Of a stretch of 64,000 nucleotides of DNA, positions 1-64,000 are shown piece by piece (positions within the stretch are counted from its first letter, which is position 1; each line of letters starts with the position of its first letter). The position numbers and the translations under genes were made by a program. Source of the DNA: Streptomyces sp. NBC_01217 (GTDB lineage: Bacteria; Actinomycetota; Actinomycetes; Streptomycetales; Streptomycetaceae); the NCBI RefSeq assembly GCF_035994185.1, contig NZ_CP108538.1, positions 1-64,000 of the forward strand. Reading direction: 5' to 3'. The notes under the pieces were generated by a model that was given only the letters and a program-made list of their open reading frames with translations, was not told the DNA's origin and searched no databases.

Positions 1-420
1 CATCGCTGCGCGATGTGCAAGCGGACTGCCCCGCTGCGCGGGGCAGTTGCGCAACCCGCTCCGCGGGTTGCGAACCCCAGGGCTGCGCCCTGGGGTTGAT
101 GAGCGGTTCGCTTCGCTCACCGCGCCCGGCAAAGCCGGGCCAACTCCCTCCCGCTTCGCTCCAGGAGTTGAGGGGGCCGGCCCGCGTTGCGGGCCGGTGG
201 GCCCCGCTGTGCGGGGGGCCCGGCTGGCTGGGTGTCAGGTCCGGCTAATTTGGCCTTGACATAGAGGGGTTGACGGGTGCTTCGCACTCGTCTTTCCCAC
301 TCGTCTGAGGGTGTGTCCGCTGCGCTCCCCCACCCTGGATCCTTCCGGCTGCGCCTCCAGGACCTGAAGCCCGCTGCGCGGGCTTGGCTGGCTACGAGGG
401 GAAGGGGCTCTCGTTCGTGC
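1..420. repeat. Streptomyces telomere palindrome array (left end of linear replicon)
   Basis: Tightly packed inverted repeats with 3-nt loops: 1-15 (CATCGC-TGC-GCGATG), 25-47 (ACTGCCCCGC-TGC-...), 50-72 (CGCAACCCGC-TCC-...), 73-97 (AACCCCAGGGC-TGC-...), then GCCCGGC-AAA-GCCGGGC near 126-142 and more up to ~385 (AAGCCCGC-TGC-GCGGGCTT). The order, and the spacer TGTGCAAGCG after the first hairpin, match the archetypal telomeres of Streptomyces chromosomes and linear plasmids, whose 3' overhangs fold back and are patched by terminal protein. The usual outermost palindrome is absent, so the window begins just inside the true end or the assembly lost it. The telomere assignment rests on recall of the archetypal sequence; the palindromes themselves are directly visible. 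Confidence 0.88.
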
Positions 421-812
421 CGGGTTTCAGTGTAGCGGGTGCATCAGGTTGATGCAGCATGTACCGTTGGCGGAAACGCGAGATAGGGTCTAGCGGTTTG
501 CCATAGGTTAATCAACCCATGATCTCCAGCGGGAGTGAGGAGGGTCGCACTGTCCGTTGTCAATTGCTTGCTGGTGAGCACGTTTCGGGCTCACCGACTC
601 CCCAGAGTAAAGGAAAACACAGTCGGGATAGACCGGCTGCATTCCGTACCAGCCGATCGATATGAGGAGGATGAGCATGAGGGAGGCGAGGGGGTGCTTC
701 CACGAGGGAGGACCTGAGAGGGGGCGGATCACGCAGAGAGCGTAAGGCAACCAAGATTACCCACTCACGACGCGGTCCCTCATCGTCCCACGCGTGCTAT
801 CTCGTCCTAGAA
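421..812. other. Region between telomere and terminal helicase
   Basis: About 390 bases with lower GC and no convincing coding frame. It should hold the promoter and leader of the terminal helicase. No motif could be assigned. Confidence 0.4.
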
Positions 813-3476
813 ATGGGCATTATGACTGTCGTTCAGCTCCGAGAACATCAGGTAGACCAGCGGTCGGCGTTCCGAAAGTGGGTGGGATTCCCTGCAAGAT
901 CATCTGTGCCCCCTCAGGGTGCCCGGGGCACGATCGTGTCAGCGACCGGCTCGGGCAAGACGATCACTGCCGCCGCGTGCGCGCTGGAGTCGTTCACGGA
1001 CGGCCGGATCCTCGTCACCGTCCCGACCCTGGACCTGCTCGCGCAGACCTCCCAGGCGTGGCGCCTGGTAGGCCACACCGCCCCGATGGTCGCGGTGTGC
1101 TCGCTGGAGAACGACACGGTGCTGGGCTCCCTGGGGGTGCGCACCACCACCAACCCGATCCAGCTCGCCCTGTGGGCCGGGCAGGGGCCGGTCGTCGTGT
1201 TCGCCACGTACGCCTCCCTCGTGGACCGCGAGGACATCGACGCACCCGAGGGCCAGCGGAAGGTTCGCGGGCCGCTGGAGGCCGCTCTGGCGGGCGGGGA
1301 GCGCCTGTACGGCCAGCAGATGACCCCGTTCGACCTCGCGATCGTGGATGAGGCCCACGGAACTGCCGGTGATCTTGGTCGGCCGTGGGCGGCGATCCAC
1401 GACAACGCCCGCATCCCCGCCGACTTCCGCCTGTACCTGACCGCGACGCCGCGCATCCTGGCCGCGGCCCGGCCGCAGAGGGGCGCGGACGGCCAGGAGG
1501 CGGAGATCGCGACCATGGCCGACGACCCGGACGGCACGTACGGCGCGTGGCTGGCCGAACTGGGGCTCTCGGAGGCGATTGAGCGCGAGATCCTCGCCGG
1601 GTTCGAGATCGACGTGCTGGAGATCCGCGATCCCTCGCCCGTCCTCGGGGAGTCCGAAGAGGCCCGGCGCGGCCGGCGCCTGGCGCTCCTGCAGACCGCG
1701 CTCCTGGAGCACGCGGCGGCGTACAACCTGCGCACTGTCATGACGTTCCACCAGAAGGTGGAGGAAGCGGCCGCGTTCGCGGAGAAGCTGCCAGAGACCG
1801 CTGCCGAGCTGTACGTCAACGACGCCTCGGACGACGACCTAGCGGCCGCGGACCGGCTGCCGAAGTCGTCGATCGACGCGAAGTTCTACGAGCTGGAGGC
1901 CGGCCGCCACGTCCCGCCGGACCGGATGTGGTCGGCGTGGCTGTGCGGCGACCACCTCGTGTCCGAGCGGCGTGAGGTGCTGCGGCAGTTCGCCAACGGC
2001 ATCGACGCCACCAACCGGCGCGTACACCGGGCGTTCCTCGCCTCCGTGCGCGTGCTCGGGGAGGGCGTGGACATCACCGGCGAGCGGGGAGTGGAAGCCG
2101 TCTGCTTCGCCGACACCCGCGGCTCCCAGGTCGAGATTGTGCAGAACATCGGCCGGGCGCTCCGGCTCAACAGGGACGGCTCCACCAAGGTGGCCAGGAT
2201 CATCGTGCCGGTGTTCCTGGAGCCCGGCGAGGACCCCACCGACATGGTCGCCAGTGCCAGTTTCCGCCCTCTTGTAGCCGTCCTCCAGGGCCTCCGCAGT
2301 CATGATGAACGACTCGTTGAGCAGCTCGCCTCCCGCGCCCTCACCAGCGGGAAGCGCAAGGTCCACGTCCAGCGTGATGAGGACGGGCGGATCGTCGGGG
2401 CCGGCGGCAAGAGCGAGGGCGAAGACCAGGAGCAGGACGACACGCAGGCCGCCGCCGAAGCGGCCCTACTCCATTTCTCCAGCCCGCGCGACGCGGCGAC
2501 CATCGCCGCGTTCCTGCGCACCCGGGTCTACCGGCCGGAGTCCCTGGTGTGGCTTGAGGGCTACCAGGCCCTCATCCGATGGCGGGCGGAGAACGAGATC
2601 ACCGGCGTCTACGCCGTGCCCTACGACGTCGAGGTCGAAGTGGGGGTCACGAAGGATTTCCCCCTCGGGCGGTGGGTGCACCAGCAGCGGAAGGCGCTGC
2701 GGGCGGGTGAGCTGGAGGAACGGCGCAAGACCCTGCTGGACGCGCCCGAGGCCGGCATGGTCTGGGATCCCGGAGAGGAGGCGTGGGAGAACAAGCTCGC
2801 CGCGCTCCGGTCCTACCGGCGGGCCACGGGGCACCTTGCTCCGCGTCAGGACGCGGTCTGGGGCGAGGGCGAGGCGATGGTGCCTATCGGGCAGCATCTC
2901 GCCAATCTCCGGCGCAAGGGCGGTCTGGGCAAGGACGCGGACCGGGCGGCGGAGCGCGCGCAGCAGCTGGCCTCGGTCGATGAGGACTGGGACTGCCCGT
3001 GGCCGCTGGACTGGCAGCGCCACTACCGCGTCCTCGCGGATCTGGTCGACGCCGACGGCCAGCTGCCCGACATCGCACCTGGGGTGCTGTTCGAGGGTGA
3101 TGACCTGGGCAAGTGGCTCCAGAGGCAGAAGAATCCGGGCACCTGGACACAGCTGTCGACCGAGCAGCAGGAACGGCTCTCGAAGCTGGGCATGCAGCCC
3201 GACCAGGCGCCGTCCCCCGCCCCGGCGGCGGCGCGTACGACGAAGAGTCCGAGCAAGGCGCAGCAGGCGTTCCAACGCGGCCTGACGGCCCTTGCGCAGT
3301 GGGTGGAGCGGGAAGGCGTGGGCCGACCGGTACCCCGGAAGGCGATGGAGACCTTGCCCGACGGAAGCGAGACCAAGCTCGGCATCTGGTACAGCAACAC
3401 CAAGTCCAGGCGGAACAAGCTCACCGCCGAACAACTCGACGCACTACGCAAGCTCGGGGTGGAGTGGGCCGTGTAG
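813..3476 (+). CDS. ttrA: Telomere-associated DEAH-box helicase (TtrA-like)
   Basis: Superfamily 2 helicase of 887 residues. Walker A SATGSGKT is at residues 43-50, the DEAH box at 179-182, YLTATPR near 208 (motif III), and QNIGRALR in the second RecA domain (motif VI). The C-terminal third carries tandem helicase-associated repeats rich in Trp (WPLDWQRHYRVLADL; KAQQAFQRGLTALAQW). This architecture and the position as first gene inside the telomere match the ttrA terminal helicase genes conserved at Streptomyces chromosome and plasmid ends, which are linked to conjugal transfer of linear replicons. It is probably cytoplasmic and acts on replicon ends. An in-frame ATG at 822 is an alternative start. 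A remnant of a second copy lies at 4430-4735. Confidence 0.85.
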   Translation: MGIMTVVQLREHQVDQRSAFRKWVGFPARSSVPPQGARGTIVSATGSGKTITAAACALESFTDGRILVTVPTLDLLAQTSQAWRLVGHTAPMVAVCSLENDTVLGSLGVRTTTNPIQLALWAGQGPVVVFATYASLVDREDIDAPEGQRKVRGPLEAALAGGERLYGQQMTPFDLAIVDEAHGTAGDLGRPWAAIHDNARIPADFRLYLTATPRILAAARPQRGADGQEAEIATMADDPDGTYGAWLAELGLSEAIEREILAGFEIDVLEIRDPSPVLGESEEARRGRRLALLQTALLEHAAAYNLRTVMTFHQKVEEAAAFAEKLPETAAELYVNDASDDDLAAADRLPKSSIDAKFYELEAGRHVPPDRMWSAWLCGDHLVSERREVLRQFANGIDATNRRVHRAFLASVRVLGEGVDITGERGVEAVCFADTRGSQVEIVQNIGRALRLNRDGSTKVARIIVPVFLEPGEDPTDMVASASFRPLVAVLQGLRSHDERLVEQLASRALTSGKRKVHVQRDEDGRIVGAGGKSEGEDQEQDDTQAAAEAALLHFSSPRDAATIAAFLRTRVYRPESLVWLEGYQALIRWRAENEITGVYAVPYDVEVEVGVTKDFPLGRWVHQQRKALRAGELEERRKTLLDAPEAGMVWDPGEEAWENKLAALRSYRRATGHLAPRQDAVWGEGEAMVPIGQHLANLRRKGGLGKDADRAAERAQQLASVDEDWDCPWPLDWQRHYRVLADLVDADGQLPDIAPGVLFEGDDLGKWLQRQKNPGTWTQLSTEQQERLSKLGMQPDQAPSPAPAAARTTKSPSKAQQAFQRGLTALAQWVEREGVGRPVPRKAMETLPDGSETKLGIWYSNTKSRRNKLTAEQLDALRKLGVEWAV

Positions 3477-3546
3477 CGTCCGGTGCTGGTTTCCATAGCA
3501 AGTCGCTTCCGCATCGGCAGACAACACCCTCGGAGAGCAGGTGCAC

Positions 3547-3645
3547 ATGAGAGAAGTACGCAAGAGAATCATGGCCGTATCCGGAATGCTGGCGGCTGTC
3601 GTCCAGGACGACTTCAAGTTCCCGGCAGGAGTGGGCTCTCGGTGA
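3547..3645 (+). CDS. 32-codon leader ORF coupled to lipoprotein gene
   Basis: Short ORF beginning MREVRKRIMAVSGMLAAVV, preceded by a GGAGAGCAG ribosome-binding site 7 bases upstream of ATG. Its stop codon overlaps the GTG start of the next gene (GTGA at 3642-3645), a typical translational coupling arrangement. The basic N-terminus followed by hydrophobic residues resembles the start of a signal peptide, so it may be the fossil N-terminus of a secreted protein cut off by a deletion rather than a functional leader peptide. Function unknown. Confidence 0.45.
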   Translation: MREVRKRIMAVSGMLAAVVQDDFKFPAGVGSR

Positions 3646-4379
3646 TACCCCAGATCCAGAGGGCGCGTTCGGGTGGACAGTGGCTCGGGACACGGGCCGC
3701 CCTCCGCGTTCCCGTCGTACTGATAACTCTCGTCGCCGGCGCGGTGGGAACCGCCTCCTGTGGCCAGGACAGCCCCGGCGTGGCATCGCCACAAGCGCCG
3801 AGGACAGTGGCACCTCGTCCCGAGCCGTCCGCAACACAGACCCTGCCGCAGGCCTCCGCTCTGCCCAAGCATGCGGTGACCAGCGACAAACAGGCCACGC
3901 TTAGCCCAGAAAGGACGATGGCCACGGGATACACCGGGAACGATTTCCTCACCGGACTGGCAAAGGACTGGAAGATCCGACTCGAAAAGCCCGTCGAGCA
4001 GGAGATGCCCGACGGGAAAATGAGGACGTACGTTCACGGGCGCGGCAAGAACGGGATGACCCTGTCGGCCGGCTACGCCGATCACAAGAACATGTCCTCC
4101 CTGCTGTGCCGCGCGGGTACGAAGGAACCAGGCGATTTCGAGTTCCTGGCTTCCTGCACAGGTCTCGACGTCGCCGGAATCGACCATGCCAAGGCGTCCT
4201 CGTGGCTCGACCGGGCGAAGAAGGAGACCGACTCCCTGTACGAGAAGCAGGTGACCAAGACGGGAATCGAACAAGAGTACGTTGTCAGCGGAGTGTTGGT
4301 CTCAGGCCCGGTGAGGATGGTTCTGCACCGCACATACGGGAGGTACTCACTGAGGATCCTCGGAGGCGCAGCGGTGTAG
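3642..4379 (+). CDS. Putative lipoprotein
   Basis: Protein of 245 residues from the GTG at 3642. The N-terminal hydrophobic stretch (VPVVLITLVAGAVGTASC) ends in a TASC lipobox, so it should be exported, cleaved and lipidated at Cys on the outer face of the membrane. A Pro/Ala/Thr-rich linker follows, then a globular domain of about 160 residues that I do not recognise. I chose the GTG start because it gives a proper lipoprotein signal, has GGCAGGA upstream, and overlaps the stop of the 32-codon ORF; the longer frame from 3483 has no supporting features. A role at the cell surface is inferred only from the signal. Confidence 0.68.
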   Translation: MIPQIQRARSGGQWLGTRAALRVPVVLITLVAGAVGTASCGQDSPGVASPQAPRTVAPRPEPSATQTLPQASALPKHAVTSDKQATLSPERTMATGYTGNDFLTGLAKDWKIRLEKPVEQEMPDGKMRTYVHGRGKNGMTLSAGYADHKNMSSLLCRAGTKEPGDFEFLASCTGLDVAGIDHAKASSWLDRAKKETDSLYEKQVTKTGIEQEYVVSGVLVSGPVRMVLHRTYGRYSLRILGGAAV

Positions 4380-4429
4380 AGGCATCAGCAGGATTTTGGG
4401 GTCAAGGCCCCTCGTCCACCTCGGATTGG

Positions 4430-4735
4430 AGTGGGCAGCCGAGGCCTCGGAGCGCGCGGTGGAGCGCGCGGCGCAGCTCACCGCGATCGACCCGGACTGG
4501 AACTGCCCCTGGCCGCTGGACTGGCAGCGCCACCACCGCGTCCTCGCCGACCTGGCCGATGCCGACGGCCAGCTGCCCGGCATCACACCCGGCGTCCTCA
4601 TGGACGGCGACGACATCGGACTGTGACTGGAGCAGCAGAAGCGGCCGGGCACCTGGGCGCGGCTCCTGCCCGAGCAAGGCGCAGCAGGCGTTCCAGTGCG
4701 GGCTGACGGCACTCGCGCAGTGGATGCAGGCGACA
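4430..4735 (+). pseudogene. Remnant of a second terminal helicase (C-terminal repeats)
   Basis: The segment translates to WPLDWQRHHRVLADLADADG, almost the same as the C-terminal repeat of the helicase at 813-3476. A TGA at about 4624 interrupts the frame where the intact protein continues. The downstream KAQQAFQCGLTALAQWM block is in another frame, so at least one stop or frameshift and large flanking deletions have occurred. It is a non-functional duplicate or the trace of an earlier replicon end. Confidence 0.8.
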
Positions 4736-4749
4736 GGACACAATGCAAA

Positions 4750-4815
4750 GGCAACGGAGCTCCTCGGATACAGGCTGTCTTGGTCGACTGCCAATACCAA
4801 CGAGCTCCGTTGTCC
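4750..4815. repeat. Inverted repeat resembling an IS4-type end
   Basis: Arms CAACGGAGCTC (left) and GAGCTCCGTTG (right) flank a loop containing CTGTCTTGGTCGAC. The reverse complement of that loop, GTCGACCAAGACAG, sits in a similar hairpin at about 15058-15120, directly before an IS4-like transposase fragment. This is probably a solo end of the same element family. Confidence 0.5.
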
Positions 4816-4950
4816 TGCGTCAGAAATCCTTCAACTGGATTGCGTGACCTGTGGAGACGCTAACTCCCGGCCTTGGGTCAAGGCCCAGTGTCCTGTGGAG
4901 ATCCGCCCCGTCGTTCAGCCAGCCCGGTCAGGCCGACTGGGTCTTCGGCG

Positions 4951-6036
4951 TTAGCGGGCGGGCTGCTGCGCGCGGTTGCGAATCCGGACTGTCAGCGTGC
5001 CGGCGCAGCCGGCGAGTATGCCAAAGACGAGCGCCGCCGACACGCCTGAGCCTACGGAGACGTAATAGAGCAGGGGTCCACCGGTGCTGCCTTGATAGGA
5101 GAGGAGCGAGTGCCAGACGCCGCTCACCACCACGCCCAGGGTGATGGCGGCGACGGCGCCGAGCGAGTAGGTGGGGTAGGTGACGCGGTCGAGCAGGACG
5201 GGCAGCAGCCGCAGCCCCCACCAGACCAGGGCGAGCAGCGCCACGTCGCCGAGCCGGTACAGCAGCCAGCGCCCGGGAGCGGAGCCGGTGGGCAGGGTCC
5301 AGGCGCCAAGCTGGATCCACTGCCGCAGCAGATCACCGGGCTCGGACAGTCGCCCGTTGCCCGTGAACCCGGTCTGTATGCGCCCGAGCACCCGGTCGTT
5401 TGACAGGACGGCGAGGGCGATGGCGACCACGGTAGTGCCCAGGGTCGCGGCGAGCCGCGCGGTGGCCGCGGTCGGCACGGACCGGCCAGGTGGGGGTGTC
5501 ACCTCGGGCCGCAGCAGGGTCATGAGGCCGACGGCGGCCGCGGCGGCGACCAGGGCAGCGCCCACCGGCAGTTCGCGGCCCTGGGACATGGCGCTCGCGA
5601 GGCCAGGCAGCAGCCGGAACGCGGCGGAGCCACCGGAAGCGACCATCCAGGGTGCGGACACAGTGACGGCGAGCATGGCCGCGACGATGCCCCAGCCCCA
5701 CAGGGCCGCCACGGCGACGGCCGCGCGTCCGGTGCCGCGGACCGGCAGCCGGCGCAACAGGGGCACCGCGCCGCACGCAAAGAGCACGACGAGCGCGGTG
5801 TAGCGCACCCGCACGGCGGTCTCTCTCAGAGCCGCGTAGTCCGCGCCGTGACCGGGCGCGCCTGCGGGGTCGGTGAACTGCGCTGACGACGGGAGGTCGG
5901 TCGACCAAGGCATCGTCCAAGCGACCAGGCGGTTCGCCTGGTCAGGGCCGAAAAACCGTGTGGCGCCGGGCAGACTGAGTGCGTGGGCGCTGGTCCCCGC
6001 CCACCACAGCAGCCCCACCAGCAAAAGCGCCCCCAC
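4951..6036 (-). CDS. Polytopic membrane protein, unknown function
   Basis: Protein of 361 residues with several hydrophobic segments (GALLLVGLLWWAGTSAHAL at the N-terminus; AALWGWGIVAAMLAVTVSA; LGDVALLALVWWGLRLLPVL; AVAAITLGVVVSGVW; ALVFGILAGCAGTLTV near the C-terminus) and a short basic tail, so an integral membrane protein with about seven to eight spans. I recognise no family. The GTG start has no convincing ribosome-binding site and lies only about 15 bases after the IS5 element. Without the IS it would sit immediately downstream of the secreted-protein gene on the same strand. The N-terminus may be truncated, or translation may have been coupled to that gene before the insertion. Confidence 0.6.
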   Translation of the reverse strand: MGALLLVGLLWWAGTSAHALSLPGATRFFGPDQANRLVAWTMPWSTDLPSSAQFTDPAGAPGHGADYAALRETAVRVRYTALVVLFACGAVPLLRRLPVRGTGRAAVAVAALWGWGIVAAMLAVTVSAPWMVASGGSAAFRLLPGLASAMSQGRELPVGAALVAAAAAVGLMTLLRPEVTPPPGRSVPTAATARLAATLGTTVVAIALAVLSNDRVLGRIQTGFTGNGRLSEPGDLLRQWIQLGAWTLPTGSAPGRWLLYRLGDVALLALVWWGLRLLPVLLDRVTYPTYSLGAVAAITLGVVVSGVWHSLLSYQGSTGGPLLYYVSVGSGVSAALVFGILAGCAGTLTVRIRNRAQQPAR

Positions 6037-6052
6037 GACTGCGGGTGCTAGG

Positions 6053-7133
6053 TCCTGTACGGAGTTCAGATCACGGTTCGGGCAATCCGCAGCGCGGAAC
6101 CGTGTGCGCTTGATAGGCCATCAGGTATGGCACGTGGCGATGTGACCGATGAGCAGTGGTCCCTGATTGAGCCCCACCTCCCGCTGGGAGTATCCGGACC
6201 CATACCTGACCTGCGAAAACACTTCAACGCGACGATGTGGCGGTTCCGCACCGGCAGCCCCTGGCGAGACGTGCCTGCCGAGTACGGTCCGTGGTCGAGC
6301 GTCTACGACCGCTTCCGTATCTGGACGCGCGAGGGCGTCTTCCAGCACCTGATGGAGACGGTCATCGGTTATGCCGCAGAACGCGGTGAGGCAGACCTGT
6401 CGCTGGTCAGCGTGGACTCTGCTACCTCCCGCGCTCACCACCACGCCGCCGGGATGGTTCTGGACGAAGAGCAGTTGGAAGCGCTGGTGGAGGCCGCAGA
6501 GTCCGAAAAGGGGGCGGGAAGAAGGGACGGGAGCCGCAATACGATCAGGACGGGGACCCGGAACGAGCCGAGCGGCAGCGGTTGCGGCGACGCCGCCGGG
6601 CCCGTTTGAAGGCTGCTGAGCTCGGTCGTTCCCGGGGCGGGCTGACCAGCAAGGTGCACTTGTCAGCCGAACGGCGCTGCCGTCCACTGTCGTTCGTCCT
6701 CACCCCCGGCCAGGCCGGTGACAGCCCGCAGTTCGCGCGGGTCGTGGACAAGATCAAGGTCCGTGGCAGGAGGGGCCGGCCCCGCACCCGCCCGGACGCG
6801 GTCGCCGGCGACAAGGCGTACTCCTCCCGCCGCAACCGCGCCTACCTGCGCAAACGCCAAATCCGGGCGGTGATCCCGGAGAAGGCGGACCAGACGGCCA
6901 ACCGCAAAAAGAAGGGCTCGCGCGGAGGCCGCCCCGTCAGTCACGACGCCGAGCTGTACAAGGACCGCAACACGGTCGAGCGGTGCATCAACCGGCTGCG
7001 CAACTGGCGCGGGATCGCCACCCGCTACGACAAGACTCCCGAGAGCTACCTGGCCGGACTCCACCTGTGCGGCACGATGCTGTGGCTACGCAGCATCACC
7101 CGACGAGCATGATCTGAACTCCGTACAGGACCT
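6053..7133 (+). mobile_element. IS5-family (IS427-type) insertion sequence, apparently complete
   Basis: Terminal inverted repeats GGTCCTGTACGGAGTTCAGA at 6053 and its complement ending at 7133 are perfect over about 23 bases. Both flanks read TA, consistent with a TA target duplication. The element holds two overlapping frames for a transposase and sits exactly between the minus-strand secreted-protein gene and the membrane-protein gene. Intact ends and intact frames suggest recent arrival. Confidence 0.88.
6127..7112 (+). CDS. IS5-family transposase made by -1 frameshifting
   Basis: OrfA (6127-6609) supplies the N-terminal domain (DEQWSLIEPHLP) and the first catalytic Asp (VSVDSATSRAHHHAAG). 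The C-terminal frame (listed from 6582 but open well upstream of it) supplies the second Asp (AVAGDKAYSS) and the catalytic Glu (NTVERCINRLRNWR). The two are joined by a -1 slip at A-AAG-GGG near 6505-6513: downstream of it the -1 frame reads KGGGKKGREPQYDQDGD and leads directly into the second part, giving about 329 residues. This DDE transposase should be active in trans on the 6053-7133 ends. Confidence 0.85.
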
Positions 7134-8172
7134 AGTACCAAGTCGACAGCGTTTTTCCGTACAGCGTCGTGCGACCGGTGTAGTAGAGGATGGCCTGCTG
7201 GTTCCTCCAAGTCCAAAGTATCGGCGCGATGTAGAACAAGAGGTTGGAGGCCCTGATTTGGCGCCAGGATCCCCACCCGCCGCCGCCAGCACGCCACTGG
7301 GCCCACTGAATACCCAGGTCGTCGTCCACCACGGCCACATCAATCACGGTGTTGTGTGCCGTGTCAGTATCCGGACCGTAGGAGACCATCGTGGGGTGAC
7401 TGGTAGAGATATTTCCGTTGACCAACCCCGGGATCTCGATCCAGCGACCGATCCAATCGACGTCATTGTCCGCAAGTCCGCTCGGGTCGAAACTGCCATA
7501 CGTGTAGTACACGTGACCGTTAGTACCGGTGTGCGTCACATAGAAGCCGCCGTCGTTGACGACTGCGATGGCGGGGGAGTGAAGCGTGGTGCCATCGCCA
7601 GGGATTTCTCCCGCTGGGTGCCAACGCATTTCGGAATCGAACCATCCGATGTACATCCTGTTATTGGTACCGCGGTACGTCACCACCAGGAAGTGACCAT
7701 GGTTGAACGATGCAACGGCGACACTGTTCTGCGCAAAATTTCCGTCGAGGCTGTGCCAGGTTCCTTCCCAGCCGCCGTTAGTGGCCCCACGATACGTCTG
7801 ATAGAAAATTCCACCATTCGTACCTACGTGAAATACCACCGGGTGCTGGTCTCGCATCGCAACAGAAGGCATATTCTCCGTGCGCCCGCCGCCAGGGATT
7901 TCTGAAATCGCACGGAAAGGACCGGCCGACGGAGAGGTGGTAACGTAGAGTCGCTCGTTTTGACCCGAGCCTCGCCACACATGAAAGAGATCGCCGTCAT
8001 TCCAGCTTGCGGTCGCAACCGCTTCCTCCGAAGGGGCGTCATCGACTTCGTACCAGTTACCCTCAGCTGCGGCAGAGGGGCGGGCCGAGACGACCAACAG
8101 CAGAAACGCCGAGAATAGCGCGACAGCGGCAGCCGTAAGGCTCCTCGCTGTTTGTTTATGCTGAATAAACAT
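7132..8172 (-). CDS. Secreted beta-propeller-like protein, low GC
   Basis: Protein of 346 residues. The start is ATG at 8172 (MFIQHKQTARS), preceded by AAAGGAGAT; an ATG seven codons upstream lacks such a site. A signal peptide (hydrophobic core AVALFSAFLLLVVSA, cleavage near PSAAAEG) directs it out of the cell. The mature part has about five to six repeats of roughly 50 residues with recurring HVGTNGGIFYQTYRG, TYRGTNNRMYIGW and HTGTNGHVYYTYG motifs, the pattern of lectin- or sialidase-like beta-propellers that bind glycans. Base composition is clearly lower in GC than its neighbours, suggesting transfer. The TAG stop lies at the IS5 boundary and is restored by the target duplication. Substrate unknown. 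Confidence 0.72.
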   Translation of the reverse strand: MFIQHKQTARSLTAAAVALFSAFLLLVVSARPSAAAEGNWYEVDDAPSEEAVATASWNDGDLFHVWRGSGQNERLYVTTSPSAGPFRAISEIPGGGRTENMPSVAMRDQHPVVFHVGTNGGIFYQTYRGATNGGWEGTWHSLDGNFAQNSVAVASFNHGHFLVVTYRGTNNRMYIGWFDSEMRWHPAGEIPGDGTTLHSPAIAVVNDGGFYVTHTGTNGHVYYTYGSFDPSGLADNDVDWIGRWIEIPGLVNGNISTSHPTMVSYGPDTDTAHNTVIDVAVVDDDLGIQWAQWRAGGGGWGSWRQIRASNLLFYIAPILWTWRNQQAILYYTGRTTLYGKTLSTWY

Positions 8173-8567
8173 CAATCTCCTTTTGGTACCCAATTTCTCC
8201 GTGGAGGAACTCCTAAAACGGCAACACTCATGATTGGCTTGCCGGATTAGAGTCCGATTTTCACGACCGAAGATCTACAGTCGCCAGCACGGAAGTTGCA
8301 GACTGGCGCTGAATGTGAGCTGGTCACTCGAGGCCCCCCTTATGACAACGTTGTCTACGGGGAGGGCCGGCGGCTCACGTCAGCTCTAGAGTGTAGATTT
8401 TACACATCTGTGCGTGAGCATGCAAGTTACCCTCACCGTACGGGAGGCCGGCTGAGAGCGTTGTGGTGAACCGCTCTGCACCTCGATGAGCTGCTGTTTT
8501 CTCGGTGTGGGTGTGTGCTGGCAGTGTCGGGTGTGTCAATTTAACGGCTGATCTTGGTCGTTGAGGT
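8173..8567. other. AT-richer intergenic region upstream of the secreted-protein gene
   Basis: About 395 bases with lower GC and no coding frame. It holds the Shine-Dalgarno (AAGGAGAT at about 8177-8184) and presumably the promoter of the minus-strand secreted protein. Near 8525 it runs into the end of the IS256 remnant. No other element recognised. Confidence 0.4.
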
Positions 8568-8786
8568 TCAGTTGTTGGCCGGGGTGAGCCGGCCCTCGAA
8601 GGCGATCTGGAATGCGTTGAGGGGTGCTTTCCAGCGCATGGTCCATCGCTTGCGACCCTTGCCGGTCGGGTCGAGGCTCATGAGTGCCATGTAGACGCAC
8701 TTGAGGGCGGCGGCCTCGTTGAGGAAGTGTCCGCGGGCCCGGACGGCCTTGCGTATGCGGGCGTTCACGGACTCAATCGCGTTCGT
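8568..8786 (-). pseudogene. IS256-family transposase, C-terminal remnant
   Basis: The frame encodes NEAAALKCVYMALMSLDP and ends APLNAFQIAFEGRLTPANN, the C-terminus typical of mutator-type IS256 transposases. A stop precedes the first homologous residues (AIESVNARIRKAVRARG), so only about 70 residues survive. An N-terminal fragment of the same family lies at 62372. Confidence 0.8.
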
Positions 8787-8794
8787 CGATCACG

Positions 8795-9131
8795 GTGCGG
8801 GCGGCTCAGGTGAGCCGGTGGCTGTCGTACTCGGTCGGCATGACCATCACCGACGCCATCCACCATGCTGTGCTCCAGGTCCCGGCGTCGGCCTGGACGC
8901 CGACCGTCGAGCCCGGCGGCGAGGTCCGCGACGGCGCCTGGGTCGCCGAGATCGGCGGGGACTGCCTGAAGGAGTGGCCGAAGGGGATACGGCTGATCGT
9001 CCGCAAGGAGCGCCCGCATCCCGGAGCCCAGCTGCGGTTCACCGACGCCGACGGCATGCGCCTGACCTGCTTCCCCACGAACACCCCCGGCGAGGCGATC
9101 GCCGGGCTCGAAGCCGACCTTGCTCGGCGAT
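8795..9131 (+). pseudogene. IS1380-family transposase, internal fragment
   Basis: SYSVGMTITDAIHHAVLQVP, EVRDGAWVAEIGGDCL and LTCFPTNTPGEAIAGLE are characteristic of the middle of actinobacterial IS1380 transposases (RNase H-like DDE). No start or catalytic C-terminus remains; the frame degenerates after AGLEADL. The N-terminus of another IS1380 copy is at 20238-20432. Confidence 0.75.
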
Positions 9132-9854
9132 CACGGGGCGGATGCCGGCCGCCAGAGCAGTCGGCCATACTTGTCGCGGTCCTGGCGGACACGGCCTGAC
9201 CGTACCGCGTCGAAGCCCCCTGGCGTGGCCTGGCACCACCACGTCGTCATCGTCGTCCCAGGCCTTCGCACCCTCCGGCGGCTCGATGGTCGGCCGAAAG
9301 TCGTAGCGGCCGCGGACAGGTCAGACTTTTGCCCCAAGCGGCGAGCCGCAGCGATCCCATAGCGTTCATGTCATGAGCCCCACCTCGTGGGATGGTCTCG
9401 CGGTCACCCTCGTTCGGGCTGCCGCAGTGTGCCGACCTCGCACGGCAAAGCGGGCTCGCATTCAGGATTCCAGACGGACGCCCTCGTGACCACCTGGGCA
9501 CCGGCTTGGTCATGAGACTCCACGAAAGGCGCCAGATGCATCGTGCACCACAGATCGACTCCGGTGCTCGTATCGACGAACCGCCTTCGCCGTCCGGCCA
9601 GGGAACCGGTCCGGAGCCGGCGCTGGATCCTGCGGCAACCGCCGCGAACACCCGGCGTCCTCGCCGTGCGGTTCGCCCGTCTGAGTCTGAGGCCCCCGGG
9701 CCATGTGGGACGACTTCGCGCGCGGCACCCGGATCCGGTCCGGCCGCCGCGCCTGTCCTGACGCCACGGCCATCGGGCGGATCCACGCATGACCATCCGC
9801 TCGCGCCATGGTTCCCCGGACCGACCAGTACCCATCCACCCCAGGAGGCTTCCC
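9132..9854. other. Long upstream region of the two-component operon
   Basis: After the end of the IS1380 fragment no convincing gene is seen for about 720 bases. The long frames here (for example 9392-10126 on plus) show no domain and have Pro/Arg-rich composition typical of shadow frames. The region contains the 42-bp element at 9294-9335. Confidence 0.45.
9294..9335 (+). promoter_or_regulatory. 42-bp element shared with the ABC exporter promoter (copy A)
   Basis: Half-site AAAGTCGTAG at 9297 and the reversed half GACTTTTG at 9324 are spaced about 20 bases apart. The whole block aligns without gaps to 12689-12730, upstream of the ABC transporter genes. The dyad symmetry and positions suggest an operator for the LuxR-type regulator encoded at 11294, so that the system would control itself and its exporter. 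The regulatory role is inferred. Confidence 0.55.
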
Positions 9855-10082
9855 ATGTCCGACCTGATGCACCGGCTGATCCAGTCAGTCCGGGTCTACA
9901 CCATGACCGCCTTCGAAGTAGCCGTTCTCGGCGCGGGGGAAGAGCTCACGCCCCCGGATCCGGCTTTGCCTCATGCGCCGGATCCGGGACGCGAGGCTGC
10001 TGCTGGAACACCCCTCTGGACTCGGCGTGGGCCCGTTCCCTGCGCTGCCGCCGCCCCGGGGGCGGCGGCAGCGCATCGATGA
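9855..10082 (+). CDS. Small protein upstream of histidine kinase, unknown
   Basis: An ORF of 75 codons starts MSDLMHRLIQSVRVYTMTAF after a good AGGAGG site. The first half looks amphipathic; the second half is Ala/Pro-rich and may be a frameshifted tail. It ends about 60 bases before the kinase gene, so it could be the first gene of that operon. I recognise no family. Confidence 0.4.
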   Translation: MSDLMHRLIQSVRVYTMTAFEVAVLGAGEELTPPDPALPHAPDPGREAAAGTPLWTRRGPVPCAAAAPGAAAAHR

Positions 10083-10142
10083 CACTGGAAGAACAGCGAA
10101 GGGGCCGCCTGCCCGTCCGGCCGTAGTGGGGAAGACAAGAAC

Positions 10143-11297
10143 ATGAACAACAGCACGAACCGCTTCATGAAGTGGCTGGTGCGCGGCCTGGCCGTGCTGG
10201 GAGGCACCGGAGCACTGGGGATCGTGGACCTGGGCTTGGCATTGGCTCACCCGCTCGTCATCCTGCTCGCCGTCACCGTAGCCCTGGTTGCTTCGCGGCT
10301 GTCGGGTACCGCGCTGGGCGTGGGCGCGCTGGTACTGGGAGCGGCCATGCTTGCCGCGACAATGGGCACTCAGGCGGGCGCTGCGAGCGGTGTTCGGCAG
10401 GCCCTGCCGTTCGGGCTCACCGTCGTGGCAGTCACCCTTCTGGTCATCGGGCTGACTGCGTGGCGGGCGGCGCCCAAGCCGACCGCGTTCGCGCTACCGC
10501 TCCTGCTGGCGGGGCTGGTGCTGCAGCCTTTGCGCCTGTCCTCCGACAAGATCTCACTGGTGGTATTCGCACTCGTCCTTGCGCTGGCCGGCGTCATCAC
10601 CGCCAGCACCGGGCTCTGGGTGCGGACGATTCAGATCAGTCGTCGTCGTGGAGAGATGGCCAGGCAGTTGGCGCAGCGCACGAGCATCGCCTCCGATCTG
10701 CACGATTACGTCGCCCACCACGTCACCGGCATCGTGGTGCTTGCTCAGGCCGCCCAAAGTGTCGCGGCCCAGCAGCCTCAGGCGGTGCTCCCCGCGCTGC
10801 AGCGCATCGAGCAGGCCGGGGACGAAGCGATGACGGCCATCCGCCGCATGGTGACCCTGCTGCGCGAGGCTGGGGCCGAGGCCCGTCTCTCACCACTGGG
10901 CACGATCAGCGACATCGCCTCTCTCACCGATCACTTCAGCTCCGCCGACGACATGCGGGTACGGCTGCGCGTCGACGGGGATTTCGACGACGTACCGATC
11001 GATGTCCAGTCGGCCGTGCACCGGGTGGTGACCGAGGCCCTGACGAACGTCCGCAAGCACGCCGAGGGCGTACGGGAACTCGAGATCCTGGTCGGCCGCG
11101 ACACCCGTCTCGACATGGTGACGGTGGAGGTGGCCAACGACGGCCGCAGCCGCGACGGCCACTCCTCAGAAGGGGGTTATGGACTGGCTGGTCTGCGGGA
11201 ACGAGCTGAGACGCTCGGTGGCTCATTCGTCGCCGGTCCAAGGAGCGAGGGGGGCTGGCATGTGCAGGCCCGCATGCCGGCAGGAGGGGCACGATGA
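10143..11297 (+). CDS. Membrane sensor histidine kinase (HisKA_3, DesK/NarX type)
   Basis: Protein of 384 residues. Five to six hydrophobic spans fill residues ~12-160 with almost no extracytoplasmic loop, so it probably senses a membrane or intramembrane signal. The dimerisation/phosphotransfer helix reads SDLHDYVAHHVTGIVVLAQA, with the phosphoacceptor His near residue 187. The HATPase_c domain follows (VTEALTNVRKHAEG as N box; GYGLAGLRERAETLGG as G2 region). The stop overlaps the ATG of the response regulator (ATGA), so both are translated as a coupled pair. The neighbouring ABC exporter and the shared upstream element suggest a role in sensing membrane-active compounds. Confidence 0.9.
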   Translation: MNNSTNRFMKWLVRGLAVLGGTGALGIVDLGLALAHPLVILLAVTVALVASRLSGTALGVGALVLGAAMLAATMGTQAGAASGVRQALPFGLTVVAVTLLVIGLTAWRAAPKPTAFALPLLLAGLVLQPLRLSSDKISLVVFALVLALAGVITASTGLWVRTIQISRRRGEMARQLAQRTSIASDLHDYVAHHVTGIVVLAQAAQSVAAQQPQAVLPALQRIEQAGDEAMTAIRRMVTLLREAGAEARLSPLGTISDIASLTDHFSSADDMRVRLRVDGDFDDVPIDVQSAVHRVVTEALTNVRKHAEGVRELEILVGRDTRLDMVTVEVANDGRSRDGHSSEGGYGLAGLRERAETLGGSFVAGPRSEGGWHVQARMPAGGAR

Positions 11298-11938
11298 CTA
11301 TCCGCGTGCTGCTGGCGGACGATCAGGCCATGGTCCGGACCGGCTTCTCGCTGATCCTGGGCGTCGAGGAAGACATCGAGGTCGTGGGTGAAGCGAAGGA
11401 CGGTGTCCAGGCGGTGGAGATGAGTCGCCGCCTCGACCCGGACGTCGTCCTCATGGACATCCGGATGCCGCGGATGGACGGGCTGCAAGCCCTGCGCGAA
11501 CTCAACCGCCTCGGCCGCGGCTCCCCCAAGGTCGTGATCGTCACGACCTTCGACGACGACGCCTACGTTTACGAGGCACTGAACAACGGTGCCTGCGGCT
11601 TCCTCCTCAAGGACTCCGGGCCGAGACTGCTGACCGAAGCGGTGCGCGCGGCCCACTCCGGCGAGGCCCTGGTGAGTCCGGCGATCACGGTCCGGCTGCT
11701 GAGAGGCATTCATCCGTCGAAGACCTCCCCCACGGTCGTGTCGGTCTTGTCCTCACGCGAGACCGACGTCGTCCGCCTGGTGGCCGACGGCAAGACCAAC
11801 GCCGAGATCGCGGCAGCCCTCTTCGTGTCCCTCGGCACGGTCAAGACGCATCTGGGCAACATCCAGTCCAAACTCGCCGTCCGCAACCGCGTCGAGATCG
11901 CACTCTGGGCGTGGCGTTCGGGCCTTGTGAGCGATTAG
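11294..11938 (+). CDS. LuxR/NarL-family response regulator
   Basis: Protein of 214 residues. The receiver domain has acidic residues DD at 9-10, phosphoacceptor Asp55 (VVLMDIRMPRMDG) and the conserved Lys (FLLKDSG). The C-terminal LuxR helix-turn-helix (LSSRETDVVRLVADGKTNAE ... VSLGTVKTHLGNI) lies at about residues 148-205. It forms the partner of the kinase encoded just upstream with a 4-base overlap. It probably activates or represses its own operon and the downstream ABC exporter through the paired 42-bp elements (inference). Confidence 0.92.
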   Translation: MTIRVLLADDQAMVRTGFSLILGVEEDIEVVGEAKDGVQAVEMSRRLDPDVVLMDIRMPRMDGLQALRELNRLGRGSPKVVIVTTFDDDAYVYEALNNGACGFLLKDSGPRLLTEAVRAAHSGEALVSPAITVRLLRGIHPSKTSPTVVSVLSSRETDVVRLVADGKTNAEIAAALFVSLGTVKTHLGNIQSKLAVRNRVEIALWAWRSGLVSD

Positions 11939-12688
11939 GGAGGGCCGTGCGGGCCAACGCGGCGTTGCCGTCCGTGTGCCATGGTCCTGTGCCTGACGGG
12001 CGGACGGCCTTGCCCCGGGGACTTCGGTACGTCCCTGGCATCGCAGGCCCGACGCGTGGACTGGGGCCGACTGGGCACTGGCCTCAACGCCGCTTCCTTC
12101 GTCGCAGGCGCGATTCCGGCCGCCTGCCTGCGCGTCCCCGGACGGGCGGCTTACGTGGCCTCGGGCGGGAGGATCTGACGGAGGGGATGGCGGGAGTTCA
12201 CCTCCCAGCAGCGTCTGTGGGCAGTCCCCCCTGCCGATCGCCTTCCATTCAGCATGAGATCCCCCGAGGAAGCCCTCTCCCGCGTCAGCCCTCTGGTGAC
12301 CGCGTCGACACCCAGGAGGCACGGCGGTCCGTGCTGTCGTGACGGCCGTGCGCGGCCTTGCTGTCGCCTGACCACCCAGTGCCCGGTCTGGTCAGACCCA
12401 GGGTGGCGTCGCCTGTTCGCAGGCCCCTCTCATGCGATGCCTGGTTCAGCCGGTCGGTGCTTGCGGGGCCGGCCATGGGATGGCAGATGTCGCCGACGCC
12501 GTGCTCGTCCGCCAGCCAGTCGTGACTCCGGGCGTCGCTGTTGCCTGCGTGACTCCGGACACTGGCCGTCCAGGGCCCTGCGGACCATCCACCGGGTGAC
12601 GTGGTCCTGCGCCGGCGACTCACCGCGTACAAAGCAACGCGCGCCGATCTGGGCATCGGCATCGGAGGACGTGGATCAGAGCGCTCGG
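11939..12688. other. Intergenic region between response regulator and ABC exporter
   Basis: About 750 bases without a gene that I can support; frames here are short and lack domains. A small dyad (CTGACCA ... TGGTCAG) lies near 12366-12393. The region ends in the 42-bp element copy B. Confidence 0.4.
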
Positions 12689-12730
12689 CCAAAAGTCGTA
12701 GAGGGGTGCCACAGATCCAACTTCTGCTCG
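12689..12730 (+). promoter_or_regulatory. 42-bp element upstream of ABC exporter (copy B)
   Basis: AAAAGTCGTAGAGG at 12691 and CAACTTCTGCTC at 12719 keep the spacing and dyad arrangement of copy A at 9294-9335. It lies about 200 bases upstream of the ATPase start. Probable binding site of the LuxR-type regulator at 11294. Confidence 0.55.
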
Positions 12731-12930
12731 AAGCGCAGCGACGGGTCGCCTCCGTAACTTACTCGTCACGAGCGCGCCTGGGAACGGATCACTTCCTGAA
12801 TGCGGGGAACTGTCAGCCGCGCCCGCCAGGGAGGACGTGGCCACGCTGGTCGCGGCGTCCTGGAGAAAAGGCGCGCCGTCACCATGATGGCCGCCGAAGT
12901 GACCCAAAACCCGTGCATCAAGGAGTACCA

Positions 12931-13911
12931 GTGAGTGACGCCAGTCAGGGCGCCGCGTATGCAAGAAGCCTGATGAACACAGCCGGCCCCGTGGCGGAGT
13001 CGGCGGTGGAGGCCCACACGGTGGGGCGGAAGTACCGCCGGGGCTGGGCCCTGAGGGACTGCTCCTTCCGACTCCCGGCCGGCCGGATCTGCGGGCTGGT
13101 GGGCCCCAATGGGGCGGGCAAGACGACTCTGATGTCGATCGCCGCCAACCTGCTGGAACCGACGGAGGGCACCCTCACGGTGTTCGGCGCGCTCCCCCAG
13201 TCCGTGGAGGCCGGACGCCGCACGGCCTTCCTCGCCCAGGAGAAGCCGCTGTTTCGCCGCTTCACAGTGGCCGAGACACTGCGTCTGGGCCGCGAACTGA
13301 ACCACGGCTGGGACCAGCTCGTCGCCGAGCACATCGTCCGCTCGGGCAACGTGCCCATGAACGCCAAGGTCGGCACCCTCTCCGGCGGACAGCGCACCCG
13401 CGTCGCCTTCGCCCTCGCCTTCGGCAAACGACCCGACCTGCTGCTGCTCGACGAGCCCTTCTCGGACCTCGACCCGCTGGTGCGCCACGAACTCATGAGC
13501 CTGTTGCTGGCCGAGGCCAGCGAACACGGCACCACAGTGCTGCTGTCCTCCCACATGCTCAGCGAACTGGAGAGCGTCTGCGACTTCCTCCTCGTCGTCT
13601 CCGCTGGAGGTCTGCGCCTGGCCGGTGACGTGGACGAACTCCGCAGCGCCCATCTGCTCCTGCAGGGCGTCGACAGCGGCGACGGGCCGGGCGTTCCCAG
13701 TGAACTCGCCCGCCACACCGTAGTCGAGTGCCGTACCAGCGGAGGACGAACCAGCGCCCTCATCCGCCCGGACGGCCCAGTCAGCGACCAGTGGCAGTCC
13801 CGCACCCCGGATCTGGAGGAACTCCTGCTTCCCTACCTGCGCTCCCTCGAAGCGCCGCCACTGATCACTCCCGCGGCCCGGCCGCACAGCCCGGGGGGAG
13901 CTGCAGCATGA
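12931..13911 (+). CDS. ABC exporter ATP-binding protein
   Basis: Protein of 326 residues from the GTG at 12931, with AAGGAG upstream (the frame stays open much further upstream without coding character). Walker A GPNGAGKTT is at 58-66, the signature LSGGQ at 150-154, Walker B LLLLDEP at 170-176, and the switch His follows (LLSSHMLSE). This is the CcmA/drug-exporter type of ATPase, fused to a ~100-residue C-terminal extension. The gene ends in an ATGA overlap with the permease gene. The couple probably exports a peptide, drug or lipid under control of the adjacent two-component system. Confidence 0.9.
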   Translation: MSDASQGAAYARSLMNTAGPVAESAVEAHTVGRKYRRGWALRDCSFRLPAGRICGLVGPNGAGKTTLMSIAANLLEPTEGTLTVFGALPQSVEAGRRTAFLAQEKPLFRRFTVAETLRLGRELNHGWDQLVAEHIVRSGNVPMNAKVGTLSGGQRTRVAFALAFGKRPDLLLLDEPFSDLDPLVRHELMSLLLAEASEHGTTVLLSSHMLSELESVCDFLLVVSAGGLRLAGDVDELRSAHLLLQGVDSGDGPGVPSELARHTVVECRTSGGRTSALIRPDGPVSDQWQSRTPDLEELLLPYLRSLEAPPLITPAARPHSPGGAAA

Positions 13912-14945
13912 GCAACCTGACCACGACCCCGGCCGCTGGACCCGGCAGGTCCGCCTCTTCTCCCGCGCCCTCCGCCGCCCCCGGCCGCACCCGAGCCCCC
14001 CGGCTCAGCGGCATGACCTGGCTCACCTGGCGCCAGCACCGCGCCGCCTACTGGACCTACCTAGCCGTCACGGCCCTGATCACGGCGTGGATCGCCCACC
14101 AGCGCGCCGGCCTGATGGACCACCTGGCCGCCCTCGGCTGGCCGGACTCTTCGCCCGACAAGTGGATGGCGGGCATAGAGCCGTACGTGCAGCAGACTCT
14201 CAAGGTCGGCCTGGGCCTTCTTCCCCTGCCCGTCATCCTCGGCGTATTCCTGGGCGCCCCCCTGTTCGCCGGCGATTTGGAGAGCGGCAGCGCCAAGCTC
14301 GTCATGTCTCAGTCCGCACGCCCCAGCCGCTGGCTGACCGCCAAACTCGGGATCACCGTCCTGGTGGTCGTCGTGTGCACGGTGGCCCTCTCTCTCGCCT
14401 GCGGCTGGTGGTGGAGGCCGCTGATGGAACAGGACGGGAGCATGGGCTGGGACGTGACCGTGTTCAGCAACACCGGACCCGTGCCAGTCGCACTCACCGT
14501 CTTCAGCGTCGTTGGCGGCGTCGCCATCGGCATGGTGCTGCGTCGGACCCTGTTCTCCATGGTCGCCACCTTCTTCTTCACCGTCGCCGTCGAGTTGTTC
14601 TGGTCCATGAACCGCCTGAACTTCGCGAACCCCGTGAGGATCGCCAATCATTCGGGAGTCAACGGCTCCCCTCCGCTCGTTCCCCCGGGCGGCCTGATGG
14701 TGGACAGCGGGTCGTACATCACCAGCTCCGGGAAGACCCTCCCCATGCACACCTGTCTGCACGAGCCGTCGGCGAAAGCCGTCGACATCTGTCTCCAGAA
14801 GAAGGATGTCGTCGGCCAGTCGGTGGACTACCTGCCCCTCTCGCAGCTCAGCAGCACGCAGTGGCTCGACGCCCTGGTCCTCTTCGCTCTTGCCATCACT
14901 GTGACAGTCTTCATCTTCCTCTGGGGCCGCAAGCGCATCGTCTGA
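13908..14945 (+). CDS. ABC exporter permease (ABC-2-like)
   Basis: Protein of 345 residues with a disordered Pro/Ala/Ser-rich N-terminus of ~30 residues and about six membrane segments (AYWTYLAVTALITAWIA; LGLLPLPVILGVFLGAPLFA; ITVLVVVVCTVALSLACGWW; VALTVFSVVGGVAIGMVL; LFSMVATFFFTVAVELFW; LVLFALAITVTVFIFLWG). LFAGDLESGSAKLVMSQS resembles the conserved cytoplasmic segment of actinobacterial ABC-2 permeases. The large loop between the last two spans (about residues 240-310) contains three Cys and faces outwards if the model is right. Translation is coupled to the ATPase gene (ATGA). Confidence 0.85.
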   Translation: MSNLTTTPAAGPGRSASSPAPSAAPGRTRAPRLSGMTWLTWRQHRAAYWTYLAVTALITAWIAHQRAGLMDHLAALGWPDSSPDKWMAGIEPYVQQTLKVGLGLLPLPVILGVFLGAPLFAGDLESGSAKLVMSQSARPSRWLTAKLGITVLVVVVCTVALSLACGWWWRPLMEQDGSMGWDVTVFSNTGPVPVALTVFSVVGGVAIGMVLRRTLFSMVATFFFTVAVELFWSMNRLNFANPVRIANHSGVNGSPPLVPPGGLMVDSGSYITSSGKTLPMHTCLHEPSAKAVDICLQKKDVVGQSVDYLPLSQLSSTQWLDALVLFALAITVTVFIFLWGRKRIV

Positions 14946-14989
14946 CATACGCACCCTCGTCGCCGCCCCTGCCGGGCTTTAGAGCAAGG

Positions 14990-15213
14990 CCGTGAAGTTA
15001 CGGTTCCGGGGGCGTTGGCAAGTGCGCTCTGATCTGCGGTGGCCTCGGACGTGAGAAGCGGAGCCCCGGCAGAACTGGCGGTCGACCAAGACAGCCGTTC
15101 ACAGCACCGGAGGCTCCGCTGTCCGATCAGTGTGTCATCACGCGTGAAATCACGGTAGCCAAGGGCCTGTTCGCCCCCGGGAACCTGGGGGAACTCACCC
15201 AGATCGTCCCGTT
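14990..15213 (+). pseudogene. IS4-type transposase, N-terminal remnant with terminal hairpin
   Basis: A hairpin (AGCGGAGCC ... GGCTCCGCT, 15058-15120) that includes GTCGACCAAGACAG is followed by a frame reading VITREITVAKGLFAPGNLGE then LTQIVPF, the N-terminus of actinobacterial IS4 transposases. It is cut at 15213 where the IS701 element's target duplication begins. Confidence 0.7.
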
Positions 15214-15217
15214 CTAG

Positions 15218-16661
15218 TAGGGCTTTGTTAGGTCCTGTGGTGGGGGTCGGGTGTCGGTGCGGGTTGGCCGCATATCGAGCAGGCGCCGGTCCAGGTGGCC
15301 AGGAGGGCCTGGAGTTCGCGGAGGACCGCGTAGAGCGTTAGGCCGGCGCAGGGGCTTTTGGGTCGAGCCGCAGGAGGGTGCAGAAGGCCTGGGCGAGGGA
15401 GGCGAGGGTGACGTGGCGGTGCCAGCCGAGGTAGTTGCGGCCCTCGAAGTGGTCCAGGCCGAGACCGTCCTTGAGCTCGCGGTAGTCGTGCTCAACTCGC
15501 CATCGGATCTTGGCGATTCGGACCAGCTCGCGCAGTGGGGTGTCGGCGGGCAGCGTTGAGAGCCAGTAGTCGGTTGGTTCGGCGCAGCCGGGTGGCCACT
15601 CGACGAGCAGCCAGCATTCGGGCAGGGAGCCGTCGGCGGCGCGGCGGATGTGTCGGTTGGCCGGGCGGACCCGCAGGGGCAGGAATTTCGAGCGCATGTC
15701 GGCGTTCGGGTTGTGCTTGGTGGCCTTGCTGCCCTGGCGCCAGGTGACGGTGCGGGTGGCTGCTTGTCCGGCTGCCAGGGCCAGCTCGCGCAGGGTGGTG
15801 TGCGGCTGGGGGTAGGCGGACACGGGAGGGCGGCCCTGTCCGGAGTATGGCGGGCGCTCGGGCGTGGCGTCGCCCGGGTGTGCGGTCGTGATGGCCTTGA
15901 CCGCGACGGCGTAGGTCAGGCCGCGCTCGGTCAGGCCCTCGCGAAAGCCGGTGGCGTCGCCGTATCCGGCGTCGGCGACGACCGGCAGGTCGGGCAACTC
16001 CCAGTCTTCGCGGACCTCGTCGAGCATGTCCAGGGCCAGGCGCCACTTCTCCCGGTGCCGTGCCGCGTCGGGGATGCCGGCCTTGGCCCGGCGGTGCCGG
16101 ATCGCGTCAGCCAGCAGCGCATCGTCGCCGTGCTTGGTGTCGTCCCAGCTCTCGGGAAGGAACAGGCGCCAGTCGACGGCCGAGGACGCGCGGTCGGACA
16201 CCAGATTCACACTGACCCCGATCTGGCAGTTGCCGCGCTTGCCCAGCGCACCGCAGTACATCCGCGCTACCCCCGGCGAGTCGTAGCCGTCCTTGGGAAA
16301 GCCCACATCGTCGATCGCGTACGCCTCGGGAGAGATGTGCGCCGCAGCCCAACGGGCCAGGCGCTCCCGAACCTTGGAGTAGTCCCAGGTTGAGGAGGAG
16401 ACGAACTGCTGAAGCTGCTGGTGGTCAACCCCGAGCCGCTCGGCCATCGGCTGCATCGACTTGCGCTTACCGTCCAGCATCAGCCCGCGCAGATACATCT
16501 CGCCCTTGGCACGCTGGTCCCGACGTGCCAGCGAACCGAGCATCTCGGCCGCGAACGCCTCCAGCCGTGGACGGACCTCTTCCATCTCCTCAGGTGTCAC
16601 ACCTGAAAGAAGATCACAATCTATCTGACGAGGATCACTTGGGGTACCTAACAAAGCCCTA
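15218..16661 (-). mobile_element. IS701-family insertion sequence, complete
   Basis: Inverted repeats TAGGGCTTTGTTAGGT (15218) and ACCTAACAAAGCCCTA (ending 16661) flank 1444 bases with one full transposase gene. CTAG is duplicated at 15214-15217 and 16662-16665, matching IS701 target preference. It landed at the junction between an IS4 remnant and an IS1182 remnant. Confidence 0.9.
15338..16654 (-). CDS. IS701-family transposase
   Basis: Full-length protein of 438 residues. The DDE catalytic core shows AIDDVGFPKDG, VVADAGYGDATGF and RVEHDYRELKDGLGLDHFEG, the latter carrying the YREL-type Glu motif of the IS4/IS701 clan. No stop or frameshift is seen, the gene fills the element, and the ends are intact, so the element is probably still mobile. 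Confidence 0.92.
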   Translation of the reverse strand: MLGTPSDPRQIDCDLLSGVTPEEMEEVRPRLEAFAAEMLGSLARRDQRAKGEMYLRGLMLDGKRKSMQPMAERLGVDHQQLQQFVSSSTWDYSKVRERLARWAAAHISPEAYAIDDVGFPKDGYDSPGVARMYCGALGKRGNCQIGVSVNLVSDRASSAVDWRLFLPESWDDTKHGDDALLADAIRHRRAKAGIPDAARHREKWRLALDMLDEVREDWELPDLPVVADAGYGDATGFREGLTERGLTYAVAVKAITTAHPGDATPERPPYSGQGRPPVSAYPQPHTTLRELALAAGQAATRTVTWRQGSKATKHNPNADMRSKFLPLRVRPANRHIRRAADGSLPECWLLVEWPPGCAEPTDYWLSTLPADTPLRELVRIAKIRWRVEHDYRELKDGLGLDHFEGRNYLGWHRHVTLASLAQAFCTLLRLDPKAPAPA

Positions 16662-16726
16662 CTAGAAGACTGCTGAAAATCTTGTTGAGGGGCTGTTCGG
16701 CCGTAGGCCGGGCGGCCTCTTCTTCG

Positions 16727-17611
16727 TCATGGGGTGGCCGGGGCGAGATGCCAGGTGGTGTTGGTGCGGGTGAGTCCGAGTTTGATCAGTCGGCGGAGGT
16801 TGAGGGCGGCGGCGCGGTGGTGGAGTGCGATGTTGTTGGCGATGACGCCTCGGTAGCGGACTCTGCGGTTGCCGTGGGCAACAAGCCAGGCGATGGCGCG
16901 TTCGACCGGGGGCCGCCATCGGCGGTATTCGTCCTGCCAGGCGGTATCGGTGGCGGCCTGGACGCGGGCCGCGGTCAGCAGTTTGTGCTGAGGGTGGATG
17001 TTGATAACCCGTCCGGTCTTGGAGGTTGTGCAGCGTTCCCGCAGTGGGCAGCCGGTGCACAGCCGTTTGAACTGGGCGGTGCGGCCCCCGTCGGCCTTGG
17101 TGCGGCCCAGGTTCACGGTCTGTCCGGCCGGGCAGGTCACGGTGGCGGCGTCGGTGTCGACGTGGAAGTCGTCAATGGTGAAGCCTCCGGGGACGGCCTG
17201 CCGCAACGGCGGCGGCTTGACCACCAGGACGTGGCCCTGGCCGGTCAGTTGTTCACGCAGGTCGCCGGTGCCGTAGGCGGAATCGCCGAGCACGGTCAGC
17301 GTCTCGCCCTCGCTGTGGTCTTCGTCGGCCAGCAGGTCCAGCGCGACGGCGGCCTCATGGTTGTCCGGCCCGTAGCCGCTGGTTAACGCGACGGCAGTGA
17401 ACAGTCCGGCCTCAGGCTCGAAGGACACGTGCCCTTTGAAGCCCTCCTGGTGGCGGGTTCGGTTCTTGTGGATGTGCCGGGCATCGGCATCGACGGTGGA
17501 CACCACCCGGTCGGGCACGGTGCGCCTGGCGATGCGCCAGCGTCCGTCGCGGCCGTCGGAGTCCTCGGCCGGTTCCACGTCCTGGCCTGCGACGAGGGCG
17601 AGAAGGCCCAC
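16727..17611 (-). pseudogene. IS1182-family transposase, C-terminal two thirds
   Basis: The frame holds FKGHVSFEPEAGLFTAVALT, VLGDSAYGTGDLREQL and RRWRPPVERAIAWLVAHGNR, the C-terminal DDE part and conserved end of IS1182 transposases, with a Cys-rich insert (CTGCPLRERC). The N-terminal segment (the LQFREGLSDRQAA region) is missing: homology stops near 17651, where IS3 sequence begins. The 3' end of the element (GCTGAAAATCTTGTTGAG, from ~16670) is retained. Confidence 0.78.
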
Positions 17612-17681
17612 CGCGTTCGCGGCCCGCTCGCCCAGCTCACGCTCGGGCTGAAGTTCCCCCCGCGAACTGGACAGCGGGTGT

Positions 17682-19911
17682 TTACGCTGCCGGGACGAGG
17701 CTCTGCCTGAGCAAGGATCTCGTTTCGAGCGGGGTCACGTACCCGTAGTCGGGGTGCCGACGGAGCCGGCTGCGGTTGTACTCGACCTCGACGTAGCGGA
17801 AAACGTCGGCCCGGGCGGCTTCGCGGGTTGCCCAGACGGTGGTTCCGATCTCCGCTTTCAGGATGGCGAACCAGCTTTCCGCGGCGGCATTATCGTAACA
17901 AGAGCCGACACGCCCCATCGACTGCCTCATGCGCAACTTGCGTATTTCGCTGCGGAATTCGTCACTCGTGTACTCGGCGAGTTCAACCGGTCGTTGCAAC
18001 ACCGGGCTGTTGTAGTGAGCGTAGTTGCTCCTCGAAGACCTCGGCTGGTGTCCGCCAACCGAGGGTCTTGCGGGGCCGGTTGTTGATCGCCAGGGCGACG
18101 GCTTCGAGGTCTGCGGACGACCACCGGGACAGATTGGTGCCCTTCGGGAAGTACTGACGTAGCAGCCCGTTCGTATTCTCGTTCGTCGGTCGTTGCCAGG
18201 GCGAGTGCGGATCGGCGAAGAACACCTTCGTCCCGGTTTCGACGGCGAACTGGGCGTGGCCCGAGAGTTCCTTTCCGCGGTCCCAGGTGAGGGTTTTGCG
18301 CAGCTGCTCGGGCAACTGCGCCATCGATGCCGTAAGCGCCGTGTTCATCGCGATGGCGCCATAGCCCCCGAGCGAGGGACCGTTTTTCACGGGCGGATTC
18401 TCGCCCCAGCCCTCGAGCCGAGGCAGGTGCACGAGGAGCGTGGAGCGGCTGCTGCGCACGACAAGCGTGCCGATCGCGGATCGTCCCGTCCCGATGATCA
18501 AATCTCCTTCCCAGTGTCCGGGGACCGCACGGTCCGCAGCCTCGGCGGGGCGTTCACTGAGGACGACCTCTGCGGTGACATGCCCCTGCGGCTTGTTCTG
18601 CGACCGGGAACGGGGAGTCCGCAGCGCACGGCCCCTTCCAGGCGCGCGTCTCAGGCCCGGTGACGATCGTGCCGTCGGGGCGACGGACGCTGCCGGCGAG
18701 CCGCTCCTGCACGTACTCACGCAGCCTGTCGTTGCCTACGAGTTTCGCGGTCTTCGGACGCTTCGCGGCCTGCTGCGCCTTCCACTGCGCCACCAGGGCC
18801 CGGTAAACCGACTTGCCACTCCGGGTCGCCGCGTTGCGGCGCAGCTCGCGTGAGATCGTGCCCGGGTCGCGTCCGATCCTGCGGGCGATCTCGCGCACGC
18901 CGATCTCCTGGGCGCGCAGCAGCGCGATCTCCTCACGCTCGGCGAACGACAGGTAGCGGCCCGTGGGCTCATCCAGGCTGATCGGCGGCATGCCGCCAGC
19001 GTGACGGAACCACCGGGATCCGACCGGCCATGAAACGCCAACAGCCACCGCGGCCTCCGCCGTCGTCACTCCCGACGCGATCCGCCGCCAGAAGTCCCGC
19101 TGCACCGCACGAGACGGCTCCGGTCGGCCTGGCGAACGCATCGACGGTCCCAACGCCCGATCCGCCGTCCACTGCCGTCGCGCACCCGCAGGCAACTTCG
19201 GCATCTTCTTCTCGTCTCGCCCCATCGCGCACCTCCGTGATCAAGGCGTTGCGACGACCAGTTGAATCCGCCTTCGCTGCCGCGGTCGCTGTGAAGGATC
19301 ACACCCTTCACGTCACCGCCGCGGGTGGCCGCGGCCATGTTCAAGGACGCCACGACCAGTTCGGCGTCATGGCGTGCATCCATCGCGTAGCCGAGCAGCC
19401 GACGTGAGAACAGGTCGATGACGGTGGCCAGGTAGAGCTTGCCCTCATGGGTGGTGATCTCGGTCATGTCTCCGCACCACACCTGGTCGGGCGCGTCGGC
19501 GGTGAGGTCCCGCCGCACGAAGTCCGGGGCCGCCGGCCGTTTGCCGGGCCGGGTCAGCCCGGGCCGGCGGCGGATCTTGCGTCCGGCCAGGCCGGGTTCG
19601 GCCATCAGGCGGGCGACGGTGTTCACCGAGTCGCGCCAGCTTGAGCGGACCAGGAGGAGCCATACTTTCGGGGAACCGCAGGTGCCGCCGGAGCTCTCGA
19701 AGATCTGCCGGATCGTGTCGGCCAGCTGTCCGCGCCGGAGCTCACGCGCGGTGGTGGGCCTGTCGCGCCACTTGTAGAACCAGGACTCCGACACCCCCAG
19801 GACCTGGCAGGCCAGACGGTGCGGGACGCGGTGCCCAATCCTCTGGTCACCGATGAACGCGGCCAGGGCGGCCGGGTCCGTCCCGGTCACTTCACCCAGA
19901 GGACCATGCAC
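17682..19911 (-). pseudogene. IS3-family orfB, split by IS30
   Basis: The N-terminal part (19274-19911) holds the first catalytic region (WCGDMTEITTHEGKLYLATV, VIDLFSRRLLGYAMDARHD) and the second Asp (VILHSDRGSE). The rest (17682-17975: YTSDEFRSEIRKLRMRQSMG, SCYDNAAAESWF with the catalytic Glu) lies 1.3 kb away beyond the IS30. Joining GSE and YTSDEF at the IS30 junctions restores a normal reading frame, proving insertion into an intact gene. OrfB normally follows orfA through a frameshift near 19900. Confidence 0.85.
17976..19273 (-). mobile_element. IS30-family element with internal deletion
   Basis: About 25-bp imperfect inverted repeats (GGCGrrTTCAACyGGTCGT with following yGCAAC) lie at both ends, with TC on each outer side as a likely 2-bp target duplication. 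The transposase is in two frames: the N-terminal part (18554-19225, FAEREEIALLRAQEIGVREI, an HTH of the IS30 type) and the C-terminal DDE part (17983-18720, GHWEGDLIIGTGRSAIGTLV; DPHSPWQRPTNENTNGLLRQ). Between RAWK and GRALRTPR about 80 codons expected in the family are missing and the frame changes, so the element is defective. Confidence 0.85.
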
Positions 19912-20216
19912 CGCTTGAGGACATCACGCTCCATCTCCAGCTCGCGTATCCGCTTGTTCTTCTCGCTCATCTCCCGCCGCAGCCGCTCCAGCTCGGCCCG
20001 CTCGGCCTCGCGGATCCGGCCACCCGGCGCGGGCTCGGCCGGCCGGCCGGATGACGCCGACCCGTTGCGCCGCCACCGCGACACCCAGCTGTGCAGCGTG
20101 CCGGAGTGGACGCCGGGTTCCTCGGCGACCTCCGGGATCGGCCTGCCCGTCTCGATCACAATGCGTACAGCACCCTCACGAAACTCGGGCGTATACGTCC
20201 GTTGCTTGGACCCCAT
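19887..20216 (-). CDS. IS3-family orfA (helix-turn-helix protein)
   Basis: Starts MGSKQRTYTPEFREGAVRIV. An HTH segment (PEVAEEPGVHSGTLHSWVSR) is followed by a leucine-zipper-like coiled coil (REMSEKNKRIRELEMERDVL), as in IS3 OrfA proteins that bind the ends and fuse to OrfB by -1 frameshifting. It differs from the copy at 61673 by one residue (G/D) in the linker. OrfB is disrupted, so only the DNA-binding part can be made. Confidence 0.8.
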   Translation of the reverse strand: MGSKQRTYTPEFREGAVRIVIETGRPIPEVAEEPGVHSGTLHSWVSRWRRNGSASSGRPAEPAPGGRIREAERAELERLRREMSEKNKRIRELEMERDVLKRCMVLWVK

Positions 20217-20237
20217 GAACCCCGACTTCCCCTGCAA

Positions 20238-20432
20238 TCACGGACTCCACGCTACGAGGGGAGGGACACCGGTGCCGTCCTTCGAGGCCGGCAGACATAT
20301 GTGCTCCCCGACCAGCGCGGGCAGGCCGCACCGCTCGGCCAGCCGCACCACCGGCTCGAGGCCGCCGTACGCGATCAGGTTCGGGTCGTCGAACGCGGAC
20401 GAGACCGCCGCTGCGGCGTGGGAAGATTGCAT
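20238..20432 (-). pseudogene. IS1380-family transposase, N-terminal fragment
   Basis: AAAAVSSAFDDPNLIAYGGL and LPALVGEHICLPASKDGTG form the typical N-terminus of Streptomyces IS1380 transposases. Homology stops at the IS3 end near 20272. The element's outer end probably lies near 20500 (CATCATCGCAGGTCACAAGG). Confidence 0.75.
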
Positions 20433-21262
20433 CTCGGAAGTGCCTTGCTGATCGTGCCTGATGTGGCCCTAGAGAAACCCCATCATCGCAGGTCACAAGG
20501 CACTTCTTCGTTCCCCGAGAAACTGTCCACAGACAACAAGCCGGTGGATCCGGGCTGATTCGTCCGGGTGTTGGAGCGAAGGCCAGCGGTATCGGCTTGG
20601 CCGGGCACCTGCCGCCGGGAGGCATTCCCGCGGGCTTGGCGGAGAACTGCTTCCTCATCGTGCGAAGTGTGTACGAAGCGACCGCCGGCGTACCAGTACA
20701 CGGTTGCCACGATGCGCAGCGGCAGTAGCAGTGCCTGCACAAGAGCCCTTTTCGTATGTTCGGAGGGCAAAGGGGTCCTTCCCGTCGTGTGGCAGGGCTC
20801 ATCTCGAGCATGAGTTGGTCATTGGTTGTTTATGGCGCGGCATGCTTCGAGCAAAGGAATCGACTATGAAGATGGGATGGCATCGCGCCCGAAGTCGTGG
20901 GCCGCCAGGGGCCAAACTTCGATGGTCGGCAGGCGCCGTGCGCGACCGCGTCCGGCAACGGTCGCTGACCTGCACCGCGTCCGGCCGGTCCCGGCGCCGC
21001 GGCTTGAGAGCACGTCTCCGCAGTTCCTAGTGCTGTGACCGCATAGGTTGGCCGGGTCGGGGTTGGGGCGGTTGGATGGGCGACGTTCGTTTCGATCGTG
21101 CTTGGAGGTGTGGCGGCCGAGCCTGTGCGTGCCCCCGCACGGCCGTCCCACGGCACCGATCGCGGAATCAAATGGAAAGGCCCATGCCAGTGCCCAAAGT
21201 CAGCGGTCACTCGATGCCTCCGCAGTCAGTGACCACCCGCCTTCGGCTTGCAGCCTCAGGGC
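20433..21262. other. Degenerate intergenic region, no supported gene
   Basis: About 830 bases. A minus-strand frame at 20483-20770 (start LVQALLLPLRIVATVYWYAG) has some hydrophobic character but no family. An IS-end-like sequence, TAGTGCTGTGACCGCATAGG, is at 21030. Nothing else recognised. Confidence 0.35.
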
Positions 21263-21496
21263 CTATATGGTGATCCATTCGGCCATCCCGGCATCGTTCT
21301 GTACTGAGATGATCAGTTCGCATCGCACAACAAGGACATCCTGGCTCTGCTCAGCGGGGCCGTCCAGATCTTCCTGCAGTACCAGCAGGGTCTCGAGTTC
21401 GCTTGCCGTGCGTACGTACTCCAGTTCTTGGTAGGCGTACTTCGCTGCGGCAGCATGGGCGGTAACTGCAGTTGTCACGGTGACGACCGCCGCCAC
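21263..21496 (-). CDS. Hypothetical protein, possibly truncated
   Basis: Frame of 77 codons starting with an Ala/Val/Thr-rich hydrophobic stretch (AAVVTVTTAVTAHAAAAKYA) followed by an acidic soluble part (VLQEDLDGPAEQSQDVLVV). The frame continues open upstream towards the IS5 fragment, so it is probably the 3' part of a gene cut by that element. Family not recognised. Confidence 0.3.
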   Translation of the reverse strand: MAAVVTVTTAVTAHAAAAKYAYQELEYVRTASELETLLVLQEDLDGPAEQSQDVLVVRCELIISVQNDAGMAEWITI

Positions 21497-21586
21497 CCAT
21501 GCACCGGCCTAAAGCGTGTTGCAGAAGACCGTGAGCAGGGTATTTCCCTTTGTATGCGTGGGATGTTGAGGGCTGATCTGTTGTGA

Positions 21587-21884
21587 GTGGAGACGTTCAC
21601 GGGGCTGTGGATGAAGCAGTTCGAGCGGTTGCTGAAGGTGGTGCGTGAGCGGGGTGGCGACGGGCCGCACATCGGGCGGCCGTGGAGTCTGCCGCTTGCT
21701 GACCGGGGGCTGCTGGTGGCTGTCTACTACCGGACGAACCTCACCATGCGGCAGATGGCGCCGCTCTTCGGGGTCTCGCCGGCCATGGTGTGCAGGGTCA
21801 CCCAGCGGTCACGGCCCCTCCTCGCGATGGAGCCGACCGCGCGTCCCGTCAATGCCGCGGACCGGCCGATTCCAGGGTTGAAGT
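21587..21884 (+). pseudogene. IS5-family transposase, N-terminal fragment
   Basis: LADRGLLVAVYYRTNLTMRQ and MAPLFGVSPAMVCRVTQR are the N-terminal helix-turn-helix of IS5-type (DDE_4) transposases. The homology ends at PVNAADR near 21880, immediately before the hemerythrin gene, and the catalytic domain is missing. Confidence 0.75.
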
Positions 21885-21910
21885 GCCGCTTTCGGCACCG
21901 GGGCTCGGGC

Positions 21911-22591
21911 TCAGTCGCCGATGCGGGGCGGGGTTCCGGTGCCGTACACGCGCTCGGCGTGGGCGGCGTACGCGCGCTGTGCGGCGCCCGTCAGCGCCGA
22001 GCGCTGCGGCTCGGGCAATTCGGCGAGCAGCGCCTCGACGACCTCCGGGTCCGCCTCATACATCGCCATCCCGAGGGACAGCGGCAACCGCTCCTGCGGG
22101 GTCCGGGCCATCCCGTGCTCTCCGAGTTGCCTCCATTCGGCCGCGGTGACGTACCGCTCGGCGAGCGGGAGTATCTCCTTCTCCTCCAACGCCAGGTGCT
22201 CCAGGAGCGCGGGCAGCAACCGGGCGAGGGCGTCCGCGAGCCGCCCGCCGTCCAGCGCGGTGGCGCGCCACTCCGGCAGCAGCCCGGTCACCTCCCTGTA
22301 GGTCTCCTCGATGGCGGCGTGCTGCTCCTCCATCGTGGGCACGATCGCCGTCGCCCGGTCGCCGGCGCGCTCGAGCAGGCGCGGCCAGAGCAGCAGGTCC
22401 TCGCCCTCGTGGTGCAGGTGCAGGACGGAGCACACCTGCTCGGCGTGGGCACCGACCGTCTCCGCGCGCTCCACGTCACCCGGCGCGACGTCGCGCACCA
22501 ACCGGGGCAGGAGGCGGAACTCCCGGCGCAGCATGGTGTGTGCCATGTACATGTCCCGGATGTCCGCCATGGGCTCGTTCACCGGAGTCAC
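21911..22591 (-). CDS. Hemerythrin-like diiron/oxygen-binding protein (copy 1)
   Basis: Protein of 226 residues from GTG 22591 (VTPVNEPMADIRDMYMAH). Helices carry His/Glu ligands typical of hemerythrin HHE domains: MYMAHTMLRREF, VLHLHHEGEDLLLW, EEQHAAIEETY and LLEHLALEEKEILPL. Such proteins bind O2, NO or iron through a diiron centre in the cytoplasm. The gene follows wrbA on the same strand with a hairpin between them, so co-transcription with attenuation is likely. A paralogue of identical length is at 58928-59608; even the start-site sequence (GTGAGGTTrCAAGTGAC) is conserved between the two. Confidence 0.85.
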   Translation of the reverse strand: MTPVNEPMADIRDMYMAHTMLRREFRLLPRLVRDVAPGDVERAETVGAHAEQVCSVLHLHHEGEDLLLWPRLLERAGDRATAIVPTMEEQHAAIEETYREVTGLLPEWRATALDGGRLADALARLLPALLEHLALEEKEILPLAERYVTAAEWRQLGEHGMARTPQERLPLSLGMAMYEADPEVVEALLAELPEPQRSALTGAAQRAYAAHAERVYGTGTPPRIGD

Positions 22592-22636
22592 TTGTAACCT
22601 CACTTGCCGTGGATCCCTTCGGGAACCACTGTCGGT

Positions 22637-22666
22637 GGGCCGCCGCCCCGGTCGGGACGGCGGCCC
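22637..22666 (-). terminator. Intercistronic hairpin between wrbA and hemerythrin genes
   Basis: GGGCCGCCG and CGGCGGCCC form a perfect 9-bp stem with a 12-base loop. It lacks a T-run, so it may act as a partial terminator or mRNA-processing hairpin between the two minus-strand genes. Confidence 0.5.
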
Positions 22667-22683
22667 GGGATCGACCGGTCCGG

Positions 22684-23295
22684 TCAGAGAGAGCCGCCAG
22701 GCTTGAGGGCGGCGGCGATGCGCGTCACGCGGCCGCCCAGGTAACGCGCGGCCTCCAGACGGTTGGAGTCCGGCAGGTCGGCGCCGTTGTTGGAGGGGTG
22801 CGAGGGGCCGTAGGGGTTGCCACCGGCCGCGAAGAGCAGCGGGTCGGTGTAGCCGGGCGATGCGATGAGTCCACCCCAGTGGTAGAAGGTGTTGTTGATC
22901 GCGAGGATGGTGCTCTCCTGGCCGCCGTGGGCGTTGGCCGCGGAGGTGAAGGAGGCGTAGACCTTGTTGGCCAGCTTGCCCTGGGCCCACAGCGGGCCGG
23001 TCTGGTCGAGGAACTGCTTGAGCTGCGCGGCCGGCAGGCCGAAGCGGGTCGGCGAGCCGACGAGCACGGCGTCAGCCCACTCGAGGTCGTCGTTGGTGGC
23101 CTCGGGGATCTCCTGCGAGACGCGGTGGTTCTCGGCCCACACGGGGTTGCTGTTGATCGCGGCCTCGGGCGCGAGCTCGGCCACGCGGCGCAGCCGGACC
23201 TCGGCCCCTTCCTTCTGTGCGCCTTCGGCGATCGCCTGCGCCAGGCTGCGCACGGATCCGGTGGCCGAGTAATAGATGATGGCGACGCGTGTCAC
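22684..23295 (-). CDS. wrbA: NAD(P)H:quinone oxidoreductase, WrbA family (copy 1)
   Basis: Flavodoxin-fold protein of 203 residues from GTG 23295 with AAGGAG upstream. FMN phosphate loop YYSATGSVRSLA, ring-binding GSPTRFGLPAAQLKQFLDQT and the WrbA-specific AHGGQESTI are present. WrbA reduces quinones by two electrons, protecting against redox cycling. The promoter region carries the shared palindrome TTTGCGTACGCACGCAATTA at 23406. Paralogue at 45036. Confidence 0.9.
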   Translation of the reverse strand: MTRVAIIYYSATGSVRSLAQAIAEGAQKEGAEVRLRRVAELAPEAAINSNPVWAENHRVSQEIPEATNDDLEWADAVLVGSPTRFGLPAAQLKQFLDQTGPLWAQGKLANKVYASFTSAANAHGGQESTILAINNTFYHWGGLIASPGYTDPLLFAAGGNPYGPSHPSNNGADLPDSNRLEAARYLGGRVTRIAAALKPGGSL

Positions 23296-23404
23296 GTCTT
23301 CACTCCTTGCTGCGGGAAGTGCCGCTAATCCCCGGGTATGAATCGGCGCCGGCACCCGGGGGAGGCCGGCGCAAAGTTCTATCTTGCATTCAGCATCCTA
23401 ACTA

Positions 23405-23424
23405 CATTTGCGTACGCACGCAAT
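23405..23424 (-). promoter_or_regulatory. Shared redox-gene operator, site 1 (wrbA copy 1)
   Basis: Core TTGCGTACGCACGCAA, about 110 bases upstream of wrbA copy 1. The same core recurs at 39013, 44879 and 59864, always upstream of flavin/quinone/diiron genes. The remainder of 23296-23790 shows no gene. Confidence 0.65.
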
Positions 23425-23789
23425 TACGTGGGCGCCGGACCGGTGCCGGCCGGACAGGCCTGTCGGCGTCGGCACCACGCCAATCCTCGCCGCGCTGCAC
23501 GTGGACTCCACGAGAACCTCAGTCATGGCTCCCGCATGGGGACCTTCGGCGTTCCCTGGATCCCAAACGGAGCACTTCTGGCGCGCGCTGATGCGGCACT
23601 TCCAGTACGCCCGGAGGTGGAAGACGGGCCTGACGAATGAGCGCCTGCGTCGCCTCGAATCGCCGTACCCGGTGCTGCGGAGTGCGCGCCGCCATGCCGT
23701 CTGGATTTCGACACGGCCGCCGTCACGACGGATCAGGTCCGGCAGATCCCGTGCGTGCCGGAGTGAGCCGGTGGCCCAGCGGCCCGTCA

Positions 23790-24085
23790 CTCCGTGCGCG
23801 GCGGCCAGCGAAGCAGAAACACACCCACGGCGGCAGACACGAGGATGACGTATATGCGTAGGCCACTCCCGCGTCCCGCAGCTCAAGCGCCAGGTCCCCC
23901 CGGCGACCACCGGAATGGAGATGCCGAGGTACGCGACACGAAAAAGAAGGTCGAGATCGTCGCACGGCAATGCTCGTCGGAAGCCACCGCGCCGACGCCG
24001 GTGAGCCCGCCACCGAAGGACATGCCCTGGCCGAGCCCGCCGGCCAGGGCGCCCACGACGAGCACCGCCAGGGACTCCACCACAC
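23790..24085 (-). pseudogene. MFS transporter, C-terminal remnant
   Basis: Three minus-strand frames in succession read GLGQGMSFGGGLTGVGAVAS, then YLGISIPVVAGGT, then LALELRDAGVAYAY, a collinear end of a major-facilitator exporter broken by at least two frameshifts. An N-terminal half of the same transporter type, also next to a hemerythrin gene, is at 58200-58789. Confidence 0.6.
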
Positions 24086-24092
24086 GGCGCCT

Positions 24093-24835
24093 GCAGGTGA
24101 GCGGGAAGTCGGCCTACCAGTGGCACCAGTTGTGGCGCGATGGCGGTGCGCGGGCTCTGGTTACGCGTGGTCCGAGCGGTTCGCGGTGCCGTCTGTCCCC
24201 GCGCTGTCTGGAGAAGCTGGCCGCGTATCTGGAGGAAGGCCCGGCGGCGCACGGTTGGGTGGAGGACCAGGTGTGGACCGCGGCAAGAGTGGCCACACTG
24301 ATCGGCCGGAAGTTCCACGTCTCCTACAGCGTCTCGGGTGCGACGCGGCTGATGCACCGGCTTGGCTTCAGTCCCCAGGTCCCGGGACGGCGGGTCGCCG
24401 AGCGCGACGAGCAGGCCGTCACCGTCTGGAAGGAGGCGACCTGGAACGAGGTAAAGGAGCCCGGGCGGCCTGCGGGGGCTACGTCTGCTTCGAGGACGAG
24501 GCAGGCTTCACCCGACGGCCGCCCCAAGGACGCACCTGGGGCCGACGCGGACACACCCCGGTCGTGACCGTCAGCGGGCGCTCGGGACGCCGGTTGGTGG
24601 CCGGGCTGATCGCGCTGCGGCCCGGCTCCCGCACCAGGCGGTGCCACCGCCTTCGCACCCACCCCGGCGGCCGCGGCAAGCACCGCAGCATGGGCGAACG
24701 CGCTGATCGACGGCGTCCACCACCTCGTCAAGGCGCCCATCGTGCTGATCTGGGACCGCCTGAACACCCACGTCTCCCACGCCATACGCCAACTGATCGC
24801 CGAACGTGCGTGGCTCACGGTGTTCCTGCTGCCTG
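24093..24835 (+). pseudogene. IS630-family transposase, frameshifted and truncated
   Basis: Collinear pieces in different frames: SGKSAYQWHQLWRDGGARAL (HTH region), FHVSYSVSGATRLMHRLGFS, YVCFEDEAGFTRRPPQGRTW (catalytic Asp/Glu region), then IVLIWDRLNTHVSHAIRQLI. The N-terminus and the final catalytic segment (YSPDLNP) are missing; the element is cut by the IS3 end at 24836. Confidence 0.8.
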
Positions 24836-24885
24836 AATCGCCCCGGGTTTGATGGAGACATCGAAGACCCGGAAGGATCCCGAGC

Positions 24886-25175
24886 ATGGCTGCACCCCGT
24901 AAGTACCCCGAGGAACTGCGCGAGCGGGCGACCCGGCTCGCCGTCGAGGCCCGCAAGGACCCCGCCGGCCGCGCCGGGGCGATCAGGCGCGTCGCCGAGC
25001 AGCTCGACATTCACCCCGAGGCCCTGCGCGGCTGGGTGCGGCAGGCCGAGACCGACGACGGCGCCCGGGCGGGCACCACTTCCCAGGACGCGGCCCGGAT
25101 CGCGGAGCTGGAGCGAGAGGTGAAGGAACTGCGGCGGGCCAACGCGATACTGAAGTCCGCCTCGGCTTTCTTCGC
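24886..25175 (+). pseudogene. IS3-family orfA, interrupted by IS110
   Basis: MAAPRKYPEELRERATRLAV through ANAILKSASAFFA is an IS3 OrfA (HTH plus coiled coil), practically identical to the minus-strand copy at 29475-29792. IS110 enters after SASAFFA; the missing end (ELDRPLR) and the start of orfB (KVAYIDQHKQEFGVQPI) are found at ~26478-26555. Left element end near 24833. Confidence 0.85.
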
Positions 25176-26477
25176 GTCAATGCCATCGTTGGAGACGTCG
25201 ACCCGGTGACGGTGCGACAGTGACAGATGCCGATGGGGCTGGCTCTTTTCTTTGCTGCCCCGCCAGTTGAGGGCTTTTCGGCGATGTGCCGCCCCGTCGG
25301 CGTCTCCGTTCTTCGCGATGTGGCCTGATAGAAGCGTGCTGCTCGCCCGATTGAGGCGTGCCCCCGCGGAGAACGACGACACCTCGTCCGACTCCCGTTG
25401 GAGGCATCCCGTGATCGTGGTCGGTATCGACTCCCACAAGAAGACTCACACCCTGGTCGCGGTGGACCAGGTCGGAAGGCGCCTGACGCAGCTGACCGTG
25501 GACGCCACCGCCAGGGGCCACCGGCAGGTCTGCGTCTGGCTGGGACAGTTTGAGCAGGTCCTACTCGCTATCGAGGACTGCCGGCATCTGACCCGACGTT
25601 TCGAGGCGGACCTACTGGCGTCGGGGTACGCGGTGGCGCGCGTGCACACGCGACTGATGGCCGGCGCGCGGCGCTCGGCCCGCGAGCGTGGCAAGTCTGA
25701 TCCGATCGACGCTGAAGCGGTGGCTCGAGTCGCTCTGCGAGAGCCCGATCTGCCCAAGGCCGAGTTGGACGGCCCGACCCGCGAGGTCAAGTTGCGCTCC
25801 GATCACCGACGCACTCTGGTCCGACAGCGCACCGCCATCGCCAACAAGCTGCGTTGGTTCCTGCACGAGATCGACCCCGAGCTGGTCGTTCCTTCGCGCG
25901 GTCTGAAGCGCCTGTGCGTCCTGGACAGCTTGGAAGCGGGCCTCGTCGCCCGACGCGGAGTCGTGGCGGAGATCGCGTTGGATCTGGTCCAGGATTGTCG
26001 GCGCCTGACCCTGCGCATCAACGCGATGGAGGCCCAGCTACGGCATCTGGTTCGCGAACTGGCTCCGAATCTGCTGGCGGTGCCCGGATGCGGGGCCCCG
26101 TCGGCGGCGATGATCCTCGGAGAGACGGCCGGGGCCACTCGCTTCAAGTCCAAGGACGCTTTCGCCCGGTTCAACGGCACCGCCCCGATACCCGTCTGGT
26201 CCTCCAACACGGTTCGCGTCCGCCTCAATCGGGGAGGCAACCGCACCATCAACAACGCCCTGCACATGGCTGCCGTCACCCAAGTCCGTCAAGACGGGCC
26301 CGGCGCTGCGTACTACGCCAAGCAGCTCGCCGCGGGAAAGACCGTGAAAGAGGCTCTGCGACTGCTGCGGCGCCGCATCTCCGACCGGGTCTTCCGGGCT
26401 CTGCTGGCAGACGAGGCTGCCCATGACGACCAGCAGATCATCCAGGAACTGCCGCAGGTGGCTTGACATAGAAGCAT
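25176..26477 (+). mobile_element. IS110-family insertion sequence
   Basis: About 1.3 kb placed between the two halves of an IS3 orfA; comparison with the uninterrupted copy at 29475-29792 fixes the borders to within a few bases. As usual for IS110, no clear terminal inverted repeats are seen. The ~230-base leader (25176-25410) before the gene is where IS110-type elements can encode a guide or bridge RNA; its structure cannot be judged here. Confidence 0.8.
25411..26466 (+). CDS. IS110-family transposase/recombinase (DEDD)
   Basis: Protein of 351 residues from GTG 25411 (TTGGAGG upstream). The N-terminal RuvC-like DEDD domain starts VVGIDSHKKTHTLVAVDQ and contains SDPIDAEAVARVAL. The C-terminal Tnp domain shows LAVPGCGAPSAAMILGETAG, FARFNGTAPIPVWSS and RLNRGGNRTINNALHMAAVT with the conserved Ser region. 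Full length, no stops, so probably functional. Confidence 0.92.
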   Translation: MIVVGIDSHKKTHTLVAVDQVGRRLTQLTVDATARGHRQVCVWLGQFEQVLLAIEDCRHLTRRFEADLLASGYAVARVHTRLMAGARRSARERGKSDPIDAEAVARVALREPDLPKAELDGPTREVKLRSDHRRTLVRQRTAIANKLRWFLHEIDPELVVPSRGLKRLCVLDSLEAGLVARRGVVAEIALDLVQDCRRLTLRINAMEAQLRHLVRELAPNLLAVPGCGAPSAAMILGETAGATRFKSKDAFARFNGTAPIPVWSSNTVRVRLNRGGNRTINNALHMAAVTQVRQDGPGAAYYAKQLAAGKTVKEALRLLRRRISDRVFRALLADEAAHDDQQIIQELPQVA

Positions 26478-26512
26478 CGCCGAGCTCGACCGTCCACTGC
26501 GCTGAAGGTCGC

Positions 26513-27118
26513 CTACATCGACCAGCACAAACAGGAGTTCGGCGTCCAGCCGATCTGGCCGGATGGCCGGGGACGCTCCGCGCTGGCCGGAGAAACGCCC
26601 CTGCCGGCTGCTCCAAGCTCCGGCACGGGTATGAACCGTCCGTCCTTCGCCCGCACCAGCCAGCCCCGCTTCTCCAGCACGTTGGCACGGTGACGGATCT
26701 TCTCCACCTCGTTCTTGATCTCCGCCTCCCGGCCCACCGCCCGCGTCAGCTCCACCCCGTTCACCGGCCCCGAAGCGGCCACCACCGCGGCGAACACCTC
26801 CCGATACAGGCCGCTGAGCACCTCTTCACCCATGCCCGACCGCCACACCGGCGGCCGCCCGCCCTGCCCCGCGCCCAAGCCGCTCGATCCCACAGCGACG
26901 GCCGTCTTACCACCAGACGACACGGAAACCGGTGCGCTCACAGGGCTCTCCTCGGCCAGCACCGACACGAGTTCCTCACGCCCCACCCGGGCCCGCTCGA
27001 CCCGCTCCCGCGCGGCATCCACCTCCGCCTGAGCCTGCTCCAGAACCTCCGTCCAGGACTCCAGCTCCTGCCTCGCCCGCGCCTCACGCCGCTCCATCAA
27101 CCCCAGCACCGACGGCAT
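26513..27118 (-). CDS. Coiled-coil/winged-helix cassette protein (copy A)
   Basis: Start ATG 27118 (MPSVLGLMERREARARQELE), five bases after GAGGAGG. Residues ~10-60 form a charged coiled coil (VLEQAQAEVDAARERVERAR), then a variable Gly/Ser linker, then a ~65-residue winged-helix-like domain (VFAAVVAASGPVNGVELTRA; NEVEKIRHRANVLEKRGWL). Copy B at 33257 is nearly identical except in the linker. Both share a leader of ~110 bases with a CCCTG/CAGGG hairpin. Homology ends at SPASAER; the last ~25 residues come from the neighbouring IS3 fragment. Function unknown; such proteins are often found near Streptomyces IS elements, and DNA binding is inferred. Confidence 0.65.
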   Translation of the reverse strand: MPSVLGLMERREARARQELESWTEVLEQAQAEVDAARERVERARVGREELVSVLAEESPVSAPVSVSSGGKTAVAVGSSGLGAGQGGRPPVWRSGMGEEVLSGLYREVFAAVVAASGPVNGVELTRAVGREAEIKNEVEKIRHRANVLEKRGWLVRAKDGRFIPVPELGAAGRGVSPASAERPRPSGQIGWTPNSCLCWSM

Positions 27119-27242
27119 CACGACCTCCTCGATCAACAACAAGCCGCCCGCTGCCTGCCCCTACCCCCTCGCGATCACACCCCGCACGCAAAGAAGCCCC
27201 TGCTCATCGAACAGGGACTCCCTTTGCCACAACGCACCGATG
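26575..27242 (-). repeat. Duplicated cassette, copy A
   Basis: Inverted relative to 33127-33800. The shared block starts at TGCGTTGTGGCAAAGGGAGT (complement, near 27242), includes a hairpin CCCTG-TTCGATGAG-CAGGG, and ends near the codons for SPASAER. The 14-mer TGCGTTGTGGCAAA also occurs alone at 34829-34843 (complement), suggesting a cassette or element end. Confidence 0.65.
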
Positions 27243-27365
27243 GACGGCTGGTTCCGTCAGCACCCCGACGGCCGCTGCAGGCACGACCCCGGCACCCGGT
27301 GGAGCGCGGCGTCGGCACCAGCGATCGGAGGACATGGCCGGGTGACGGGCGGTTAAGCTGTCGCA

Positions 27366-27818
27366 ATGACGGCTGATGTCCCCCTGGATGCAGAAGAAGA
27401 GCGCTTCTGGCATGCCCTACAGCGAGTGATTACCGCGTTGCCAAACGCTCTGGACAAAGACCTTCTGAAGTCGACCGGGCTGACGCTGTCCGAGTACACG
27501 GTCCTGATGTTCCTGTCCGAGGCAGAGAACCGTGAACTGCGTGTGATCGATCTCGCCGAACTCACCCATCTCTCGGCCAGCCGCATCTCCAGGGTGGTCG
27601 ACGCCCTGAAAGCCCGTGGTTGGGTGACGAAACGGCGGCACGAGGTGGACGCCCGGGGAAGCCTGGCAAGCCTGACACCCGAGGGAATCAAGCGCCTGGA
27701 AGGCGCCTATCCGTCGCTCCTGACCAGTTCGCGCAGGCGCGTCATGAACCACGTGGACCATGACTTTCTCTCGGGTATGGCCGTCCAATTCGAGCGGGTC
27801 GCCGACCATCTCGGCTAG
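27366..27818 (+). CDS. MarR-family transcriptional regulator
   Basis: Complete 150-residue protein. Winged-helix core: GLTLSEYTVLMFLSEAENRE, then recognition helix LTHLSASRISRVVDALKARG, then the wing VTKRRHEVDARGSLASLTPE. MarR dimers usually repress promoters until bound by phenolics or oxidised at Cys; this one has no Cys that I can see, so ligand sensing is more likely. It is isolated between IS debris, with no target gene beside it and no copy of the redox palindrome upstream. It is one candidate regulator for the shared operator sites, by elimination only. Confidence 0.85.
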   Translation: MTADVPLDAEEERFWHALQRVITALPNALDKDLLKSTGLTLSEYTVLMFLSEAENRELRVIDLAELTHLSASRISRVVDALKARGWVTKRRHEVDARGSLASLTPEGIKRLEGAYPSLLTSSRRRVMNHVDHDFLSGMAVQFERVADHLG

Positions 27819-27840
27819 TACTCCAGTGCGATTTCGTGAT

Positions 27841-28665
27841 CTATCCAGCGGCTTCGTCGGCGGTCCGTCGTCGGTAGTGGCTGCGCCGGGCTGTCGCCTG
27901 GTGGCGTCTGCGCCAGGTGGACCAGTGCACCAGCCTGGCCACGGACATGGCCGGTGGGACGAGGCAGGCAGCGAATAGGCGGCGGATTTCCGGGACGGTC
28001 AATGGCATCGGCTCGCGGCTGCTGGCGGGATGGTGCGGATCGACGGCTCGGTCGGGAGCAGCGCCGACTGCAAGGGCAGCGAGGAAGGCCAGGGCGAGCA
28101 TGGCGAGCGTGATATGCCGGTGCCATGAGGTCCAGTTGCGGACCTGGTAGTGATCGAGTCCGACCTGGCCCTTGGCGGCCTGGAAGCACTCCTCGACACT
28201 CCAACGGACACCGGCGACGCGGACCAGCTCGGACAGGGGCACGTCGGTGGGTGACCAGCACAGGTAGAAGGCGAGTTCACCGGTGGCCCGGTTGCGGCGG
28301 ATGAGCAGGTGGCGGTGGCCGCCGGTGCCGATGCGGACCCAGGCCCAGTCGTAGTAGCGCGGGCCCTTTGCACCGTTGCCGGCGCTGTACCGCTGCCAGG
28401 CGGCTGTGGGGAGCCGGCCGACGAGGGTGTCCGCACGCACGAGGGTGCGTCCTTGGTTGATCCGTACCCTGGTGGAGCAGGCCACGGCCAGGACGTAGCC
28501 GATGCCGGTCTCCTCCAGACTGACGCGTAGGTGTGGGTCCTGAAGGCAGTCCCGCACCCGTATCGCCAGGCTTCCCTTCGGGAACGCCGCCCGCGCCACC
28601 GCCACGGTCTGTTCCGGGATCTCCGGCAGCCCCACCGGCCGCATCGACATCCGTACCGCCTCCAC
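27841..28665 (-). pseudogene. Chimeric transposase ORF: IS1182 N-terminus fused to IS701-like C-terminus
   Basis: One open frame of 274 codons. Residues 1-41 (MSMRPVGLPEIPEQTVAVAR) are the N-terminus of IS1182 transposases. From about residue 42 (DPHLRVSLEETGIGYVLAVA) it is the C-terminal half of an IS701-type DDE transposase, including VRWSVEECFQAAKGQVGLDH and NWTSWHRHITLAMLALAFLA. The junction is near 28545. The first two catalytic Asp regions are absent, so it cannot be active. A deletion between two adjacent elements happened to keep the frame. Confidence 0.7.
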
Positions 28666-28719
28666 AGCCGCACGACAGAGAAGCGACCTCAGGAACGATC
28701 ATCACGGACCCGACCTCGC

Positions 28720-29490
28720 CCCCGCAGCGAATTGCGCAGCAGAGTCGCTGTTGAATGCCTCGGCGAGGGCGTTATCGTACGAATCGCCCTTGGAGCCGAC
28801 GGAGGCCACTGCGTCTGCCTCGGCCAGGCGTTCGGTGTTGCGACAACCGATTGAGTCCGGGTTGCACGCCGCGATCGGAGTGATGGACCAGTCCGGCCAG
28901 GTCGGCGCCAGCGTGGCGGCGTCTCCATATACCCATCTCCTAGGCGTCCAGGGCGAGTTCGGTGTAGAGGCTGGTGGCGACCTGCCAGCCGACGACCATG
29001 CGGGAGAAAACGTCGATGACGAACGCGGCGTACACCCAGCCCGAGTGCGTCTTGATGTAGGTGATGTCGGCGACCCGCAGCTGGTTGGGGGCATCCGCGG
29101 TGAACTGCCGGCTGACCAGGTCGCGGGGACGGTCGGTCTCAGGTGCGGGCCGAGTGGTGCGCGGGCTCTTGTCCCTGGTCGCGCCGCGCAGGCCGGCCGC
29201 GCGCATGAGGCGCTCGACGGTGCATCGGGCCACCGGCCGGCCCGCGCGCGGAGGGCCGCATGGATCTTGCGGGCACCGTAGACGCCGTAGTTGCCGGCGT
29301 GGATCACGCGGATCTCCTCGGTCAGTTCCCGGTCGCGGGCGGTGCGGGCGGACTCGGGCCGGGTGTGGGCGGCGTAGTAGGTGCTCGGCGCGATCTCGGC
29401 GTCCGTGTCCTTCAGGACGTCGCAGATCGGCTGGACGCCGAACTCCTGTTTGTGCTGGTCGATGTAGGCGACCTTCAGCGCAGTGGACGG
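28720..29490 (-). pseudogene. IS3-family orfB, multiply frameshifted
   Basis: Collinear pieces in three frames: KVAYIDQHKQEFGVQPICDV, NYGVYGARKIHAALR, then VERLMRAAGLRGATRDKSPR and NQLRVADITYIKTHSGWVYA (first Asp), then VGSKGDSYDNALAEAFNS (catalytic Glu region). The end of the gene is replaced by the chimeric IS1182/IS701 ORF. Inactive. Confidence 0.8.
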
Positions 29491-29792
29491 TCCAGCTCCG
29501 CAGCGAAGAAAGCCGAGGCGGACTTCAGTATCGCGTTGGCCCGCCGCAGTTCCTTCACCTCTCGCTCCAGCTCCGCGATCCGGGCCGCGTCCTGGGAAGT
29601 GGTGCCCGCCCGGGCGCCGTCGTCGGTCTCGGCCTGCCGCACCCAGCCGCGCAGGGCCTCGGGGTGAATGTCGATCTGCTCGGCGACGCGCCTGATCGCC
29701 CCGGCGCGGCCGGCGGGGTCCTTGCGGGCCTCGACGGCGAGCCGGGTCGCCCGCTCGCGCAGTTCCTCGGGGTACTTACGGGGTGCAGCCAT
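29475..29792 (-). CDS. IS3-family orfA
   Basis: Complete 105-residue OrfA (MAAPRKYPEELRERATRLAV ... SAFFAAELDRPLR) with HTH and coiled coil. It differs by one residue (QIDIH/QLDIH) from the copy at 24886 that IS110 interrupts. Element end GGTCTTCGATGTCTCCATCA near 29810-29848. The associated orfB is broken. Confidence 0.8.
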   Translation of the reverse strand: MAAPRKYPEELRERATRLAVEARKDPAGRAGAIRRVAEQIDIHPEALRGWVRQAETDDGARAGTTSQDAARIAELEREVKELRRANAILKSASAFFAAELDRPLR

Positions 29793-29936
29793 GCTCGGGA
29801 TCCTTCCGGGTCTTCGATGTCTCCATCAAACCCGGGGCGATTCACCACCGAGGCCTGTTCACCAAGACCGGACCCGCGACCTGCACCCTCGCCAGCTGAC
29901 CACGAACTTCGCGGCCTTGCCTCATGACCCGACGCA

Positions 29937-30800
29937 TCACCCGCACTGTGGTCTGTCGTCGGTGATCACACGAACGGCCTTGTCGGCAGCTTGCACAGTC
30001 CATCCGTCATCATGGACAGCCAGGACCGTTCCGGGCATTCCACCACTGGATGCCACCGGCTCCACGTGGCGGATGGAGCCTTCCAAGCCCCGTAGACGTA
30101 TCGTCGCCCGGGTAGTCAGAACGTTGAGAGCCGCCACCTTGCGGCAGATCACTGCTGCTGCCTCGGTGAAGTCGATGATCTGCTCCTCCGCGCTGAACGC
30201 CGGCACGTAGGAGGCGTGGGCAGAATCCTGAGGGATGCCGTGTTCTCCCGTGAGCGCTTTGTCGGTGCCCTCTTCGATGACTTCGGTGAACATGTCCAAC
30301 CAACTGGCCATCAGTGCTGGTCCGCTGAGATCCTTCGGCAGCGGCCGCTCACGCTGACTGAGGACGGCACCCGTATCGAACTCGGCTTCGGTCCGGTGAA
30401 GGGTCGCGCCGATAGTCTCGGCTCCTTCGTACACCAGCCGCATCGGATTGGGCCCCCGGCCAACGGGAAGCACTGATGGGTGCACATTCAAGGCACCGTA
30501 GGCCGGGATATCCAAGATCTCCTGCGGTATCAGACGCGAGAACCCTGCGGAGATCACCAGATCGGGAGCCAATCCAGAGATCAGCGGCGCGGCGATCGTC
30601 CGCAGCTTTCCCGTAGCCAGCAAACTTATCCCCTTGCCCATGCCACTCGTCAGCTCACCCTCGCCGTAGCGGCCTGTACCGCCCGGAAGCGTCACGACCA
30701 GTGCGATCTGGTGATCATGTCGTTCCGCCCAGCTCGCCAGTAGCTGATAATTGGGCAAAAAAGATGTGAAAACAACCACTCGTGCGCTTTTACTCGACAT
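29937..30800 (-). CDS. Formyltransferase-family protein (Fmt/ArnA-like)
   Basis: Protein of 287 residues. The N-terminal Rossmann-like formyltransferase fold carries the catalytic Asn-His-Asp set: NVHPSVLPVGRGPNPMR and GATLHRTEAEFDTGAVLSQR. A smaller C-terminal domain (VLTTRATIRLRGLEG) resembles the C-terminal barrel of methionyl-tRNA formyltransferases. Members transfer formyl from N10-formyl-tetrahydrofolate to aminoacyl-tRNA, amino sugars or natural-product amines. Isolation from fmt/def housekeeping genes and lower GC than its neighbours point to a specialised, acquired enzyme. No partner gene (sugar aminotransferase, NRPS) is beside it. Confidence 0.75.
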   Translation of the reverse strand: MSSKSARVVVFTSFLPNYQLLASWAERHDHQIALVVTLPGGTGRYGEGELTSGMGKGISLLATGKLRTIAAPLISGLAPDLVISAGFSRLIPQEILDIPAYGALNVHPSVLPVGRGPNPMRLVYEGAETIGATLHRTEAEFDTGAVLSQRERPLPKDLSGPALMASWLDMFTEVIEEGTDKALTGEHGIPQDSAHASYVPAFSAEEQIIDFTEAAAVICRKVAALNVLTTRATIRLRGLEGSIRHVEPVASSGGMPGTVLAVHDDGWTVQAADKAVRVITDDRPQCG

Positions 30801-31450
30801 GCAACCACTGTGCCATGTCGCTGCATGGTGCTACGCAGCGGCCTGCACCCTTCGAAGACAGTCTTACAGGACTGTAAATTCGCTCGACCTTGTCGCACTT
30901 TCACGGCAGCTGTAGTTCGTGAGGCGTGAGGCATCGCCGCTGGTGAGCGTGGTGGGTGGGGTGCCTGCGGGCAGAGGTACAGCCACCGGCATCGTGATCT
31001 GGGTCTGTACGGTGAACGGCTCTGTCACACATCCGGTGGTGACAGATCGTGAGCATCGACAGCAGCCAGTTGCAGAGAGTGCGGTTGACGCTCTGACCTC
31101 GATGTTTCACGAGCGAAGAGCGCTGCGCTGGGAGACGCGGCGTCGGCACGCCAGGCTCGCATCGGAGGTCTCTGTGCAGGCTGGCTATTCCAACCAACGG
31201 TCGCTCCAACATACTGGACCTGCGAGCTTTTTGATTCGTGGGTCTACCCGTCGCCATCATCACCGTCCGTCACCACCGGATGTGAGACAGAGCCGTTAGT
31301 TTTACAGGTGGGCGAGATTGGCTGCGCTGATCACCTCGGGTACGGGAAAATGGGGCCTGAGGGGCCACGAAGTTTCCGGACAGTGAAGCTTCCCCTTGAT
31401 GTTGGACACCTGGAGACTGGGACGTGAAGTTCCAGAGGAAGTAGTGCCAG
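30801..31450. other. Gap upstream of formyltransferase containing a MITE and an IS3 end
   Basis: 30801-31014 holds the formyltransferase upstream region and no gene. 31015-31297 is the MITE-like element described separately. 31357-31387 (CACGAAGTTTCCGGACAG) may be the left end of the IS3 element whose orfB C-terminus is at 32636-33105. Confidence 0.45.
31015..31297. repeat. MITE-like element 1 (283 bp)
   Basis: Terminal inverted repeats of 29 bases with one mismatch: AACGGCTCTGTCACACATCC (31015) against the complement ending at 31297. There is no transposase frame inside. The same ends bound the element at 41477-41698, with a different interior, so both look like deletion derivatives or non-autonomous passengers of one IS family. 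Confidence 0.7.
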
Positions 31451-31756
31451 GTGGGAAGCAAGAGCAACCGCAGCAAGCGGTACTCGGAGGAGTTCAAGCG
31501 GGACGCGGTCGCCCTCGTTCGCTCCTCCGGCAGGACGGTCACCGAGGTGGCCAGGGACCTCGGGGTCAGCGCCGAGGGGCTGCGGAACTGGGTCAGGCAG
31601 GATCAGGCCGACCGGGGTCAGGGGGCGCCGGGCGAGCTGACGACGGCCGAGCGGGAGGAGTTGCGCCGGCTGCGCAGGCTGGCCCGCGAGCAGGCCGAGA
31701 CCATTGAGGTGCTGCGAAAAGCGGCGGTCTTCTTCGCGAAAGAGAGCGATCGGTGA
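31451..31756 (+). CDS. IS3-family orfA
   Basis: MGSKSNRSKRYSEEFKRDAV begins a 101-residue HTH protein (TEVARDLGVSAEGLRNWVRQ) with a C-terminal coiled coil (LRRLAREQAETIEVLRKAAV). Its TGA overlaps a GTG (GTGA, 31753) in the -1 frame that begins VSAVYAL, the usual orfB start. GTG-type RBS: GTGCCAGGTGGG upstream. Confidence 0.85.
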   Translation: MGSKSNRSKRYSEEFKRDAVALVRSSGRTVTEVARDLGVSAEGLRNWVRQDQADRGQGAPGELTTAEREELRRLRRLAREQAETIEVLRKAAVFFAKESDR

Positions 31757-31765
31757 GCGCGGTGT

Positions 31766-32605
31766 ATGCGTTGCCGGCTGCTGAAAGTGGCCCGCTCCTC
31801 CTTCTATGCCTGGCGGGCCGGGCAGCAGGCCCGCACCGCCCGGAAGGCTGCCGACGACGCCCTCGCGCACGAGATCACGGTGTTGCACATCGCCTCGCGG
31901 CGCGCGTACGGAGTGCCGCGCATCCACGCTGAGCTGCGTCGGCTCGGTCACCGGGTCAACCGCAAGCGCATCGAGCGAGTCATGCGCGAACGCGGCATCA
32001 CCGGAGTCACCCGCCGCAGGCGGCGGAGTCTGACCCGTCCGGCGAAGAAGGCCGTGCCCGCGACGGACCTGCTCGGCCGTGACTTCACCGCCCGTGAGCC
32101 CGGCACTCGGCTGGTCGGCGATATCACCTTCATCGCCACCGACGAGGGCTGGCTCTACCTCGCGACCTGGCTGGACCTGGCGACCCGCGAGGTGGTCGGC
32201 TACTCGATGGCCGACCATCACCGGGCGAGCCTGGTCGTCGACGCACTGACCATGGCCACCGGCCGCGGCCGTCTGCAGCCCGGCTGCATCGCGCACTCGG
32301 ACCGCGGCAGCGAGTACACGTCCAAGGAACTCCGCCGTGAGATAGGCCGGTTGGGGCTTCGGCAGAGCATGGGCCGGACCGGCTCGTGCTTCGACAATGC
32401 CGCCGCCGAGTCGTTCTTCGCGGTACTGAAGGAAGAGATCGGCACCCGCCAGTGGCGCGACCGGGCCACCGCCCGCGCCGAGATCTTCGCGTTCATCGAG
32501 ACCTTCTACAACCGCAGGCGGCTGCGGAAGCATCCAGTGTGGGGCTATCTGACCCCGTTGGAGATCCGGCAGCGGCACGAGCACGGACATGCCCTCGCGG
32601 CGTAA
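31766..32605 (+). CDS. IS3-family orfB transposase, N-terminal lesion
   Basis: DDE integrase of 279 residues: HTH_21 region (ASRRAYGVPRIHAELRRLGH), first Asp (LVGDITFIATDEGWLYLATW), second Asp (IAHSDRGSEYTSKEL), catalytic Glu (SCFDNAAAESFFAVLKEEIG). The natural start, GTG 31753, enters a frame that departs from homology after VSAVYAL; the main frame begins only at ATG 31766. A small deletion therefore removed a few codons and the normal frame link, so activity is doubtful even though the catalytic part is intact. Confidence 0.75.
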   Translation: MRCRLLKVARSSFYAWRAGQQARTARKAADDALAHEITVLHIASRRAYGVPRIHAELRRLGHRVNRKRIERVMRERGITGVTRRRRRSLTRPAKKAVPATDLLGRDFTAREPGTRLVGDITFIATDEGWLYLATWLDLATREVVGYSMADHHRASLVVDALTMATGRGRLQPGCIAHSDRGSEYTSKELRREIGRLGLRQSMGRTGSCFDNAAAESFFAVLKEEIGTRQWRDRATARAEIFAFIETFYNRRRLRKHPVWGYLTPLEIRQRHEHGHALAA

Positions 32606-32635
32606 GTGCTGAGTGTCCAACATCACGGGGGAACT

Positions 32636-33105
32636 TCAGCGGGGCGTGGCTGTATCTCGCCTGCGTCCTGGACATCTGCTCACGCCGGGTGCTCGGCTAC
32701 TCGATGGCCACCCATATGCGGGCCGAGCTGGTCATCGACGCCCTCAAGATGGCGGTGGCGGCCCGCGGCGGGCACGTGGACGGCGTGATCTTTCATGCGG
32801 ACAGGGGCTCGCAGTACACCGCTGCCGCGTTCGCACAGGTCTGCGACGGTTTCGGGATCCGCAGGAGCATGGGCCGGGTCGGCTCGAGTTACGACAACGC
32901 CCTCGCCGAGTCATTCTGGCAGGGGCTCAAGAGGGAGACGATGCACCAGAGGCTGTTCTCGACGATGCGTCAGGCGAGGCAGGAAATCTTCCAGTGGCTG
33001 ACCTACTACAACGCCCGCAGACGCCACAGTGCCCTCAACTACCTCTCACCGGTGGAGTTCGAACAGCAGCATCTGCGAGCAGCTAAACTCTCAATCGCGG
33101 CATGA
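32636..33105 (+). pseudogene. IS3-family orfB, C-terminal half
   Basis: AWLYLACVLDICSRRVLGYS, VIFHADRGSQYTAAAFAQVC and SSYDNALAESFWQGLKRETM give the catalytic core of another IS3 subtype, ending in HLRAAKLSIAA. The 5' half was lost where the IS3 element at 31388-32632 inserted. The right end of the element (CACCCCGGGGGACGCCTCA) is at ~33112-33130, immediately before cassette copy B. Confidence 0.8.
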
Positions 33106-33126
33106 GCCCCTGTGTCCACACCCCGG

Positions 33127-33800
33127 GGGACGCCTCAGTGCGTTGTGGCAAAGGGAGTCCCTGTTCGATGAGCAGGGGCTTCTTCGTGTGCGGGGTGTGA
33201 TCGTGGAGGGGTAGGGGCAGGCAGCGGACGGCTTGTTGTTGATCGAGGAGGTTGTGATGCCGTCGGTGCTGGGGTTGATGGAGCGGCGTGAGGCGCGGGC
33301 GAGGCAGGAGCTGGAGTCCTGGACGGAGGTCCTCGAGCAGGCTCAGGCGGAGGTGGATGCCGCGCGGGAGCGGGTCGAGCGGGCCCGGGTGGGGCGTGAG
33401 GAGCTGGTGTCGGTGCTGGCCGAGGAGAGCGCGGTGGATACGCCGGTTTCTGTGCTGTCTGGTGGTGAGGTGGCTGCCGCTGGGGGACCGAACGGTTCAG
33501 GCCCGGTGCATGGTGGGCGGCCGCCGGTGTGGCGGCCGGGCATCGGTGAGGAGGTGCTCAGCGGCGTGTATCGGGAGGTGTTCGCCGCGGTGGTGGCCGC
33601 TTCGGGGCCGGTGAACGGGGTGGAGCTGACCCGGGCGGTGGGCCGGGAGGCGGAGATCAAGAACGAGGTGGAGAAGATCCGTCACCGTGCCAACGTGCTG
33701 GAGAAGCGGGGCTGGCTGCTGCGGGCGGAGGACGGGCGGTTCACGCCGGCGCCGGGAGCAGTCGCTCGGGACGCTTCTCCGGCCAGCGCGGAGCGTCTGC
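33127..33800 (+). repeat. Duplicated cassette, copy B
   Basis: Same block as 26575-27242 in opposite orientation: TGCGTTGTGGCAAAGGGAGT start, CCCTG/CAGGG hairpin, long leader, RBS GAGGAGG, and the coiled-coil/winged-helix gene up to SPASAER. The block is bounded by an IS3 end on the left and an IS5 transposase gene on the right. Confidence 0.65.
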
Positions 33801-33823
33801 GGCCAGGCGCCTCGACAGCCTGA
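33257..33823 (+). CDS. Coiled-coil/winged-helix cassette protein (copy B)
   Basis: Protein of 188 residues from ATG 33257 (GAGGAGG upstream; the frame opens eight codons earlier at TTG). The coiled coil (residues ~10-60), variable linker and winged-helix-like domain match copy A almost residue for residue, while the linker has changed (ESAVDTPVSVLSGGEVAAAG). Conservation of both ends and divergence of the linker suggest selection on the two domains. The last ~10 residues overlap, antisense, the 3' end of the adjacent IS5 transposase gene. I do not recognise a characterised family. Confidence 0.65.
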   Translation: MPSVLGLMERREARARQELESWTEVLEQAQAEVDAARERVERARVGREELVSVLAEESAVDTPVSVLSGGEVAAAGGPNGSGPVHGGRPPVWRPGIGEEVLSGVYREVFAAVVAASGPVNGVELTRAVGREAEIKNEVEKIRHRANVLEKRGWLLRAEDGRFTPAPGAVARDASPASAERLRPGASTA

Positions 33824-34733
33824 TCACGGCGGCCCACCACACCATCTGCTGGTGGTGATCGGGGCGGCGTTCGTGGTCGCGGTTGAGGCGGCGTGAGCGG
33901 GAGAGCCAGCTCAGCGTTCGCTCCACCACCCACCTGCGGGCCAGTACGACAAATCCGCGTTGTCCGTCGGACCGGCGCACGACCTCGATCCGCACCCCGT
34001 GGCGGGCGAACGCCTTCGCCAGCGCCGGACCCTGGTAGGCGCTGTCGACCCACACCAGTTTTAGCAGTCGGCCCGGCTGTTCCATGAATGCCTCCAGCAG
34101 CGCCGGGGCGGCCTTGGAGTCATGCACATCCGCTGTGGTCACGGTGACCTCCAGGAGCAGGCCCTCTGTGTCGGTCAGGATGTGGCGCTTGCGGCCGTCA
34201 CATGACTTGCCGCCGTCGTATCCGCGACTGTCCTCACCGACGGTTTCGGAGGCGTCCACCGACTGACTGTCGATGATCCCCCCACTGGGCTCGGCGTTGC
34301 GGCCCGTGCGTTCCCTCGCCGAGCGTCGCAGGCGTTCGTACAGCTCACGCACGTAGTCGTAGGACCGCCAGCGGCGGAAGAAATCGTAGACCGCCCGCCA
34401 GTACGGGAAGTCGACCGGCAGAGCCGTCCACTTCACACCGTTGTCGACGAGGTAGCGCACCGCGTCGAGCATCTCGCGATGGCAAAACGCCTCCGGGCGC
34501 CCGCCCCGCTTCAGGAGCCAGGCCGGCACCGGCATCACGGAGCGGACCTCGGCCCACTCCGCGTCCGTCATGTCACTCGGATAGCAGCCTGCCCGCCGCC
34601 CCGCAGCGATCGAACCGAACCGGTGCACGTAGCAGTCACACCCAAGGGTGACCGCAGTGGACGCAGGCACAGCAGAGATGGTCAACTCGTCCGACAACGG
34701 GCCTCCTTGCTCGTGACCGGCCTCAACAACCAC
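33741..34733 (-). CDS. IS5-family transposase
   Basis: The open frame gives 330 residues. Homology starts at MTDAEWAEVRSVMPVPAWLL (N-terminal HTH), so the true start is probably one of the upstream TTG/ATG codons. DDE residues: GGIIDSQSVDAS, LVWVDSAYQGPALAKAF and RWVVERTLSWLSRSRRLNRD. The last ~20 residues (PRWPEKRPERLLPAPA) are read from the cassette copy B, which supplies the stop codon, so the natural 3' end of the IS was lost. Catalytic domain intact; mobility uncertain because one end is missing. Confidence 0.82.
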   Translation of the reverse strand: MVVEAGHEQGGPLSDELTISAVPASTAVTLGCDCYVHRFGSIAAGRRAGCYPSDMTDAEWAEVRSVMPVPAWLLKRGGRPEAFCHREMLDAVRYLVDNGVKWTALPVDFPYWRAVYDFFRRWRSYDYVRELYERLRRSARERTGRNAEPSGGIIDSQSVDASETVGEDSRGYDGGKSCDGRKRHILTDTEGLLLEVTVTTADVHDSKAAPALLEAFMEQPGRLLKLVWVDSAYQGPALAKAFARHGVRIEVVRRSDGQRGFVVLARRWVVERTLSWLSRSRRLNRDHERRPDHHQQMVWWAAVIRLSRRLAADAPRWPEKRPERLLPAPA

Positions 34734-35125
34734 GTCACTACCAAGGGGCCCGTTTCTCTATGCCCACGACCGCACCGGCATCTCTGTCCGAATGATCACC
34801 CGCACCGCGGGCTTCGAACGAGATCCGGTTTGCCACAACGCACTCAGAGCCGCAAAGCCCCCAGGAATGGGAGCAGTGGCTACGGGCGACCCGGACGGCG
34901 GTGCGCGGCAACGCGCTCACCCTCATCCCGGACGCAGGTCAGCCGGACGATCGTGTCGCCTTCCGACTGATTCACGTCCACTGCCACCGCTGGCGCGGTA
35001 GCCGTGGACCGGCAAATCTGGCTGCCCGTGGGCCTTCAGGGCCTGCTTGAGCCGGATACGGTCAACGCCGCCCGTCCGGTTCTGAGGGGGGTACGGCGCA
35101 GCAATGCGCCGCACCTACCCGACAG
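34734..35125. other. IS-derived debris without a supported gene
   Basis: Contains the IS5 upstream end, the 14-mer TTTGCCACAACGCA (34829), and a plus-strand stretch reading EWEQWLRATRTAVRGNALTL that I do not recognise. No intact frame. Confidence 0.35.
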
Positions 35126-35490
35126 GTGGAATCGGCCTATCGGCAGATCAAGACCTTCCAGCGGGGCCGGCAGGAAGTTCTGCGATCCACCGACCCGCAG
35201 CTGGTAAGCCAGGAAGTGTGGGCGCACCTGGTCGTGCACCACTGCCTGACCGGCATCATCATGCAACTCGCTGACAGCAACGGCATCGACCCGGACCGCA
35301 TCTCGTTCGTCAAGGTCCTCAAGCACACCCGACGCAGCGTGGTCCGCCAGCTCGCCGACACCCCGTCGAAGATCCGCCGGTTCCTGACCGCGCTGGCGGC
35401 CAAGGTCCGCCGGAAACTCGACAGTGGCACCTGCCGACTGCGAGAGGCAGACCGCTTCCTGAAACGGCAACTCGCTGTACTCCTACCGGC
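35126..35490 (+). pseudogene. IS4-family transposase, C-terminal remnant
   Basis: ESAYRQIKTFQRGRQEVLRS carries the catalytic Glu region (Y-2-R-type motif) of IS4 transposases; EVWAHLVVHHCLTGIIMQLA and SVVRQLADTPSKIRRFL follow. The upstream two thirds are missing, and the frame runs beyond the natural end into unrelated sequence. Confidence 0.78.
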
Positions 35491-35589
35491 CGAAGGACAA
35501 ACCGAAAGCCCCACCACGCCACGCACCCGCCAGGACCATCACACTGCAGGCGACGATAGTTCAGTAGTCAAACAACGGCATTGTGTGCC

Positions 35590-36545
35590 AGGTGGGAAGT
35601 GGCAGACCGTGATCTCGAGCCCACTCTCCTGCGCGAAGGCGTGCAGATGCTACTTCCATGTCCAGCGGCGGGGATCGTTGGAGCCGCCGGAGTCGGCGGT
35701 GATCAGCAGCCGGGTGGCGTCCGGGTGGTCAGCTTGTCCGCCGTGCTGCCACCAGCGGCGGATGGACTCCACCGCGAACTCGGAGGTGTCATGATCGGTT
35801 CCGATGTTGCCCCAGCCGCTGTTGTGGGCAATGTCGTAGATCCCGAAGGGGATGACTACCGGCTGGTCGCTGGTGATGAAGGTATGGCAGTCCGCTTTGA
35901 TCGGGTTTCCGCCCGGTCGTCAGGTGCGGCCGGACCGGTCGCGGTCGCCGAGCCTCTTTGGTCTTGGTGTCGATACTGATCACCGGCTGGTTGTCGTTGA
36001 GGAAGGCGGCGGCGGTGCGGTTCAGGTGGGCGAACTGGGCATCGCGGTCCGGATGGCCGACGCCCTCGTGGGTCTTCGCGGTGCCCTGCAGGCTGTAGCC
36101 CAGGGTGTGCAGCAGGTGCCCGACGGTCGTGGCGCTGACCGGGTGGCCCTGGTCGGTCAACGACGATGCCAAGGCGCGCAGCGACAGCGTGGTCCAGCGC
36201 AGCGGGTAGACGGGGTCGCCGCGAGTGTGCGGCTCGATCAACGCCTCGAGTGCCGGCAGTAGACCGGAATCGGTGGTCGTCAAAGGCTTGCGGCCGCCTC
36301 CCGGAACCCGGATCCGACGGGTCGGTGCAGGCTGCCCGGCCAGCTCGGCGATGCCGCGTGCGATGGTGGCGGTGCTGGTACCGGAGGCCGCCGCCACCAG
36401 AGTGATGCCGCCGTGGCCGATCGCGGTGGCCTCGCTGGCCAGATAGAGCCGACGACGGCGCTCATCAAGGTGCGGCAGGATCTGGTCGAACTTTGTCTGC
36501 AGGGCTTCGGCCGCTGTACGGGGGTGGGGATGCGTAGCCATGCCG
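35590..36545 (-). pseudogene. ISAzo13-family transposase, frameshifted
   Basis: The N-terminal 200 residues (LPHLDERRRRLYLASEATAI, PVSATTVGHLLHTLGYSLQG, QPVISIDTKTKEA with the first Asp) are in one frame. After ~35960 the homology moves to another frame (SGWGNIGTDHDTSEFAVESI; LLITADSGGSNDPRRWTWK), which also has an internal TAG, and ends near PPGTQ without the catalytic C-terminus. Inactive. Confidence 0.8.
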
Positions 36546-36585
36546 CAGCCTCCCACCGGCACCCTGACGATGACGATGCTTCAGA

Positions 36586-36849
36586 TCAAAACTGACAGTT
36601 ATTCAATTGCAAGCCCCCAGGCGGCAGCAGGGCGGCCACTTCGCCGGCGAGCTGCTCGGCGCCGGTCAGCGCGGCCACGCCGCAGTGGAGCGGGGAACTA
36701 TGCGTTCCCCGCTCCTGGACCTCCGGCCCCGATTGATGCCGCCTCGCGGGCTGGAACAGTGGCACCCCCGCTCCGTTGGGAGCGAGGTTGCCGTTGCCGT
36801 TCACCGCGTAGGTCAGCGGTGCCCTGAGGTCAGGTAGCCGACTGGTCAC
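36586..36849 (-). CDS. Hypothetical ORF overlapping the FMN reductase end
   Basis: 87 codons starting MTSRLPDLRAPLTYAVNGNG inside the 3' end of the FMN reductase gene, with a C-terminal part (VAALTGAEQLAGEVAALLPP) that looks like real protein. It may be the start of a third operon gene cut by the ISAzo13 element at ~36590. Weak support. Confidence 0.25.
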   Translation of the reverse strand: MTSRLPDLRAPLTYAVNGNGNLAPNGAGVPLFQPARRHQSGPEVQERGTHSSPLHCGVAALTGAEQLAGEVAALLPPGGLQLNNCQF

Positions 36850-37579
36850 TTTGAGGGGGCGGGGCGCCGCCGGCGGCGAGTCTCATCAGCGGGGAGTCGA
36901 AGTCGACGTCCGCCGCAGTCTGCTCCGTGCGTGTCGCGTTCCCGCCGAAGTGATGCTGGTAGCTGGACCAGGCGTTGTCGGCGATCGCGGCGCCGACGCC
37001 CGAGCTCATCAACACCGCGAGTTCGGTGGCCGCGCGGCCGATGCGCGCGCCGAGGGCCGAGTCGCCCCAGTCCTCCGGTGCGGCGAAGACCGAGGTGGGT
37101 ACTGTCAGTGTGCGCATGAATGCGAGCATAGGGCGCATGTGGTCGTCGACGACCAGTGCGTGGCGGGCACTTCCGGCCGTCGCGGCCAGCAGCAGGGGTT
37201 TGGCGACGATCAGGTCGTTGTCGAGCACGTCGAAGAACGACTTGAACAGTCCGCTGATGCCGGCGGTGTAGACCGGCGAGGATGCGATCACGCCGTCCGC
37301 GGCGGCGAGCTGCCGGATCGTCGCCAGGAGCCGTTCGCCGGGGAAGCCGGAGACGATGGCCTGCGCGATGTCCACGGCGATGGGGGCAAGTTCGATGACC
37401 TGGATCGTAAGGGCGCGGCCTTGTATGCGGAGCAGGTCAGCGGTCTTCTGCGCTATGCGGTCGGCCAGCAACCGGGACGACGAGGGATTGCCGGTCCCGC
37501 CGCTGACGACCACGAGAGAGAGCGATGGATGGGCCGGCTGCTCCCGATCGGCCTGAGGGTGTGCCGTGTCGTCGGTCAT
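36830..37579 (-). CDS. NAD(P)H-dependent FMN reductase (CE1759/MsuE-like)
   Basis: Flavoprotein of 249 residues. The flavodoxin-like FMN site reads SGGTGNPSSSRLLADRI, with ASSPVYTAGISGLFKSFFDV as the second loop. The N-terminal ~15 residues are probably disordered. It starts two bases after the stop of the luciferase-like gene, so the two form an operon: the reductase supplies FMNH2 to the monooxygenase. This pairing (CE1758 + CE1759 families) is widespread in actinobacteria. The shared palindrome at 39013 lies upstream of the operon. Confidence 0.87.
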   Translation of the reverse strand: MTDDTAHPQADREQPAHPSLSLVVVSGGTGNPSSSRLLADRIAQKTADLLRIQGRALTIQVIELAPIAVDIAQAIVSGFPGERLLATIRQLAAADGVIASSPVYTAGISGLFKSFFDVLDNDLIVAKPLLLAATAGSARHALVVDDHMRPMLAFMRTLTVPTSVFAAPEDWGDSALGARIGRAATELAVLMSSGVGAAIADNAWSSYQHHFGGNATRTEQTAADVDFDSPLMRLAAGGAPPPQSDQSAT

Positions 37580-37581
37580 GG

Positions 37582-38769
37582 TCAGCCGATCTCGGGGTAG
37601 CGGGCGGCGAACGCCGGGGTGCTGTCCTCGTACGGCGAGGTGCCGGTCACGTTGTCGCCGCGGTTGGGGTTCGGGCGCGGCTGGCGGGGCTCGGCGTCGC
37701 CGTACTTCGCCTTGACCAGGCTCGCGTGGGTCGGCGTCTCGGGGACACCGGGCGCCCGAGTGGCCGCCATCTCCTTGCGGAGCACGGGGACGACCTCGGT
37801 GCCGAGGAGTTCGACCTGCTCAAGGGCGGCTTCGACGGGCAGTCCCAGGAGGTCGATGTTCCACAGCTGGCGCTGGTAGTCGCCGTAGCGCTGCCGGAAG
37901 TCCATGGTCTTGTCGATGACCAACTGGGGGCTGCCCACCGACAGCGGCGTAGCCTCCATGTAGTCGTCGAGGGAGTTGCCGCTGAACAGCGGGAAGGCCT
38001 CGAAGTAGGGGCGGAACCGGTTGACCGCGTCCTGTGACTTCCTGGCGATGAAGGCATGACCGCCGAGGCCGACGATCGCCTGTTCGGGCGTGCCGTGCCC
38101 ATAGTGGGCGAAGCGGTCGCGGTAGAAGGAGATGAGCTGGTCGAAGTGCCCGTAGGGCGCCAGGACGTTGTTGGCGAAGAAGCCGTTGCCGTAGAAGGCG
38201 GCCTGCTCGGCGATCTCGGGGGTGCGGATGGATCCGTGCCACACGAACGGCGGAACGTCGTCGAGCGGACGCGGGGTGGACGTGAAACCCTGCAGCGCGG
38301 AGCGGGACTCGCCCTCCCAGTCGACCACGTCCTCCCGCCAGAGCCGGTGCAGCAGGTTGTAGTTCTCCAAGGCGAGGTGGACCCCCTTGCGGATGTCCTG
38401 ACCGAACCACGGGTAGACCTGGACGGTGTTACCCCGGCCGACCATCAGGTCGACCCGCCCCTTGGCCAGGTGCTGGAGCATCGCGTACTCCTCGGCGATC
38501 CGCACCGGGTCATTGGTCGTGATCAAGGTCACGGAGGTGCTCAGCGTGATCCGCTCCGTGATGGCCGCGATGTGGCCGAGGAGCGTGGTCGGGGTGGACG
38601 AGAAGAACGGCGGGTTGTGGTGCTCGCCGATGGCGAAGACATCCAGACCCACCTCGTCCGCGCGCTTGGCGATACGCACGATCGCGTCGATGCGCTCCGC
38701 CTCGCTCGGGGTGTAGCCCGTGACGGGGTCACGGGTCACGTCGCTGACCGAGAATATTCCGAATTCCAT
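37582..38769 (-). CDS. FMN-dependent luciferase-like monooxygenase (CE1758 family)
   Basis: 395 residues from ATG 38769 (MEFGIFSVSDVTRDPVTGYT). TIM-barrel landmarks of bacterial luciferase-like enzymes: DVFAIGEHHNPPFFSSTPTT, RITLSTSVTLITTNDPVRIA, AKGRVDLMVGRGNTVQVYPW. A Pro/Gly-rich C-terminal tail (PRPNPNRGDNVTGTSPYEDS) is typical of this subfamily. It oxidises an unknown substrate using FMNH2 from the reductase encoded immediately downstream. Transcribed divergently from the Tat-exported SnoaL-like gene across a region containing the redox palindrome. Confidence 0.9.
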   Translation of the reverse strand: MEFGIFSVSDVTRDPVTGYTPSEAERIDAIVRIAKRADEVGLDVFAIGEHHNPPFFSSTPTTLLGHIAAITERITLSTSVTLITTNDPVRIAEEYAMLQHLAKGRVDLMVGRGNTVQVYPWFGQDIRKGVHLALENYNLLHRLWREDVVDWEGESRSALQGFTSTPRPLDDVPPFVWHGSIRTPEIAEQAAFYGNGFFANNVLAPYGHFDQLISFYRDRFAHYGHGTPEQAIVGLGGHAFIARKSQDAVNRFRPYFEAFPLFSGNSLDDYMEATPLSVGSPQLVIDKTMDFRQRYGDYQRQLWNIDLLGLPVEAALEQVELLGTEVVPVLRKEMAATRAPGVPETPTHASLVKAKYGDAEPRQPRPNPNRGDNVTGTSPYEDSTPAFAARYPEIG

Positions 38770-39144
38770 CGTTGTGCTGCCTTTCTGAGCGCGTGAGGTC
38801 GCCGTACGACGATTACGCGGACCTGGACGGGGCGGCGATGCGACGGCCCCGTTCTCGCCCATCTCGCGGTATGGCCGCCAGAGAACTTGTCCTGCCGGCA
38901 CAGCCGGGCCGTATCGGGCGAACCGGTAATCCTGCCATCCAGGGAGACGCCGGCTGGGCGTTCAGCGGGACCGCCGAGTCATGCAAGGTGCGGCGCGAGC
39001 AAATATACCCCGCAAATGTTGCTTGCGTACGCATCTTCTATTACTGTCGCGATCAAGACCCCCGCGGCGGCGGGTGCTTCACCGCGCGCCCCGGCCTCAG
39101 GAGCCGACGGCACTTTGCCGCAGGGACGATCACTGGAGTAATCG
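38770..39144. other. Divergent promoter region
   Basis: 375 bases between the CE1758-type gene and the SnoaL-like gene. Holds operator site 2 in an AT-rich pocket (39000-39055). No gene seen. Confidence 0.6.
39013..39034 (+). promoter_or_regulatory. Shared redox-gene operator, site 2
   Basis: TTGCTTGCGTACGCATC (from 39019), in the reverse orientation to sites 1 and 4. It lies ~110 bases before the SnoaL-like gene and ~245 bases before the CE1758 gene, so it could control both. Confidence 0.6.
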
Positions 39145-40155
39145 ATGAAGTTCTCCTCCCTTGAAGGCTCCGCCAGTCCGGGCCGTCGAACGCTGCTCGG
39201 CGGGATGCTGGCCGCCACGGCCATGACGGGCATCGGCGTCGGCTCTGCCGCCGCGACCCCCAAGACCGCCTACCGGCCTCCCCGCACGATCAAGGTGATG
39301 GGACACGACGTCGACGTCAGCCGGGCCACACCCTGGCTGGCGGACTTCTTCACCTCCTACTTCGAGGCCAAGTCCGGAACCGACGTCGACCGCCTGATGG
39401 CGCACTTCTCACGCACATCGATCGTCTACACCGACGCCACCGTCGGCTGGGCCTTCCCCGACTGGCAGCACCTGTACGACCTCTTCGCCCAGCTCATGCC
39501 GACCTGGCCCGACTCCGCCATGGCCTACCCGACCCGCATCGTCGGCGACGACAACAGCGCCGTGGTCTTCTTCACCGACTCACCGGAACTGTTCGGCCGC
39601 GAACTGCGAGCCATCGGCACCATCAACTTCCACCACGGCAAGGTCGTCCGCTGGGTCGACCACTGGGACGGACGCTCCCTCACCGTCAAGGGCGTCGACG
39701 ACATGCGCGTCCCCGTCGACCAGTTCCCCACCGACTTCGGAGAGAAGACGGTCGGCCAGACCGCCGCTCCGGCCCTCCGGGCGGTCGTCAGCAAACTGGT
39801 AGCCGCGCTGGCAGCCGGGGACGCGGCCAAGACCGCCATGCTCCTGGACCCGGACGTCGTCCTCGAGGACATGGCCCTGCACACCCAGGTGATCGGCCGG
39901 GGCCGGGCCGAGGAGTTCCTCAGCCACACCCTGGCGACCCTCCCCTACGGTCGGAACGTCACCCTGCGACACACTGTCGGCAGCGCCCAGGGCGGCGCCT
40001 TCGAGTGGATCAGCCGCACCCCACTGCCGCTGGGAGCCACCGCGCTCGAACTTGGCACGAACGGCCTGATCACCCGCATGACGTCCACCTGGGACAGCGC
40101 CCTGTGGCAGGAAACGGCCATCGGCCAGGTCCAGGCCGCCACGATCCTCGGCTGA
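39145..40155 (+). CDS. Tat-exported tandem SnoaL/NTF2-like protein
   Basis: 336 residues with a twin-arginine signal (SPGRRTLLGGMLAATAMTGI) and an Ala-rich cleavage region. The mature protein has two NTF2-like cone domains: the first with WLADFFTSYFEAKSGTDVDR and IGTINFHHGKVVRWVDHWDG, the second (residues ~200-336) with VSKLVAALAAGDAAKTAMLL and GRGRAEEFLSHTL. SnoaL-like folds serve as small-molecule isomerases, hydroxylases or binding proteins; Tat export suggests folding before secretion. Divergent from the luciferase-like operon and sharing its operator, it probably handles the same compound class (inference). Confidence 0.78.
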   Translation: MKFSSLEGSASPGRRTLLGGMLAATAMTGIGVGSAAATPKTAYRPPRTIKVMGHDVDVSRATPWLADFFTSYFEAKSGTDVDRLMAHFSRTSIVYTDATVGWAFPDWQHLYDLFAQLMPTWPDSAMAYPTRIVGDDNSAVVFFTDSPELFGRELRAIGTINFHHGKVVRWVDHWDGRSLTVKGVDDMRVPVDQFPTDFGEKTVGQTAAPALRAVVSKLVAALAAGDAAKTAMLLDPDVVLEDMALHTQVIGRGRAEEFLSHTLATLPYGRNVTLRHTVGSAQGGAFEWISRTPLPLGATALELGTNGLITRMTSTWDSALWQETAIGQVQAATILG

Positions 40156-40170
40156 CCCCCACCCCGCGCC

Positions 40171-40198
40171 GGGCCGGCTCCCCACGGGAGCCGGCCCC
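40171..40198 (+). terminator. Hairpin after the SnoaL-like gene
   Basis: GGGCCGGCTCC and GGAGCCGGCCC form a perfect 11-bp stem 15 bases after the stop codon; no U-run follows, as is common in Streptomyces. Confidence 0.7.
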
Positions 40199-40280
40199 AT
40201 CCGCCCAGCTGCAAGCCGAAGCGAGTGGCCTCTTCGCTCCCACGTGCAGCTGGGCGCGCCAGGCTGGGGCGCAAGCATCA

Positions 40281-40300
40281 CACGTGCGGACGCAAGCAGT
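40281..40300 (-). promoter_or_regulatory. Weaker match to the redox operator, site 5
   Basis: TGCGGACGCAAGCAG matches the core TGCGyACGCAmGCAA with two differences; a second CGCAAGCA half lies 20 bases upstream at 40270. It is about 160 bases before the luciferase-family gene at 40453. Confidence 0.35.
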
Positions 40301-40452
40301 TTGAGTTCTCACGGCACCCTTGTTGGCAGTCCGCACCTCACGGCGGCCCGAACGCTTGCCGGGCACGCCCCTCACGGGGTCTACGGGATCCGCAGATCAG
40401 GGCATATGTATCCGTTGAAGCAGTCATCTCTCTGCAGTGAACGAAGGTCGTC

Positions 40453-41361
40453 ATGAAGATTGGTTTTGCACTTCCGTACCTGAACCATGTGGCCCATCAG
40501 GTCTCCCAGACAGCCGATTTCGCCCGAGAAGCGGAGAAGGCGGGCGCGGCAAGCCTGTGGGTAGGGGATCGGAACTTCGCGGCAGTCAATCCCACAATCG
40601 GAATCGGCGGTGCGGGTGACACCACGATTCCAGTGGAGTACCGGACTGCCGCGGACCCATTTGTGCTGCTCGGCGTTGCAGCTGCGACGACCGAGCGGGT
40701 ACAGCTGGGCACCAACGTTTTGATCGCTCCCATCTACGCACCCGTGCAGTTGGCACGCAGCCTTACCACGATCGATCTCATCAGTGGAGGACGCCTCATT
40801 CCGGGCTTCGGTGTCGGCTGGTCACCCGAGGAGTTCACGGCAGCGAACCTGGACTTCAGCAAGCGCGGCGCCCGGACCAACGAGATGCTCGATGCGCTGG
40901 AGCTGCTCTGGACCGAGGACCCAGTGGAATACCACGGCCGGCACCTGGACCTTCCGCTGCAGCACTCTCCGCTGAAACCCGTGCAGAGGCCCCGTCCTCC
41001 CTTCTACATTGGCGCACCGACCGGGGCCAGTGCCGCGCTCAAGCGCATCGGAGAGCGCGCCGACGGCTGGCTGCCGGCGTCCATAGTTCCTGTCTTCGTG
41101 GACGCTGACGTCGTACTCGCACAGCGTGCGGTCATCGACGGGTTCGCCACAGCGGCAGGACGCGACCCATCGCAGATCGACACGATCATGCGCGTCAACA
41201 TCGTCGAAGGGACCCCGCTCACCCAGGTCGCCGACGCGATCAAGTCCCTTGCCGAACGCACCGGCATCCAGCATTTCATGGTGGAATCCATGTCCCTGCC
41301 CCACATCGACGCCTCACTGGAACTGGTCACGCGGATGATGACACTCATCGGACGCGGCTGA
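40453..41361 (+). CDS. LLM-class (F420/FMN) oxidoreductase
   Basis: 302 residues, luciferase-like TIM barrel: MKIGFALPYLNHVAHQVSQT, AATTERVQLGTNVLIAPIYA, GGRLIPGFGVGWSPEEFTAA and PRPPFYIGAPTGASAALKRI. These match the F420-dependent LLM subfamily with a probable-oxidoreductase annotation. Such enzymes reduce or oxidise small organic substrates using F420H2 or FMN; the substrate cannot be deduced. It stands alone between a Tat protein gene and a MITE-like element. ATG at 40453 has GAAGG upstream. Confidence 0.85.
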   Translation: MKIGFALPYLNHVAHQVSQTADFAREAEKAGAASLWVGDRNFAAVNPTIGIGGAGDTTIPVEYRTAADPFVLLGVAAATTERVQLGTNVLIAPIYAPVQLARSLTTIDLISGGRLIPGFGVGWSPEEFTAANLDFSKRGARTNEMLDALELLWTEDPVEYHGRHLDLPLQHSPLKPVQRPRPPFYIGAPTGASAALKRIGERADGWLPASIVPVFVDADVVLAQRAVIDGFATAAGRDPSQIDTIMRVNIVEGTPLTQVADAIKSLAERTGIQHFMVESMSLPHIDASLELVTRMMTLIGRG

Positions 41362-41476
41362 TCCTGAGTCGTGCCCATGCCCCGCAAGGAAACAGCCACA
41401 GCGCGCCCCTCCGGGTTTCCCGAGGGACCGGGACCGCACGGACAGACCCTCTCGCCGAAGACGGGGTTGTAAAAAG

Positions 41477-41698
41477 AACGGCTCTGTCTCATATCCGATG
41501 GTAACGAAATGTCATGTCGCTGAAGACCGTCCCGAAGTACTCTGCTGCGGATCGACGGGACCCTCCCGGCCCTTGCCGGCTTCCAGCCTGAAGCTGCTCC
41601 GCGAGGCTTTGGCAGCGTCACGTTGCGGGCCGACCTGCAGTTGTTACTCTGCGCATTCGGCCTCACTGGCTGTTACCACCGGATGTGAGACAGGGCTC
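41477..41698. repeat. MITE-like element 2 (222 bp)
   Basis: Ends AACGGCTCTGTCTCATATCC (41477) and GGATGTGAGACAGGGCTC (to 41698) match those of 31015-31297. The interior differs and has no transposase. The flanking 41362-41476 and 41699-41823 show no genes. Confidence 0.65.
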
Positions 41699-41823
41699 AA
41701 AGAACGGGTCTGGCCCGTAGTCGGCGGTGACACGGGGTAGCCGTCCTTGATCATGAACTTGTGGTGGATAGCAACGCCCTCACCAGCGCCACGAACTTGG
41801 CCCGACCGCCGCGAGCGCTCAGC

Positions 41824-44259
41824 TCACAGGATCTGTTCGGCCCAAATGGTCTTGCCCAGTGGGGCGTAGCGGGTTCCCCAGCGATGGCAGCATTGGGCGA
41901 CGAGGAAGAGCCCGCGTCCTCCTTCGTCGGTGGTGGCTGCTCGGCGGATGTGCGGCGAGCTGTTTGCCGCGTCGCTGACCTCGCAGATCAGTGTCCGGTC
42001 GAGGACCAACCGGAGTTGTATCGGATCACGGCCGTGGCGGATGGCATTGGTGACGAGCTCACTGACGATGAGCTCGGAGGCGAAGGCCAGGTGCTCCAGC
42101 CCCCACTGCTGAAGTTTCTGCAGTACGAGTGGGCGCATGTCGCCAACGGCCTCGGGTACCGGCGGCACCGTCCATACGGCCACCTTCTCGGGGTCGAGTG
42201 TGCGAGTCCGGGCGAGGAGCACTGCCAAGCCGTCTTCCTTTGTGAGGCCGGAAGCGACCAGGTCGGTGATGGCTCTGCACGTGTCGTCGAGTGGCCGGCT
42301 ACGGCTGGCGATGACCGTGCCGAGCCGGGACGCGAGCCCGTCGGCCGTGTCGGCGGGGTACGGGAGGCGCTGACTGCAGAGCACCAGGGTGCTGCCCTCG
42401 TCGAGTTCCACCTCCAATGGCTCGAACACCGGGTCTCCCAGACCGAGCGGAGCGTTGATCGGCAGCTCGGGAAACACCGCCTCCCCATCCCGGCCGACGA
42501 TGGCGGGCGGAGGATGACCGGCGCTCGCCATCACGCAGTGTCGTGAGATGGGGTCGTAGACGGCGTACAGGCAGGTCGAGCCCTTCAACGCCTCCACCAC
42601 GGCTGCGGATCCGGTGGCGTGTTCGCGCTCGAGGAGCCGCGGCACCATGTCGTCGATCTGGCCCAGCAACTCGTCCGGAGTGAGTTCCACCTGCGCCAGC
42701 GTGCGGATCGCGGAGCAGATGTGCCCCATGCACGCGGCCGCCTGGAACCCCTTGCCCGGCACCGAGCCCACGACCAGGGCCACCCGCGCACCCGAGAGGG
42801 GAATCACATCGAACCAGTCGCCACCGGCTCCCGCGTGCACGCGCGACGGGCGGTAGTGGTGCGCCACCTCGACCGCGCTCTGATCGGCGACGCTGCGCGG
42901 CAACATGCTCGCATGGAGGGTGAGGGCCGCTCGGTGCTCGTTCGTGTATCGGCGCGCATTGTCCACGCACACAGCGGCGCGCGCGACGATCTCCTGAGCA
43001 AGAACAAGATCATCCGCCTCGAAGGGCTTCGCATGCCCCCGATACATATGGACGAAACCCAAGGTCGCCTCCCTGGCACGCAGAGGTACGAGAATCAAGG
43101 AGCCGATCTCGTGTCTGTGGACGGCCCGGATCCGCTGGTCAGCAGAATGCTGCATCCAGTCGGCATCAGGGTCGACGACCGGAATCAGCCTCGGTTGCCC
43201 GTCCATGAGGCTTTGCACATGAGGCGAGTCAGGGGGAAAATCGTGCAGCTCCCCCCGCTGCGCGAACCCCTCGAAGACGACGGGGTTGGTGGCCCTGCGC
43301 GCAGCGAGACGCACCCCGACCGGGCCAATGCGCATCGGCTCCGGCTCTGCCCCCGCCATGACGCTGTCCAAGAGGTCTATCACCGCAATGTCGGCAAAGC
43401 GCGGAACGAGCATGTCCACGAGTTCGTCCGCCGTGCGCGGCACGTCAAGCGTCGTGCCGATACGAACGGCGGCCTCGCCGATGAGCGACAGACGCTCACG
43501 AGCCTGGTACCGGTCGGTGATGTCAATGATCAAGTCGGTCACACCGAGAACGCTGTCGTCCGGTCCCGTCAGGACCACGGAGGACACATTCCACACATGG
43601 TCCCGCTCCGGATCTGCGGGGGTGCGCCCGCGATGAACGGCATTGACGACCGGCCGGCCCGTCTCCAGGACCTTCTTGAGCCGGGACTCGACCGCCGCGG
43701 CATCGAGCCCCGGAAGAACATCGCGGATGGAACGACCGAGCGCCCGCTCCTCGGGAAAACCGTGGATGTGCTCCAGGGCGGCATTGACCCGCACAAAGCG
43801 CAGGTCCCGGTCGTAGACGGCGATACCGACCGGCGCTTGAGTGAAGAGCGCCTCCAAGATCGCCTGGCCCTCCGCAACGGGCGAGGGGGGCGCGGGCACC
43901 GCGATGACAACGGTGCCCTCGATCCCGGGCCCTCCGGGCTCGAGCAACCGCGACGTGTGCAGAACAACATCGGCGGGGCGTCCGTCCCGGCCGGTGAGCA
44001 CAGCACGGAGGGCCGGAGCAGACCCCAGCGTCGGCCCAGAGGCGTTCCCCGAAGTCGGTTCCGCGAATACCTCCGGCCACAGCACGGCTGCCGGCTGTCC
44101 GACGACGTCGAACGAGCTGTAACCGAAGAGCGCCTCAGCTCCGGCGCTCCATGCCGAGACAAGACCATGGTCGTCGAGAACGAAGCCGGCGATCTTCTCA
44201 TCGCCAGGCGCGAGACGGCTCGCCGGAGACTTGCCCATTTCCTCAGTCCTGTCACACAT
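41824..44259 (-). CDS. PAS-PAS-GAF-SpoIIE phosphatase with C-terminal anti-sigma-like kinase domain
   Basis: 811 residues. Domains in order: PAS (about 20-120, FVLDDHGLVSAWSAGAEALF), PAS (about 135-260, ILEALFTQAPVGIAVYDRDL), GAF (about 270-440), PP2C/SpoIIE phosphatase (about 450-670, GAGGDWFDVIPLSGARVALV with the metal-binding Asp; GKGFQAAACMG), and HATPase_c (about 690-811, ELIVSELVTNAIRHG; DEGGRGLFLV). This is the typical Streptomyces regulator of the sigma/anti-sigma/anti-anti-sigma type: the phosphatase dephosphorylates an STAS protein and the HATPase can act as anti-sigma kinase. It is soluble and probably senses redox, light or ligand through PAS/GAF. An alternative start is ATG 44237. 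No STAS or sigma gene is adjacent. Confidence 0.9.
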   Translation of the reverse strand: MCDRTEEMGKSPASRLAPGDEKIAGFVLDDHGLVSAWSAGAEALFGYSSFDVVGQPAAVLWPEVFAEPTSGNASGPTLGSAPALRAVLTGRDGRPADVVLHTSRLLEPGGPGIEGTVVIAVPAPPSPVAEGQAILEALFTQAPVGIAVYDRDLRFVRVNAALEHIHGFPEERALGRSIRDVLPGLDAAAVESRLKKVLETGRPVVNAVHRGRTPADPERDHVWNVSSVVLTGPDDSVLGVTDLIIDITDRYQARERLSLIGEAAVRIGTTLDVPRTADELVDMLVPRFADIAVIDLLDSVMAGAEPEPMRIGPVGVRLAARRATNPVVFEGFAQRGELHDFPPDSPHVQSLMDGQPRLIPVVDPDADWMQHSADQRIRAVHRHEIGSLILVPLRAREATLGFVHMYRGHAKPFEADDLVLAQEIVARAAVCVDNARRYTNEHRAALTLHASMLPRSVADQSAVEVAHHYRPSRVHAGAGGDWFDVIPLSGARVALVVGSVPGKGFQAAACMGHICSAIRTLAQVELTPDELLGQIDDMVPRLLEREHATGSAAVVEALKGSTCLYAVYDPISRHCVMASAGHPPPAIVGRDGEAVFPELPINAPLGLGDPVFEPLEVELDEGSTLVLCSQRLPYPADTADGLASRLGTVIASRSRPLDDTCRAITDLVASGLTKEDGLAVLLARTRTLDPEKVAVWTVPPVPEAVGDMRPLVLQKLQQWGLEHLAFASELIVSELVTNAIRHGRDPIQLRLVLDRTLICEVSDAANSSPHIRRAATTDEGGRGLFLVAQCCHRWGTRYAPLGKTIWAEQIL

Positions 44260-44875
44260 AGTGATACTTGAGGGCTCAATGTCACTGCAGGTCGCCGCCG
44301 GTTGGTTCGCGTTGAAGGCCGCCCACCGGCGCGTCTCATGTTCAGCCTAGTCAGATCTCTTGCGGTGCGCCCGGTACCGTCCCCCGGCAAGCCCGGGGTT
44401 GCCACGACTGGCGGTCCAGACAGCAGCTGCGCAGTTCCGCCCAGCGTCCCCGGTGGGCCGAGTGCCACGCCCTCCGGGTGGTGCGCGTCGGCCGCCGGCC
44501 CCGCTTCGCTCATCGCAGGCCCTCCCTTCGCCCGCGCGTCGCAGCCGCGCCGCCTCCGGATGCGAGAGGCGGTGCTCACGTCCTGCGGCCGGCCGGCCCG
44601 GGGGTGCCGGTGCGCCGCCGCGGTGTGGGGGTCGCCCTTGCGTGGCCAGCGGGATGGTGAAGCCTGGAGAGACGTTGTCCGGGTCGTAGGCCATTGATTT
44701 TGCGCAGCCGCTCGAGAGTGGCCCGCGGGAACGCCGCGGTCAGGGCAAGAGTCCTGGTTGCCGCGCTCGTCCCAGCGCCCGAGGCCGCGGCACCGCCGGC
44801 GCGGCCACGGCGATAAGCGCCTACAGCTCGAGTAGTAGGTCGTTCGTCCCATGGCGCAAACGCCCCACCTGATAT
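44260..44875. other. Intergenic region with possible FAD-oxidase scrap
   Basis: No intact gene. On the minus strand ~44640-44740, neighbouring frames read FPRATLERLRKINGL and YDPDNVSPGFTI, similar to the C-terminal end (YDPDNxF motif) of berberine-bridge FAD oxidases, out of frame with each other. Support for that is weak. Confidence 0.3.
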
Positions 44876-44878
44876 TTA

Positions 44879-44896
44879 ATTGCTTGCGCACGCACT
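44879..44896 (+). promoter_or_regulatory. Shared redox-gene operator, site 3 (wrbA copy 2)
   Basis: ATTGCTTGCGCACGCACTTC, ~140 bases before the second wrbA. Same orientation and same flank (TTGCTTGCG ... CTTCTA) as site 2. Confidence 0.6.
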
Positions 44897-45035
44897 TCTA
44901 CGGCATTTCAGTCCGGCCGGTCGCCGTGTCGTGTACGCGCGACATGCCGGGAGGACCGTCGGCCGACTTGGCTTCTCCCTCCCCCACGCGCCGGAGCCCC
45001 CGGGCTCAGGCGTTCAGCACCGAAATGGAACCACC

Positions 45036-45656
45036 ATGCCCCACACACCCAACGTCGCAGTCATCTACTACTCCTCCACCGGCACCATTCACCAGCTGGC
45101 GGAGACCATCGCCACCGGTGCGTCCGAGGCAGGAGCCAACGTACGTCTGCTGCGCGTCGCCGAGCTCGCGCCCAAGGAAGTGATCGCGGGCGTCCAGCCG
45201 TGGGCCGACCACGCCGCCGCGACCGAGCACATCCCGGTCGCCACGCCGGACGACATCACCTGGGCCGACGCCGTCATATTCGGCACACCCACCCGCTTCG
45301 GCAACGTCGCCAGCCAGCTCAAGCAGTTCCTGGACACCCTCGGCGGCCTGTGGGCCCAGGGCCTGCTCGCCGACAAGGTGTACAGCGCCTTCACCTCCAC
45401 AGCGCAGCTGCGCGGCGGCCAGGAGTCCACCCTGCTGGCGCTCTACAACTCCATCTACCACTTCGGCGGGTTCATCGTGCCCCCCGGCTTCACCGACCCC
45501 GTGAAGTTCGTCGACGGCAACCCCTACGGCACCTCGCACGTGACCGGTGCCGACGCGCAGTTCCCCGTCGACAGCACGGCCCGCGCCGCCGCCACCTTCC
45601 AGGGCCGGCGCATCGCCGACGTCACCCGGATCATGAAGGCCGGCCGCGCGGCGTGA
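45036..45656 (+). CDS. wrbA: NAD(P)H:quinone oxidoreductase, WrbA family (copy 2)
   Basis: Flavodoxin-fold protein of 206 residues. FMN loop YYSSTGTIHQLAETIA, GTPTRFGNVASQLKQFLDTL and LRGGQESTLLALYNSIYHFG parallel copy 1 at 22684-23295 throughout. ATG 45036 gives the natural N-terminus (MPHTPNVAVIYYSS). It is the first gene of a plus-strand run with the SDR (96 bases downstream) and the zinc alcohol dehydrogenase, and has the shared palindrome upstream. Expected role: two-electron reduction of quinones, limiting redox cycling. Confidence 0.9.
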   Translation: MPHTPNVAVIYYSSTGTIHQLAETIATGASEAGANVRLLRVAELAPKEVIAGVQPWADHAAATEHIPVATPDDITWADAVIFGTPTRFGNVASQLKQFLDTLGGLWAQGLLADKVYSAFTSTAQLRGGQESTLLALYNSIYHFGGFIVPPGFTDPVKFVDGNPYGTSHVTGADAQFPVDSTARAAATFQGRRIADVTRIMKAGRAA

Positions 45657-45752
45657 AGGTCCCCCGGGCGTGGATGCCCGGACAACACGAGCCCCGGGCA
45701 CCTCTGAACGAGGCACGAAACCAAATCAGTTCACAACACATGGAGTTTTGAC

Positions 45753-46502
45753 ATGTCAGTTCCGCAGACACACACGGGCCGCGTTGCCGTCGTCACCGGC
45801 GCCGCACGCGGTATCGGCCAGGCCATCGCCGTCGACCTCGGGGCGCGCGGCGCGACCGTTGTCGCCGTCGACCTCACCAGCCCTGACGAAACCGTCGCCC
45901 TGCTCGCCGACAAGGGCCACACCGCACTCGGTCTCACAGCGGACGTGTCCAGCCCGGAGCAGACCGCGGCCGTGGGACAGGAAGTCGCCGACCGCTTCGG
46001 CCGGGCCGACATCCTGGTCAACAACGCCGGCATCTTCCCCTTCCGCGACATCGAGGACCTGGACTACGACACCTGGAAGCGCGTGCTCGCGGTCAACCTC
46101 GACTCGCAGTTCCTCATGGTCAAGGCCGTACTGGCGACCATGAAGAAGGGCGGCTGGGGCCGCATCGTCAACCTGACCTCCAACTCCATCGTCACCAACA
46201 TCCCCGGCCTCTCGCACTACATGGCGAGCAAGATGGGCAACATCGGCTTCAGCCGCGGCCTGGCCAACGACCTCGCGCCCTTCGGCATCACCGTCAACGC
46301 CGTCGGCCCGACCCTGACCATCACCCCCGGCAGCCAGCAGGTCCACCCCCAGGAAGCTCGCGACGCCGCCGCCCAGGCCCAGGCCATCAAGCGCAACGGC
46401 CTTCCCGAAGACCTCACCGGCACCATCGCCTTCCTCACCAGCGACGACGCCGCCTTCGTGACCGGCCAGACGATCATGGCCGACGGCGGCTACGCCCGCT
46501 GA
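45753..46502 (+). CDS. Short-chain dehydrogenase/reductase
   Basis: 249 residues, classical SDR. Cofactor motif TGAARGIG at 15-22, NNAG at 90-93, catalytic Ser143, Tyr156 and Lys160 (SHYMASK). Asp40 after the second strand (VVAVDLTS) favours NAD(H). C-terminal TGQTIMADGGYAR is typical of FabG-like enzymes. It probably acts on an alcohol or ketone intermediate together with the downstream dehydrogenase; substrate unknown. RBS-like TGGAG lies just before ATG, and a long spacer separates it from wrbA. Confidence 0.9.
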   Translation: MSVPQTHTGRVAVVTGAARGIGQAIAVDLGARGATVVAVDLTSPDETVALLADKGHTALGLTADVSSPEQTAAVGQEVADRFGRADILVNNAGIFPFRDIEDLDYDTWKRVLAVNLDSQFLMVKAVLATMKKGGWGRIVNLTSNSIVTNIPGLSHYMASKMGNIGFSRGLANDLAPFGITVNAVGPTLTITPGSQQVHPQEARDAAAQAQAIKRNGLPEDLTGTIAFLTSDDAAFVTGQTIMADGGYAR

Positions 46503-46516
46503 CCCATCCACCGGCC

Positions 46517-46609
46517 CTCCGTCAGCCCCTCTGGGGCCGACGGAGGCTGCGCGAAAACGTCTCACCCCGGGCCAGGCCGTCCGGCGGCGTCGCCGGACGA
46601 CCTGGCCCC
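46517..46609 (+). terminator. Two consecutive hairpins after the SDR gene
   Basis: First: CCTCCGTCaGCCCC / GGGGCcGACGGAGG (46517-46546). Second: GGGCCAGGcCGTCCGGCG / CGCCGGACGaCCTGGCCC (46569-46608). Both are strong GC stems with short loops. They should terminate or attenuate transcription before the alcohol dehydrogenase gene. Confidence 0.65.
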
Positions 46610-46643
46610 GGCACCCATCAGAAGAGAAAAGGAGTCGCAGATC

Positions 46644-47735
46644 ATGCGCAACGTCAAGCGCGCCGTACTGGTAAAGCCCGGTTCTCCCCTGGAGATCTGG
46701 GAGCGCCCCACCCCGTCCGCATCCAGCCGTGACGTCATCGTCTCGGTCGAGATGTCCGGCGTCTGCGGCACGGACCACCACCTCCAGTCCGGCGACATCA
46801 CGCTGCCCAACCCGATGGTCCTCGGGCACGAGGCCATCGGCCGTATCGAGGAACTCGGCTCCGAGGTCACCACCGACTACGCCGGAGAGCCCGTCGCGGT
46901 GGGAGACCTCGTCTACTGGCAGCCGGCGCTGCCGTGCTACCGCTGCTACTACTGCACCGTCCTGGAAGACGTGTCCATGTGCCCCAACCTGGTCACGTAC
47001 CAGCTGCACCAGCACGGGGACAAGCCGCCGGTGGGGACCTACACGGAGTACGCCTGGCTGCCGGACGGCATGACATTCTTCAAGATCCCGCAGGACGTCC
47101 CGGCCGAGGCCCTCATCGCCTTCGGTTGCGCCATGCCCACCGCGCTGCACGCCCTCGACCGGCTGGGCGGCATCCAGTACGGGCAGAACGTCATCGTGCA
47201 GGGCTCCGGCCCCGTCGGCCTCGCAGCCACACTCCTGGCGCACCTCGCCGGCGCGGGGAGCGTCACGGTCCTCGGCGCACCCGCCAACCGGCTCGAGATG
47301 GCCGAGAAGCTCGGGGCCACCACCGTCATCGACGTGACGAAGACCACCGAGCAGGAACGGGCCGCCGCGGTCATGGAGATCACGGACGGCCGCGGCGCGG
47401 ACGTCATCATCGAGGCCGCCGGCAGGGTCCCCGCGTTCACCGAAGGTCTCCCGCTCGTCGCCACCAACGGTACATACGTCATCCTCGGCCTCTGGTCCGC
47501 GCCGGGCACCTCGCCGGTCGAGCCGCGCTACCTCAACAACCGCAACATCAGCGTCATCGGCTCGGCCTACACGACGCCGCGGCACATGTACAACACGATC
47601 CAGATCACCCGGATGTGCCACCAGCGGTTCCCGCTCGCCGAAATGGTCACCCACCGCTTCTCCCTCGAGCAGGCGCAGGACGCGTTGGACTCCGTCGGAC
47701 GCGGCGAGCCGCTCAAGGCCGTGATCGTGCCGTAA
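46644..47735 (+). CDS. Zinc-dependent alcohol dehydrogenase (MDR family)
   Basis: 363 residues. Catalytic zinc ligands Cys41 (GVCGTD) and His62-Glu63 (GHEAIG); structural zinc lobe Cys98, Cys101, Cys104, Cys113. Rossmann motif GSGPVGLAATLLAHLAGAG with VTVLGAPANRLEMAEKLGAT. Oxidises an alcohol or reduces an aldehyde with NAD(P). RBS AGAAAAGGAGTC precedes the ATG. Two hairpins separate it from the SDR gene, so it may be expressed at a reduced level or from its own promoter. Confidence 0.9.
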   Translation: MRNVKRAVLVKPGSPLEIWERPTPSASSRDVIVSVEMSGVCGTDHHLQSGDITLPNPMVLGHEAIGRIEELGSEVTTDYAGEPVAVGDLVYWQPALPCYRCYYCTVLEDVSMCPNLVTYQLHQHGDKPPVGTYTEYAWLPDGMTFFKIPQDVPAEALIAFGCAMPTALHALDRLGGIQYGQNVIVQGSGPVGLAATLLAHLAGAGSVTVLGAPANRLEMAEKLGATTVIDVTKTTEQERAAAVMEITDGRGADVIIEAAGRVPAFTEGLPLVATNGTYVILGLWSAPGTSPVEPRYLNNRNISVIGSAYTTPRHMYNTIQITRMCHQRFPLAEMVTHRFSLEQAQDALDSVGRGEPLKAVIVP

Positions 47736-47736
47736 T

Positions 47737-48130
47737 GGCCCGGTTCTTGTAGCGCTCCTCGCCGAAGCCGGGTGGCCGTCCGCCGCGTGAGCCCTTTGCG
47801 CAGGCGGGCGGCCTGGCTGTCGGCCTTCTCCGGGACGGCGTACCGGATGACTCTGTCCTGTAATCGGTAGTAGCGGTGCGTGGTAGTCACTGGAGGAGGA
47901 AGTGTTGGCGGAGAGCGCCAACTCGGCCGTGCATCTGCCGCATGATCCTCTTGGTTCGCGTGTTGACCCCCTCGGTGCGCCCGTTGTGATGGGGCTGGAT
48001 GAGGCCGACGCCCATCGTGCTGGTCTGGGACCGTCTGAACACCCACGTCTCCCACGCCATACGCGAGTTCATCGCCAAGCGCGTGCATGGCTGGCGGTGT
48101 TCCTGCTGCCCGCCTACTCGCCCGACCTTT
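47737..48130. pseudogene. Mosaic of three transposase scraps (IS5, ISL3, IS630)
   Basis: 47760-47880 minus: IRYAVPEKADSQAARLRKG (IS5/IS427 C-terminal part, frameshifted). 47890-48000 minus: QPHHNGRTEGVNTRTKRIMR (ISL3 C-terminus). 48004-48130 plus: PIVLVWDRLNTHVSHAIREF (IS630 C-terminal part). Each is too short to function; their borders are direct junctions. Confidence 0.7.
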
Positions 48131-48900
48131 AGCCTCGCCATTTCCTCCGGATCTCGGCGCTGTCGAACAAGGCAGTGCCCTGCAGCCAGACTCCGGCCGA
48201 CACGACGTGTCCGCCGTGCAGCGATTGGCGCGGTATCCGCAATGCGGTGGTCCAGGCCGTAGGGAAGAAGCCCGGCAGTGAGCGGGCTGTGCACGGCGTC
48301 CTCTGTCGGACACCGCCCCGATGGTCTCCCGCGCCCTGATCGGCGACCCGGCAGCTACGGGACTACCTACCCGACGCGCAGGGAGAGGACGTCATGTCCG
48401 ACGTCCTCAACGCCGTGCCGCCGGCGGAACTCGAGCACATGGACCCGCTGGGGCTCGCGCCCGGCTCCACGATCTCCTGCGGATCCTGGAGGGCCACTAT
48501 AGAACAGGGACCTGTGCAACATGGTGTTCACCATCGAACGGGGAATGCTGCGGACGCGGCCCGGTGTCTGCTGCGTGGTCTCCGCCATCGTCCCGCCTGC
48601 GCGACCAGGCTCGGCAGAAGGCGGTCGGGGGAGCCGTGAACGGCGGGGCCGTGGCACATGTGGCCGTGACATCGTCCGGTTCGGCGGAGTGCATGACATG
48701 TCTGTAGATGCGGCAGTGGGGTATGGCGCTCGCCGTGCGCTGCCGTCCGCCGCCGGTCGGGCCCAGCGGCAGGTTGGCAACCACGTTCGGATCAGTAGTC
48801 GCTCGGACACGGGCCGCGTTCACTCATCCCGATACTGCGACATGACGGCGAGGTCCCCGCGCGCTGAGCTACTGCACGTCCGGCACCTTGAAGTGGCCCT
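48131..48900. other. Region without a supported gene
   Basis: About 770 bases. A plus-strand frame at 48394 (MSDVLNAVPPAELEHMDPLG) starts plausibly but quickly loses protein character; no family recognised. No repeats of note. Confidence 0.35.
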
Positions 48901-49533
48901 TCACCTCGCGTTCGCCCCGGATGGCGATCCCAGAGCGTCTTCCGGGCCGTCCGCGTCTCGCCCCGCTCCCCGGATGCCGTCGAACGCCAGGCAGAGCACG
49001 CGCTCGCGTTGCGCGTCATCCGCGAACGATCCCGCCGCCACGCTGACAACAAGGCGAATGGCATCTTCCAACCGGGCATCCGGACGGATGGCCCCTGCCT
49101 CCTGCGCCCTGCGGAAAAGCGGTTCCCCAGCGGCTCGCAGAGCTTCTCGTCCAGCCCTGAAAATTTCCGAATTGCGATCCAGCGTCCCCTGTATGGCCTG
49201 TTTGGTTGCGTCGTATCCGATGAAACGGCGACTCCATGCCTCAAACGCCGGCCAGGCCGGGAGATCGGCCACCTGAGCCGCGAACTCGCAGAGCCGCTCG
49301 ACTTCCTCTGCAAAGACGGCGTGGTAGAGGTGCTGACGCGTGGGGAAGTTCCGGTACAGCGTTCCGATCGCCACTCCTGCCCGCTGAGCGATATCCTCTA
49401 GAGGGACTGTCGGACCACCCTCCGCCAAAGATTCTCTCGCAGCAGCCAAAAGGGCATCGAAATTCCGCAGAGCATCCGCACGATGCGGCCGCGACACCCT
49501 GAATGCAGAGTCGCTGCGAGACACATCACTCAC
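48901..49533 (-). CDS. TetR-family transcriptional regulator
   Basis: 210 residues from GTG 49533 (GGAGACTTAA upstream). N-terminal HTH: ALLAAARESLAEGGPTVPLE, then DIAQRAGVAIGTLYRNFPTR, then QHLYHAVFAEEVERL. The C-terminal ligand domain (residues ~80-200) resembles the SbtR-like TetR group. It is divergent from the molybdenum hydroxylase operon across ~650 bases, so it may control that operon, but the intergenic distance makes this only a suggestion. It is also a candidate for the shared redox operators. Confidence 0.88.
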   Translation of the reverse strand: MSDVSRSDSAFRVSRPHRADALRNFDALLAAARESLAEGGPTVPLEDIAQRAGVAIGTLYRNFPTRQHLYHAVFAEEVERLCEFAAQVADLPAWPAFEAWSRRFIGYDATKQAIQGTLDRNSEIFRAGREALRAAGEPLFRRAQEAGAIRPDARLEDAIRLVVSVAAGSFADDAQRERVLCLAFDGIRGAGRDADGPEDALGSPSGANAR

Positions 49534-50183
49534 TTAAGTCTCCGTCTGTAGCCTGACCGGGCGGACGACGAGTGTAGCCTCTCGCTCAGGGGCTGCCCCC
49601 ACCTCCCCGGCGGCCATGCCCACCGGGCCGCACCAGAAGCCGGCTGCGGGACACCAACGCCCAACTGCACAGTGCCGACGGGTCTGCCGCGTGCACCCCT
49701 CGTTCGCGGCTGCTGTCCGTGGGGCGCCGTAGTTGCTCCTCCGACGGTGCGAATTCCTGGAACCGCTGCACGTCGCACAGTGGAGCAGTGGTGTCATCCG
49801 CGGGTCCAGCCGGACCGCGTCCAGCGTGGCGGTCCACCACGCGGGCTCCCGAGATCCACGACGCCGCCTCGGTCGCGGAACCCGCCGGGAGACTCCAGGC
49901 TCGGTTGAACGCTCCGCGACCTCCACCGGCGACCGGCAAGCCTGCAGTCGAGCGGGCGGCTCTCGGCATCGCGGACAGAACTTGCAAGCGGAGGATTTCC
50001 TCGACTAAAGTCGAGGTGGTGCCTTAATTTTACTGGGTGTTCGGTCTCGACTTAACGGGCTGTCGCAGTACCTCGCGGTACGGCGGTAGCACTTACCGGG
50101 TCCGGTTGTACCGGGCCGGACGGGCCCCGCTGTACGTACAGAGCGGGATCTGCGCGCAAGGGAAAGAAAGTGAGGCGGCCGTG
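49534..50183. other. Upstream region of the molybdenum hydroxylase operon
   Basis: 650 bases with no supported gene; minus-strand frames here lack domains. The promoter-proximal part contains the palindrome at 49999-50016 in an AT-rich pocket. Confidence 0.5.
49999..50016. promoter_or_regulatory. Palindrome upstream of molybdenum hydroxylase genes
   Basis: CCTCGAC-TAAA-GTCGAGG, a perfect 7-bp dyad, followed 28 bases later by a half-site CTCGACTTAAC. It is ~170 bases before the start of the Fe-S subunit gene. Likely an operator; regulator not identified. Confidence 0.5.
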
Positions 50184-50684
50184 ATGGATCAGAACGCTGG
50201 CGGCCCTGTCCCCATCGCCCTTCGGGTGAATGGGCAGGAGCGGGAGGTGCGTACCGAGGAGGAGACACCGCTGCTCTACGCGCTCCGCAATCATCTGGGC
50301 CTCAAGGGCACCCGCTTCGGGTGTGGGCTTGGTCTCTGCGGTGCCTGCTTCGTCCTCGTCGACGGTCATCCGACCTTCTCATGCGACACCCCGGTGTGGT
50401 CGCTCAACGGCAAAGAGGTGACCACGATCGAGGGCCTGGGTACCGCTGGCGAGTCCCACCCGGTCACCCGGGCGATCGCGGAGACACAGGCGGCGCAATG
50501 CGGGTATTGCGTCTCCGGCGTGGTGATGGCAGCGGCCGCTCTGTTGGAAGAGAACGACAATCCGTCGGAGGACGAGGTGCGCGAGGCCCTGGACCGCAAC
50601 CTGTGCCGGTGCGGCGCTCACAACCGGTTGGTGGGAGCGGTCCTCATCGCCGCCGCCGAGATGCGAGCGGAGGCCGGCCGATGA
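50184..50684 (+). CDS. Molybdenum hydroxylase [2Fe-2S] subunit (IorA-like)
   Basis: 166 residues from ATG 50184. The plant-ferredoxin-type cluster is bound by Cys47, 52, 55 and 67 (GCGLGLCGACFVLVDGH); the second cluster by Cys106, 109, 141 and 143 (AAQCGYCVSG; NLCRCGAHNR). This is the small electron-transfer subunit of xanthine-dehydrogenase-family enzymes of the isoquinoline 1-oxidoreductase type. Its stop overlaps the start of the large subunit (ATGA). GTG 50181 is an alternative start. Confidence 0.92.
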   Translation: MDQNAGGPVPIALRVNGQEREVRTEEETPLLYALRNHLGLKGTRFGCGLGLCGACFVLVDGHPTFSCDTPVWSLNGKEVTTIEGLGTAGESHPVTRAIAETQAAQCGYCVSGVVMAAAALLEENDNPSEDEVREALDRNLCRCGAHNRLVGAVLIAAAEMRAEAGR

Positions 50685-52825
50685 CCACAACGCCGGCGAC
50701 ACCCGCGATGCCCCCGTCCCTGGCAGCGAACCCCTGGTTGTCCAGCTGGCTGCGCATCCTTCCGGAGGGCCAGGTGGAGGTCCGATCCGGCAAGGTGGAG
50801 ATCGGCCAGGGAGTGCTCACCGCCCTCGCGCAGATCGCCGCCGAAGAATTGGACGTGGACGTGTCCCGGGTGCGGATGACGGCGGCCGCCACCGGCGTCA
50901 GCCCCAACGAGGGGCTCACGGCGGGCAGCCTTTCCATTCAGCACTCCGGTGCCGCGCTGCAGTTCGCGTGCGCGGAGGCCCGGGCGGTCTACCTGGACCG
51001 CGCCGCGGCCCTCCTCCAGTGCGATGCCACGCAGCTGACCGTCGACGACGGGCGCATCACCGCGACTGACGGGCGGACCACGACCTACTGGCAGCTGGCT
51101 GACGACGCACTGCTCGACCGGCCCGCTACCGCGACGGTCGCACCGAAGTCCGAGTCGGCCTACCGGGTGGTGGGCACCAACGCGCCCCGCGTCGACCTGC
51201 CGGACAAACTGGCCGGCAGGCCCCGGTTCGCACACGACCTCGTGCTCCCGGGGCTCCTGTTCGGCCGGATCGTGCGGCCGCCGTCACGGGGCGCCACGCT
51301 GGATACCGTGGACACCGAGCCGACCCTGGCCGTGCCCGGGGTCGTGACGACCGTGCGCGACGGGAATTTCCTTGCGGTGATCGCGGATCGGGAGGAAGTG
51401 GCCCTGCGAGCTGTGGAGCTCCTGCGCAAGGACGCGGTGTGGCAGCAGTCGCCGACGCTCCCGGACGAGGACGACCTGCCGACGTTCCTCACCACCGCCC
51501 CCCGTGAGACCACTCTGCTCGCCGACCAGGGCGAGCGCCCCGCCGCGTCCGCGGTGACCCGGTCCCACGAAGCCACATACCACCGCCCGTACATCGCACA
51601 CGCGTCAATGGGGCCTTCCAGCGCAACCGCGCTCCTCACCACTGAGGACGGCGAGGCCCGGCTCGCTGTCTGGACACACAGTCAGGGTGTCTACATCCTG
51701 CGTCAGGAGCTGGCCCGGGCACTCGACATGAGCGAGAAGCAGATCACCGTTTCCCACGTCGAGGGACCGGGCTGCTACGGCCACAACGGTGCGGACGACA
51801 GCGCCATGGACGCGGCCCTGCTCGCCCTTGCAGTTCCGGGCCGCCCCGTACAGGTCGTGTGGTCGCGCGCCGACGAACTGGGCTGGTCCCCCTTCGGGCC
51901 GGCAGCAGTGGTGAGGGTCGCCGCCGACGTCGGCACCGGCGGAGAGGTACTGGCCTGGGAGCAGGAGATCTGGGGCAACAGTCACATCACCCGGCCCGGG
52001 ATGACGCCTTCGATCGGATTGCTGGCCGCGAGCCACCGCGAAGGTGGCAAGGAAATCGAGTCGGGGCCGGAGGCGCCCCTCACCCATGGCGGCGCAGCCG
52101 GGCGCAACTCAGTCCCCGGTTACGACTTCGGGTACCGCAAGGCGGTCAACCACCGGGTCCTGCCCAGCCCGCTGCGAACCTCCTCATTGCGGTCGCTCGG
52201 CGCCTTCGTCAACGTGTTCGCGGCTGAGTCGTTCATGGACGAACTCGCCTTGGAGGCAGGACGGGATCCGGTGGAGTTCCGTCTCGCGCACCTGACCGAC
52301 CCCCGGGCGCGTGCCCTCATCGAGACCGTCGCACGGCGTGCGGCATGGGACAGCTGGCGGCCGTCGGAATCCCTGGGGCACGGCATCGCCTACGCCCGCT
52401 ACAAGAACACCTCCGCATACTGCGCGGTGGTCGCCGAGGTGGAGGCGGTGAGCGAGGTCCGGGTACGGCGGCTGACCCTGGCCGTGGACGCGGGGCTGGT
52501 CATCAGCCCGGACGGCGCGCGGAACCAGATCGAGGGCGGCGCCATTCAGGCCACCAGCTGGACGCTGAAGGAACGCATGCGCTTCGACCGGATGACGGTC
52601 ACCAGCGAGGACTGGGAGAGCTATCCGATCCTGCGCTTCTCCGAGGTCCCCTCGGTCGATGTCGAACTGATGCCTGGCGACGGAAATCCGCCCCTCGGTG
52701 TCGGCGAGACGGCGCAGGGTCCGACGGCCGCGGCCATCGCCAACGCCCTCTACGACGCCCTCGGCGTGCGCGTGCGTTCGCTGCCGCTCACCGAGGAGCA
52801 GATCGTCGCCGCGATGCCCGACTGA
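50681..52825 (+). CDS. Molybdopterin-binding large subunit (IorB-like aldehyde/N-heterocycle oxidoreductase)
   Basis: 714 residues. SGKVEIGQGVLTALAQIAAE, EGPGCYGHNGADDSAMDAAL and DGNPPLGVGETAQGPTAAAI (region of the catalytic Glu: GVGE) are hallmark cofactor-binding segments of xanthine-dehydrogenase-family Mo-pterin subunits. No FAD-subunit gene is adjacent, as in isoquinoline 1-oxidoreductase and related enzymes that pass electrons directly to an external acceptor. It hydroxylates an N-heterocycle or aldehyde with water as oxygen donor; the substrate is unknown. No XdhC-like maturation gene is seen in this cluster. Confidence 0.9.
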   Translation: MTTTPATPAMPPSLAANPWLSSWLRILPEGQVEVRSGKVEIGQGVLTALAQIAAEELDVDVSRVRMTAAATGVSPNEGLTAGSLSIQHSGAALQFACAEARAVYLDRAAALLQCDATQLTVDDGRITATDGRTTTYWQLADDALLDRPATATVAPKSESAYRVVGTNAPRVDLPDKLAGRPRFAHDLVLPGLLFGRIVRPPSRGATLDTVDTEPTLAVPGVVTTVRDGNFLAVIADREEVALRAVELLRKDAVWQQSPTLPDEDDLPTFLTTAPRETTLLADQGERPAASAVTRSHEATYHRPYIAHASMGPSSATALLTTEDGEARLAVWTHSQGVYILRQELARALDMSEKQITVSHVEGPGCYGHNGADDSAMDAALLALAVPGRPVQVVWSRADELGWSPFGPAAVVRVAADVGTGGEVLAWEQEIWGNSHITRPGMTPSIGLLAASHREGGKEIESGPEAPLTHGGAAGRNSVPGYDFGYRKAVNHRVLPSPLRTSSLRSLGAFVNVFAAESFMDELALEAGRDPVEFRLAHLTDPRARALIETVARRAAWDSWRPSESLGHGIAYARYKNTSAYCAVVAEVEAVSEVRVRRLTLAVDAGLVISPDGARNQIEGGAIQATSWTLKERMRFDRMTVTSEDWESYPILRFSEVPSVDVELMPGDGNPPLGVGETAQGPTAAAIANALYDALGVRVRSLPLTEEQIVAAMPD

Positions 52826-52862
52826 GCGGCCGCTTCCGGGGCAGCTCCGAGAAAGGACCAGC

Positions 52863-53831
52863 ATGATCATCGACGTACATCAGCACTACTCCCCGCCCGC
52901 CCTTACCGAGGCTGTCGCCAAAGAATCCCCCGGCCTCAAGGTGTTGACCGAACCCTGCGTCGAGCTCGACAGCAGGCTGCCCGAGATGGACGCGAGCGGG
53001 ATCGATGCCGCCCTGCCGTCCATCCCGCACCCGTGCCGACTCTCGCCGGGGGACGATCGGGCCGGCTACCTCGCCCTGGCCCGACGCTGCAACGACGAAC
53101 TGCTGGCCGCAGCGGAACGGCACTCAGACCGGTTCGCTGCGCTTGTCGCACTTCCTTTCGGTGACACCGAGGGCAGCCTGGAGGAACTCGAGCGTGTAGC
53201 AGGACACCCTCTGGTCAAGGGCGTCATCGGCTTCACCGTGACGCGCCCTTGGAGTCTGTACGAGCCTCGCCTCGAGCCGGTCTACCAGGCGATGGCCCAG
53301 CACAACCTCCCCTTTATGCTGCACCCGGTCATGGACGACTTCACCGCACACCCCTCGTTCGAGGCGTTCACGCTGTTCGGCAGCATCGCCTCGCCTGTCC
53401 AGGAATCCGTGACGGCGGCGCAGCTGATGCTGTCCGGAATGCTCGACCGCGTACCCGAACTGACGCTGATCATCCCCCACTTGGGAGGGGTACTTCCCTA
53501 CCTCGCTCAGCGCCTCATCGATCAGAGCGGCACCGGCGCCGCACAGTACGACTGCCTGGAATACCTGCGCAACCGCTGCCTTGTGGACAGTTGCTCCTAC
53601 CACCAGCCCGCACTGAGCTGCGCGGAGGCGACGATGTCAGCGCAGCACATTCTGCTCGGCTCCGACTATCCCTACCGCGGCTCCCTGCAGCGCGCGGTGT
53701 CCGACATCGAGACCAGCGGTCTGAACGCACCGGATCGAGCCGCTGTCTACGGCGGCAACGCCGAGCGTGCAGGACTCCTGACCGACGCCATGCTCGCACG
53801 CACCCCTTCAGGGAACCGCCCCCAAGCGTGA
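52863..53831 (+). CDS. Amidohydrolase family 2 protein (ACMSD-like)
   Basis: 322 residues, AAGAAAGGACC-type RBS before ATG 52863. Metal-binding DVHQHY (His6, His8), further His in LPFMLHPVMDDF and LIIPHLGG, and the late Asp in ILLGSDYPYRG give the amidohydrolase TIM-barrel site of the decarboxylase/hydrolase subgroup (ACMSD, gamma-resorcylate decarboxylase, related hydrolases). It lies 37 bases after the Mo subunit, so it should process the hydroxylated product of that enzyme, by ring cleavage or decarboxylation (inference). Confidence 0.87.
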   Translation: MIIDVHQHYSPPALTEAVAKESPGLKVLTEPCVELDSRLPEMDASGIDAALPSIPHPCRLSPGDDRAGYLALARRCNDELLAAAERHSDRFAALVALPFGDTEGSLEELERVAGHPLVKGVIGFTVTRPWSLYEPRLEPVYQAMAQHNLPFMLHPVMDDFTAHPSFEAFTLFGSIASPVQESVTAAQLMLSGMLDRVPELTLIIPHLGGVLPYLAQRLIDQSGTGAAQYDCLEYLRNRCLVDSCSYHQPALSCAEATMSAQHILLGSDYPYRGSLQRAVSDIETSGLNAPDRAAVYGGNAERAGLLTDAMLARTPSGNRPQA

Positions 53832-54247
53832 GCTCGCTCACCAACTGGCGGATCCCTTCGTTGCGCAGGCCCCGTTAGCCGCACCACGTTCATCGGAACC
53901 ATGGCAGTGCGCCTCAAGAGCAGGGGCGCCGGCGGCCAGCTGTCAAGCGATCGTCGTGTCTTCGGCCATCTCCAATGGACAAGTCCCATACCCAAAGTGA
54001 CGCAGATGCGCTCGCGGGGTGCGACGCGCTGATCTCCTGATCGGCACCGTCACCGGCTCCTTCGGAGCCCAACCTCGGCTGCATCGCCACGGACGAGACT
54101 GGTGGGCGGTTGCTCCAGGCCCAACGGCGCACGACAGCAGTCGCGGTGGCTCAGCGACCGCCGAGGCCCCTCGACGATCCACAGGATCCGGCAGCTACTC
54201 AGGCAACGGATGACGTGCACTGTCCAGATGCCCAGTGACAATGAACC

Positions 54248-54309
54248 TTGGGCGGGGGCAGCGAAGTTGAGTGGCCTGGGTCACTCAACTTCGCTGCCCC
54301 CGCCCAAGA
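54248..54309. repeat. Perfect 27-bp stem hairpin
   Basis: Left arm CTTGGGCGGGGGCAGCGAAG (first 20 of 27 bases), 8-base loop GCCTGGGT, and a perfectly complementary right arm ending CCGCCCAAG. Could be a bidirectional terminator, an element end or an operator cluster. No copy elsewhere in the window. Confidence 0.7.
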
Positions 54310-54320
54310 CCCAAATGGAG

Positions 54321-54363
54321 TTTGGCTCTCCTTCGGGCTCACTGCGTGTGAACGAGAGCCAAA
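54321..54363. repeat. Second hairpin, 10-bp stem
   Basis: TTTGGCTCTC and GAGAGCCAAA, perfect, 23-base loop. It follows the 27-bp hairpin after 11 bases and precedes the DHA2 exporter gene by ~440 bases. Confidence 0.55.
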
Positions 54364-54805
54364 TGCACCCGCTTTTCCAGAGACGGGCTACCACGTTTAG
54401 AACTCTTTACCCGCAATTGTTTGCTCACAGAAATCAATGAGACGTACGCTGTGGCAAGGGTGGGAGGAATCGGCGCTTCTTGGGCATCACAGGAGCTGCA
54501 CCCGGAGTCAGACGGCCGGTTCCGGTCATGCTCCAGCCATGTGCTGGTTGAGCCCACCAACGTAGGCGCTTCGGTCTCCAACTGCGCGTCGGCCCTGTGC
54601 GGCCGACCGGCCGGTTGCAAGACATGCGGCGGCGGCCACGACGGCTGTCACTCGCTGGGAGGTTACCGCCGGGTCGGTCTCCTGAGCTGCAGCGCGATCC
54701 TCGCCCACGGGTCTTACGACATCGCGACGCCTGTTGCCAGTAGCCGCCCGACCCGGACCTGGGCAGATTGCCCTGACATCTGAGGAATCCACAAGAAGGA
54801 AGACG

Positions 54806-57263
54806 ATGGCAACAACGACATCACCGGCGCGTCTGCACAGGTCGCATGCTCGCACCAGCACCCCCCCAGGTCGTTCAAGTTCGATGTCGCACAGTGAGAT
54901 CATGAGAGCTCTCACCGGGTTGATCCTCGGCCTGTTCGTAGCGATCCTGTCGTCCACGATCGTTTCCAACGCGCTGCCCAGGATCATCTCCGATCTGCAC
55001 GGTGGTCAGAGCGCCTACACGTGGGTCGTCACCGCATCCCTGCTCGCCACCACCGCCACCACTCCGCTGTGGGGCAAGCTGTCCGACCTGTTCAGCAAGA
55101 AGCTGCTGGTCCAGCTGGCGCTGGTGATCTATGTGGTCGGTTCGCTGGTCGCGGGCGTGTCACAGAACGCCGGGATGCTGATCGGCTGCCGTGTTGTCCA
55201 GGGTGTCGGTGTCGGCGGTCTGGTCGCGCTGACCCAGGTCATCATGGCCGCGATGATCTCGCCGCGGGAGCGCGGCCGGTACAGCGGCTACCTCGGTGCG
55301 GCCTTCGCGGTCGGCACCGTCGGCGGCCCGCTGCTCGGCGGTGTCATCGTCGACACCGGCTGGCTCGGCTGGCGCTGGTGCTTCTACGTCGGCGTGCCCA
55401 TCGCGATCATCGCGCTGATCGTGCTGCAGAAGACCCTGCACCTGCCGGTCGTCAAGCGTCAGGCCAAGGTCGACTGGGCGGGCGCCGGCTTCATCACCGC
55501 AGCCGTCAGTCTGCTGCTGACCTGGGTCACCTTCGTCGGCGACAAGTACGAGTGGATTTCCTGGCAGACCTGGGTCATGACCGGCGGCGCGGTGCTGCTG
55601 GGCCTGATCTTCGTGCTGGTCGAGTCCCGCGCGCGCGAGCCGATCATGCCGCTGCGGTTGTTCCGCAACAAGACGATCAGCCTGACCTCGGGCGCTTCGC
55701 TGTTCGTGGGTGTGGCGATGTTCGGCGGCACGATCTTCCTGAGCCAGTACTTCCAGCTTGCGCGCGACAAGACGCCGACCATGGCCGGTATCTGCACCAT
55801 TCCGCTGATCGCAGGTCTGTCGGCCTCCTCCACCGCCTCCGGTCTGATCATCACCCGCACCGGCCGCTGGAAGGCAATCCTGGTCTCCGGCGCTGTTCTG
55901 CTCACCGCCGGCAGCGCTCTCCTCGGCAGCCTGCGGTATGACACTCCGCTCTGGCAGACCGGGCTGTACATGGCTCTGTTTGGCCTGGGCGTCGGCATGA
56001 TGATGCAGAACCTGGTCCTGGCCGTGCAGAACCAGGTACAGCCAGCCGACCTCGGCGCGGCAAGCTCCATGGTCACCTTCTTCCGCACCCTCGGCGGCGC
56101 GGTCGGCGTCTCCGCGCTGGGCGCCGTGCTCTCGAACCGGGTCACCCGCTACACCACGGACGGCCTGTCCGCGCTGGGCGTGGACTCCACCGGCTCGCCC
56201 GACGGCAGTATCCCGGACCTCGCGACATTGCCGGCGCCGATCCGGACGGTCGTGCAGAGCGCATTCGGCCACGGCGCCGGCGATGTGTTCCTGGTGGCGG
56301 CCCCCCTGTCTCTTCTGGCGCTGCTGCTGGTGCTGTTCATCAAGGAGGTGCCGCTGAGGACCGCGAGCGGCTTGCAGCAGACGACGGCTGGCTCCGAGTC
56401 CGAGGAGCGGACGGCCCCGCAGGCAGTACCGCACGGCGCCGCAGCCTTGGCGGACACGGCCGTGGTCTCTGCCGCGCCCGAACACGCGGCGGCGGAGGGG
56501 GGGATCATCCAGGGCCAGGTCCGCAACTCCGAGGGCGCCGGCGTCGCACACGCCACGCTCACCCTGCTCTCCCTCACCGGCAAGCAGCTCGGCCGGGCCG
56601 CCACCCGCCCCGACGGCGGCTACACGCTCACCGCGCCCGGCGCCGGCTCGTACGTCCTGATCGCGGCGGCCGACGGCCACCAGCCGCAGGCCTCCACAGT
56701 CGTGGTCGGCGAGGAACCGGTCCCCCACAACGTGATCCTGGCCGGCACCAGCGGCCTCACCGGCACCGTGACCTCCGAGGCCGACGGCATACCCGTCCAC
56801 GGCGCCGTGGTCGCCGTCACCGACATCCGCGGCGAAGTGCTGGCCAGCGGAGGCACCGGGCAGGACGGCGGCTTCGGCTTCGCCGAGCTCCCGGCCGGCG
56901 ACTTCACCCTCGCGGTCAACGCCACCGGCTTCCGGCCTGGCCGCCCTGCCCGTCGAGGTCGCCGGCACCGGCCCGACCCGCGTCGACGTCGCACTGCGGC
57001 TCGGCGGCCGCGTCCAGGGCACCGTCCTCGGCGGCGCGACCCGGCTGCCGCTGCCCGAGGCGCGCGTCACCCTCGTGGACGGCGCCGGCAACGTCGTGGC
57101 CACCGCCACGACCGGCGGCGACGGCGTGTACGCCTTCGGCGACCTGGACGCGGGCGAGTACGCGCTCATAGCCAGCGGCTTCCCGCCGGTCGCGACCACG
57201 ATCACGGTCGACGACGAGACCGCCAAGGACGTCGACGTGGAGCTCAGCCACCCCGAGGGGTGA
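54806..57263 (+). pseudogene. DHA2-type MFS exporter with carboxypeptidase-regulatory-like repeats, single frameshift
   Basis: From ATG 54806 the first ~515 residues form a 14-span drug:H+ antiporter of the DHA2 type (LPRIISDLHGGQSAYTWVVT; PRERGRYSGYLGAAFAVGTV). A linker leads into CarboxypepD_reg-like beta-sandwich repeats (IIQGQVRNSEGAGVAHATLT; GLTGTVTSEADGIPVHGAVV). Near 56938 (GFRPG) one base too many shifts the frame; the correct continuation (LPVEVAGTGPTRVDVALRLG, then GGRVQGTVLGGATRLPLPEA) is in the next frame to the stop at 57263. Corrected length ~819 residues. The frameshift may be genuine or a sequencing error; otherwise the gene is intact. It exports a drug-like compound; the extra domains could bind partner or cell-wall material. 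Confidence 0.8.
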
Positions 57264-57479
57264 GCGGGCCCTCTCGAGAACGGCCGGTTCGCGCGCTTGC
57301 GGAGACGCACGAACCGGCTGCCCCGGGGGACACCCCGGTCTGGTCCGGACAGCACAGGCAGGGGACGGCCGAGCCGTCAGGACCGGACCACACCGGGTGG
57401 CTCCCGCAGGGGCCCGGGGCATCCCCCCGGGCCCCGCTCCCCCGGGGAACACACGCGCGACGGAAGGCGAGCAACGAGC

Positions 57480-57581
57480 ATGACCACGATCGGCAAGACG
57501 GGCCTGCGGGGGCGGGTGCGCACCAAGGACGGCTGGGCGGTGCCGCACGCCGTGCTGACGGTCACTTACATGACGGGCTGA
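57480..57581 (+). pseudogene. Truncated carboxypeptidase-regulatory-like/YceI-type gene
   Basis: After GGAAGGCGAGC, ATG starts MTTIGKTGLRGRVRTKDGWA ... VLTVTYMTG and stops after 33 codons. It matches the N-terminus of proteins that commonly follow such DHA2 exporters in Streptomyces and continue with a CarboxypepD_reg and a YceI-like domain. The rest has been replaced by the MFS/helicase remnant. 57264-57479 shows no gene. Confidence 0.55.
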
Positions 57582-57689
57582 CCCTGTCGCGGTCGGCGGC
57601 GCAGACGGCGACATGACCGCTCGGGTCTCTGGGCGAGCCGTTCTCGTCCGTGGAGAGCTCCTTGCGCCACGTAGCCAGGGTAGCGGCGA

Positions 57690-58789
57690 GGCCGGCGAGC
57701 TCCCTTGTCGTCGCGGATCCGTGCGTCCTCACGCTTGTCCCGCGACGTCACGGTGGCTGGCTCCACGACCTGGAACAGGCAGGAACCGTCGTCCGCGATC
57801 TGGCTCGCCCTGCACCGGGGGCACGGCGAGCGATCGTCGGTGGCGTCCTCGGTGCGTACGTACCCGCAGCCTGGGCACACCCGCCAGGTGCGCCACTCCT
57901 GCCGGCCGCCCGTCGACAGCTCCAGGCCGGTGATCTCGTGCCGGTAGCCGTTGACGTAGAAGGTGTTGCCTGGCGCCAGCTCCTGGATCGCGAAGCGGCG
58001 GGGCCGCTCATAGGAGACGGTCTCGGACGTGTACACCACCTTGCCCGTCTTCGGGTCGATGCCGTCCTCGCCGTACAGGGTCGCCGACAGCGTCGTCGAC
58101 GAGTCGATGAAGGCGTAGTTCGGCAGCAGACCCAGGTCACACAGGGCGCTTTGCGCAGTGGTGTGGAAACAGGCCCAAAGCGCGCAGGCGAGGAAACTGG
58201 TGCCGGCCGCGGCGGCGAACGCGGGGCGCAGGGCGAAGCGGTCGGGCCAGTCCTGGGCCTTGAGGCCGGTGTCGACGGTCTCAAGGGTGGCGAGCACCAG
58301 GAGAAGCAGCACCGTCATGGCGGCGGTGAAGACGACGTAGCTGGTGACCAGCGGAGCGGGAACCCATGCGGCGAGGGCTCCGGAGACGAGGGGCCAAATG
58401 CCAGGCCGCCGAGGTTGGCGACGGAGGCGACCTCGGCGGACACCGGCGATCCGCCCCGCTCGGGGTAGGCCTCGTGGTGCAAGTCGGAGAGGTAGGTCGT
58501 GACCATCGAGGCCATCAGTCCCACTGCCACGCCGGTGATCAGGCGCCCGACGATCAGACCCGGCAGGTCCGGCCGTGCGGCAAGGACGACGGCCGAGACG
58601 ATGCCGACGCCGAGCGCCGGAACGATGATGCGGCGGCCGAGCCGGTCGGATAGGTGACCGAGCAGGCGGAAGCCGGCCGCCGCCCCGACGACCATGACCG
58701 CGAAGGCGGATGGTGGCCTCGGTCGGACCGAAGTGGTCACGCGCCTGGTACAGAGGCCACAGCGGGGTCGGCGCGGTACCGAAAGCCAT
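57690..58789 (-). pseudogene. MFS transporter half fused in frame to a helicase C-terminal fragment
   Basis: 58160-58789 encodes the N-terminal part of a major-facilitator exporter (MAFGTAPTPLWPLYQARDHF; LLGHLSDRLGRRIIVPALGV in another frame; LVTSYVVFTAAMTVLLLLVL back in the first), with at least two frameshifts. Near 58140 it runs in frame into LLPNYAFIDSSTTLSATLYG, EELAPGNTFYVNGYRHEITG-like sequence and a zinc ribbon (CPGCGYVRTEDATDDRSPCP), the C-terminal region of large DEAD/DEAH helicases of the kind found in defence loci such as DISARM; that assignment is uncertain. The C-terminal half of such an MFS gene is at 23790-24085. Confidence 0.65.
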
Positions 58790-58927
58790 CGGTTGACGCG
58801 GCCGGAGTTCTGCCGGTGACGAGGCCTCGTCGTTGGTTACGCGATCAGCCGATCAAGTCGCTCCCCCTCCCCCCGGTGATCGCCACCGGAACTCGGGACG
58901 GGTGGATCGCCCTCGGTGTGGTCCGGG

Positions 58928-59608
58928 TCAGTTACCGACGCGGGGTGGGGTGCTGGTGCCGTACAGGCGCTGCGCGTGGTCGGCGTAGGCGCGCTGTGCC
59001 GAGTCGGTCAGGACCAGGCGGGCGGGTTCGGGCACGTCGGCGAGCAGATCCTCGAACACTTCGGGGTCGGCCTCGTACATCGCCATGCCGAGGGCCAGCG
59101 GCATGGTCTCCGGGGGAGTCTTCGCCATTCCGTGCGCACCGAGTTGCTTCCACTCGGCCGCGGTGACGTACTGCCCGGCGAGGGGAAGGATCTCCTTCTC
59201 TTCCAGCATCAGGTGCTCCACCAGCGCCGACAGCAACCGCTCGATGGCACCGGCGAGTCGCTCGCCCTGCTGCGCCGTGGCACGCCACTGCGGCAGGAGT
59301 TCGGTCACCTCTGTGTAATGCCGCTCAATGGCGCCGTGCTGCTCCTCCATCGTGGGCACGATCGCCGCTGCCTTGTCGCCCGCACGCTCGAGCAGGAGCG
59401 GCCAGAGCAGCAGGTCCTCGCCCTCGTGGTGCAGGTGCAGCAGGAAACAGATGTGGTCGGCGTGAGCCCCGACGGCTTTCGCGCGCTCGACATCGCTCGG
59501 CTTCACGTCCCGCACCAACTGCGGAAGCAGGCGGAACTCCCGGCGCAACATGGCGTGTGCCATGTACATGTCTCTGACATCCGCCATGGGCTCATCGGGT
59601 CGGGTCAC
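58928..59608 (-). CDS. Hemerythrin-like diiron/oxygen-binding protein (copy 2)
   Basis: 226 residues from GTG 59608 (VTRPDEPMADVRDMYMAH). His/Glu helices as in copy 1: MYMAHAMLRREF, LLHLHHEGEDLLLW, EEQHGAIERHY and LVEHLMLEEKEILPL. The two paralogues have the same length and similar starts. Operator site 4 lies ~255 bases upstream. Unlike copy 1 there is no wrbA beside it, but the decayed MFS half next to it corresponds to the MFS scrap beside copy 1, suggesting duplication of a hemerythrin-WrbA-MFS block. Confidence 0.85.
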   Translation of the reverse strand: MTRPDEPMADVRDMYMAHAMLRREFRLLPQLVRDVKPSDVERAKAVGAHADHICFLLHLHHEGEDLLLWPLLLERAGDKAAAIVPTMEEQHGAIERHYTEVTELLPQWRATAQQGERLAGAIERLLSALVEHLMLEEKEILPLAGQYVTAAEWKQLGAHGMAKTPPETMPLALGMAMYEADPEVFEDLLADVPEPARLVLTDSAQRAYADHAQRLYGTSTPPRVGN

Positions 59609-60843
59609 TTGCAACCTCACTCATCGTTGAAACCGCTATCAAGGCGGCTGTCGGCGTGGCCGTCTCAGATGGAACGACCAGGTCAGGGGTGCTGGGCTCG
59701 AGGGAGGTGGGGGTGCTCTGCGCGCCAGGCGCTGCAGTGGCCACCGTAAGGAAGCGCCACTTGCGTGCTTCGCCGGAGGTCTCACGGTGTGCCGGTGCTG
59801 CACTTCCCGCCGGCTCTGCCCTGCCGAAGGCGGCTTGCGCCTCATGTAAGGTACCGTACAGCGTGTGCGTACGCACGCAAATGTGTATGCTAGTGCAGCT
59901 CACCACGGTGTCCACAGTGACGCGCGAACCTGGACCAACGATGCAGCGCGTGAGCCTGACGGCCTGCCACCAGGAAATGGGCACACTGACTGGAAAATGA
60001 CACCACCGCACCGCAAGTTCAAGAAGAACGTCCCGGGCCGGTAGGGGCCCACGGGTCCGAATCTTGTGGATCGGGACAGGAACGGCCTCCCGGCCGATCC
60101 TAGGACTTTCAGGGCCACCCGAAATGCTCGTCGCATGCTCCTGGCATCGATAGCCTGCATTGCGTGGGGGCCGACAACCCGCCTCGGGCTGCGATCCGGG
60201 CTCTTCTGTATGGCGGTAGCATTATGGCCGCCAAAGTAAAGACGAGGACTCTGAATGACGCACAAATTACGGACCTGACGGCGGGATTGCCACTTTATCC
60301 GCGATCGCCGCTGGTAGCGCTCGCCGGATTCGGTAGTCCTGCTCCGGACCCGGGTCTGCGCTTTCCTACCCGTCACCGTCCTTCGTAGCGTTGTCCTCCC
60401 CACCATTCCCGGGCCTCACATGCCCACGAGGAAGTCGCCGCCCGAACCGGGTCGTCCACCCCTACACACAGGGGCGGGGCGCGCTCGCCACTTCCACTCG
60501 GAGGACGGCCACACACATTACCGGCTGCCTTCCGCCCTGCCGCCCCCATCCGTCTCTGATCGAGGATGTGATGGCGGAGCAAGGCGAACTCGGCTGGGCC
60601 GTGCATCTGCCGCCCGACGCTACGGATCAATACTCCTGGACGCGTTCGCCGCGGGCTGACGGCGAACGGCCCACTGTCGGCTGGGCAGCTTGATCCTGCC
60701 TCCGGCCGAAGGAGGCCGAACGTGTTCCCCAGGGTGCTAGGTAGCCCCTGTTGTTGTTCATCCGTACGCGTGTACTGCGGTCGAGGAAGCGTCTCCCCAA
60801 GGCCCGGACCGGGCAAGCGTGCACTACATGTAGGAAAACAAGA
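59609..60843. other. Upstream region of hemerythrin copy 2 and ISL3 scrap
   Basis: No intact gene over ~1.2 kb. 59609-59900 is the hemerythrin promoter region with operator site 4 and a further CGGCTTGCGCCTCA half at 59831. A short frame at 60224 (MAAKVKTRTLNDAQITDLTA) is unsupported. 60540-60625 (minus) reads RQMHGPAEFALLRHHILDQ, an ISL3 transposase C-terminal scrap like that at 47890. Confidence 0.45.
59864..59882 (-). promoter_or_regulatory. Shared redox-gene operator, site 4 (hemerythrin copy 2)
   Basis: TGTGCGTACGCACGCAAATG; the 15-base core is identical to site 1. The distance to the hemerythrin start is ~255 bases. Confidence 0.6.
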
Positions 60844-61557
60844 ATGAGCCTTTCCGTCCCGCTTGACGGGTCCGGCCGCCTTTTGCCAGCCCATACGCTT
60901 GACAACGTTGCCTGGGCGGCGCTCACCGGGCCTCACGCGGCCTTCGCGCAGAGACGGGGGAGCGCTGCCCGCTATGCGCGGGAGGTCTCTCCGTTCGCTG
61001 CTCTGGCCGATCCGGATGATCCTGGAGCCTGGGAGGACCTCGCGGGCCTGTTCGAGTCGGGGGAAGAAACGTTTCTTCCCGGCATCACGCACGCTCCCGC
61101 CGGGTGGACCGTTTCCAAGGCGATCCCAGGCGTCGAAATGGTAGGCGCCTCCGTCCGTGCGGAGACGGATCCGGAGGCCGTGCGACTCGGCCCGGCCGAT
61201 GTGCCGGACATGCTCGACCTGGTGGCGCGGGCGCAACCGGGTCCTTTCCGCGAGAAGACGGTGACACTGGGGGCGTATTTCGGGTTCAGGTGGGAGGGCA
61301 GACTCGTCGCGATGGCCGGCGAGAGGCTGCATGCCCCGGGCTGGACCGAGATCAGCGCCGTGTGCACGGACCCGGACTTCCGTGGCCAGGGACTGGCAGG
61401 CCGGCTGGTGCGCACGGTCGCCGCCCACATACACGAGCGAGGTGACACGTCGTATCTGCAGGCCGCCGCAGCCAATTGCGCAGCGATCCGGCTTTACGAA
61501 TCGCTGGGGTTCGCACTTCGTCGTCACACCCAGTTGACGGCGGTCAGGGCGCCGTGA
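60844..61557 (+). CDS. GNAT-family N-acetyltransferase
   Basis: 237 residues from ATG 60844 (AGGAAAACAAGA upstream). The C-terminal GNAT core is clear: GWTEISAVCTDPDFRGQGLA with the acetyl-CoA pyrophosphate loop (RGQGLAGRLV), then NCAAIRLYESLGFALRR. The N-terminal 130 residues are a degenerate first GNAT-like half, as in FR47-like enzymes. It acetylates a small molecule or amine; substrate unknown. Isolated between non-coding sequence and IS3 debris. Confidence 0.85.
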   Translation: MSLSVPLDGSGRLLPAHTLDNVAWAALTGPHAAFAQRRGSAARYAREVSPFAALADPDDPGAWEDLAGLFESGEETFLPGITHAPAGWTVSKAIPGVEMVGASVRAETDPEAVRLGPADVPDMLDLVARAQPGPFREKTVTLGAYFGFRWEGRLVAMAGERLHAPGWTEISAVCTDPDFRGQGLAGRLVRTVAAHIHERGDTSYLQAAAANCAAIRLYESLGFALRRHTQLTAVRAP

Positions 61558-61672
61558 TGTGCGAAAAACCCGAGTGGAGCGGTTGCGGACCGTTTACCGC
61601 CTCCGCAGTCGGGCGGTTTGTGTCCCTCCCCTCGTAGCGTGGAGTCCGTGATTGCAGGGGAAGTCGGGGTTC

Positions 61673-62002
61673 ATGGGGTCCAAGCAACGGACGTACACGC
61701 CCGAGTTTCGTGAGGGTGCTGTACGCATTGTGATCGAGACGGGCAGGCCGATCCCGGAGGTCGCCGAGGAACCCGGCGTCCACTCCGGCACGCTGCACAG
61801 CTGGGTGTCGCGGTGGCGGCGCAACGGGTCGGCGTCGTCCGACCGGCCGGCCGAGCCCGCGCCGGGTGGCCGGATCCGCGAGGCCGAGCGGGCCGAGCTG
61901 GAGCGGCTGCGGCGGGAGATGAGCGAGAAGAACAAGCGGATACGCGAGCTGGAGATGGAGCGTGATGTCCTCAAGCGATGCATGGTCCTCTGGGTGAAGT
62001 GA
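61673..62002 (+). CDS. IS3-family orfA, second copy of the 19887-20216 type
   Basis: Starts MGSKQRTYTPEFREGAVRIV and is identical to the copy at 19887-20216 except one linker residue. Left element end CCTCCCCTCGTAGCGTGGAG at 61624. OrfB is lost: after MHGPLGEVTGTDPAAL the sequence switches to another element's gene. DNA-binding part only. Confidence 0.8.
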   Translation: MGSKQRTYTPEFREGAVRIVIETGRPIPEVAEEPGVHSGTLHSWVSRWRRNGSASSDRPAEPAPGGRIREAERAELERLRREMSEKNKRIRELEMERDVLKRCMVLWVK

Positions 62003-62027
62003 CCGGGACGGACCCGGCCGCCCTGGC

Positions 62028-62343
62028 CGTCGGGCGCCTGCGCTCGGACCGGGTCATGCTCCGCGACCCAGGCCCGGTCCGCCCCGGGCCGAGGGGCGGG
62101 CGGCCCCGTCGGCACGGCGGCGTCCTCACCTTCGCCAAGCCCGACAGCTGGCACCAGCCCGACGTCACCACCAGCACGGACACCACCCACTACGGCAAGG
62201 CCGAGGCGATGGCCTGGGACCGGATGCACCCCAGACTCACCCACCGCGGCCCGTGGCTGGACCACGCCGAGGAGGAACTGCCCGTCCTGCACGGCACGCT
62301 GGTGCGGCTACAGGTCGAGCGCGGGTCTGTACGCCCACCGGTG
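62028..62343 (+). pseudogene. Fragment of an IS701-like (NF041680-type) transposase
   Basis: GRLRSDRVMLRDPGPVRPGP and TSTDTTHYGKAEAMAWDRMH, then LTHRGPWLDHAEEELPVLHG, match the central part of a large Streptomyces transposase family. It is fused in frame to the first ~16 codons of the IS3 orfB and ends at 62343, just before the IS256 start. Confidence 0.6.
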
Positions 62344-62371
62344 TAATTGATGATCATGGAAGAGACATCAA

Positions 62372-62977
62372 GTGACTGACACCGTGACCGAGTTCGTGGC
62401 CGCCACTGACCAGGCGGATCCGTCGCCGGGGGCTGCGACGGTCGAGCAGAAACTGATCGACCAGCTCGTCGAGCAGGCCCGCAGCAAGGGGCTGCAGCTG
62501 ACCGGCGAGGGCGGACTGCTGCAGCAGCTGACCAAGACGGTTCTGGAGTCCGCCCTGGAGGGCGAGATCACCGACCATCTCGGCTATGACAAGCACGACC
62601 CGGCGGGCAAGGACGGCGGCAACTCCCGTAACGGCACCCGGTCCAAGACGGTGCTGACAGACATCGGGCCGGTCGAGATCGACGTGCTTCGCGACCGGGA
62701 GGGCTCCTTCGAGCCGGCCATCGTCAAGAAGCGGCAGCGCCGGCTGACCGGCGTGGACGAGATGGTGCTCTCGCTGTCGGCGAAGGGCCTCGCGCACGGG
62801 GAGATCTCCGCGCACCTGGCCGAGGTCTACGGCGCGGACGTGTCCAAGACGACCATCAGCACGATCACCGACAAGGTGATGGACGGCATGGCGGAATGGC
62901 AGAACCGTCCGCTCGACCGCCCGGAGCTGATCGCCATCGCAACCGCCTGGACCGCCGGGCCGGGCATGGGGTCTTAG
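62372..62977 (+). pseudogene. IS256-family transposase, N-terminal part
   Basis: From GTG 62372 (GGAAGAGACATCAA upstream): LLQQLTKTVLESALEGEITD, LGYDKHDPAGKDGGNSRNGT and HGEISAHLAEVYGADVSKTT are typical IS256 N-terminal sequence, including the first DNA-binding region. The frame leaves homology after EWQNRPLD and stops at 62977; the DDE domain is missing. The C-terminal end of this family is found at 8568-8786. Confidence 0.82.
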
Positions 62978-63252
62978 CCAGGGGGCTTGGGCCAGGTATG
63001 TTGTGTCTCACTCCGTAATGTGACCGGCGCGTAGCGAAGTTCGCAAGCCAACATCGGGTTAATTCTCATCACCGGATGAACGATCCGCCACGGCCGTCGC
63101 TTAACATCATTTTCCCGAGTCAAGTGTTCTGGCGCTCGGCGGGTGCATCACGCCTACCCGGTACGGGGCTTCCGCAGTGGCGGGCATTCAGCGCTTCTCG
63201 CGCAGGGCCGGTGCGCCGGTCTCCAGGCAACAGTCAAGGAAGGCGGGGCGCC
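62978..63252. other. Promoter region of the WXG100 genes
   Basis: 275 bases with an AT-rich centre (63040-63125). RBS AAGGAAGGCGGGG at ~63236. No other signal assigned. Confidence 0.45.
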
Positions 63253-63615
63253 ATGGCGGCGACCGACGGCGGGGATATCGGTTTCAAGGGCTCGGACGGC
63301 GTCCTGTACCAGACGACGCCCGAGGACCTGAAGGTCAAGGCGGGGGACATCCGCACCACCGAACAGACCGTCCAGGCGGAACTCGACGCACTGAAGAGCT
63401 ACGTCGTCGGCCTGGAGGCGAAGTGGAAGGGTGTCGCCTCCAGCACCTTCCAGGAGCTCATGAAGGAGTGGGACACGTACGCGGCGCAATTGCAGAACGC
63501 GCTTCTCGCCATCGCGAACGGCCTGGACTCCACCGCGGACAACTACTTGGGCTCCGAGCACTCGAACCTGAAGAACCTCAGCGCCGTGAACCTGCCGAAG
63601 GCGAACCTGGTTTGA
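63253..63615 (+). CDS. WXG100-family protein (EsxA/ESAT-6-like)
   Basis: 120 residues from ATG 63253. Helical hairpin with the WxG signature as KWKGVASSTF; the second helix continues LMKEWDTYAAQLQNALLAIA. Such small proteins are exported by type VII (ESX) secretion, usually as a dimer with the product of the next gene. Its partner starts 67 bases downstream. No EccC-like ATPase is inside the window, so the machinery, if adjacent, lies beyond 64000. Confidence 0.88.
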   Translation: MAATDGGDIGFKGSDGVLYQTTPEDLKVKAGDIRTTEQTVQAELDALKSYVVGLEAKWKGVASSTFQELMKEWDTYAAQLQNALLAIANGLDSTADNYLGSEHSNLKNLSAVNLPKANLV

Positions 63616-63682
63616 CGGCGATGCGCGCCGGCCTGCGCGCACGCACGCAGCACGGAACACATTTCTCGTCGGAGGAACCGAA

Positions 63683-64000
63683 ATGCCCGATATTGAAAGC
63701 ATGCCCATCTATGTCGGTCAGGACCTGGAGACTGCGGGGCATGACCTCAACGCCTCGGCCGAGCACATCATGGGCGAACTGCACGCCCTGCGGGCCCGGA
63801 TCCGGTCGCTGATCGACACATGGAACGCCCAGTCCGCAGGCGAGTACCAGATGCGCATGCACGAGTGGGACATGGCCGCCGTCGGCCTCTTCGGCAGCGA
63901 GGAGGAGGACGGCGTGCTCGGCGAGATCGCCCATGTGATGCGCGTGAACTGGGGCAATTATGCCGGGGCCGAGGAAGCGAACATCAAGACGTGGAACGCC
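63683..64000 (+). CDS. Second WXG100-like protein, incomplete at window edge
   Basis: Starts MPDIESMPIYVGQDLETAGH after CGGAGGAACCGAA and stays open for 106 codons to the window end. The WxG position is occupied by WNAQSAGEY, and the second helix reads MHEWDMAAVGLFGSEEEDGV. Probable heterodimer partner of the preceding WXG100 protein for type VII secretion. Confidence 0.78.
   Translation, partial: MPDIESMPIYVGQDLETAGHDLNASAEHIMGELHALRARIRSLIDTWNAQSAGEYQMRMHEWDMAAVGLFGSEEEDGVLGEIAHVMRVNWGNYAGAEEANIKTWNA

Follow-up and report, generated by a model that had tools for sequence, protein, structure and literature searches.

Flavin, quinone and diiron genes are dispersed over the 64,000-nucleotide stretch of Streptomyces sp. 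NBC_01217 DNA analysed here (the window), and the question raised by this locus is whether a shared palindrome joins them into one regulon and, if so, which protein reads it. Distances are given from site to chosen gene start. Start codons are approximate because genes were called by a simple codon-usage script and not by an annotation pipeline, and those of hem2, hem3, two genes of Streptomyces sp. S.PB5 and others were set by hand.

The palindrome and its target genes

A shared palindrome before flavin, quinone and diiron genes had been described in the first-pass annotation and is confirmed, its sites starting one to six bases away from the positions given there. The putative operator is a 16-bp palindrome, TTGCKTRCGYAMGCAA, within the 16–20 bp expected of the pseudo-palindromic operators of MarR-controlled regulons, and four strong copies lie 110–277 bp before target genes. 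The first, TTGCGTGCGTACGCAA (23408–23423, minus strand), is located 112 bp before wrbA1 (22684–23295, minus), encoding an NAD(P)H:quinone oxidoreductase above the NCBIfam PRK03767/flav_wrbA cut-off, and a −10-like TAGGAT follows its TTGCGT by 17 bp; the co-oriented hem1 (21911–22591, minus; Pfam Hemerythrin), encoding a hemerythrin-domain protein, lies downstream. The second, TTGCTTGCGTACGCAT (39019–39034, plus), occupies a divergent intergenic region, 249 bp from the gene of a CE1758-family FMN-dependent luciferase-like monooxygenase (37582–38769, minus; TIGR04036, 624 bits, cut-off 479.1) and 110 bp from that of a SnoaL-like protein (39145–40155, plus; Pfam SnoaL_2). The CE1759-family FMN reductase that partners CE1758 is encoded at 36830–37513 (minus; TIGR04037, 211.6 bits, cut-off 175.9). 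The N-terminus of the SnoaL-like protein, judged by eye, resembles a signal peptide. The third copy, TTGCTTGCGCACGCAC (44880–44895, plus), lies 140 bp before wrbA2 (45036–45656, plus; above the NCBIfam flav_wrbA cut-off), which is grouped with genes for a short-chain dehydrogenase (SDR; 45753–46502, plus; Pfam adh_short_C2) and a zinc-type alcohol dehydrogenase (ADH; 46644–47735, plus; Pfam ADH_zinc_N/ADH_N). The fourth, TTGCGTGCGTACGCAC (59865–59880, minus), lies 277 bp before hem2 (58928–59587, minus; Pfam Hemerythrin; start hand-chosen), encoding another hemerythrin-domain protein.

These four sites stand as first proposed; a fifth, before the LLM-class oxidoreductase gene LLM2 (40453–41361, plus; TIGR03619 family), is uncertain. 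Its sequence, GTGCGGACGCAAGCAG (40284–40299, plus; 153 bp upstream), is a weak operator-like site with three mismatches to TTGCKTRCGYAMGCAA, and LLM2 orthologues in the two species examined have no operator of their own upstream; the site is one base away from the CE1758/SnoaL site of Streptomyces sp. GESEQ-4, where an 83% LLM2 orthologue lies immediately 3′ of an operator-preceded hemerythrin gene. Of 26 upstream regions examined, 23 contain TTGCKTRCGYAMGCAA with at most two mismatches, and the three others are those of LLM2. Among the 23 promoters, six carry TANNNT exactly 17 bp past the first hexamer. The operator can thereby take the place of a −35 element, an arrangement suggestive of repression by steric hindrance.

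The strict core TGCKT-N4-AMGCA occurs in the window at the four strong places only, and at this threshold the claim that no other operon of the window carries the motif holds. At up to three mismatches to the originally proposed pattern, 15 matches were counted in the window against 8.55 expected (sd 3.12), a number reached by 4 of 100 shuffles, and such a loose count is weak evidence on its own. Since the motif was derived from the window sites, the decisive test lies in other genomes; since chance could produce both the loose window count and the raw counts in other genomes given below, it is the positions of the sites, and the other species, that carry the argument.

Positions in the source genome and in other species

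In the source genome, the strict form TTGCKTGCGYACGCA gave 12 rows, corresponding to 11 positions, seven without the mirrored end, against none for the reversed control. Outside the window and the mirrored end, strict sites are located before another wrbA-SDR-ADH group (250 kb), before a SnoaL copy that is broken (6.94 Mb) and before the gene for a TrmB-like regulator (8.42 Mb), where the palindrome is perfect. Six further non-mirrored sites outside the window have one mismatch. Three of these lie upstream of a third hemerythrin gene (115.7 kb), of a third wrbA-SDR-ADH group (1.107 Mb), which with that at 250 kb provides further wrbA2 copies with operator-like sites, and of what remains of a wrbA gene (7.60 Mb). 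The other three, at 6078506, 7167795 and 7532776, were rejected as operators because they are located within unrelated genes. Altogether, five of the nine non-mirrored positions outside the window with at most one mismatch precede extra copies of regulon genes, one precedes the TrmB-like gene and three are within unrelated genes. For the loose core TGCKTNNNNAMGCA, genome-wide counts show no enrichment (19 forward, 18 control). Its 15 non-mirrored positions comprise eight before regulon genes, with the TrmB-like gene taken as one of them, five in unrelated genes and two intergenic elsewhere; those at 276078, 928979, 4657118 and 5431748, within predicted genes, and those at 3320601 and 4149569, intergenic with no regulon gene there, were not accepted as operators.

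These copies bear on a reading in which no functional regulon exists and the shared sites are leftovers, carried along when segments of an arm rich in transposons were duplicated. The wrbA2-SDR-ADH copies and the SnoaL copies have common flanks of 83–97% identity, so that their sites are not independent, and the near-chance loose count in the window would also agree with it. However, the promoters of wrbA1, CE1758/SnoaL, wrbA2, hem2 and the TrmB-like gene are dissimilar outside the operator, and regulon genes of other species carry the operator at different distances, and this reading is considered extremely improbable.

The regulon reading instead finds support in other species. In four species with the MarR subclade of the window, TTGCKTGCGYACGCA (at most one mismatch) occurs at 17 places genome-wide, and 14 of them are upstream of a regulon-gene orthologue, with the TrmB-like gene counted in the regulon. 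Nine of the 14 are on contigs other than that of the MarR gene, where 12 places occur in total (9/12); the other five, on MarR contigs of three species, had already been seen before the genome-wide scan. All places are on target in Actinacidiphila glaucinigra (5/5), S.PB5 (5/5) and GESEQ-4 (3/3), and one of four is in NRRL F-5122; in G273, which has a MarR orthologue of a sister subclade, the only place is off target (0/1). Raw one-mismatch counts in the four genomes (20 rows, 15 in the reversed control) are barely above background, and only the positions are telling. The wrbA1 orthologues of A. glaucinigra and S.PB5 are preceded by the operator, and the wrbA1-hem gene order is retained in two other species. 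In GESEQ-4, an 81% SnoaL orthologue is likewise divergent from CE1758 with an operator present. Upstream regions are 45–65% identical between species, and the operator is nonetheless retained. The proposal of one regulon is thus supported by the same operator before orthologues in A. glaucinigra, S.PB5 and GESEQ-4, with NRRL F-5122 contributing just its one place. At other CE1758-family loci, taken as a negative control, no site was found within 600 bp upstream at up to three mismatches (0/29).

Candidate regulators of the operator

The regulator is most likely the product of a plus-strand MarR-family gene at 27366–27818, to judge from the operators and similar target genes near its orthologues. 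The 150-residue protein matches Pfam MarR_2 (PF12802, 56.7 bits, cut-off 27) and PF01047 (41.7 bits, cut-off 24.6), and the source genome encodes, besides two mirrored copies, a 94% paralogue at 242.7 kb (G000:C1:242740). All four operator-bearing species examined encode a MarR of this type, often beside targets, and S.PB5 has a second copy directly 3′ of an operator-preceded wrbA. What is read directly from the DNA is the operator, where it lies, that it is conserved and that it co-occurs with this MarR across genomes, the last as expected of a MarR regulon. No operator precedes the window MarR gene itself, autoregulation being common in the family and not obligatory; in a genus search, TTGCTTGAGCACGCTA (two mismatches) lies directly before the MarR start in five of seven orthologue loci. 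In 27 loci of related MarR clusters (510 kb), 30 cores were found against two in the reversed control, 29 of them no more than 300 bp ahead of a predicted gene start, the core pattern having been fixed after some loci had been seen. These cores sit in 13 loci, only one of which (L142) belongs to the MarR subclade of the window; the 14 loci without a core include three from Kibdelosporangium/Actinosynnema.

Another MarR or HxlR paralogue might bind the operator, the source genome having 76 MarR_2 profile matches. The strict form TTGCKTGCGYACGCA matches at chance level in 245 other genomes of the genus (six matches, seven in the control), and five of the six matches stand directly before other MarR genes of two groups, so that related MarRs may read similar sites. 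Against this, the 27366 type, which is the MarR type followed across species, recurs in all four operator-bearing ones, and binding by another paralogue is unlikely.

The TrmB-like regulator encoded at 8.42 Mb is a further candidate, as the perfect palindrome stands 326 bp before its gene, followed by TATACT at a spacer of 17, and in A. glaucinigra an operator precedes a 45–47% homologue by 68 bp. It is nevertheless very unlikely to bind the operator, because an operator-bearing species is without it: GESEQ-4, with three of three places on target, has no TrmB-like homologue at E ≤ 1e-40. None was found at this threshold in four sister-subclade genomes either, nor did a gene-by-gene comparison find one in the MarR loci examined, and the S.PB5 homologue is just 39% identical, against 38% for the second family member of the source genome itself. 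The TrmB-like protein looks like a target rather than the reader of the operator.

Besides HxlR proteins in general, the first-pass annotation had named two candidate regulators, the 27366 MarR, which the operators and targets near its orthologues favour, and a TetR protein encoded in the window at 48901–49533. TetR dimers also bind palindromes of roughly this size, NRRL F-5122 has a less closely related TetR gene (41%) some 1.5 kb from hem1, and a gene that appears TetR-like by eye adjoins the TrmB-like gene in A. glaucinigra. The closest relatives of the 48901 TetR in the four species (51–56%) are, however, on contigs without an on-target operator; it was rejected on this ground, and a regulatory role for it is highly improbable.

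Proposed mechanism and known MarR systems

The palindrome is, with good confidence, the operator of a 27366-type MarR repressor that would control the dispersed flavin, quinone and iron genes until a ligand releases it. Binding, repression, ligand and physiological role are what we infer from sequence as follows. A MarR dimer would bind TTGCKT-N4-AMGCAA, the left half of which would serve as the −35 element while the rest occupies the −35/−10 spacer, and the bound protein would block RNA polymerase at several unlinked promoters simultaneously. The repressed set would comprise wrbA1-hem1, CE1758-CE1759, SnoaL, wrbA2-SDR-ADH, hem2, the third hemerythrin gene and the TrmB-like regulator gene. Release of the MarR would come from a small ligand, probably an aromatic or quinone-like compound rather than a thiol oxidant, and would switch on flavin-dependent detoxification.

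The assignment of the gene set to a MarR-controlled, detoxification-like regulon, a kind already known, appears well supported. MhqR of Staphylococcus aureus and Bacillus subtilis is a MarR-type quinone repressor with a non-thiol mechanism, and shares with the present system the MarR fold, a palindromic operator and, in its quinone/aromatic detoxification targets, a likeness to the detoxification-like genes found here (PMC6798810, PMC12893000); its operator is of the TATCTCGAA type rather than TTGCKT and its targets also differ. Quinone sensing by SaMhqR was reported to be abolished by H111A (PMC12893000). In the 27366 MarR, Leu118 aligns with the His that contacts quinone in SaMhqR, taken from the numbering to be H111, and salicylate in AbsC; three relatives have Asn, and the MhqR-type pocket His is thus absent by alignment. 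The redox-active Cys of thiol-switch MarRs (OhrR/YodB type) is also absent, the protein containing no Cys in 150 residues, although one relative in its subclade (L138) has one. The suggested response to quinones, electrophiles or oxygen thus finds no support in the sequence of the MarR, which is without Cys and has Leu in place of the quinone-contacting His.

By sequence, the closest solved relatives are SCO3205 and AbsC of Streptomyces coelicolor (structures 3zpl and 3zmd). The reported SCO3205 consensus is TTnAAnnnTCAA, which differs from the window operator, and one of its validated sites stands before a gene whose product is homologous to a periplasmic, base-induced protein that binds polyisoprenoids (PMC3737563). 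Of the Trp/His ligand pair of SCO3205, the 27366 MarR retains Trp alone. The polyisoprenoid-binding homologue is presumably YceI, which was likewise found beside MarRs in this analysis. Furthermore, a sister MarR subclade, with proteins up to 67% identical, occurs in other Streptomyces in YceI-WrbA fusion clusters, where sites of the TTGCTT-N4-AAGCAA type precede wrbA, LLM, GMC-oxidoreductase and SDR genes. Its clusters are compact, whereas the genes of the window system are scattered; its pocket His is present in 16 of 16 members, unlike in the window MarR; and its recognition helix reads SRITR in 14 of 16 (SRISR in L148, SRIPR in L151), against SRISR in six of six in the subclade of the window.

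Among the open-access titles and abstract openings listed in literature searches, none described this gene set as one unit. A broader reading, to which we give somewhat less than even credence, is that the dispersed regulon is united by the operator alone. In several Streptomyces relatives, operator-gene cassettes would have been duplicated, moved and broken singly along the chromosome, and common control would be kept by one MarR subclade whose ligand pocket and operator are both altered and which senses a ligand class new for MarR proteins. The proposal would give the CE1758/CE1759 flavin monooxygenase, hemerythrin and WrbA genes an operator, a regulator and a set of partners, and its few promoters and single repressor offer a way to identify the inducing chemical in direct assays. 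A regulon that outlasts the scattering of its genes across an unstable arm of the chromosome is also suggested.

Operators of the window and their copies in the chromosome

The palindromic operator that the first-pass annotation had placed at four strong positions and one weaker one was confirmed to within 1–6 bases of each, and its underlying palindrome is TTGCGT-N4-ACGCAA. Read in gene direction, the operators are TTGCGTGCGTACGCAA at wrbA1, TTGCTTGCGTACGCAT at SnoaL (the CE1758 operator when read the reverse way), TTGCTTGCGCACGCAC at wrbA2, and TTGCGTGCGTACGCAC at the hemerythrin gene hem2. The strong sites are located 110–277 bp from the gene starts used, and the site upstream of LLM2, an LLM-class oxidoreductase gene, carries three mismatches. 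Within the window, the core TGCKT-N4-AMGCA is matched by the four strong sites only, and the count at a loose threshold is near chance (15 vs. 8.55 expected).

The window covers bases 1–64000 of a contig that comprises 8,890,693 bases of a 9,034,013-base genome. The window sites and a site at 115.7 kb have mirror-image copies at the opposite contig end, as do the MarR, CE1758, and TetR genes; these mirrored sites and genes suggest that the contig ends in a terminal inverted repeat spanning at least about 115 kb, of which the window would be one arm. The strict pattern yielded 12 rows in the genome vs. 0 for the reversed control, a non-independent test because the pattern was derived from the window. 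Three strict matches lie outside the terminal repeat: at 250069, 142 bp upstream of a second wrbA-SDR-ADH copy; at 6937374, upstream of a broken SnoaL copy; and at 8420939, a perfect palindrome 326 bp upstream of a TrmB-like regulator gene, adjoining a transposase. Six one-mismatch matches were found outside the window, mirrored ones excluded, of which three precede a third hemerythrin gene (115732), a third wrbA-SDR-ADH copy (1107411), and a wrbA remnant (7600653), and the other three fall within unrelated genes. The two extra wrbA-SDR-ADH copies (250 kb and 1.107 Mb) and the wrbA remnant (7.60 Mb) each have an operator-like site (loci L031:7227–9926, L035:2521–5250, and L039:5787–5966). A WXG100-family protein gene of the window (63253–63615, +) is situated near transposase genes.

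Conservation of the predicted targets and probable identity of the regulator

The window MarR (27366–27818, +) belongs to a subclade that, judged by its recognition helix and a pair of pocket residues, is also present in four named species: Actinacidiphila glaucinigra (81%) and Streptomyces sp. NRRL F-5122, GESEQ-4, and S.PB5 (61–62%). Whole-genome scans with TTGCKTGCGYACGCA (≤1 mismatch) yielded 17 distinct places in these species, 14 of them upstream of orthologues of the window set; the single regulon proposed in the first-pass annotation is supported by this comparative evidence. All places were on target in A. glaucinigra (5/5), S.PB5 (5/5), and GESEQ-4 (3/3), and one of four in NRRL F-5122. 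The predicted targets in A. glaucinigra are CE1758 (92%), wrbA1-hem1 (93/94%, two sites), wrbA2-SDR (86/84%), and a TrmB-like regulator gene (45%) adjoining LLM2 (82%); in S.PB5, the SDR of the wrbA2 group (88%), wrbA (60%), CE1758-CE1759 (two sites), and wrbA1-hem1 (92/73%); in GESEQ-4, hem1-LLM2, wrbA2-SDR, and the divergent SnoaL/CE1758; and in NRRL F-5122, hem1. Five of the 14 on-target places, on the MarR contigs of the three Streptomyces species, were known before the scan; on contigs other than those of MarR, 9 of 12 places were on target. Since raw rows in the four genomes hardly exceed the reversed control (20 vs. 15), the weight of the evidence lies in the positions of the matches. 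The same scan gave 0/1 places on target in G273, a genome with a sister-subclade MarR, and no match in another genome (G150).

As a negative control, the best 30 CE1758-family loci of the genus search (240 genomes matching of 295) were examined: an operator within 600 bp upstream was found in 0/29 loci other than that of the window. Three of the 29 (G273, G084, and G267) come from genomes with a sister-subclade MarR orthologue, and none from a genome known to carry the window's subclade. On these sequence comparisons, the putative regulon of scattered flavin, quinone, and hemerythrin genes is well supported.

MarR is encoded in all four operator-bearing species. The TrmB-like gene was not found in GESEQ-4 at E ≤ 1e-40, where all three motif places are on target, and is therefore better seen as a regulon member. 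Both MarR 27366 and TetR 48901 (48901–49533) had been named as candidates: the former co-occurs with the operators, whereas the closest relatives of the latter reside on contigs without on-target operators, and TetR was rejected; a TetR relative (41%) does lie near hem1 in NRRL F-5122. Judged from sequence, there is a good probability that MarR 27366–27818 is the regulator.

A PAS/GAF/SpoIIE phosphatase gene (41824–44259, −) adjoins LLM2 in the window, and a 76% relative adjoins LLM2 in A. glaucinigra. In the latter species, a short, possibly degenerate MarR gene (L215:8476–8865) and wrbA1-hem1 are transcribed divergently, and the region between them holds three operator-like sites.

MarR genes and related operators in the genus

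A paralogue of the window MarR (94%) lies 7 kb away from the second wrbA site, and seven of the 391 other genomes of the genus encode an orthologue (57–66%); TTGCTTGAGCACGCTA immediately precedes the MarR start in five of the seven loci, and no autoregulatory site was found at the window MarR promoter. In three of those loci, a second MarR gene and a gene for a YceI-WrbA fusion protein are divergently oriented (fusions at L123:6041–7219, L124:6977–8167, and L127:14280–15461; two Pfam-checked, L124 called from similarity only), with TGCTTTGTCAAGCA or its complement in between. LLM, GMC-oxidoreductase, and SDR genes with TTGCTT-N4-AAGCAA-type sites are located near these fusions. In the 245 other genomes of the genus, 6 matches to the strict pattern were obtained vs. 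7 to the control; five of the six sites lie 16–24 bp before a MarR gene (L044, L045, L047, L048, and L049), divergent from SDR in three genomes and from rhodanese and YceI genes in two (one member of each group Pfam-checked).

A species-genome scan with the MarR alignment gave 24 loci, of which L131, L133, L136, and L137 were dropped as duplicates, and seven genus loci were added. The resulting 27 loci (510,042 bases), less than independent because they include close relatives, contain 30 cores vs. 2 for the reversed pattern, the core having been fixed after some were already seen. Twenty-nine cores are followed within 300 bp by a predicted gene start, and the 30 are spread over 13 loci; 12 of these belong to the sister subclade and one, L142, to that of the window. 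At 1.026–1.028 Mb of the source genome (L160:4770–7281), an FMN reductase gene preceded by TTGCTTCGGCGAGCAA lies between two MarR genes, which makes this another set of MarR and flavoprotein genes associated with a related operator.

Proposed mode of repression and inducer

When 26 upstream regions were aligned on the operator, 23 had a site with ≤2 mismatches (21 physical sites, since one site serves both CE1758 and SnoaL in two of the genomes; several are duplicates inside the source genome). TGC, G9, and GCA are invariant among the 23. TANNNT follows the first hexamer by exactly 17 bp in six, two of them the two SnoaL copies of the source genome, and the site is followed by an AT-rich 14-base segment (0.56 vs. 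0.32 for the window). This spacing and AT-rich stretch fit an operator that would overlap the −35 element and spacer, where bound MarR would block RNA polymerase; a comparable promoter-overlap mode is described for CrtR, an unrelated MarR (PMC5401885).

The absence of cysteine from the window MarR speaks against a thiol switch. The pocket His is reported to bind salicylate in AbsC/SCO3205 (PMC3737563) and quinone in SaMhqR, as H111 (PMC12893000). This position is Leu or Asn in all six members of the window's subclade, whereas the sister subclade retains His (16/16); differences between the two tend to extend to the recognition helix and the operator. Because the pocket His is replaced, the inducer may be other than a simple quinone.

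In searches of open-access papers, no account of these genes as a single unit turned up. MhqR-like, MarR-controlled detoxification regulons are of a known kind, which the present regulon would join, distinguished by its scattered arrangement.
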